DNA from: a virus
Virus record (IMG/VR): IMGVR_UViG_3300015603_000015
Span: 1-27,803 of that record
Length of the DNA: 27,803 bases
Direction: 5' to 3' (one strand)
Numbering within the stretch: the stretch's first letter is position 1; every line of letters starts with the position of its first letter. Below the pieces are notes generated by a model, which saw only the letters and a list, made by a program, of their open reading frames with translations, was not told the DNA's origin and did not search any database. The translations under genes and the position numbers were made by a program. Positions 1-27,803 of the stretch are shown here, one piece after another.

Positions 1-371
1 CCTGATCCCGAAATAGCCAATAACATCCACTGAAGTTCTTTATGCTTGTTGGTTTCTAATGCATTCTCAGATTTTTTAGACCCAAATATGTTTGAATCCT
101 TATTCACTACTTCATTTACAGTATATAACTGGTCGGCCGAACCGTTTGCTGTAGAACTCATCCACCGGGTCAGCGGCCAGATAGAGACATCCTTCTTTTG
201 TTCGTCATTGAGCTTACTATAATACTTTATGTCGCGGCGGTCAAGCGCCGGAAGAATATCGCCAAATAGGTCATTCTTATACGCTTTGGTCTTAACTGCT
301 TCCTCAATCGGCGCAGCATCGGGATTCATCTCAAAGAATCCGCCCAACCAGTCATCTATTTCATTACTCAA
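1..371 (-). CDS. 62: Clamp-loader small subunit, gp62-like (3' end outside window)
   Basis: The first 123 codons are present and the frame is open to the left edge. I place the start at a TTG (371) because GGAG lies six bases upstream and the frame then overlaps the stop of the previous gene; no ATG gives a better start (an in-frame ATG comes only at residue 15). Residues about 40-120 carry a pattern I associate with gp62 of marine T4-like phages: an ILPALDRRD segment, a short YYSKLNDEQKK stretch, WPLTRWMSS, VNEVVN, then a KHKELQWMLL block. In T4, gp62 joins gp44 to load the sliding clamp gp45 for replication and late transcription. Neither gp44 nor gp45 is in the window. The assignment rests on remembered motif order, so it is moderate; a conserved unknown remains possible. 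Confidence 0.55.
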   Translation of the reverse strand, partial: MSNEIDDWLGGFFEMNPDAAPIEEAVKTKAYKNDLFGDILPALDRRDIKYYSKLNDEQKKDVSIWPLTRWMSSTANGSADQLYTVNEVVNKDSNIFGSKKSENALETNKHKELQWMLLAISGS

Positions 372-867
372 AGAGCGCTCCAATATCTATAACATCCGGC
401 AATTTACTTATTTCTTTAACAAATAAGACACAATTAGGAAATGGGGTATCTTCTACAGGTACCACTAAGATGTTACCGTTCTTCAGCTTTGGAAAATACC
501 ATTTTACTTCAGCATACACGTTGGTAATTGTTACTTCCTGGGGTCTTGGGACCATATGTCTCAACGGATTATAAACCATGGTGTGAAACCCACGATCATT
601 AAGACTCGTCAAGGGCATTAATTCTAGATCGCTGTAGTCGGAATCGCAGACGAGTATCGACCAATCTAATGGCATTTGCACAGTAAATTTTCCGATCTGC
701 AATACAACTGCTGGCGCATAAAAACTCTCTAGAAAGATAAGTGGTATAAAGAAGTAATCTGGATTTTTCGGGTCTGAATAATCTAATACACAATATCTAA
801 TATCCTCGATTTCATTCGGAATCTTATCGAGATTATATGCTCGATTATCATTTGTTAATATATTCAT
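364..867 (-). CDS. Conserved T4-like phage protein of unknown function
   Basis: This 167-residue protein starts at ATG 867, which overlaps the TGA of the upstream gene as ATGA; a 12-codon longer version would run back inside that gene and is unlikely. It has no signal peptide or membrane segment. The middle is strikingly well-formed: VVLQIGKFTVQMPLDWSILVCD, then LMPLTSLNDRGFHTMVYNPLRHMVPRP, then VKWYFPKLKNG. I recognise this pattern as a conserved unnamed protein of marine T4-like phages found near replication genes, but I cannot attach a function. It lies between uvsW and the gp62-like gene, so a role in replication or transcription is possible by context only. Confidence 0.8.
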   Translation of the reverse strand: MNILTNDNRAYNLDKIPNEIEDIRYCVLDYSDPKNPDYFFIPLIFLESFYAPAVVLQIGKFTVQMPLDWSILVCDSDYSDLELMPLTSLNDRGFHTMVYNPLRHMVPRPQEVTITNVYAEVKWYFPKLKNGNILVVPVEDTPFPNCVLFVKEISKLPDVIDIGALFE

Positions 868-1196
868 CTTGCTAATCCTATTAATTTCCTGTGTTCTTCC
901 CACTTTTTATCGAGCTCTTTCATGTCTCGCTTTGGCGTTGACGATCCTGTGTTAATCGCATACGACGGTATTTCGCAACGTATAAGATAATCAGCTAACA
1001 TATTCTCCAACCCAAGATGTCTAATCGACATAAATGTAATACTATATGCCGTATCTGAATTATTTTCATACTCCAAAATTATCTTACCATACGGATATGC
1101 TGTCATATCCTGTATGGTAACATCCAACTCATTTGCCTTGAAGAATATTTCAAGTAACGAAGCATGACCATATGAAATATTCGTGTTAACTATCAT
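864..1196 (-). CDS. Hypothetical protein downstream of uvsW
   Basis: A 110-residue soluble protein whose ATG overlaps the uvsW stop as TGATG, which indicates translational coupling to uvsW. The sequence is mixed alpha/beta with a charged C-terminus (KRDMKELDKKWEEHRK), and there are no cysteine clusters, nucleotide-binding motifs or membrane segments. I do not recognise the family. The tight overlaps on both sides show that it is a real gene of the uvsW transcription unit. Confidence 0.7.
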   Translation of the reverse strand: MIVNTNISYGHASLLEIFFKANELDVTIQDMTAYPYGKIILEYENNSDTAYSITFMSIRHLGLENMLADYLIRCEIPSYAINTGSSTPKRDMKELDKKWEEHRKLIGLAR

Positions 1197-2656
1197 CAGT
1201 AATTTACTTTCTTAATACTAAATGGGTACTCGGCCTCAGTATAGAACTTCTTCCTCTTTGTCAGGTGCCGTTTAGAGAATTTGCAATTCGAGCATACATC
1301 ATATACATTCACAAAGTCCTTATCGGGTGCAACCCTAATACCTCTACCGATACTCTGAATTACTCTGACGAAGCTTTTTCCAGCTTCAAATAAGACAAGG
1401 TTAAAAATACGAACAATATTAATGCCTGTTGATGCTACACCATATGTAGCTATAATAATCTTCCCGTCAACCTCCTGGACCTCTTTGTATTCCGCCTTAC
1501 GATCTTTCGACTTCATTTTACCCGAAACGAATATCGAATCTGGTATAAGTGATTGTAACATTTCTCCAGTCTGAACACGATCAACCAGTATAAGTGTATT
1601 GCCTGTCTCCGCCATCGCAGCGATCTCTCCTGCAAGGAATTTTAACCTAGGTTGGCTTGTTGTCAGCCACTTTAGTTCCGCCTGATAATTGGTAAATGCT
1701 GCCTCACCTAGGTCTTGCATTTGCCAAATGTTTACATGCAACTGTGCAAGTATACCAAGATCCTGCAATTCCTTTGTATTAATCTTACCTAGCAGTGGGC
1801 CAATACATGCAACCACGCCAACCTTATCTGCCTCTTCCTCAGGCATTGTACCTGTCAATCCCCATCTAATTGGGGCGTTGCACAAATAGGTCGATAATAA
1901 ACGTCTCAATACATCTGCTTTCGCCTTGTGTACTTCGTCGACGATAACGCAGACCACTCCCTCGAAGAAAGCATTTATATCTATCTCTAAATCTTGTTCT
2001 TTTGATTTCTTTGCTAGGCTTTCTAGACTTTGCCATGTGCATATTGTGTGGGTCTTTAGATACTCTTTCCTATCACCAAAGAATACTCCCACATCTAATC
2101 CCATGTTAATATAATCTTCTTCGGTTTGCGTGACTAAGTCCTTAGTTGGCACAATTACTATGCTGCGACCATAAGGTTGAACCTTATGGCTAAGAATCGC
2201 CGTAATTAGGGTCTTTCCCGAGCCTGTTGGGGCAATGTTAATGCCTGTAATGTTCTCAAGATACGAATTGATTACTTCTAATTGATGTTCCTTAATTAAA
2301 ATAGGATCACCGGCATATGGATGGCCTTTTGGCCAACAGATGTGACTATAGCTATCTTCCTTAACTAATTCGAACTCGAAGTTCTCACCGGGGATACGCT
2401 GGTCGTCGATCTCAACTTCATATCCGTGCTGCTGGACAATTGGTAGAAGTCTGTCTAATAAGTTGACATATGAACTGCCGCCCATTGTGCAATAACTCAT
2501 TTTACCATTCCACCGACCTAATCTTACGGCAGGCAGATACTGAGCGCCGGGGACATAAAATTCGAGAGATGTAACCATCTTTCTTCTGCATTCCGGAGAA
2601 AGATCAGTGAATTTTATATTCACCTCGTCTAATATTTGTAGTGTCGTTGTTGGCAT
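1196..2656 (-). CDS. uvsW: UvsW, superfamily 2 recombination helicase
   Basis: UvsW is an ATP-dependent RNA-DNA/DNA helicase that in T4 dismantles R-loops, remodels stalled forks and drives branch migration, helping the switch from origin-dependent to recombination-dependent replication. The 486 residues match the T4 length (about 500). Visible SF2 motifs are APTGSGKT (Walker A, residues 142-149), DEVH (motif II, 240-243), LTGTMP (motif III), VSGKMKSKDR and IIIATYGVASTGINI (motifs IV-V) and QSIGRGIR (motif VI). The N-terminal ~110 residues before the helicase core correspond to the small UvsW N-domain. The C-terminus carries a CSNC plus a lysine-rich stretch. The start follows AGAAGATA. It sits among uvsY-like and replication genes as in T4-like phages. 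Confidence 0.95.
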   Translation of the reverse strand: MPTTTLQILDEVNIKFTDLSPECRRKMVTSLEFYVPGAQYLPAVRLGRWNGKMSYCTMGGSSYVNLLDRLLPIVQQHGYEVEIDDQRIPGENFEFELVKEDSYSHICWPKGHPYAGDPILIKEHQLEVINSYLENITGINIAPTGSGKTLITAILSHKVQPYGRSIVIVPTKDLVTQTEEDYINMGLDVGVFFGDRKEYLKTHTICTWQSLESLAKKSKEQDLEIDINAFFEGVVCVIVDEVHKAKADVLRRLLSTYLCNAPIRWGLTGTMPEEEADKVGVVACIGPLLGKINTKELQDLGILAQLHVNIWQMQDLGEAAFTNYQAELKWLTTSQPRLKFLAGEIAAMAETGNTLILVDRVQTGEMLQSLIPDSIFVSGKMKSKDRKAEYKEVQEVDGKIIIATYGVASTGINIVRIFNLVLFEAGKSFVRVIQSIGRGIRVAPDKDFVNVYDVCSNCKFSKRHLTKRKKFYTEAEYPFSIKKVNY

Positions 2657-2669
2657 TATCTTCTATGAC

Positions 2670-3263
2670 TCACATGTAAATTGTAGTATTTTTATTTTTA
2701 TGATTAATCGTAGTGCTGACTAATCTTATAAATTCGTCGTCAGCCAAAATAGGATGAATAAATGCAGTTTCGAGGTCTTGTCTCATTCCGAATTGCTGGC
2801 TCGGGCCAGCAATTCCATATTCCTGTAAAGATACCAATTCACCCTTTGTAGAGAAGAAATGACCGAGATTCTGAGCAGACCGTATCTTGTTTAACGATTT
2901 TTCCGGAAGTGTTGGTATTAATTTTCGAAATGATGTTCTTTCTTTTTCTTCTTTCTCTTTATCTTCGGCAGCTACACTAAGATTCAATGCATGATTTAAT
3001 CTAGGCTGGAAAATTGTTATATTACACCATTTAACCAAAAATGCTAGTCCATATGATGTAAGAATCGATATAGCATATCCAATTAGGCAAATTATAACAT
3101 GAATAACTGTAAATGTGAAGATTCCCACATAATAAAAAATTAATGACGTACTACCCATAAGAATTAACAGAATTAATCCGAGTATTTTCTTCTCTGTTAT
3201 AGTGCTGGTTGCAATAAAGTCAGCAATTTTCTTTTGTATTCTTATTAAACTTCCAAAATTCAT
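2670..3263 (-). CDS. Putative membrane protein
   Basis: I start this 197-residue protein at ATG 3263, preceded by GGAAGAAATAAT; a longer frame upstream would overlap the endonuclease gene and is not needed. Residues about 27-75 are a long hydrophobic block that can form two, perhaps three, membrane helices. It is preceded by a lysine/arginine-bearing N-terminus and followed by a charged coiled-coil-like segment rich in E and K (AAEDKEKEEKERTSF). The C-terminal ~90 residues look soluble. I do not recognise the family. It lies between the homing endonuclease gene and uvsW, and nothing here links it to either. Lysis, exclusion or host-membrane functions are only guesses. Confidence 0.65.
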   Translation of the reverse strand: MNFGSLIRIQKKIADFIATSTITEKKILGLILLILMGSTSLIFYYVGIFTFTVIHVIICLIGYAISILTSYGLAFLVKWCNITIFQPRLNHALNLSVAAEDKEKEEKERTSFRKLIPTLPEKSLNKIRSAQNLGHFFSTKGELVSLQEYGIAGPSQQFGMRQDLETAFIHPILADDEFIRLVSTTINHKNKNTTIYM

Positions 3264-3264
3264 A

Positions 3265-3861
3265 TTATTTCTTCCTTTTTCCATCGGACATATTCTTTCG
3301 TGATTCATCGGTATGTTTATATCCAGTCAATGCTTTCTTAATCTTCTCTGCAAATTCTGGTGGTCGTTTAGTTCCAATCAAATGATCATTACCTATTTCT
3401 GCCCTATGTTTAGCATATTCGGCAACTCGCGGATCTGTTTCTTTTGTAAGTCCTTTATTCCACGGAACCTTGCCCTTCATAATCTTACTTCGATATTCAG
3501 AAAATTCTGGAGAACGCTTTAATCCGGTCATCTTCTTCTTTGTTTCTTCCGAATGGCCATCATTTTTCCATCTGTCTTTATCTTTAGAATGATAATGTTT
3601 ATTAATTAACAATGGATTACCCCAGTGTTCTCTAATTAGGTCTTGTTCAAAATCATATGCATCATCCTTATTGAAGAATTCGGCAATAACTTCATAGTTG
3701 TATTCGATGAAGCATTTTCTTATAATTCTCGATGAAGTGAAATATTTTATACCTAAATCGTCTTCAGATTTAATCCCTAAAGAAACATTCTTAGACCTAT
3801 ACCCAAAATAGTATTGTTCTGTCTCCTTATGAATCAACTTGTAGACGTATGGTAAAATCAT
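3265..3861 (-). CDS. GIY-YIG homing endonuclease with NUMOD3-type modules
   Basis: This is a free-standing homing endonuclease that would cut DNA of related phages lacking the gene and spread by repair. At the N-terminus, YVYKL (residues 5-9) and YYFGYR (17-22) form the GIY-YIG core with the conserved Arg22, and FEQDLI supplies the metal-binding Glu72. The C-terminal half carries two NUMOD3-like DNA-binding repeats: one at ~103-140 (SEETKKKMTGLKRS, then KGKVPWNKGLT) and a weaker one at ~160-195. The ATG overlaps the stop of the uvsY-like gene (ATGA), and its stop lies one base before the next ATG, so the insertion left both neighbours intact. It resembles the Seg family of T4. Confidence 0.88.
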   Translation of the reverse strand: MILPYVYKLIHKETEQYYFGYRSKNVSLGIKSEDDLGIKYFTSSRIIRKCFIEYNYEVIAEFFNKDDAYDFEQDLIREHWGNPLLINKHYHSKDKDRWKNDGHSEETKKKMTGLKRSPEFSEYRSKIMKGKVPWNKGLTKETDPRVAEYAKHRAEIGNDHLIGTKRPPEFAEKIKKALTGYKHTDESRKNMSDGKRKK

Positions 3862-4316
3862 ACACTTGCATCATCCAATCCGGCGACCCTCAGCTTAATT
3901 ATATGTCCTATCATGAAATTTTTTGCTTCTAGAGACTTACTTATACCTAAGAATTTATTTCTTAACAGTGCTACTTCATTGACCAACAAAGTAGAGTCAA
4001 CAATGCATTGCACACCATCGACATATTTTTCGGCATCTCTTGAACTTAGTGTTTTATTATATGTTTCAAGGAACTTCTTAAACTCAATAGACCGTTCCTG
4101 TTTTAACTTAATGTTTAGATATTCAAGGACAGCTTCAATTTCTTGTAACTGAGCAAATCTTTGTTCAACCAGCCCGGGTAGTTCCGCGGCGTGCCGTTCA
4201 AGTGATTTACCCTTCAAAGATAATTCTAGTCTAGCCTTATCCAACTCCTGTTCGTAGTGGTCTATAAATCCCGGAACATTCGAAAGATCAGCCGTTACCT
4301 TGTAATACCATTTCAC
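3858..4316 (-). CDS. uvsY: UvsY-like recombination mediator (candidate)
   Basis: A 152-residue, mainly helical protein starting at GTG 4316, overlapping the upstream stop as GTGA. The T4 UvsY protein (137 residues) loads UvsX onto gp32-coated ssDNA. The C-terminal third here (VDSTLLVNEVALL followed by LEAKNFMIGHIIKLRVAG) lines up with the T4 UvsY C-terminus (VDTSLQYW, then a segment ending in a HI..MR..EAG pattern). Upstream are long charged helices with FKKFLETYNKTLSSRDAEKYVDG. It lies near uvsW and uvsX, as expected. The N-terminal half does not clearly resemble T4 UvsY, so this is a family-level suggestion; the protein is certainly a conserved T4-like phage gene. Confidence 0.55.
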   Translation of the reverse strand: MKWYYKVTADLSNVPGFIDHYEQELDKARLELSLKGKSLERHAAELPGLVEQRFAQLQEIEAVLEYLNIKLKQERSIEFKKFLETYNKTLSSRDAEKYVDGVQCIVDSTLLVNEVALLRNKFLGISKSLEAKNFMIGHIIKLRVAGLDDASV

Positions 4317-4627
4317 AGTTGATGTACCCGCCTAATTGCAATTTCCATTGCCTGAACTAATAATACCGCTCGTTGAGTTCGTGACATTAATACTCGCTTA
4401 ATTGCCATAGCACGAGGAGGGACACCGAGGTCATCCGCAAGAGCCTTATGTACCCTAGTCAGATTTACTGGCTCTGAAATCCAAATTACGTAGTCAGCAC
4501 CCACAGTTACATCTCTCATATTTTCTTTGAACTGTTGGACTTGCGTCATGGATTTTAGAGCATCCTTGCTATTGATTGTTAAAATTAATGCCTCACCGAA
4601 CTCGGCCGCTGATAATTTATCAGTCAT
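4313..4627 (-). CDS. Hypothetical protein
   Basis: About 104 residues, starting at ATG 4627 (or the adjacent ATG 4630), overlapping the end of the upstream acidic-tail gene by about eight bases. A longer frame back to 4696 would read through the acidic tail of that gene in the wrong frame and is rejected. The body is a small alpha/beta protein with GADYVIWISEPVNL and a basic C-terminus (MSRTQRAVLLVQAMEIAIRRVHQL). I do not recognise it. It is coupled on both sides, with the next gene starting at an overlapping GTG. Confidence 0.65.
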   Translation of the reverse strand: MTDKLSAAEFGEALILTINSKDALKSMTQVQQFKENMRDVTVGADYVIWISEPVNLTRVHKALADDLGVPPRAMAIKRVLMSRTQRAVLLVQAMEIAIRRVHQL

Positions 4628-4862
4628 CATAATCATCATTATAGTCATCCCCTTCATCCTCAGATACTTCCGAAAGGTGACTTCTTGCTGCCGCACGTAG
4701 TTCTTTGTCTAAGTCTTCGTCTAACAATTCTTCATCTACTAAACTAAACTCATCAAATACAACTACAAGGATATCTGCTACTTCTAGGCGTTCCTTTGGC
4801 TGAATATGGGATTTAATACGAGCCCATAACTCCATAATTAATTCGTGATTTTCATTTACCAT
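4620..4862 (-). CDS. Small conserved phage protein with acidic tail
   Basis: An 80-residue protein with AGGAGA six bases upstream of its ATG. The N-terminal ~45 residues form an amphipathic helical domain (HELIMELWARIKSHI, then KERLEVADILVVVFDEF). The C-terminal ~35 residues are very acidic, ending in repeated D/Y/N codons. I associate this N-terminal pattern with a small unnamed protein widespread in marine T4-like phages. An acidic tail could mimic DNA or contact a basic partner such as a recombination protein, but that is inference. Confidence 0.75.
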   Translation of the reverse strand: MVNENHELIMELWARIKSHIQPKERLEVADILVVVFDEFSLVDEELLDEDLDKELRAAARSHLSEVSEDEGDDYNDDYDD

Positions 4863-4871
4863 TTTTGTCTC

Positions 4872-5144
4872 CTATAGTTTATTTTTTATTTCTAGTAATT
4901 TGTTATAGCTATCTTTTGCTGCAATAATATCCAAATCATTGTTAGGAAATCCATAGTTTAGAAAGAATTCTACATCAGAAAGGAGATATTCTATATCAGT
5001 CTTTAATAATGCTCGTCTGTGATTACTTCTCCCTATAATAGAATATGCGGACACGATATCTGCATATTCTACCATGAAGCTGTATTTAACACCCTGCAAT
5101 GTAAGAAAAGTTTTCTGTTCATTACTAATCTCATTTAGTCTCAT
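4872..5144 (-). CDS. MRLNEI-leader small protein, paralog of 21974-22267
   Basis: A 90-residue soluble protein beginning MRLNEISNE. It shares with the protein at 21974-22267 the MRL-x-EI N-terminus, an N-H-R-x-x-LL or N-R-H-R-x-LL element, and FLNY-x-F followed by a D-rich stretch and a closing L-x-x-IK helix; the two are evidently paralogs. Its ATG lies inside the last codons of the small upstream gene (14-base overlap). The N-terminus matches the leader found on three unrelated proteins in this window and contains L-x-E and S-x-E, possible prohead-protease sites. Function unknown. Confidence 0.75.
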   Translation of the reverse strand: MRLNEISNEQKTFLTLQGVKYSFMVEYADIVSAYSIIGRSNHRRALLKTDIEYLLSDVEFFLNYGFPNNDLDIIAAKDSYNKLLEIKNKL

Positions 5145-5298
5145 TTTGCCTATCCTCTTCTTTCCATTCCTCTATCATTTTTTTCATCTTTGTCTGCCTT
5201 TCTAGAGATCTCTCATACAACTCTCTTAGAAATTCTTGCGATTCTGCCGAATTTGGATCCTTAGGTGGATTAATTAATTCATCTAATTTCTTTACCAT
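5131..5298 (-). CDS. Small charged protein, paralog of 22264-22434
   Basis: A 55-residue gene. The ATG at 5298 has AGGAGA upstream, embedded in the last codons of uvsX. The product starts MVKKLDELINPPKDPN and continues as a highly charged helix (EFLRELYERSLERQTKMKKMIEEWKEED). The gene at 22264-22434 starts MKKLDELSNPPK and has the same length, so the two are paralogs. In both places the small gene is followed, in overlap, by an MRL-x-EI protein, forming a repeated two-gene cassette. Function unknown. Confidence 0.75.
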   Translation of the reverse strand: MVKKLDELINPPKDPNSAESQEFLRELYERSLERQTKMKKMIEEWKEEDRQNETK

Positions 5299-5300
5299 AA

Positions 5301-6383
5301 TTATTCTCCTAAAACTATTTTCTCTTCGACAAGATCAGCAATAACAACTTTCAGATCATCCTGAGTAAACTCGTCCATAATAACCTTCATCTTACCAAGG
5401 TCATTCCAATCCTTTCGGAAATACTTCATTTCTTCGCCGGTCCTCTTGGAGATGTATTTATAACGATTCCCCTCTTTTATTAATACTCCCGATTTTTCAA
5501 ACAGATCGAACAACCCGGATACTGGATTCATACCTGTCTCCCACGGAATATTAAGTTTAATCGATTCAAACGGCTTCGAATATCGAGTCTTTACAACCTT
5601 ACATGTCGCACGAATACCTGTAACCTCGGCAACCTTGTTACCTTCTTCGTCTTCCTTTAACTTATATTTCTTCATAGCAACAATAATGCTTGAAGCAAAC
5701 ATAAATCCTGAACCGCCAGAGATTTTATCATCGGGGTCAAACATATCCTGACTTGCATATGTGTGATTGGTAACAACCATCCCGATATTTAAGTCACCGA
5801 ACATATTAACACAGTTTGATACAAAAGCCTTTAATTGCTTTGCTTTGCGGCCCATATCACCCTTCATGTCACCTGCTTGAAATTGATTTACTTCAGTTGG
5901 CGTTAATAGCATTCCGATAGAATCAATAATAAACAGAATCTTAGGGCGTTGCTCTTTTGGTAAATCAAGATGATTTGCTTTGTAATCGGTTACGAAATCG
6001 TGAACAATCTTTGCAACTTCATCAATCATAGATGCGCTAATACGCAGCATCTTTTCTTCACTTGTATCTACACCAAGTGGTAATAGCCACTTTTCGTCAA
6101 GTGCATTCTCTGTGTCAATCATGACAACAAAGATATCCTGCTCTTGAGCTGCTTTAGCAATATTACCAGAAACAATATAAGACTTGCCTGCGCCTGATTC
6201 TCCTGCAAATACCGTTACCTTGCCCATTGGCACTCCTTTGTAGAAGTCTCCACTGATAAGATAATTTAATCCATAGGATCCTGTGCTAATCCATGTATCT
6301 GGATCATTGAATCCTGTAGAAATGCCTGTAATGTTTTTTGTTAAGTTTTTACGAAACTTTGAAATGTCGAATGGTCGAGCCAT
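5301..6383 (-). CDS. uvsX: UvsX, RecA-like recombinase
   Basis: UvsX forms a filament on ssDNA and catalyses strand exchange in phage recombination and recombination-dependent replication. The 360-residue product has Walker A GESGAGKS (61-68), the Walker B strand KILFIIDSIGML (about 148-159), a DMKGDMGRKAKQ loop with NHTY, and the GGSGFMFASS region typical of UvsX. Length is close to T4 UvsX (about 390). The start at ATG 6383 follows AAGGAGAACCT, a strong ribosome-binding site. It is directly downstream of gp32, its single-strand-binding partner, and shares a transcription block with the uvsY-like gene and uvsW. Confidence 0.96.
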   Translation of the reverse strand: MARPFDISKFRKNLTKNITGISTGFNDPDTWISTGSYGLNYLISGDFYKGVPMGKVTVFAGESGAGKSYIVSGNIAKAAQEQDIFVVMIDTENALDEKWLLPLGVDTSEEKMLRISASMIDEVAKIVHDFVTDYKANHLDLPKEQRPKILFIIDSIGMLLTPTEVNQFQAGDMKGDMGRKAKQLKAFVSNCVNMFGDLNIGMVVTNHTYASQDMFDPDDKISGGSGFMFASSIIVAMKKYKLKEDEEGNKVAEVTGIRATCKVVKTRYSKPFESIKLNIPWETGMNPVSGLFDLFEKSGVLIKEGNRYKYISKRTGEEMKYFRKDWNDLGKMKVIMDEFTQDDLKVVIADLVEEKIVLGE

Positions 6384-6392
6384 AGGTTCTCC

Positions 6393-6434
6393 TTAATGAG
6401 AACTCGAACGTGCAAATGCAGAGGTTCGAGCCAT
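6393..6434 (-). other. Mini-ORF and hairpin in the gp32-uvsX gap
   Basis: The 57-base gap holds a 13-codon reading frame (ATG 6434, stop at 6393) beginning ATGGCTCGA, which repeats the first codons of uvsX (ATGGCTCGACC) about 50 bases downstream. The same stretch can form a hairpin with a perfect 7-bp stem (CTCGAAC 6403-6409 with GTTCGAG 6424-6430). No Shine-Dalgarno precedes the mini-ORF. It may be a relic of a partial duplication or a weak attenuator; I do not claim it is translated. Confidence 0.4.
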
Positions 6435-6440
6435 GTTATA

Positions 6441-7496
6441 TTACTTGTTGCGGTTCCGGAGCATTGCCAAAATCTCTTGTGGGGATTTTCCGGCGGTAGG
6501 TGTGGCTGCTGCTACCACTTCTTTGACTTCAGTCTTTGGTGGATCTGCATCGAAATCTGCGTTAGCATCTTCCGGGTCTTCGCGCACAATCACTGGTGCA
6601 GTTTTTGGTGTCGCAATTGGTGCTGGCGGACGTGGAGTGTAAGATGGGCGTGCTGCCTTCTTACCTTCGCCACCTTCTGCATCATCGGCTGGTGCCGATT
6701 CAAATCCAAACGGCTTGTAATGCTGACTCCAACGTGCTGGATCGTACAACTCACCGTCTAGCGACTCTTGGAACATTTCAAACATAATTGCTAATTGTTC
6801 TGGAGTAGGGCGCTTCGGCAAATACGTTGCCAAGTCAACTGGGGGGAACTCAGCAATAGCAGCCTGCATTTCTTCAGTAAGACTAGATTCTTTTCTGGCC
6901 CACTTAGAGGTACCGTAATCAGCATAGCCGCCTTTGCTTGTCTTTGAAACAATAAAGTCTGTTCCGTTGATAAAGTCAACTGGGCTATGTTCCATGTCAG
7001 GATCCATTAATGCAGCCTTAATGATTGCGAAGAGTTGTGGGCCGATAATAAACTTGCGAATCGGATTTTCCGGAGACTCTGATTCGTTTATTGGATCATT
7101 CTTAACGAACCCTTGCATATAGAAGGTACGTTTGACCCAATACTTGCGTGCTGTTTCTTCAAGAGATTTGTCCTTCCACCATGGGCGAACTTCATTTAAG
7201 ATCGGGCAAGTCATTTTGCCATCCCACATTTCAATACACGGAACTTGAACGATAACTGGTTTGTTTTCGTCTTGGCCTTTAATACCGGGAAATGGGAGTT
7301 TAATTAATTGACGTTCTGCCCAGAAGAATGTGTTGTCTTCATTTGCGTCTGGGAGGAATCGGAGTGTTGTTGATGTGCCTTCTGGTATATTCCAGTGTGG
7401 ATAAGTTGCCTTATCACCACCGAAGTTTCCTGCTTGGCCTTTTCGTGTATCTAGTGCTTGTAATTTCTTACGGATTTCATCGAGAGTTTTTGACAT
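6441..7496 (-). CDS. 32: gp32, single-stranded DNA-binding protein
   Basis: gp32 coats ssDNA and coordinates replication, recombination and repair proteins. The 351 residues include an N-terminal basic segment (EIRKKLQAL, the cooperativity region), an OB-type core from ~30 to ~250, and a low-complexity, acidic, proline-rich C-terminal tail (about 265-340) that in T4 recruits partner proteins. The core contains the cyanophage/T4-like signature PCIEMWDGKMTCPILNEVRPWW and ARKYWVKRTFYMQGFV. T4 uses His-Cys-Cys-Cys to bind zinc; here only Cys87 and Cys97 are visible and the CPxC knuckle reads CPIL, so the zinc site is reduced. The start follows AAGGAAAATAAAATC. The 80-base leader has a late promoter and a possible pseudoknot operator. 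Confidence 0.93.
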   Translation of the reverse strand: MSKTLDEIRKKLQALDTRKGQAGNFGGDKATYPHWNIPEGTSTTLRFLPDANEDNTFFWAERQLIKLPFPGIKGQDENKPVIVQVPCIEMWDGKMTCPILNEVRPWWKDKSLEETARKYWVKRTFYMQGFVKNDPINESESPENPIRKFIIGPQLFAIIKAALMDPDMEHSPVDFINGTDFIVSKTSKGGYADYGTSKWARKESSLTEEMQAAIAEFPPVDLATYLPKRPTPEQLAIMFEMFQESLDGELYDPARWSQHYKPFGFESAPADDAEGGEGKKAARPSYTPRPPAPIATPKTAPVIVREDPEDANADFDADPPKTEVKEVVAAATPTAGKSPQEILAMLRNRNK

Positions 7497-7541
7497 GATT
7501 TTATTTTCCTTGTTAAACGCGATTAATTGCTTTGGTTTATT

Positions 7542-7576
7542 TTAGTCAGGATGCGTTACTTCTTAACTAACGAAGT
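7542..7576 (-). promoter_or_regulatory. Possible H-type pseudoknot in gp32 leader
   Basis: Reading the minus strand, ACTTC (7576-7572) pairs with GAAGT (7562-7558), and loop bases TTAGT (7570-7566) pair with downstream ACTAA (7546-7542). Spacings are 1, 3 and 11 bases, geometrically suitable for an H-type pseudoknot. The remaining ~40 bases to the ATG are A/T-rich and largely unstructured. T4 gene 32 is autoregulated through a 5'-leader pseudoknot followed by unstructured RNA, so the match in position and architecture is suggestive. Short stems make chance formation possible. Confidence 0.45.
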
Positions 7577-7583
7577 ATTTATC
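7576..7583 (-). promoter_or_regulatory. Late promoter GATAAATA upstream of gp32
   Basis: GATAAATA lies 80 bases before the gp32 ATG and after a terminator-like hairpin. By analogy with T4 late promoters, transcription would begin near 7570, inside the predicted pseudoknot, removing its first 5' arm. Confidence 0.65.
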
Positions 7584-7628
7584 TGTTTTACCGTATAGTT
7601 GCAACATTATTGGCAACAAAAAGCAGGA

Positions 7629-7668
7629 CAGGTTTTCGTCTAGTGTGTTGCTAGTATACGAAAACCTG
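7629..7668 (-). terminator. Hairpin terminator after the 499-residue gene
   Basis: CAGGTTTTCGT (7629-7639) pairs perfectly with ACGAAAACCTG (7658-7668), 11 bp, with an inner CTAG/CTAG pair around the loop. On the minus strand the stem is followed by TCCTGC and five T. It lies 20 bases after the stop of the 499-residue gene and before the gp32 promoter, so it separates the late structural block from the replication block. Confidence 0.65.
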
Positions 7669-7688
7669 CCGGAAAAGTCAAGAGCTTC

Positions 7689-9188
7689 TTACATGAATTT
7701 ATAATCGAATCTGTCGAAATATGCCTCTAAATCTGTTGACTCTTTGATAGGTGTCTTAGCTTCAGCTGATTGATCTTCTATCTTAGCATTTTCAAATACT
7801 TGTGCCATTACAGCACGTTCGAAATCATTTACTGTGCCTTCTTTACATAGCTTTGTGCCAACCTTGTTAACGAATCCAGATAATTCATCATTTTCTACAA
7901 TACGCAGGGCAAGTTCATTAAGCATAAATCCTAATCGTGCATAATCACTTGCAAATTCGTATATAGGGGTTGGTATTGATCCAGAGCGTATCATAACAAT
8001 GCCTGCTGCCGCTTCTTCGATTCTTTTATGGAAGGTATCTTTCTCTTGGACAAGTTGTTTGATGATTGGCAGTACACCTTCAAACTTTTCATCGAAGCGC
8101 CGAATAGTAAAAAGTTCCTTCAATGTGCTTGTGTCATCTTCGGCAAGTGGTTCGCGTTCGAATGTTTCTAGCCGAGCTTTAACTGTCTCATAAGTTTTTG
8201 TGCCTGTGAGCTTCCTTAATTCAGTACGCAAGGTTTCGATATTTTCTTTAACTGTGTCGACAATGCCTGAGCTGTCTTCGTTGATAAGTTTATTGGTAGT
8301 GACATAGCGATTGAATGATTGAAGTTTCAATAATTGGCCTGTACTTTCACTAATATATGCCCCAACCTTATCACCCATTAATCCACCGTGGGCCATGTGC
8401 TGAGCCATTGCTCTTGCGCCTGGCAGATAATTCTGTGGAAAACGGAATCTTTCACCATTACATTCTAAAAAGATTGCACTGATGTGGCGTGAACGTGCGC
8501 CACGAATATTCTCATCTACCGGGGTTTTATGGCGAACTAAGATCCTAACATTTTCTAATGTCTGCTGCGAAGTCTTTATTGAGCCAAACATCTTACTAAA
8601 ACTCTCCATGACTGCTTCATCAACTGACATTACATATTCGATTTTCCCAGTTCTATAATTCTGAGCCTCTATTTTACCATCGGTCACGAGTTTATTTAGA
8701 ATTGGTTGTATATCACTTCTATCAATCTTTAAATCCGAAGATAGTGTGTCGACCGTAACTCTTGCATGATTCCTAATATTATGCAGAACTGTGCCAACAA
8801 GTTGGTGATTGTATGGTTGTACTAAACTATTTTCCATCATTGCTCCATTCTTTTTCATTTTTGCATCATATGCAAAATCTCTCGGTTGAATTGTCTTCCC
8901 AAATACTTTGATTGTGAAATTCATCGGAGGGACATTGGTATCTGCATAGTGGCGAAGTGTCTTTTGTAATCTGTCCACTGAACTTTCAACATCGGCACCT
9001 TTACTAAACTCTACCTCGTTACTCTCGTCATCGATAGTCACCATGATGTTCGGATCTGCTATAAAAAATCTACGGCCTACATTCGGGTCGGTAGTTTCTG
9101 CACCGGCATCATCAAATATTTTAATCTGGAGGCCATTGCCTTTTAGAAGTGCAAATATCTTCCCAGCTAGATCGTCCATTTCTGACAT
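7689..9188 (-). CDS. Conserved T4-like phage protein, 499 residues, unknown
   Basis: A large soluble protein starting at ATG 9188 with CAAGGA upstream and its own late promoter. Residues ~127-188 (QLVGTVLHNIRNHARVTVDTL, then SSDLKIDRSDIQPILNKLVTDGKI) have the pattern of a winged helix-turn-helix. Further on are a GERFRFPQNYLPGARAMAQHMAHGG region and a helical VDTVKENIETLRTELRKLTG region that I recognise from unnamed conserved proteins of T4-like cyanophages. It comes directly after gp17 and before a terminator, so it is expressed with late structural genes. It could be a virion or DNA-associated protein; function is not established. Confidence 0.8.
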   Translation of the reverse strand: MSEMDDLAGKIFALLKGNGLQIKIFDDAGAETTDPNVGRRFFIADPNIMVTIDDESNEVEFSKGADVESSVDRLQKTLRHYADTNVPPMNFTIKVFGKTIQPRDFAYDAKMKKNGAMMENSLVQPYNHQLVGTVLHNIRNHARVTVDTLSSDLKIDRSDIQPILNKLVTDGKIEAQNYRTGKIEYVMSVDEAVMESFSKMFGSIKTSQQTLENVRILVRHKTPVDENIRGARSRHISAIFLECNGERFRFPQNYLPGARAMAQHMAHGGLMGDKVGAYISESTGQLLKLQSFNRYVTTNKLINEDSSGIVDTVKENIETLRTELRKLTGTKTYETVKARLETFEREPLAEDDTSTLKELFTIRRFDEKFEGVLPIIKQLVQEKDTFHKRIEEAAAGIVMIRSGSIPTPIYEFASDYARLGFMLNELALRIVENDELSGFVNKVGTKLCKEGTVNDFERAVMAQVFENAKIEDQSAEAKTPIKESTDLEAYFDRFDYKFM

Positions 9189-9208
9189 TTTAAAATCCTT
9201 GTTTCTCT

Positions 9209-9216
9209 TATTTATC
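9209..9216 (-). promoter_or_regulatory. Late promoter GATAAATA before the 499-residue gene
   Basis: Exact GATAAATA in the 38-base gap after the terminase large-subunit gene, 20 bases upstream of the next ATG. A start about six bases after the motif would leave a short leader containing the CAAGGA ribosome-binding site. Confidence 0.65.
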
Positions 9217-9226
9217 TTATTGATCG

Positions 9227-10801
9227 TTAGATGCAGATAGGCATCGGCGATGCGAAAGTAGATTCTTCTGATATACCTACGTTACTATTAATCGCAGCCT
9301 GCGATTTATCATCCCATGTTGATATATAATCTGTCATTCTTATCGCTAAAATCATCGCCATAATTAAGTCATCTGTCTGTCCGATACGAGCCTCGAATGT
9401 ATTACCTCTTGACACAAATACCTTGAGCTCTGATAATAAACCACGAGAGTTTATCTTCATCTTGTTAGACTCGATTAAGAATTTCAGTTTGGCACAAGCC
9501 TCAAGTTTCGATTTATTAGTTGTAACGAATCCTGCGCGGCGCCCGCTGCGGCCTTGTAACCTATTTTTAGGATCATGCAACATTGTGCCAGGGAAGTTTT
9601 CTTCGCCTGTATCTCTAATAACAACTAATGCTGCTTCGCCTAATGAATTGCTTTCTACCGACCAGTATAATTCTGGTTTACCTGCTTCATATAATTCCTG
9701 CAGAATCTTCATCATAGTCCGAACTTGCTCTTCAATCGGTGTCTTATTACTACTCCATTCGGCTACCTGTACAAGTGTAGGCAATTCGATAACCTGTATC
9801 GCAGAATTATCACCCCCGGTGCCCATAGATGGGTCCAATGAAACAACATACGTCATCTGCGGATGTATATCTGTATACCAACGAACTTGGCCAGTCTTAC
9901 GAATAGGTTGAGATGGTTCTAGCTGAGAAAGCTTGACTGGGTTGATAAGCGTCTCTTCAAAGGTAATGAACTGGCATTTATGTTCACGTAGGAATCTATC
10001 TTCACCTAATGCAGCAAATTCTGAATCAGCCCATGCTTGATCACGATCTGGGTGCGCTTCCCATGTTGATATATAAGGGCGAAACCCATTCACGCCAATA
10101 ATAGTTTCATTACCGTTGGCATCAACTAGCTTATTGGCGCCAAACCAAATGTCAGCGAACTGATCTTCGTCGGTGTTTGGTGTGGAAGTAATAATACATT
10201 TACCACCAGTTGATAATGTGGGTGATAGTGAGGTCCAAAACTCTTTGGCTATATTAGGCTCCACGAACGCAAATTCGTCTAGATAAACAAGTGATAACGC
10301 CATACCACGACCGGTATTTTCAGTTGTTGTGGTTGCCACGATACGAGAATTATTGTCAAAGTCGATGGAACGTTTATTATAGGACTTTACCCCTGCACGT
10401 ATATGGTCGGGTACGGATTCATATGCATATCGTACTCTATGCATAATTTCTTGAGCCCCGTCGTATTTGTTGGATGCAACAAGAATAGTGGCATCTTCAT
10501 TGAACATTGCAAACCACAGTAAATATCCTGCCGCAACAGTAGTCTTTCCCATCTGCCGACTTACCATATTTACGGATTTTCTATATGTGTGATACGTTTT
10601 AATTAGATCTATCTGAAATGGATATAATGATAACTTCTGTCTACCCTGCGTTGGGTGTTGGATATACATGAAGTGGGTAATGAAGTACTCTGGTCCTGTT
10701 ACAGGATCCATGCATGCCTTCAATTCGTCTATTTGTTCTTTTGTATACGTTACCTTGGTGTAGGCACGCTTTACAAGTTTATCGTCTTGATAAATTGCCA
10801 T
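9227..10801 (-). CDS. 17: Terminase large subunit gp17
   Basis: The packaging motor ATPase and headful nuclease. Of 524 residues, the ATPase domain shows Walker A SRQMGKTT (81-88), Walker B LVYLDE (171-176) and the coupling motif ITSTPN (205-209 region). The RNase H-like nuclease domain shows Asp323 in SLDPSMGTGGD, Glu383 in SVESNSLG and the acidic pair near 477-478 in GQTDDLIMA. The ATG follows the preceding stop by three bases. The length is shorter than T4 gp17 (610), mostly at the termini. The terminase small subunit lies two to three genes upstream. Confidence 0.97.
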   Translation of the reverse strand: MAIYQDDKLVKRAYTKVTYTKEQIDELKACMDPVTGPEYFITHFMYIQHPTQGRQKLSLYPFQIDLIKTYHTYRKSVNMVSRQMGKTTVAAGYLLWFAMFNEDATILVASNKYDGAQEIMHRVRYAYESVPDHIRAGVKSYNKRSIDFDNNSRIVATTTTENTGRGMALSLVYLDEFAFVEPNIAKEFWTSLSPTLSTGGKCIITSTPNTDEDQFADIWFGANKLVDANGNETIIGVNGFRPYISTWEAHPDRDQAWADSEFAALGEDRFLREHKCQFITFEETLINPVKLSQLEPSQPIRKTGQVRWYTDIHPQMTYVVSLDPSMGTGGDNSAIQVIELPTLVQVAEWSSNKTPIEEQVRTMMKILQELYEAGKPELYWSVESNSLGEAALVVIRDTGEENFPGTMLHDPKNRLQGRSGRRAGFVTTNKSKLEACAKLKFLIESNKMKINSRGLLSELKVFVSRGNTFEARIGQTDDLIMAMILAIRMTDYISTWDDKSQAAINSNVGISEESTFASPMPICI

Positions 10802-10804
10802 ATC

Positions 10805-11299
10805 TTAATACTCATCCCTATCTGGTTCATCATACTCTCGTTCTGATTGCTCGATATTCTCACCTTGCTTATTGAATGCTGGGGACATTAACTTAGCATA
10901 TACTGCTGGATTTAAGAGTTGTCTAAGAACAGTTGGGTCGATGATTTGTTGTGCATCACGAACAGAATAAGTTTCATTATCTATGTAGAAATCTTGGTCC
11001 GGAACGAAAGAAACTGAATTTATTTCAGGTATATTAACACTTGCATATGTTGAAGTTGTATATGTGGGCTGATCTCGACTATAGTTCCAGCCGGTAGGAC
11101 TCTCATCGTGTTCCCATTCCCATCCTGCAGAAGCGTTGATATCGAGATCAAATCCTATATCAACGATATTGCCTTCTTTATTCATGGCCTTACCGAAGAC
11201 ATTGATGCTGCTATCATAATCAATGCTATCGCCGTTAACCTCAAAGTCTCCGTAATAATCCTGAATCGATAGGTCAGAGACTTGTGCGCTTTCAGTCAA
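10805..11299 (-). CDS. C-terminal part of a frame-broken gene, or a separate TTG-start gene
   Basis: From about 11299 this frame reads as a good protein: LTESAQVSDLSIQDYYGDF, VNGDSIDYDSSINVFGKAM, GWEWEHDESPTGWNY, then a helical LRQLLNPAVYAKLMSPAF and an acidic tail. Upstream of 11299 the same frame is only a shadow of the preceding gene. No ATG with a ribosome-binding site opens it. Two readings fit: it is the second half of the 11292-12194 gene, joined across the A10 tract by loss of one A (slippage, +1 frameshift or a sequencing error), or it starts at TTG 11299 overlapping the TGA of that gene. Function unknown; it lies directly before gp17. Confidence 0.65.
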   Translation of the reverse strand: MTESAQVSDLSIQDYYGDFEVNGDSIDYDSSINVFGKAMNKEGNIVDIGFDLDINASAGWEWEHDESPTGWNYSRDQPTYTTSTYASVNIPEINSVSFVPDQDFYIDNETYSVRDAQQIIDPTVLRQLLNPAVYAKLMSPAFNKQGENIEQSEREYDEPDRDEY

Positions 11300-12194
11300 C
11301 TTTTTTTTTTGGTATCTTTGCAGATTCTTTTGATGGAGGGGCCTTTTTCTTTTCTCGGTGAGCTGCTTCTGCCTTTTCCTGCGCATCGAGTTTCTTCTGG
11401 AGCCTTGCAGTTCCGGAAGCAGATTTGGAATATGTTTTACCTTCCTGCACAGAAGATTCTTTAAGGTAATTTCTATAGCCATAAACGAGTTCTTTGTGAA
11501 CCTCAGCAACCTGCATTTTCTTCTGCTCTGGATTATCGCCCTGACGAGCGCCAGATGGACCGACCGCTTTTACAACAGGACTATCTGCACCATTGGGGAA
11601 GAAATCCTCTCCGTTTGCATTATCAATATCGTCATATCCGTTGTTTAGATCGAAATCTTCTTCGAATTCTTCGCCATGATTACCGTAATCTTCGTCAGAC
11701 CCGTGACCAGCACTTGCAAGTGCATCAGCATCATCAGACATATCATAGGACCCTTCGGGCTCAACATCCAAGCCTTGCTCACCGCTAAATAAAGACATAA
11801 TCCCCGACTGAGCATCTTCAAGGTCTTCTGCGCTGGCACCTTGAGACTGTAACTCGCGCATAACAGTTGACATTGCCTCCTCGGGATCAACGAACGAGTT
11901 CGTTAACTCGTTAAAGCGCATCATTGCCCACTCACCTGCGTGCGAGCCATCATCTGGGGCACCTTCTGAGGTTGGAGTTCGACCAGTATTTTTAGCGAGT
12001 GTTTCTTTGCTACTTATTTTATCTTCATAATCGTGCCGCTGAACATCTTGTGGTGTTAACGGTGCCTGGCCTTGCGCTTTGCGCCAGGCTGTAGGTACTT
12101 CATATGTTCCAGGGCGGGCACCTTCTTCTACCCCAACTCCGGGTACTGCTACTACACCTTCCATAAGGTTAATTAATTGTCTCATATTTTTCAT
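11292..12194 (-). CDS. Acidic structural candidate, N-terminal part, ends at A10 tract
   Basis: This 300-residue frame starts at ATG 12194, overlapping the upstream TAA, with AGGAGT six bases before it. It begins MKNMRQLINLMEG, which resembles the short N-terminal helices of T4-like head-targeted proteins and includes L-M-E followed by G, a match to the prohead-protease consensus. Residues ~40-220 are low-complexity and acidic (many D, E, G). Then come ELVYGYRNYLKES and a lysine/alanine-rich end KESAKIPKKKVD. The frame closes just after ten consecutive A bases; the next frame continues as a plausible C-terminal domain. Scaffold or core-protein roles are possible by composition and place, but not shown. 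Confidence 0.7.
   Translation of the reverse strand: MKNMRQLINLMEGVVAVPGVGVEEGARPGTYEVPTAWRKAQGQAPLTPQDVQRHDYEDKISSKETLAKNTGRTPTSEGAPDDGSHAGEWAMMRFNELTNSFVDPEEAMSTVMRELQSQGASAEDLEDAQSGIMSLFSGEQGLDVEPEGSYDMSDDADALASAGHGSDEDYGNHGEEFEEDFDLNNGYDDIDNANGEDFFPNGADSPVVKAVGPSGARQGDNPEQKKMQVAEVHKELVYGYRNYLKESSVQEGKTYSKSASGTARLQKKLDAQEKAEAAHREKKKAPPSKESAKIPKKKVD
11301..11310 (-). repeat. A10 homopolymer at a reading-frame break
   Basis: Ten consecutive A on the coding strand fall at the last codons of the 300-residue frame. With nine A, the frame would read through as PKKKLTES into the downstream domain. Poly-A of this length is a known substrate for polymerase slippage and for sequencing errors. Confidence 0.85.
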
Positions 12195-12853
12195 TATAGA
12201 ACTCCTACTTTCATTAGGGTTGGCTTTTTAACACGGCCAAAAAGTCCTAAATCATCTTTCTTTAAATTCTTTGGATCGTTAAAACTATCATAGCCCTTTG
12301 GCGGAGCATCAGTTGACTGTGTTGGACTCAACGGATTTATAACGGTAGTAACTGCTCGTTCCTTACTAACTTTCTGTAGTTCTTGTAAGAAACTTGTATT
12401 GTACTTTTCACCGTACGGAACTGTATCAGTTTCTTCGTGATCACTTCCGAGACGTGTTTTATATTTTTTCTTGAATTCTGGGGAATTTCTGTCAAGGTAT
12501 AGATCTGTTTCAATTTGGCGGGGATCGTTACTCGAATATACAGCTAGCAGGGCTGGTGATACTCCCATGTTGCTGCATAGATAAGTTCTAAGGAAATCTA
12601 ACGATGCAGGATATCCCATTGTAAGGTCACATGTGAATACAGATGTATTTTTTACATTAGGAAAGTCTAGTGGGCTCTCTTGGATAGGGGTTTTTCTAAA
12701 TGCCGATGCCTTTACCAACTCATACTTCTTTAAGCATGATTCGAGTACGTCAATCATCTCTTCGGTCATTTCATTTACAGCAAATTTCAAGACATAGTTA
12801 TAGTCTGTCTTTGTCTCTGCAACATATGATATAAATGATTTCTTTTCTGCCAT
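12194..12853 (-). CDS. Conserved T4-like phage protein, late, unknown
   Basis: A 219-residue protein with GGAGTTACTT before its ATG and a late promoter 22 bases upstream. It begins MAEKKSFISYVAETK, faintly similar to T4 head-targeting leaders. Then follow VLKFAVNEMTEEMIDVLESCLKKYELVKASAFRKTPIQESPLDFPNVKN and TCDLTMGYPASLDFLRTYL, a ferredoxin-like alpha/beta pattern ending in VSPALLAVYSSNDP. I recognise this FPNVKN-type core from unnamed conserved proteins of T4-like phages. The C-terminal 70 residues are polar and probably disordered. It is cotranscribed with the acidic gene and gp17, so a virion role is likely but not demonstrated. Confidence 0.75.
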   Translation of the reverse strand: MAEKKSFISYVAETKTDYNYVLKFAVNEMTEEMIDVLESCLKKYELVKASAFRKTPIQESPLDFPNVKNTSVFTCDLTMGYPASLDFLRTYLCSNMGVSPALLAVYSSNDPRQIETDLYLDRNSPEFKKKYKTRLGSDHEETDTVPYGEKYNTSFLQELQKVSKERAVTTVINPLSPTQSTDAPPKGYDSFNDPKNLKKDDLGLFGRVKKPTLMKVGVL

Positions 12854-12873
12854 AAGTAACTCCAGTGTTACGA

Positions 12874-13380
12874 CTATTTATCAGAGTTTTCCATTTTACC
12901 AGACACAATATATTTTAGGAGTTCGTTCCTGTCAAATTCGCCACCTCCAGCTAACTTTCTTTCCCCATTGCCCTGGTCTAGATCAATTTGTTCTGCACGA
13001 ACTTTTCTAAGTTGAAGCTCAATCATTTTTAGCTTCTTATCAGCCTTTGATATTTTAGAGTCTGCTGCTATCTTAAGAAATTGCGCTGCTACCTCGAAAA
13101 TCTTGCCGGCATGCATGTCTGGTACATTGCCGCCTAAATCGCAAAGATCTTCAAACTTTGCCATTGCCCTTTTAGCAACATCATCCATCTCGTTATCGTG
13201 CGATTCAAGGCCAACGACAATAGGTAATGCAAAATCAATCTTTTCTGCGGTGGTAAGAGCATTGCTGATCGCTGTGGCTTCGATTACAAGCTGTTCTCTA
13301 GATTTCGTAGGTAAGGCTTCTTCTACCGCGGGCTCTTCAGTGGGCGGTAGGTTGAAAAAATCTTCCATTTTCTTCGTCAT
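12874..13380 (-). CDS. 16: Terminase small subunit gp16
   Basis: gp16 recognises phage DNA and stimulates the gp17 ATPase at the start of packaging. The 168 residues match the T4 length (164). After a disordered acidic N-terminus (FFNLPPTEEPAVEEALPT) there is a helical core, including VVGLESHDNEMDDVAKRAMAKFEDL and HAGKIFEVAAQFLKIAADSK, like the coiled-coil oligomerisation domain of gp16, with a following helix KLKMIELQLRKVRAEQID. The ATG overlaps the TAA of the gp4 gene. Adjacent gp4 and gp17 support the call. Confidence 0.85.
   Translation of the reverse strand: MTKKMEDFFNLPPTEEPAVEEALPTKSREQLVIEATAISNALTTAEKIDFALPIVVGLESHDNEMDDVAKRAMAKFEDLCDLGGNVPDMHAGKIFEVAAQFLKIAADSKISKADKKLKMIELQLRKVRAEQIDLDQGNGERKLAGGGEFDRNELLKYIVSGKMENSDK
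12875..12882 (-). promoter_or_regulatory. Late promoter GATAAATA embedded in the gp16 stop
   Basis: The motif supplies the last gp16 codons (GAT AAA TAG). It is followed by a leader containing CACTGGAGTTA that is nearly the same as the leader of the gp13-like gene. Confidence 0.68.
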
Positions 13381-13820
13381 TAGGCTTTTCCTTTCGGATT
13401 ATTAAAAATGTTACCTTCGTTCATAACCCTAAACGTCATGCCATGATGCTGAGCAAATGCTTGTGCTGCTGCCCATTTAAAAGTATTCAATGCGACCGCT
13501 GCCTTAGCCTGTTGAGACTTTGCTTGTTCTAAGAACGTCTCCTTGGCTGGCTTTACTTCGATAATCTCTGCCTTCTGATTACCTTTAGCATCCACATAAG
13601 TTACTACAAAATCAGGCACATACACAGTATATTTACCAGTAAATGGATTTTGATAGGGGATTTTTAAAGATTCACTTGCCCAGCTAGATATGTTCGGATT
13701 GGTATCGAACATAACCATTACCTTAAATTCCCAACTACTCCTAAATTTTGGAGCATGATTCCCAACATATTTCTCCGGATGTATCGGTTTGTAAATTCCT
13801 TGAACATAATTATTCGCCAT
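13380..13820 (-). CDS. 4: Head-completion protein gp4, nuclease-like
   Basis: T4 gp4 (also called gp50/65 group) completes filled heads so tails can join. The 146 residues show the family pattern: KYVGN, RSSWEFKVMVMFDTNPNISSWASESLKIPYQNPFTGKYTVYVPDFVV, then AEIIEVKPAKE. The PDF and EVKP elements are the PD-(E/D)xK core of a TnsA/restriction-like fold, suggesting a DNA-end trimming function. Length equals that of T4 gp4 (150). In T4, gene 4 is far from 16-17; here it lies just upstream of 16 with a one-base overlap, so packaging and completion genes are clustered. Confidence 0.85.
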   Translation of the reverse strand: MANNYVQGIYKPIHPEKYVGNHAPKFRSSWEFKVMVMFDTNPNISSWASESLKIPYQNPFTGKYTVYVPDFVVTYVDAKGNQKAEIIEVKPAKETFLEQAKSQQAKAAVALNTFKWAAAQAFAQHHGMTFRVMNEGNIFNNPKGKA

Positions 13821-13830
13821 TATTATATTC

Positions 13831-14547
13831 TTATGCCAGTGGATCTACTAATACCAACTGCGGAATATTTCCAGTGATACGCCACATAATATTACCACTA
13901 TGAATATCTTCAGTAAATTCCTTACTATCATCTATTAGATATTTAATAGCAAGCAATGCATCTCTAAGATTTTCATCCTTAACAGCATTGGCATTCTTTA
14001 AACCTCTTATTAATTGGTGTTTAATAAGATCACCATACGCTCCCCTTATATCATCATACTCTTCATTTGTATTGTCGTACCCTTCTTTCTTCTGTATATC
14101 TTTTCCAAACATATTATTACATAAGGCCGACATTAAATCTTCATTGCCTAATATCTTTGGTGTGTCGAATGGTATTAATCTCTCCATGTTAACCCGATAA
14201 TGGAGTTTCCCATCATTGCCTCTCATTATCTTCAAGTCGTGTATTACCGGAAAATACGGATTATTATTGCCTTCATGTTTGCAACCATCCACCATTGCTA
14301 GCCAAGATAGATATCCATCATCACTTATTTTATCGGCGGGGATTATTCTGCCATTTGGCATACTTGCTGCCTTTCCAATCTTTGTTATTTGATTTAATCG
14401 CTTGGGAGAATCTGTGGCATAAGCGGCACCGAAAGACCCATGGCCCATGTGGGTAGGATTAGTTGCTCTTTGAACTCGTTGAGAGTAAGATCCAACGCTC
14501 TGATTACTTTGTTTCGGATCGAAGTCTATTAATTCGTATAATCTCAT
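13831..14547 (-). CDS. Truncated protein-kinase-like protein with MRLYEL leader
   Basis: A 238-residue protein beginning MRLYELIDFD. Kinase-like landmarks appear in order: glycine loop GHGSFGAAY (35-43), a candidate ATP lysine in ITKIGKA (K56), a hinge-like segment YRVNMERL (117-124), a catalytic-loop match with Asp214 and Asn219 in DIHSGNIMW, and a metal-binding Asp235 in LVLVDPLA. The protein ends three residues after the Asp235-Pro, so the activation segment and rest of a C-lobe are absent. Similar DxHxxNIM...DP endings occur in small phage proteins. Whether it phosphorylates anything is unknown. The leader suggests packaging in the head. It is in the late block between a structural candidate and gp4. 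Confidence 0.65.
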   Translation of the reverse strand: MRLYELIDFDPKQSNQSVGSYSQRVQRATNPTHMGHGSFGAAYATDSPKRLNQITKIGKAASMPNGRIIPADKISDDGYLSWLAMVDGCKHEGNNNPYFPVIHDLKIMRGNDGKLHYRVNMERLIPFDTPKILGNEDLMSALCNNMFGKDIQKKEGYDNTNEEYDDIRGAYGDLIKHQLIRGLKNANAVKDENLRDALLAIKYLIDDSKEFTEDIHSGNIMWRITGNIPQLVLVDPLA

Positions 14548-14548
14548 T

Positions 14549-15016
14549 TTAAGACCTTATCTGCCTAGCCTGGAGACTGTTCCTATTACTAATACTTGTT
14601 ACCGTACCCACTTGATTTCCAGAATCTCTTAGTAGATTAAACGCCCTATATGCATCTGGCGTTAAAGCGGCGAGTCCGTTGATTTCCCAGCCTGCTAATA
14701 AGACTCCTGTAGAGATACCGAGTGTACTTGCTATGTCTATTGCCATCCCAGTCATTGTATCAGCATATACCTGCGTTGCACCGCGAGATAAGAAGTAGCA
14801 TTTTGTTGAATTATAATCAGCCAATGAATAGCCACCTACTACACCGGCTCCCAATGCTGCCTGCGATGCTGATCCAGGGCTCGGAAATACAGTGGTACCT
14901 GTGGCATATTTGAAAGTATTTGCTGGGCCATCGGTTACGGTCTTAACGGTTCTCTGAGTACCAAGGTAGGTAAGCATCTGCGAACTGAAGCGGCCGATAG
15001 ACGAGATATTAGCCAT
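14549..15016 (-). CDS. Putative virion structural protein
   Basis: A 155-residue protein starting at ATG 15016, overlapping the stop of the gp54-like gene (TGATG). It is rich in G, A, S and T, without charged runs, in the style of tail or neck structural proteins, and ends in NLLRDSGNQVGTVTSISNRNSLQARQIRS. A similar end motif occurs, as far as I recall, in unnamed virion proteins of T4-like marine phages. No enzyme motifs are visible. Coupling to the tube-like gene suggests that the two products act together in the tail. Confidence 0.6.
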   Translation of the reverse strand: MANISSIGRFSSQMLTYLGTQRTVKTVTDGPANTFKYATGTTVFPSPGSASQAALGAGVVGGYSLADYNSTKCYFLSRGATQVYADTMTGMAIDIASTLGISTGVLLAGWEINGLAALTPDAYRAFNLLRDSGNQVGTVTSISNRNSLQARQIRS

Positions 15017-16272
15017 CAGGGGTTACCTTTAATTCTGTTGACATCACTATAAGCATTTGTGGGCCGAGATATCGCAGCGGAGGCAAATGGCCGCGTTTGT
15101 ATCACCGGGTTCGAAGGTGCATGGTATGGAGTGGGAGAAATATGCGCCAATCCGTCTAGGGCGCTCGAACTCACTGATCTAACCGCACTACCCATAATGT
15201 TACCTGTGACATTACCGAGGGCGGCTTGCGTGTTCTTTCCAATTCGTTGGATAATCGGATTATCTGATGCTAATAATGGATTATTTGATTCAATGAAATC
15301 CATTAATGTTGCATTAAATGCAAGTGACGGCAATTCTAAAAATTCACCATGTGAAAACTGTTCTATGGTTGAATTATTGTTCGGTTCGCCACCTGCCAAT
15401 TTCATATTCTGTATTGTATAGTATGCATATTCATACTCGAATGTAAAGGTTAATTCTAATGTCTTGTCGCTGACTGCATAGTTCAATACATCATGCGTGA
15501 AGGCTGATACTCTTGGGTTCACTAATGTTACCTGATTGAATCGGCCACCGTGCACCTGATATATATCGATTGACTGAATAAGATTTCGTATATTTTTTAC
15601 AGTCGGCAAATTGAACCCGAAGTTATGATTGTCTAATGTATTTGTAACAATATTCTGAATTGCACTCTTATCACCATTTGTATTGGTGGCCGAATTGATA
15701 CCGGCTGGAGATTTCCCAGTAAACATACTCTTAATACTAGATGGTAAATTTGCAATCGCAGGATTCACAGTAGGTATTAGATTCTTCACCAACTGCTCAA
15801 CAGACATACTCTTCGCTTTTTTATCCGACTGTTTAGGATCATTCTTCCCAGCTTCATTCCCATCAGCAAAATAGTATCTGTAATACATATCCCAAAACTT
15901 CAATGTCTTGCCATCAGCTACATCGTGAAACACTACTTTTACTGGTTCAAATGCTATCTTAGATTGTGTTATTCTCTTTCTATTATATTGGTTTAATGAT
16001 GCTGTGTCGATCTTCATAGATGGCATTTCAATTGTCTTAACCAGTGGCATAATCTGTGCTAGATCAGCGGTGTTGAAATACTGAGAAATGTAGGTCTTTG
16101 CAGAACCTACATTGTTAAGATTAATGTTAATGTAATATTCAAACGGGAATCTTGGCTGATTCCTGTATAATGATCTCCCATCCTGACTGAAATTATAGGT
16201 AGCGTGCCGGGGATTCTTTTCATAGAAGAACCCCATTCCTGTAAGTGATGTAAATAAGCTTGAAAATGACAT
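15016..16272 (-). CDS. Tail-tube-like / baseplate tube-initiator protein (gp54-like)
   Basis: The 418-residue product has FPFEYYININLNN near residue 42, then LVKTIEMPSMKIDTASLNQYNRKRITQSKIAFEPVKVVFHDVADGKTLKFWDMYYRYYFADGN. The paired 'MPSMKID...NRKR' and 'P..V.FHD..DG..LKFW..YY.YYF' elements are typical of tail-tube-fold proteins. It is twice the length of gp19 and has a long S/A-rich C-terminus, so I suggest a gp54-type tube initiator at the baseplate. A late promoter motif ends only seven bases before the ATG. It follows gp19 after a terminator. The assignment of fold is stronger than the exact gene name. Confidence 0.65.
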   Translation of the reverse strand: MSFSSLFTSLTGMGFFYEKNPRHATYNFSQDGRSLYRNQPRFPFEYYININLNNVGSAKTYISQYFNTADLAQIMPLVKTIEMPSMKIDTASLNQYNRKRITQSKIAFEPVKVVFHDVADGKTLKFWDMYYRYYFADGNEAGKNDPKQSDKKAKSMSVEQLVKNLIPTVNPAIANLPSSIKSMFTGKSPAGINSATNTNGDKSAIQNIVTNTLDNHNFGFNLPTVKNIRNLIQSIDIYQVHGGRFNQVTLVNPRVSAFTHDVLNYAVSDKTLELTFTFEYEYAYYTIQNMKLAGGEPNNNSTIEQFSHGEFLELPSLAFNATLMDFIESNNPLLASDNPIIQRIGKNTQAALGNVTGNIMGSAVRSVSSSALDGLAHISPTPYHAPSNPVIQTRPFASAAISRPTNAYSDVNRIKGNP

Positions 16273-16278
16273 ATATGT

Positions 16279-16286
16279 TATTTATC
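16279..16286 (-). promoter_or_regulatory. Late promoter GATAAATA immediately before the gp54-like ATG
   Basis: The motif ends seven bases upstream of the start codon. By the T4 spacing, transcription would start at about 16273, giving an essentially leaderless mRNA. Confidence 0.6.
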
Positions 16287-16318
16287 TTCTTATTTTTACT
16301 GAATTTGACACATTCGTG

Positions 16319-16350
16319 AAAACACCTTATTGGATACAATAAGGTGTTTT
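16319..16350 (-). terminator. Hairpin terminator after gp19
   Basis: AAAACACCTTATT pairs perfectly with AATAAGGTGTTTT around a six-base loop (13 bp), ending in four T on the minus strand, 22 bases after the gp19 stop. It lies between gp19 and the next late promoter. Confidence 0.78.
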
Positions 16351-16372
16351 ATAATCACTTAACTACCGGAAT

Positions 16373-16999
16373 TTAAGCGAAAGTTGTGCCGCCGCCTGGA
16401 GAAGCGATATTTGGATATGGATTACCACCAACTGTTGTACCTTGATTTGTATTCTGGCCGGCTTGATTTGTTGCGTTATCGAAGCGAATTGTTAATGTAA
16501 CTTCTTGAGGATCACCACTTGCATAATCGCCATCGCCATATGCCGCTGCGTTAATCCAGCAACCATCTAATACCCACGATTCAAGTTCTTCGTTGGTGGT
16601 ACCATCTAACGAATGAATTTCCATTGAGAATTTGTAGTTAATACCGGCTACCGCGCTTGTCTGCTCAAAGTGATTCATTTGTTTCTGGACTTGAGCACCT
16701 ACTGACGAAATTACCGAATTGGTAATATCATCACGCAACTTAATTTCAACCGTTTCGAAACTATGCTTACCTTGAATCCATGCTACTGAGTTATACGAAT
16801 CGAGCTTAACTTCTTCGTATGAAACTTTTGGGCGCGTGCATGTCATTACATTGGCTGTCATTTCTCGCAGACCAGTGTTATCGCCGAAACTGTACCACAT
16901 TACCCTGAAACGATACTTCTGTTTAGGATGTAAGATACCCTGATTGATACCGCCGATTGGGACGCCGAATTTCGATAGTGTTTTGCCTACTTCTGCCAT
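16373..16999 (-). CDS. 19: Tail tube protein gp19
   Basis: The inner tube subunit of the contractile tail. The 208 residues (T4: 163) contain KYRFRVMWYSFGD, TCTRPKVSYEEVKLDSYNSVAWIQGKHSFETVEIKLRDD and the very typical YGDGDYASGDPQEVTLTIRFDNA near the C-terminus. An extra ~30-residue G/N/T/P tail follows. The start has AGGAGAATAAA and a late promoter 29 bases upstream. It is the next structural gene after gp18, as in T4, but with a protease gene between them. Confidence 0.92.
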   Translation of the reverse strand: MAEVGKTLSKFGVPIGGINQGILHPKQKYRFRVMWYSFGDNTGLREMTANVMTCTRPKVSYEEVKLDSYNSVAWIQGKHSFETVEIKLRDDITNSVISSVGAQVQKQMNHFEQTSAVAGINYKFSMEIHSLDGTTNEELESWVLDGCWINAAAYGDGDYASGDPQEVTLTIRFDNATNQAGQNTNQGTTVGGNPYPNIASPGGGTTFA

Positions 17000-17027
17000 T
17001 TTATTCTCCTGCTGTAAAAGCTAATAC

Positions 17028-17035
17028 TATTTATC
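17028..17035 (-). promoter_or_regulatory. Late promoter GATAAATA before gp19
   Basis: Exact motif 29 bases upstream of the gp19 ATG, overlapping the TGA stop of the protease gene (TTTGATAAATAG). gp19 is needed in many copies, so a private promoter makes sense. Confidence 0.72.
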
Positions 17036-17723
17036 AAATCTCCGAAATTTTTTTGCCGGCACTTATTCCTGCAAAATTATTAATAACATAAGATTCCCCT
17101 ATATCTACATTGCAGGAATATGGTATAGCAGCATACCCCTGAAATCCCCATTGTGGACCTAGTGAGTTTGCGATAATCCACGATCCACCGTTTAGGTCAT
17201 CATCATACCCAATAATAGTGGCCGCATGGCCATTTGATTGTTTATTATCACTCCCATTCACTGGTTTATATTTATGCTCTTCGAGTTGACCTTGTAGATC
17301 CCAAAATAACTCTCCAGTTCTTATACCAATTATAATCGGAATAGCTCGACCTAGATAATCCTTATACTCTAACGGTGATATCTCGCTATATGAAAGTGCT
17401 CTATACCTGGCCGCTTCCTCCATAGCCTGTTCGTGAGGCTCTCTGCCTATTCGATAAAAAGTAAGTGACCAATATTTCTCAGGAGGTGCGCCATATCTAT
17501 TCAGTGTCTCTAATGTGTGGCCTAACTCGACGCCTGCCATATTTAACCTACCTTGCATTTTCTGTGTCATGTAATATAGAAAAAGTCTAGATAAATTTAC
17601 ACTATTCCCGACACATGCCATAGTTATTTCGGCGGCCAGTAGAGTCGCGCAGGCAGTGCAACATGGAATATTCTCCTGAGGTTGCAGGTAATCTATATAC
17701 TTTCTTAATGAGGTAGATGCCAT
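17034..17723 (-). CDS. Papain-like (C1-type) cysteine protease
   Basis: I start at ATG 17723 (229 residues); the longer frame begins inside the terminator palindrome. The papain catalytic set is complete: Gln16 six residues before Cys22 in QENIPCCTACA (papain Q19...C25), His166 in NGHAATIIGYDDD (papain H159), and Asn186 in SWIIANSLGPQWGFQGYAAI (papain N175, the NSWG...WG..GY motif). There is no signal peptide or obvious propeptide. It sits between gp18 and gp19 with its own terminator before it, a promoter variant, and a late promoter at its end. Late expression could mean virion maturation or a host target; the T4 prohead protease gp21 is an unrelated serine enzyme. The substrate is unknown. 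Confidence 0.85.
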   Translation of the reverse strand: MASTSLRKYIDYLQPQENIPCCTACATLLAAEITMACVGNSVNLSRLFLYYMTQKMQGRLNMAGVELGHTLETLNRYGAPPEKYWSLTFYRIGREPHEQAMEEAARYRALSYSEISPLEYKDYLGRAIPIIIGIRTGELFWDLQGQLEEHKYKPVNGSDNKQSNGHAATIIGYDDDLNGGSWIIANSLGPQWGFQGYAAIPYSCNVDIGESYVINNFAGISAGKKISEI

Positions 17724-17730
17724 ATCAGAA

Positions 17731-17738
17731 TATTTACC
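17731..17738 (-). promoter_or_regulatory. Variant late promoter GGTAAATA before the protease
   Basis: One base differs from GATAAATA. It lies between the palindromic terminator and the protease ATG, with seven bases to the start codon, so initiation at the T4 spacing would leave a two-base leader. Confidence 0.45.
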
Positions 17739-17740
17739 TA

Positions 17741-17770
17741 AAAGAATGCCGGCCCGGGCCGGCATTCTTT
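17741..17770 (-). terminator. Perfect 30-base palindrome, terminator after gp18
   Basis: AAAGAATGCCGGCC is followed by its exact reverse complement around a central CCCGGG core, giving a 13-bp stem with a four-base loop, ending in a TTTT run on the minus strand. It lies 14 bases after the gp18 stop. GC-rich stem with flanking A and T is typical of a factor-independent terminator; because it is symmetric it could work in both directions. Confidence 0.85.
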
Positions 17771-17783
17771 GTCTAGTCTAGAC

Positions 17784-20700
17784 TTAAGGTGTTGTTAAAC
17801 TTGCACCTGTGTTCTTAATTCTGATAGGAATGTAAATAAACTCAATTGCCTTAACTGGTTGAATTGCAATGTCAATCCAAAGTTCATTTCTATCAATGCG
17901 AGCTGGGGTGTTATTGCTAAGGTCGCAAACAACTAAGAAGTCGTATAGACCACGCAATGTAATAAGTTCGGATAAGAATCTATTAAATGCATCTAATACC
18001 GCCTTACGAGTTGTTGTATCGTTCGGTTCAAACAAGAATGGCTGTGCAAGCATATTCAACTGGTAGCGCAAGTAGTTTTCTAAACGAACCACGTTGATAC
18101 GGTCAGTTGCACTTGCATAAGGTTGACGTGTCTTCTGGCCAAATATAACAATGCCACCCTGCGGCATAACGCGGATTGGATTAATACCGTTCTGGTACAA
18201 GATATCACGTTGACCTTCATTCAGCTTAACTGTAACAAATTGACCTTGAGCGTTAACATACCCAACTGCTGCCGCATTATTAACGATACCACGTTGTAAA
18301 CCTGCTGGAGCAAACCATGGGTAAGCAACCTGATCGTTATACGCAATAGTGCGTAAGGCCATGTGCGATGGTGGAACAACAACGTCAGTACCATCAACGT
18401 TTGTACTCAATCCGCTCGGATACCATGCAGAGAAGTATTTACTTGCTGATACAAGGCCGTCGGCACCATTGCCAAAAGCATTGGCGTGGTCAGTTGCCCA
18501 GTTTTGTAATGATGTGCCGGTTGCAGCTAGTGTAAACGGTGTATCACCTACAATAAATGCTGTATCCTTGCGATCATCGTTCAATACAAGCATCTCGTCA
18601 ATTGCTTCAACAAAGCCTGGAGCAGCAATAAGATTGAAGTACAAGTCTTCTGCGCGAATGTCTTCGTTAGAAATAACCGCCGACTGAATTGCTCTAACTA
18701 TGACTATCTGCTGTGCTGCGGTACCCATGTACGGCGCACCGCCCGGGTTATTACCCGATGTCGAAGACCAACGTCCGGTTGAACTGCTATGTGTATTATC
18801 TGCTGATGCTGTCACATCATTGAATACGTATGGTGATTGCCATACTTTAACGTTATTTGTTGAATAACGTGTATTCCATAACATAAATCCCTTCGGATAT
18901 AAGTCAGCATCTGGAGCATCTGGATCTAAGTCTGGATTGCCATCACCACCGTTGTTCTCACCTGCGCCACCCTGTGTATATAGAGGGTTAGAACGTGCAT
19001 CCTGGAAAAGAATACCGTGATTTGTAGTCTGGTCTGCATTATCCACAAGTACCCAGGCGCTACCGTTCCAGTAGTGAATTACTGGGTATGGTGATACATC
19101 AGTATCTACCCAGATATCGTTTATAACTAGCGATGGCGCAGGAACATTGTCTTGCGGATCACCGGACTGTGAGAACACAGTTGGGTCGCCTGCTGTTGGC
19201 GCTGCATCTACAAAGGTAAATCCTTCGAGGTTAGCATTTTGCCAGCTGCCTGCACCATCAGCGATAAGAATATCAACTGTTGATTCGCCGGCGCCATTTA
19301 CACCAACTTCGCCGTTAAACCAGAGTTGGCCATTTGTTGGGCCTCGTGCCGGAACAGTTGCTGAGCCAACAACATTGGTCAACGGTGCCCAGGCACCGGA
19401 CGTATTCATTCTGAATTCTAGTGATCTTGCTGCCCCTTCTGCCACCGGCATGATATATATCTGCCCTGCAGAACCGGCTGCATTTGAGCTGTAATAAGCA
19501 TCTGCTGCGGCATCATTAACTAGGACTGGTGCTTCAACTTGCACAAATGCTCCCACAGATGCTTCCATCTTGCGTAGAACAAGATTTGCACCTTGTGCTG
19601 CTGAGCTTGTTTTAACCCAATATTCCTGAACTGTTGATGCTACTGCTAAATTGGGCCATATAGACTGGATTGTCATATCAAACCCTGCTGTAACAACCGC
19701 TGAACTCCCGCTGCCGGTGCTAATTGATAGAACCGGAACAACGAAACCGCCGGCCTGTAGACCGGACCCGGCCGGGTTAGATAGAACACCAAGATCAGCA
19801 GGTAATGCACTTAATTGATCACCGACTACATATCCAGTACCTGCAGCGACTAATGTTATTGTGGTAACATTTGTAGCTCCATTAACAATAATATCAGCTG
19901 TTGCGCCAACGCCGTGACCACCAACTAGTGGAACAGATGTATATGTGCCAGGTAGATAATTTAATCCAGTGTACCCCGGACCGGATGTTGCAACAATCGC
20001 GCCAAATGTAGCAATTGGGCCGCTTGCCACTATTGCATTACTGACTGAGTCTACAACGATATCGAATCCGCTGCCACCGGCGCCGCCTAGGTCGGCATCT
20101 GACGCTGATAAGTGATCGCCAGCTGTATAACCGGTACCTGGGCTAGTAATAAGAACTGCTGGGTCGTTAATCACACCACCAACATTTGTGGCACTATTAA
20201 TATTAATGGTTGCTCTTGCACCTGTACCTGTACCACCAGTTAGTGGCACATTTTCATAGATGTTTGGTAGATAGCTACCACCTGGGGTAAGTGTACCAAG
20301 TGTTGCGATACCGCCAGCAAATGTAATACTACCACCAGTCAGTGGTACTGAAGGAATCGCCGAAACTGTGAATGTTGTTGAACTAGTAACTTCTGTAATC
20401 ACGGTATTTAACGCAAATGCTCCTGTACCAGCTGATACAGTTGGGACCATCCCGGCCGCTAACCCGTCAGTTGAGTCAACAGTAACAATATTACCGGACG
20501 AACTTGCAGTGGCTGTTGAAGTATATGCTGTAGCACCTATTTGGCTCCACTCACTATTAACCATTACCCAGTATGATAATGTACCTAATGCTGTTTGAAA
20601 TACTACTGCATGATTGCCATCAACCCCATCAGCGCTCGATGGTGTATTATTTGTACCTGTCGCAAAGTCATATACAAAATTCGGTGTTACTGCTGCCCAT

Positions 20701-21179
20701 GTTTCGTTTGGAGATCTTCCCGAACGGGTGAATAATCCATATGATGAGCCGCTGGATGATTGGTCAAACCAGTACGTACCGATCGCTGCCGGGCTTGTTG
20801 GCTCAATTGGCGTTGCTTCTAATTGTGCTGTGTCGACGTCTGCGCGAACAACTCGGCATAGATTAGAAATACCTAAATATGAGTACGCGGCAAGCAAACC
20901 ATATTCGTTTAATGGATATCCATTTAACGATGTTCCACTAACCGAATAAAATACTGGGTCTCCAAATGTGGATACCAGATCTCGTTGAGACGTAATAGAC
21001 CATACCTGACCTGCATTTGCTTTGGTTGTGCCTGGGGCCACTACTCCGGAACTCGTTGGGTCTAACTTATCTTGTTGTGTAGCAATAAAAATAAGTGGTA
21101 CGGTACCTGGTCCGGCACCAACATTGATGCTCTGATCGATAACCGAAACACTTACGCCTGGGGATACTAGAACTGCCAT
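17784..21179 (-). CDS. 18: Tail sheath protein gp18, greatly enlarged
   Basis: The contractile sheath subunit. N-terminal residues 1-118 (VLVSPGVSVSVIDQS, FGDP, EYGLLAAYSYLGISNLCRVVRADVD) and C-terminal residues ~820-1131 (QGGIVIFGQKTRQ, INVVRLENYLRYQLNMLAQPFLFEPND, GLYDFLVVCD, RNELWIDIAIQPVKAIEFIYIPI) are clear gp18 signatures; the C-terminal part makes the conserved core. The length, 1131 residues, compares with 659 in T4. The extra material lies in the middle, including two tandem G/T/V-rich domains at ~290-490. Expression is from a late promoter 40 bases upstream with AGGAGTTAAATAT before the ATG. A perfect-palindrome terminator follows. Confidence 0.95.
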   Translation of the reverse strand: MAVLVSPGVSVSVIDQSINVGAGPGTVPLIFIATQQDKLDPTSSGVVAPGTTKANAGQVWSITSQRDLVSTFGDPVFYSVSGTSLNGYPLNEYGLLAAYSYLGISNLCRVVRADVDTAQLEATPIEPTSPAAIGTYWFDQSSSGSSYGLFTRSGRSPNETWAAVTPNFVYDFATGTNNTPSSADGVDGNHAVVFQTALGTLSYWVMVNSEWSQIGATAYTSTATASSSGNIVTVDSTDGLAAGMVPTVSAGTGAFALNTVITEVTSSTTFTVSAIPSVPLTGGSITFAGGIATLGTLTPGGSYLPNIYENVPLTGGTGTGARATININSATNVGGVINDPAVLITSPGTGYTAGDHLSASDADLGGAGGSGFDIVVDSVSNAIVASGPIATFGAIVATSGPGYTGLNYLPGTYTSVPLVGGHGVGATADIIVNGATNVTTITLVAAGTGYVVGDQLSALPADLGVLSNPAGSGLQAGGFVVPVLSISTGSGSSAVVTAGFDMTIQSIWPNLAVASTVQEYWVKTSSAAQGANLVLRKMEASVGAFVQVEAPVLVNDAAADAYYSSNAAGSAGQIYIMPVAEGAARSLEFRMNTSGAWAPLTNVVGSATVPARGPTNGQLWFNGEVGVNGAGESTVDILIADGAGSWQNANLEGFTFVDAAPTAGDPTVFSQSGDPQDNVPAPSLVINDIWVDTDVSPYPVIHYWNGSAWVLVDNADQTTNHGILFQDARSNPLYTQGGAGENNGGDGNPDLDPDAPDADLYPKGFMLWNTRYSTNNVKVWQSPYVFNDVTASADNTHSSSTGRWSSTSGNNPGGAPYMGTAAQQIVIVRAIQSAVISNEDIRAEDLYFNLIAAPGFVEAIDEMLVLNDDRKDTAFIVGDTPFTLAATGTSLQNWATDHANAFGNGADGLVSASKYFSAWYPSGLSTNVDGTDVVVPPSHMALRTIAYNDQVAYPWFAPAGLQRGIVNNAAAVGYVNAQGQFVTVKLNEGQRDILYQNGINPIRVMPQGGIVIFGQKTRQPYASATDRINVVRLENYLRYQLNMLAQPFLFEPNDTTTRKAVLDAFNRFLSELITLRGLYDFLVVCDLSNNTPARIDRNELWIDIAIQPVKAIEFIYIPIRIKNTGASLTTP
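19719..20312 (-). repeat. Two tandem domains inside gp18
   Basis: Residues ~290-382 and ~390-487 share an ordered set of motifs: Y/G-LP-x-Y/T-x-x-VPL-x-GG, G-x-GA-x-A-x-I-x-x-N, ATNV, GTGY-x-x-GD-x-LSA and a D/ADLG ending, followed by a G/F-rich strand. They read as duplicated beta-rich decoration domains, of a kind seen in phage fibres and surface-exposed virion proteins. Confidence 0.7.
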
Positions 21180-21218
21180 ATATTTAACTCCTATGAAGAT
21201 ATTGCTTCTTGTTGCTAG

Positions 21219-21226
21219 TATTTATC
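21219..21226 (-). promoter_or_regulatory. Late promoter GATAAATA before gp18
   Basis: Exact motif in the context CCTTCTTGATAAATACTA, 40 bases upstream of the gp18 ATG. The same CCTTCTTGATAAATA context recurs at 25944-25951. Confidence 0.75.
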
Positions 21227-21265
21227 AAGAAGGCCGCTAAACATACAGCAAACGAAACACCAATT

Positions 21266-21898
21266 TTATAATATATCAGCCAATACCGTGTTTACCTGAT
21301 CTTCAAGAGAGTTGATGGTGCTATCGTTATTTAGCTCATAGTCAATCTTTGACCCAACCCACGCCCACTCACTTAGGTGCGCCCCGGCATACGTCTTTGC
21401 CATTACATCTTTAGCAATGGAATTACCCTTATTTGCTAGAATGGCTGTCTCATACCAGACTGGCGCAGGACCACGATTAACCTTCATCAGTATACCCTTC
21501 TGTTCCTGAATAAATTTAATCTCATTCGGAAACCTGACATCGCTGATAACAACATTCTGGTCGGGATTCTTACGAATTCTGTTTCGAAGAGTCAAGAACC
21601 ACATATCTTGATGAAAATTATTACGCATGACATCAGTCCCTATTACCTGCAGGGCAAGCCGTGGGCTGAAATTAGGCATATTAAGTTGTTCTGCCCACCA
21701 AGGATCAACAATTTCTCGCCATTCACGAGATTCTTTTGTATCACCTTCGAGCATATGACGCGGCCAGTCAAATATCACCGCGCAGGCATCTTTTAATCCG
21801 GCAGCGAAACTATCCTGTCTGAAATTATATCCAGCAACAAGTTGCGATGCAACCGTACCTTTTCCACTGTTAATAAAACCTAACAAACCAACAATCAT
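21266..21898 (-). CDS. 1: Deoxynucleoside monophosphate kinase, gp1-like
   Basis: Phosphorylates dNMPs (in T4, dTMP, dGMP and hydroxymethyl-dCMP) to feed phage DNA synthesis. The 210-residue product has Walker A GFINSGKGT (7-15), an LKDACAVIFDW segment as in gp1, and the shared core LALQVIGTDVMRNNFHQDMWF, then NVVISDVRFPNEIKFI, with a C-terminal TINSLEDQVNTVL helix. T4 gp1 is slightly longer (241). The ATG follows AGGGG with six bases of spacing, but that ribosome-binding site is in the 3' arm of a hairpin. It lies between the small cassette and gp18. Confidence 0.85.
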   Translation of the reverse strand: MIVGLLGFINSGKGTVASQLVAGYNFRQDSFAAGLKDACAVIFDWPRHMLEGDTKESREWREIVDPWWAEQLNMPNFSPRLALQVIGTDVMRNNFHQDMWFLTLRNRIRKNPDQNVVISDVRFPNEIKFIQEQKGILMKVNRGPAPVWYETAILANKGNSIAKDVMAKTYAGAHLSEWAWVGSKIDYELNNDSTINSLEDQVNTVLADIL

Positions 21899-21904
21899 AA
21901 GAAA

Positions 21905-21960
21905 CCCCTAAGTTAAAGTCTACGTAGTTATTGTTTAGTTATACGTAGGCAGCTTAGGGG
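21905..21960 (-). promoter_or_regulatory. Hairpin sequestering the dNMP kinase Shine-Dalgarno
   Basis: On the minus strand CCCCTAAG (21960-21953) pairs with CTTAGGGG (21912-21905) and CTACGTA with TACGTAG inside it. The AGGGG ribosome-binding site is thus paired in long transcripts. The loop contains TATAACTA (21943-21936), one base from the T4 late promoter TATAAATA; a transcript begun there would lack both 5' arms and free the site. The structure could also act as a terminator, though only TTT follows. Confidence 0.55.
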
Positions 21961-21973
21961 CTAAATGATTTTG

Positions 21974-22267
21974 TTAGGGAATCTGTTTCTTAATCTTGTT
22001 TAATTCGACGATAATATTATTTGCTTCTAGTTTTAATTGATCAATATCTGAATCGGGATCGAAGTCATAATTCAGGAAAGGTTTCATTTCTGTCTCTAAT
22101 AAGTTTATATTCCCCAATAACGGTCTATGTCGATTAGGGCCCACTCTCTTCTTTAGAAAGAATTCATGAGAGTCTTTGATAAACTTAAAATCATCTATAA
22201 ATTTAATTCTCATATTCCTTAAATTTATAATTATCTGATTACTAGATAATATTTCATCTAGTCTCAT
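21974..22267 (-). CDS. MRLDEI-leader small protein, paralog of 4872-5144
   Basis: A 97-residue protein starting MRLDEILSS, with ATG overlapping the stop of the small upstream gene (CCATGAG). It shares the MRL-x-EI leader, NRHRPLLG, FLNYDFDPDSD and a final IK-containing helix with its paralog near uvsX. Basic patches (KFIDDFKFIKDSHEFFLKKR) suggest nucleic-acid or protein binding, but this is only composition. Function unknown. Confidence 0.75.
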   Translation of the reverse strand: MRLDEILSSNQIIINLRNMRIKFIDDFKFIKDSHEFFLKKRVGPNRHRPLLGNINLLETEMKPFLNYDFDPDSDIDQLKLEANNIIVELNKIKKQIP

Positions 22268-22434
22268 GGTTCAGGTTTTCCATTTTTTATCCATTCAACC
22301 ACATCCGGATTTTCTCTTTTCATCTTCTCTAGGTGATTATGCAAATTCTTAGTTATACCTTGTATAAATGCAACCTGTTCGTCTATACTCGGCCGAACTT
22401 TAGGTGGATTGCTTAGTTCATCTAATTTTTTCAT
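22264..22434 (-). CDS. Small charged protein, paralog of 5131-5298
   Basis: A 56-residue frame starting MKKLDELSNPPKVRPS at ATG 22434 with AAGGAATAAT upstream and ending in overlap with the next ATG. The same N-terminal LDEL-x-NPPK and almost the same length as the product of 5131-5298 show common descent. The rest is a helical, charged segment ending EWIKNGKPEP. Function unknown. Confidence 0.72.
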   Translation of the reverse strand: MKKLDELSNPPKVRPSIDEQVAFIQGITKNLHNHLEKMKRENPDVVEWIKNGKPEP

Positions 22435-22496
22435 ATTATTCCTTAGTTAATCCACTATTGTATCACTAACCTATAATAAATTGCTTTATTACCGAT

Positions 22497-23249
22497 CTAG
22501 CCGATAACGAATGCGTAACCATCGGATGCAGTAACCTGATTCAGCAACTGTGTTTCAAGTTTATCCATTTCCGCTTGTGCTTCTTGTTTAAGAGCGGCAC
22601 CATTTAACATCACGTTCCCATTTGGACCCGGAAACCCACTTGGAAATTTATCTCTTGCTTCGCCTAGTGCATATTTAGAATATGCAGTGGCATAGGAACG
22701 CAACCAGGGACCTGTATAAGGATCATTAATTATGTCATCTTCAGATTTACGCACATAGACACGAACCGCCACTTCTTCATCTGCTGTAGGACGGCGAATA
22801 ATCTTTAAGGTATGTGAATTGACATCCCACGTGAAATTATACTGACTTGCAAATAATCGTTCTGTGGTTTCCAGAAACTGATTATACATATCCCAGGTTG
22901 CTAATCCACCCGATCTATTTGGTTGTAACAAATAGATATTGTAAAATGCAGCATCTACCGGGTCAAAGTTTACCCCACCATTAGTGTATGCACCAACCCC
23001 ACGGCGGTATAGACGTCTAACTTCTTGCACTTCATCTGGAAGAGTGTACTCTGTTATGTCCCGTGTAATGTGTAGGAAAATATCCTTCTCAAGATTGGCT
23101 CCATCTGATTGCTGACGCAATTTCTGAATACCAATCGTAATTGCAAGATCAAGGTGCTCGACGTCTAATTCAACATCAACCATTTGCGAACCGAGCATTA
23201 GCTCGATCTGCTTCATTAACAAAACTCTCGGTGTAACTTGTGAGGACAT
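22497..23249 (-). CDS. 13: Neck protein, gp13-like
   Basis: A head-to-tail connector protein that closes the filled head. The 250-residue product has an N-terminal helical part (VELDVEHLDLAITIGIQKLRQQSDG), YTLPDEVQEVRRLYRRG, a GGLATWDMYNQFLE motif, FTWDVNSHTLKIIRRP, and near the end WLRSYATAYSKYALGEARDKFPSG with GPNGNVMLNGAALKQEAQAEMDKLE. The last two are the pattern I associate with gp13 of T4-like phages. The start has GGAGTTAGTACACAT and a late promoter 26 bases upstream. gp14 and gp15, its usual neighbours, are not in the window. Confidence 0.7.
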   Translation of the reverse strand: MSSQVTPRVLLMKQIELMLGSQMVDVELDVEHLDLAITIGIQKLRQQSDGANLEKDIFLHITRDITEYTLPDEVQEVRRLYRRGVGAYTNGGVNFDPVDAAFYNIYLLQPNRSGGLATWDMYNQFLETTERLFASQYNFTWDVNSHTLKIIRRPTADEEVAVRVYVRKSEDDIINDPYTGPWLRSYATAYSKYALGEARDKFPSGFPGPNGNVMLNGAALKQEAQAEMDKLETQLLNQVTASDGYAFVIG

Positions 23250-23274
23250 ATGTGTACTAACTCCAGTGATACAC

Positions 23275-23282
23275 TATTTATC
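23275..23282 (-). promoter_or_regulatory. Late promoter GATAAATA before the gp13-like gene
   Basis: Exact motif just after the HTH-gene stop. The leader that follows (GTGTATCACTGGAGTTAG) is nearly the same as the leader at 12875, suggesting a conserved translation-initiation region. Confidence 0.72.
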
Positions 23283-23286
23283 TATA

Positions 23287-23937
23287 TTATCTATTACTCG
23301 TGCGGCCGCGATTGCTGCGGCCGCCAGGGCCCTGAAGTCTATCATTGCCTATCGATCCAGCACGGTATATATTAGTGGTAACTTGATTTTTTGCATCATC
23401 TTTAAAGGCGTCAATGGATGCATTATGCTGTTGTTTTAACTTAGCAAAATTAGGTAAGCGTTTTAAATGATACGCTACTCCTACGTCCGAGATTCCTACA
23501 TATTTCGCCATAGCATTAAGTGTGGCGCCGGCGGCATACATGCGGGACAAAGTGGCCATTTCTTTAGCTTTCTCTTCAGGAGTTAATAATGGCCTCCGAT
23601 CAACCCGAGGTGTCCGATCTGTATAATGATATTTCATTATACCTTCTATATCAGCTATTGTTAGATTAGACTCAGATGCTATGTCTTTAAATGGTAATCC
23701 TTGATCATATAATGTCTTGACCTTGGCAATCTCTTCGGGAGTAAGGTCTTCTCTTCGTAATTCACGATCATGAAAATATTTCTTCAAAATATTGGCGACC
23801 TTGTGAAATGGTATTTCGAGTTGTGACGCAATATCTTTTACCAAAACACCTGTATCATACAGATGTTTTATTTGTAACTTCAACTCTTCCGGGATAGCAT
23901 CTTTCCGAGTTTCGGTAATAAATTCATATAATCTCAT
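23287..23937 (-). CDS. Triple helix-turn-helix protein with MRLYEF leader
   Basis: A 216-residue protein I start at ATG 23937 (MRLYEFITETRK); an upstream TTG at 23952 would add five residues but lies in the previous gene's stop region. Three HTH-like units follow: EELKLQIKHLYDTGVLVKDIASQLEI..VANILKKYF (~20-58), PEEIAKVKTLYDQGLPFKDIASESNL..IEGIMKYHY (~67-105) and AKEMATLSRMYAAGATLNAMAKYVGI..VAYHLKRL (~124-162). The first two are clear repeats of each other. The basic C-terminus (GPGGRSNRGRTSNR) would also bind DNA. A regulator or a packaged DNA-binding protein are both possible. The leader holds I-T-E, a match to the prohead-protease consensus. Confidence 0.8.
   Translation of the reverse strand: MRLYEFITETRKDAIPEELKLQIKHLYDTGVLVKDIASQLEIPFHKVANILKKYFHDRELRREDLTPEEIAKVKTLYDQGLPFKDIASESNLTIADIEGIMKYHYTDRTPRVDRRPLLTPEEKAKEMATLSRMYAAGATLNAMAKYVGISDVGVAYHLKRLPNFAKLKQQHNASIDAFKDDAKNQVTTNIYRAGSIGNDRLQGPGGRSNRGRTSNR
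23302..23324 (-). repeat. Two GCGGCCGC octamers in the HTH gene 3' end
   Basis: GCGGCCGC occurs at 23302-23309 and 23317-23324, seven bases apart, in an otherwise AT-rich region. Each is self-complementary and together they form an 8-bp all-GC hairpin next to the stop codon. There is no T-run after it, so terminator function is uncertain. Confidence 0.6.
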
Positions 23938-23942
23938 ATCTG

Positions 23943-23950
23943 TATTTATC
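23943..23950 (-). promoter_or_regulatory. Late promoter GATAAATA immediately before the HTH gene
   Basis: The motif overlaps the TGA of the exonuclease gene and ends six bases before ATG 23937. With the T4 spacing, +1 falls on the A of the ATG. Confidence 0.62.
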
Positions 23951-24407
23951 AATAACCTAAGGTTCCTTTCTTCATTACCAGGGCATCATCTAATGCGTTA
24001 TGAATATCGTAGTTGAATTTAAAAACAAGAGCCTCTTCGACATCAGTTGGAACATATACCGGGTGATACTGGTTCTTATGTAGGTTGGCAGGCCATAGAA
24101 TTTCCAGGAGCCTGTGAATATGCGGCATATCCCAACTCGGGTTATCACACCCTAAAATACATTGTCCTGACTGATCTTCCACCCATGCACCTAACTTAAG
24201 AGCGCAATCATATGACGACATACGATATTCACCACCCTTTAAAAATGGCAGGACAAAACTCTTAACAAACTCTGAGCAATCTTTTAGCTCATATGTGTCA
24301 GTTAATTCAGCATAGAAGAAGTCTTCATGCTCATTGACTAGCGCAATGCTGATGAGTTTATTTCCCGGTACAAGATCCGTGAATTCGGTATCTAGAAATA
24401 GTATCAC
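23949..24407 (-). CDS. DEDDh 3'-5' exonuclease, DnaQ-like
   Basis: A 152-residue exonuclease of the DnaQ-like superfamily. Motif I is FLDTEF (Asp6, Glu8), motif II is probably CDNPSWD (Asp88 or Asp93), and motif III is HNALDDA (His136 and Asp141, the DEDDh type). The start is GTG 24407, overlapping the upstream TGA (GTGA), with AAGGATTGACAA before it. It is free-standing and short, so it is more like a nucleotide-recycling or RNA/oligonucleotide-degrading enzyme than a polymerase proofreading domain. The substrate is unknown. It is coupled to the 387-residue gene. Confidence 0.85.
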   Translation of the reverse strand: MILFLDTEFTDLVPGNKLISIALVNEHEDFFYAELTDTYELKDCSEFVKSFVLPFLKGGEYRMSSYDCALKLGAWVEDQSGQCILGCDNPSWDMPHIHRLLEILWPANLHKNQYHPVYVPTDVEEALVFKFNYDIHNALDDALVMKKGTLGY

Positions 24408-25567
24408 TTGTCAATCCTTAAAATAACATGGTGCTCATTCAACTTGCCGCCGCACGGAATATCGACAGTACTTAATTCCTTCATAAAAGTGCGAAGCTTT
24501 ACCTTACTCGCCTTTTTAAAGTTAGCGAGCGTCTCGGCCGGCTTACGGACCGTTTTTTCTGCAGATTCTGACGAATAATTAAGTAAACTAGCGCCTTTAA
24601 CACTAAGGCCGCGCTCGTCTAGTGCTTTATATTGTGCAATTTTGCGTGTCTTCGTATTATATATCCAAACTTCTCTACTTCCGATGATATGTACAGGATT
24701 CAAACTTACGATTCCTAACGTGGAATCTTCCTTCTTGAACTTGAGTTTGGAGACGACTTTCTCTTGTGACACTGGTTTTTTCTTTCGTGGTGCTCTTTCA
24801 ACTTTCGCAACCTCTTGCATCATATCACATGCCTTGAGTAAGTTCTTGTTGAAGGTATCACATTTCTTTAATTCGGGTTTTGTGTAGTTGGAATATGCTT
24901 CAACTAGGTCTTTATCTTTACCTGCCAATGCTTCGCTGATCTCAGCGGTGCGGTGTTCAAAGATCTCTCTCATAAACCGCATATGTGGAGCCTTCAGGTT
25001 ATTAGATTTAAATAAGTTAATGAAATCGTCGATAGACTTCACAGGGATCTTCTTATCTATCGAAAAGTCATCTAGCCACCCTTCCACCTCCCCCGCGACT
25101 TCCCGTGCTTTGTCTCGGATTCTATCTTGGATCGTGATAACCACCTTAGAAACCGAGTCAACGACCGTATTGCTAGTTTCTTTGCTCGCGATATACTTGG
25201 CTTCCTTCGCCGCGGCGGCCACTTTGGCTTCTTCTTCATGTATAACCTTCTCCAAGGCGGGTACCAATTTCGGCAATATATCATCAGGTATATCGCCGGC
25301 GTGATTAAGAATGTACATATATTTACCCGTTGTGGTAAATCTATTTTCATCCATATCTTTAATCCTTTCTAATAGAGGGTGTTTAACATCTAATGTCTTT
25401 AGATATTTCACAGTTTCCCTTTTCAATTCAATAGATGTCAGCTCGTAATGAGCATACATCATTGCTGCGTGAAAGTTAACTTTAAAGTTTTTGTTGGTTT
25501 TAACTGTTAATGTAAAGTCTGGGTGGGGCCAACTTACATATACACCTGATAATTTCTTAGCTGCCAT
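24404..25567 (-). CDS. Conserved T4-like phage protein, 387 residues, unknown
   Basis: A lysine-rich, mostly helical soluble protein with AGAAGGATAGTAA before its ATG. Features: an N-terminal alpha/beta region (YVSWPHPDFTLTVKTNKNFKVNFHAAM), a long charged helix (EKVIHEEEAKVAAAAKEAKYI), FKSNNLKAPHMRFMREIFEHRTAEISEAL, a basic linker RAPRKKKPVS, then KLKFKKEDSTLGIVSLNPVHIIGSREVWIYNTKTRKIAQYKA and a C-terminal beta-rich tail. The last block I recognise from conserved, unnamed genes of T4-like cyanophages. It may be a structural or DNA-associated protein. Nothing in it identifies an enzyme. Confidence 0.75.
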   Translation of the reverse strand: MAAKKLSGVYVSWPHPDFTLTVKTNKNFKVNFHAAMMYAHYELTSIELKRETVKYLKTLDVKHPLLERIKDMDENRFTTTGKYMYILNHAGDIPDDILPKLVPALEKVIHEEEAKVAAAAKEAKYIASKETSNTVVDSVSKVVITIQDRIRDKAREVAGEVEGWLDDFSIDKKIPVKSIDDFINLFKSNNLKAPHMRFMREIFEHRTAEISEALAGKDKDLVEAYSNYTKPELKKCDTFNKNLLKACDMMQEVAKVERAPRKKKPVSQEKVVSKLKFKKEDSTLGIVSLNPVHIIGSREVWIYNTKTRKIAQYKALDERGLSVKGASLLNYSSESAEKTVRKPAETLANFKKASKVKLRTFMKELSTVDIPCGGKLNEHHVILRIDK

Positions 25568-25670
25568 TTACTATCCTTCTGATATGTAGCTATTTTAGCT
25601 GAGACTAAAACAGAAATGCAACTAATTGTGATTAGGTGCGTTCAGAGGGTATTTAGTAAGAAAGAAAGAA

Positions 25671-25841
25671 TTACTCTTCTTGAGAGGCGTCTTTGTGCTT
25701 CTCTTTGCGAGAATAGCCTTTTTTAGTATGGGCGCCGGCACCGGTTTTTTGAGCATTTTTCGCTACGTAGTTTCGTGGAGTCGTGGCCGGTACAACAGGT
25801 TTCTTAACGGTTTTTGCTTCAAATAGTTCAAATAATCTCAT
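25671..25841 (-). CDS. Small lysine-rich protein with MRLFELFE leader; internal-head-protein candidate
   Basis: A 56-residue protein starting at ATG 25841 with AGGAACAAC upstream; a TTG-start extension to 25916 runs through a hairpin and is rejected. The N-terminus MRLFELFEAK is followed by KTVKKPVVPATTPRNYVAKNAQKTGAGAHTKKGYSRKEKHKD, strongly basic and probably disordered, then an acidic end. Small, basic, with a cleavable-looking leader (L-F-E before A9), it resembles T4 internal proteins packaged with DNA. Similar RNYVAK..KTGAG proteins occur in marine T4-like phages as unnamed genes. Its late promoter lies 103 bases upstream with a strong hairpin between. Confidence 0.72.
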   Translation of the reverse strand: MRLFELFEAKTVKKPVVPATTPRNYVAKNAQKTGAGAHTKKGYSRKEKHKDASQEE

Positions 25842-25859
25842 GTTGTTCCTAATATAAAT

Positions 25860-25890
25860 GAGGGTACTCAGTAGCGAATTGAGTACCCTC
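25860..25890 (-). terminator. Strong hairpin between cREC gene and the basic-protein gene
   Basis: GAGGGTACTCA (25860-25870) pairs perfectly with TGAGTACCCTC (25880-25890), 11 bp with a nine-base loop. On the minus strand it is followed by ATTTATATT, a weak T-rich tail, and 19 bases later by the MRLFEL ATG. It lies downstream of a late promoter, so it may instead be a 5'-leader structure that stabilises the mRNA or affects translation. Confidence 0.55.
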
Positions 25891-25943
25891 GACGCCTGCA
25901 TTTCGACAGTAGCCACAACGGTCCTAAAGGTAGTTGTTAGTAT

Positions 25944-25951
25944 TATTTATC
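25944..25951 (-). promoter_or_regulatory. Late promoter GATAAATA after the cREC gene
   Basis: Exact motif in the context CCTTCTTGATAAATAATACTA, closely matching the gp18 promoter context. It would drive the basic protein, the 387-residue gene and the exonuclease. Confidence 0.7.
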
Positions 25952-25965
25952 AAGAAGGAAGAAAA

Positions 25966-26337
25966 TTAATTAGCCCTTTTATATCGTATATAATTATCCA
26001 ACAGCTTCTCTATATTTATTGTTCCTTGTGGATTCTTACTATGCACTGTGAATGAAAACTTTTCCGGCATAGTATTTGTATCCATATCATATTCTACCAA
26101 CCATTTAGCGAAATCGTGGCCCGTTTTTCCATCAGAATAATCGTTAGCATAATGCATTAATCCTAAGTCGTGATCAAACGAGATAACATCTGGAAATCCA
26201 TTATCTTGCACCCACTTAATCGCTTCATCGCAAGAACGAACAATCTGCCAATCTGCACCCCACGAGCCAACGCCACCAATAAGTAACCACTTAACATCCC
26301 CTGGCATTCTTTCATCATCTAAGAAAAGATATTTCAT
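25966..26337 (-). CDS. cREC-type receiver-like protein (cyclic-phosphate processing)
   Basis: The 123-residue product has LFLDDERMP (acidic residues 7-9) at the N-terminus, ISFDHDLG in the middle, GKTGHDFAKWLVEYD, and HSKNPQGTINIEKLLDNY near the end. That set (DDER-P, DHDLG, G-D-W, HS-NP-G-N) is the signature of the receiver-derived domain predicted to process cyclic phosphates on RNA ends, rather than of a phospho-relay receiver. Its ATG overlaps the dehydrogenase stop as ATGA. RNA end repair against host nucleases would fit a phage, but activity is inferred from the family. Confidence 0.8.
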   Translation of the reverse strand: MKYLFLDDERMPGDVKWLLIGGVGSWGADWQIVRSCDEAIKWVQDNGFPDVISFDHDLGLMHYANDYSDGKTGHDFAKWLVEYDMDTNTMPEKFSFTVHSKNPQGTINIEKLLDNYIRYKRAN

Positions 26338-27191
26338 AATATATCACCCGCTATTCTAATTTGTGTATTCGCTAACTCAGCTTCTCTTAACACGGTTAAT
26401 CGCCCATTATCATCGACCCCAATTAATGCCTTGACATCTTTAGGAAAACACGAGCCACCATACCCAAATTGATCATCTGGGCCTGGCACCTCCATATGGG
26501 ATAAGCCTATTCTTGAGTCCGAGGCAAGAAGACTGACAAACTCATTCCAATCTTCTTGATGTGGTACACTTTCATATATATCAGTATATAATTGGTAAAT
26601 TTGATTCATAAAGACAACCTTATTGGCAAGAAATGAATTTATTGTATATTTTGCCAATGCCGCGACCCTATAATCTACCATCTGAAATTTAACATGTTTA
26701 ATTTGAGAATGATTTCTATACAGGGTCTCTAATTCTAAACAATCTTGATAATTGCCGGCCATAATTATCTGTTCGGGATCTATGGCATCTTTTTCCCAGT
26801 GTGCCTCTCTCAAGAATTCTGGCGAATATATGTACCGCAGTTGTCCTATGGTACCTGTGTGCTTCATAACCGAATCTAAACCGTATTTCAAGTATAAATC
26901 GTGAACTATGTCCGGGGGTAATGTACTCTTTAAGACGACGAGTCCTGCATACTGTATCGCTGATAACTGTTCAAAGATCGTGTAGATTACAGAGGCATCT
27001 ACGGTTCGATCATCTAGTGTAGGTGCGTTAATTGCTACAAATGTGAGTGCAGGATTATATATCTGCAGATCACTAATGGTCTTGTCTGAGTATTTTGGAT
27101 CAATGATTATCGCCTCAGTATTATGCTCGAACGCCTTGTGACATGCCTTCCCCACAAACCCAAACCCAATAAATGCGATATATTTTAACAT
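26334..27191 (-). CDS. UDP-glucose/GDP-mannose 6-dehydrogenase family, short form
   Basis: A nucleotide-sugar dehydrogenase that would oxidise a UDP- or GDP-sugar to the uronic acid using NAD. I choose ATG 27191 (285 residues) over the upstream TTG. Landmarks: Rossmann GFGFVG (10-14), LKSTLPP (88-93), SPEFLREA (123-130), the catalytic lysine region AKYTINSFLANKVVF with Lys181, and GYGGSCFPKD with catalytic Cys248. The protein ends about 35 residues after the Cys, so the C-terminal nucleotide-sugar-binding domain of cellular enzymes is missing. Short forms like this occur in large phages. It could modify surface polysaccharide or make a sugar precursor; the product is unknown. Confidence 0.85.
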   Translation of the reverse strand: MLKYIAFIGFGFVGKACHKAFEHNTEAIIIDPKYSDKTISDLQIYNPALTFVAINAPTLDDRTVDASVIYTIFEQLSAIQYAGLVVLKSTLPPDIVHDLYLKYGLDSVMKHTGTIGQLRYIYSPEFLREAHWEKDAIDPEQIIMAGNYQDCLELETLYRNHSQIKHVKFQMVDYRVAALAKYTINSFLANKVVFMNQIYQLYTDIYESVPHQEDWNEFVSLLASDSRIGLSHMEVPGPDDQFGYGGSCFPKDVKALIGVDDNGRLTVLREAELANTQIRIAGDIL

Positions 27192-27803
27192 TTTATTAAT
27201 TTCCAATCACGAGTAGTTTTCTGTTTTCCGTATAGCAGATCCTTTAGACAATAGTGTGTGGTATCTATATGCATTAATATCTCTTTAAATGTTCCGGAAA
27301 ACCTCTCTCCTGTAATAGTATGTTCGACCATTCTTCTCCTGTTTCTAATTGAAGAGATATCGGTCGTCTCTAGTGACCAACCCAATACAACAGAATTATC
27401 TACTCTTGTCAATCGTAATATTCTCTTACTCTGTATAGCCAATTTTTCAGCCAATTCAATATGTGTCCCTCTGAATTGTTCATTTGTATCAATATTGATG
27501 AAATTATATATAGGATATATTATTGGATTTCGCAGCCAATCTTTTCTTCTTATGCCGGAACTATCAAATCCGCAATTAGCAATTCTCCTATTATAAAACA
27601 TTTTTGTTTCTTCGGGTGTCCTTGCTCGAAGAACATCATTCAATGTCTGAACTTCATGCTCTCGTGCATTCAACCCATTCCTGGAATCGCATAATTCAAT
27701 AATTATAAAATCAAAATTTTCTTTTCCTTGATTAAATATTTCATTATTTAATAATTTCTGACTCCCTGTATATAATTTCCAAGAATCGTGAGATTTACCC
27801 TTT
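27185..27803 (-). CDS. Homing-endonuclease-like protein (5' end outside window)
   Basis: The frame is open from the right edge to a stop at 27185, about 205 residues, although a TTG at 27673 could be mistaken for the start. The upstream part (KSHDSWKLYTGSQKLLNN, KGKENFDFIIIELCDSRNGLNAREHEV) matches the second half of the small GIY-YIG-like nuclease domains seen in T4-like phages, with Glu in the helix, followed by DVLRA and a YNRRIANCGF element. The C-terminus contains two modules of similar design, each ending in GWSLE or DWKL, like NUMOD-type DNA-binding repeats. The GIY-YIG residues themselves would lie outside the window. It overlaps the start of the dehydrogenase by seven bases. Confidence 0.65.
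   Translation of the reverse strand, partial: KGKSHDSWKLYTGSQKLLNNEIFNQGKENFDFIIIELCDSRNGLNAREHEVQTLNDVLRARTPEETKMFYNRRIANCGFDSSGIRRKDWLRNPIIYPIYNFINIDTNEQFRGTHIELAEKLAIQSKRILRLTRVDNSVVLGWSLETTDISSIRNRRRMVEHTITGERFSGTFKEILMHIDTTHYCLKDLLYGKQKTTRDWKLIKC

Follow-up and report, generated by a model that had tools for sequence, protein, structure and literature searches.

The window analysed here is a stretch of viral DNA of 27,803 nt carrying 37 genes (IMG/VR record IMGVR_UViG_3300015603_000015, positions 1 to 27,803). Five of its genes, all on the minus strand, start with MRLxE[LIF], their ATG codons lying at positions 5144, 14547, 22267, 23937 and 25841; an earlier note on this DNA had pointed out these shared N-termini, and all five are present in the translated sequence. 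Position-specific composition gives a per-gene probability of 1e-4 for such a start, so that 0.004 would be expected by chance among the 37 genes; under independence, the probability of five or more is about 4e-15. The start codons are supported by orthologues that share the same Met in the kinase-like family, the Lys-rich family and a paralogue pair.

The paralogue pair belongs to family 167. One gene (4872..5144, minus strand) encodes 90 aa and has the leader MRLNEISNE (5118..5144), read from the translation and the PWM consensus; the other (21974..22267, minus strand) encodes 97 aa and has the leader MRLDEILSS (22241..22267), without a second L/I-x-E site. The two proteins are 30% identical, in agreement with their earlier description as paralogues. 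Orthologues of the pair in relatives G002 and G013 begin at the same Met, those of the 90-aa protein reading MRLDEI or MRLHEI. Ahead of each lies another small gene, likewise one of a paralogous pair and similar at its N-terminus, the two-gene cassette having been duplicated: a gene of 55 aa at 5131..5298 (minus strand), with the leader-like N-terminus MVKKLDELINPPK, overlaps the first tagged gene, and its paralogue of 56 aa at 22264..22434 (minus strand), starting MKKLDELSNPPK, overlaps the second.

The tagged gene at 23287..23937 (minus strand) encodes a protein of 216 aa, in which MRLYEFITE (23911..23937) is followed by helix-turn-helix (HTH) units (Pfam HTH_7, 2e-11; HTH_38, 8e-8). Its orthologue in relative G001 starts with MKISEIITE. 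A T4-type late promoter box of the ATAAATA type, GATAAATA (23943..23950, minus strand), ends 5 nt before the ATG. When viral contigs were scanned with the HTH protein or with the 97-aa paralogue, no confirmed relatives were found. The gene at 25671..25841 (minus strand) encodes a Lys-rich protein of 56 aa that begins MRLFELFEA and belongs to family 97, for which 23 homologous loci are available. The start MRLFELFE (25818..25841) occurs in 22 of these 23 homologues; its eight residues are invariant in 20 aligned sequences, and the residues that follow vary. No match to the Lys-rich protein was found among cultured phages.

The remaining tagged gene (13831..14547, minus strand) encodes a protein of 238 aa with the leader MRLYELIDF (14521..14547), assigned to a putative kinase-fold family (family 38) by alignment, structure modelling and Foldseek. 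Eleven aligned homologues start at the same Met, and M1, L3, E5, D214, N219 and D235 are invariant. The structure model has a pLDDT of 81 and of 35 in the leader, which is accordingly predicted to be disordered. Foldseek matched the model to protein kinases in the PDB at an E-value of 3e-4, with TM-scores of just 0.3-0.4. A weak match to the profile of the T7 gp0.7 kinase (phrog_15752, 0.0056) was also obtained, and a tagged protein in relative G017 matches the same profile better (3e-8). The window protein had been described as a truncated kinase; we reject that description because the entire family has the same length (212-238 aa), with catalytic-type residues conserved. The profile match and the fold suggested by Foldseek liken it to T7 gp0.7, which is produced early in the host, whereas the window gene sits among late genes and carries the leader.

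Two other genes had been proposed as divergent members of the set. Neither fits the leader profile, but in each an L-x-E or V-x-E of its own is conserved near residues 11-17. The gene at 11292..12194 (minus strand) may encode a propeptide of another kind, MKNMRQLINLMEG, with a different consensus and a conserved L-x-E-G/S; relatives read MNLQRMKQLAGI..LTEG and the like, and the homologue in Pseudomonas phage PA5oct, EST35_0203, was detected by mass spectrometry (MS). The gene at 12194..12853 (minus strand) possibly has yet another, MAEKKSFISYVAE, with a conserved [VI]AE; it matches virion protein phrog_14802, and its PA5oct homologue, EST35_0202, was likewise MS-detected. The motif LAG[ILV] recurs, in a few cases, at the N-terminus of the 11292..12194 family and at the C-terminus of the gp22-like scaffold.

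The motif search was extended to 82 related viral contigs with 4009 gene starts, in which families were clustered without their first 12 residues. M[RK][LA]xE[LIFMV] begins 104 genes in 33 unrelated families, which have nothing in common after residue 12. An extended form of the motif occurs at 72 of the 4009 gene starts versus nine of 16,244 internal Met residues, and the motif is found at residue 2 in 33 families versus a mean of 1.0 (maximum 3) at residues 20-100. The R, L and E of the leader are encoded by 16 codon combinations; since the codons vary among copies, the peptide is the conserved level. Leaders are also swapped inside single families (MRL/MRA in family 45, MRA/MKI in family 64, MRLFEL/MKAKEF in family 97). 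A second site of the gp21 protease type, [ILAGS]xE, ends near residues 8-10 in 47% of tagged families versus 6% of others. An ATAAATA box lies upstream of 30 of the 104 tagged genes versus 495 of the 3905 others (p=1e-5). The tagged cargo includes the kinase-fold family, SLT transglycosylases, putative metalloproteases, and KTSC and HTH proteins. One tagged protein (G009, L174:9910-10923) was considered as an ADP-ribosyltransferase, a reading that was dropped for want of Pfam support. The tag is limited to a clade, because phage CBB (Rak2-like) lacks strict-form gene starts altogether and Stenotrophomonas phage RAS14 has only a few similar ones (MKLNEL, MKLIDL). No account of this leader was found in the literature covered, which included few subscription papers.

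PA5oct, whose terminase is 62% identical, has an annotated ESI-MS/MS virion proteome in which 93 of 445 CDS (21%) were detected. Both genes with the strict motif are among those detected. Under a broad motif, whose rule was fixed after the list had been viewed, 8 of the 10 tagged genes had detected products versus 21% of all genes (p=9e-5); the two undetected ones are EST35_0075 and EST35_0382. The leaders of EST35_0150 (MKINDIITE), EST35_0238 (MKIKDILVE) and EST35_0381 (MKILEFNLTE) have a candidate second site ending at E9, E9 and E10, respectively. A profile trained on other phages only placed detected proteins at four of its top 5 ranks, six of the top 10 (p=0.007) and 11 of the top 20 (p=6e-4). 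When tags were taken from relatives alone by orthology, 5/5 were detected versus 62/143 (p=0.017). The association also holds among proteins shorter than 150 aa (tagged, 5/7; others, 14/265; p=2e-5) and within the late half of the genome (tagged, 8/9; others, 78/213; p=0.0025). MS detection is not equated here with packaging, because some enzymes on the list (ribonucleotide reductase and GTP cyclohydrolase) are probably contaminants. In phage CBB the only informative protein is CBB_299 (MRFSQITED), by our reading a distant homologue of family 64, which appears in the MS table (PMC5259590).

The leader is therefore real, is borne by at least 33 unrelated families, is kept as a peptide and is predictive of virion association in PA5oct. 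We consider it likely, with a probability of roughly 0.7, that M-[R/K]-[L/A/I]-x-[E/D]-[F/I/L], in many cases with x-x-E behind it at residues 8-10, serves as a modular leader for capsid targeting and that its bearers are packaged, often trimmed, and enter the host with the DNA. Because relatives of several tagged families were found in particles, the peptide probably marks proteins that are packed in the head and delivered with the DNA. The tagged proteins would be synthesised late; the leader would attach to the gp22 scaffold or core, or else to the inner face of gp23, so that its bearers become enclosed in the prohead; a gp21-type prohead protease would cut the leader at the second site in many of them; and the mature cargo would remain with the DNA, go into the host alongside it and perhaps act early there. 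The earlier proposal of a packaged and injected set thus gains good support for its packaging part from the 33 families and the PA5oct enrichment, whereas blastp found no homologue of any of the five window families in the MS-detected set of PA5oct; the window's own products may nonetheless behave in the same way. L3 and E5 belong to the recognition consensus, which makes cleavage after the first L-x-E, as formerly suggested, less likely than cleavage at the second site. As for a second site near residues 8-9, L/I/S-x-E occurs in three of the five window leaders, and the other two lack it.

A different and rather improbable explanation, though one to be taken seriously, is that the leader is a docking peptide for the virion (neck, tail, inner capsid surface or an assembly chaperone), uncleaved and with no role in injection. 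About half of the tagged families have no second protease site, the conservation of L3 and E5 points to binding rather than cutting, and tagged genes adjoin the portal gene (as does EST35_0150, in the gp67 position) and tail genes. Against this, the leader ends like the gp23 maturation site, and the cargo contains enzymes and other proteins without an obvious structural role (kinase-fold, SLT, KTSC, HTH and putative metalloprotease). It is far less probable that the leader acts on expression, as a feature of the early codons or of leaderless mRNAs in late genes, with MS detection reflecting late abundance. The late promoter box is indeed enriched before tagged genes, and many late genes in these phages seem leaderless, but the majority of leaderless late genes have no motif, tagged genes mostly show a start of the Shine-Dalgarno type or a box farther away, and the MS association persists inside the PA5oct late half; a DNA- or codon-level signal is rejected because the same peptide is spelled with varying codons. 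Shared ancestry, through diverged duplicates or a functionless N-terminus spread by recombination, is more doubtful still: it fits the 30% identical pair and its duplicated cassette, but common ancestry of all five full-length proteins, which the earlier note had raised as an alternative, is rejected because their bodies and folds differ (HTH, kinase fold, SLT and KTSC across the tagged set), and in family 97 conservation is higher in the leader than in the adjacent residues; the retention of the peptide under differing codons also speaks against it. Chance and simple composition are rejected, frequent as M, R/K, L and E are, given an expectation of 0.004 in the window and 33 families at residue 2 versus about one elsewhere.

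It is the injected proteins of a phage that host defences meet first, and to our knowledge no rule for recognising such proteins exists outside T4 and phiKZ-like phages. With a tag that predicts virion association in PA5oct, hypothetical proteins of uncultivated phages would become candidate injected effectors by the dozen, and the leader is a potential new loading peptide for engineered heads. More tentatively, and with odds slightly below even, these uncultivated and jumbo T4-like phages might, as a clade, use one tag to address a large exchangeable payload that is loaded, trimmed and injected before phage gene expression. This payload may comprise kinase-fold proteins, metalloproteases, transglycosylases and DNA-binding proteins, in some of which a Tat-type export signal directly follows the tag; if so, the sequence alone would suffice for listing injected effectors.

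The closest known system is T4, in which the internal proteins and Alt are directed by a capsid-targeting sequence (PMC9958956, PMC5694885); IPI blocks a restriction system, and IPIII is required for infecting a particular E. coli strain (PMC9391042). The analogy drawn earlier is a reasonable one: in IPI, IPII, IPIII and Alt, as here, an N-terminus of about 10 residues is common to unrelated bodies, with a basic residue 2, a hydrophobic FI/EF core and a terminal E. As judged by sequence comparison, the leader is similar but not identical to MKTYQEFIAE, the leader of T4 IPII and IPIII (NC_000866), to which the HTH protein's MRLYEFITE is the nearest of the five. The consensus here, R/K-L/A-x-E-F/I/L, is one residue shorter; IPII and IPIII score -6.5 on the leader profile, and 5.0 only with one residue deleted. 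Protease, scaffold and capsid genes lie outside the window fragment, and relatives (G002, G008, G011 and PA5oct) encode gp20 and gp21-, gp22- and gp23-like proteins; in PA5oct the gp22-like protein is EST35_0153 and the gp23-like one EST35_0154. The gp23-like N-termini of the relatives have [YF]L[AV]E where T4 gp23 has FLTE, resembling the leader ends FITE and FLTE. In phiKZ-like phages, identical N-termini also occur on packaged head and ejection proteins, such as SPN3US gp47, gp53 and gp54, where a T4-type protease cuts after A/S-x-E-like sites (PMC5694885). Those propeptides are mostly of 100 residues or more, whereas the leader here has 8-10 residues and the phages are T4-like. On our best reading, the leader would serve capsid targeting as in T4, with its own consensus and a broader cargo: a handful of families in T4, and here at least 33.

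The five N-termini of the form MRLxE[LIF] reported in the earlier note (genes starting at 5144, 14547, 22267, 23937 and 25841) are all present in the window, and their starts are backed by orthologues, directly or through the family. Given the position-specific composition of the relatives, only 0.004 genes of this form would be expected in the 37-gene window. A census of 4,009 genes called in the window and related contigs (82 in total, 2.7 Mb), with the proteins clustered without their first 12 residues, confirmed that the tag is clade-wide and much more widespread than first noted. M[RK][LA]xE[LIFMV] is the start of 104 genes in 33 families, and the number of families with the motif is 33 at residue 2 versus a mean of 1.0 per position at residues 20-100. 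The leader profile has R or K at position 2, L or A at 3, any residue at 4, E at 5 and I, F or L at 6, with E favored at 9. The R, L and E are encoded by 16 codon combinations, and single families carry alternative leaders: MRLSEFLIE, MRAIEFLTE and MRADEFLTE in the KTSC protein, MRAREILQE and MKIVELLVE in family 64, and MRLFELFE and MKAKEFIP in the Lys-rich family of the 25841 gene.

The best explanation is that this N-terminus is a packaging tag, a reading to which we assign a probability of about 0.7. The GenBank record of Pseudomonas phage PA5oct flags the CDSs detected by ESI-MS/MS (93 of 445 by our count). Both PA5oct genes with the strict window motif were detected, as were eight of the ten with the broader motif (p=9e-5), a rule set after the list had been seen. 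To guard against circularity, PA5oct was scored with a profile trained on other contigs only; among the 5, 10 and 20 best-scoring proteins, 4, 6 (p=0.007) and 11 (p=6e-4), respectively, were detected. When tags were taken from relatives only and carried over by body homology, 5/5 PA5oct homologues were detected versus 62/143 others (p=0.017). Under the broad rule, tagged proteins were also detected more often than others when the comparison was confined to proteins shorter than 150 aa (5/7 versus 14/265, p=2e-5) or to the genome's late half (8/9 versus 78/213, p=0.0025). In the more distant phage CBB, CBB_299, a homologue of family 64 recognized by eye, starts with MRFSQITED and is listed in the published MS table (PMC5259590). 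Some entries in the PA5oct list are likely contaminants, and MS detection does not place a protein in the head. The earlier proposal of a packaged set is upheld in part: tagged PA5oct proteins are over-represented among those detected, but the window's own five families are unrepresented in the PA5oct evidence.

The cargo mix fits putative host-acting proteins more than structural parts. The kinase-like protein (14547), previously described as truncated, in fact belongs to a full family of 212-238 aa, in which M1, L3, E5 and D214/N219/D235 are invariant in 11 sequences. Among PDB structures, its AlphaFold model (pLDDT 81; 35 in the leader) resembles those of protein kinases and aminoglycoside kinases, although TM-scores are modest, and another tagged protein, in related contig G017, matches the T7 gp0.7 kinase (3e-8). 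The 23937 protein contains HTH units. Elsewhere in the clade, the tag is found on SLT transglycosylases (5e-11), KTSC proteins (1e-9) and putative metalloproteases of the HExxH type (weak Pfam matches), whose PA5oct homologues, EST35_0380 and EST35_0381, were MS-detected. A twin-arginine (Tat)-type export signal lies right behind the tag in two proteins, MRISEIIVEAPTDVSRRGFLKG... (L202:17068-17964; Pfam TAT_signal 7e-4) and MRLEEILEDISRRGFLKG... (L101:5014-5322). In two others (L131:18559-19182, E 5e-11; L184:3288-3884, E 9e-11), the tag is followed by a hydrophobic segment and then an SLT domain, making each a possible head-packaged cell-wall enzyme.

Each paralogous tagged gene (5144 and 22267) follows an overlapping small gene of 55/56 aa with a tag-like N-terminus (KKLDEL, KKINEL; K[LI][DN]EL). 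This duplicated two-gene cassette (4872-5298 and 21974-22434) is conserved in contigs G002 and G013, and in G002 it adjoins gp14-like and nucleotide-kinase-like genes. Two genes suggested as divergent members, 11292-12194 and 12194-12853, do not fit the leader profile. In the former, a conserved L-x-E-G/S is preceded by 11-17 residues; in the latter, V/I-A-E is conserved. Both have PA5oct homologues that were MS-detected. An [EI]xxLAGI-like motif, possibly a scaffold interaction motif, occurs at the N-terminus of the 11292-12194 head-cluster family (window; PA5oct EST35_0203), and the gp22-like scaffold (PA5oct EST35_0153) carries it at its extreme C-terminus.

By Pfam matches and gene order, the window, an IMG/VR virus record of 27,803 bases with nearly all of its genes on the minus strand, is T4-like: it encodes a UvsW-like helicase, a RecA-like UvsX, a T4-type terminase large subunit (9227-10801) and a tail sheath (17784-21179). 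The terminase shares up to 96% identity with those of other viral contigs in the collection, and the closest cultured phages by this protein are PA5oct and its kin (62%). The sheath has 1131 aa versus 879 in PA5oct, with long Gly/Thr-rich repeats mid-protein. Directly behind its gene lies a papain-type C1 peptidase (17034-17765; 1e-7), whose start in the window may be too far upstream, because in relatives a late box stands just ahead of a later ATG of this gene. A TnsA-like endonuclease domain (13380-13820; 4e-20) is found in the head-tail cluster adjoining the terminase genes.

The ATAAATA late box as such has been described in CBB and GAP32 (PMC5259590). In these phages it occupies two sharp positions relative to the start. 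In the first class it ends 17-24 nt before the start, and 88% of the genes (223/252) have a Shine-Dalgarno sequence; in the second it ends 4-7 nt before the ATG, and only 5% (7/142) have one. The 142 second-class genes in related contigs are about 13 times background; in the window, such boxes lie at 23943-23950, ahead of the HTH gene, and at 16279-16285. With T4 late-promoter geometry, transcripts of the second class would begin with the A of their ATG, so that many late mRNAs of these T4-like phages may be leaderless. A literature search found no report of this leaderless arrangement of the late box.

T4 IPII and IPIII both start with MKTYQEFIAE, and T4 gp23 is matured at FLTE (both read from NC_000866). 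In published work, the T4 peptide is described as a capsid-targeting sequence: proteins that carry it, foreign ones among them, are directed into the core, and gp21 then removes it (PMC9958956, PMC5694885). Leaders such as MRLYEFITE, MRAREFISE and MKINDIITE resemble it in their basic residue, E/D-F/I core and closing x-E, whereas the clade consensus is shorter by one residue and its profile does not recognize the T4 leader. Genes for gp21-, gp22- and gp23-like proteins are found in relatives of the window, and their gp23-like N-termini have YLAE or FLVE at the place matching T4 FLTE. A second L/I/A/G/S-x-E, ending near residues 8-10, is present in 47% of tagged families versus 6% of others. 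The leader would thus serve as a targeting element, to be trimmed by the protease wherever the second site is present; leaders lacking that site may not be cleaved. T4-like trimming and injection of the tagged proteins are plausible but unproven. While strict membership in the T4 class fails on sequence identity, the tag appears to work like the T4 capsid-targeting sequence.
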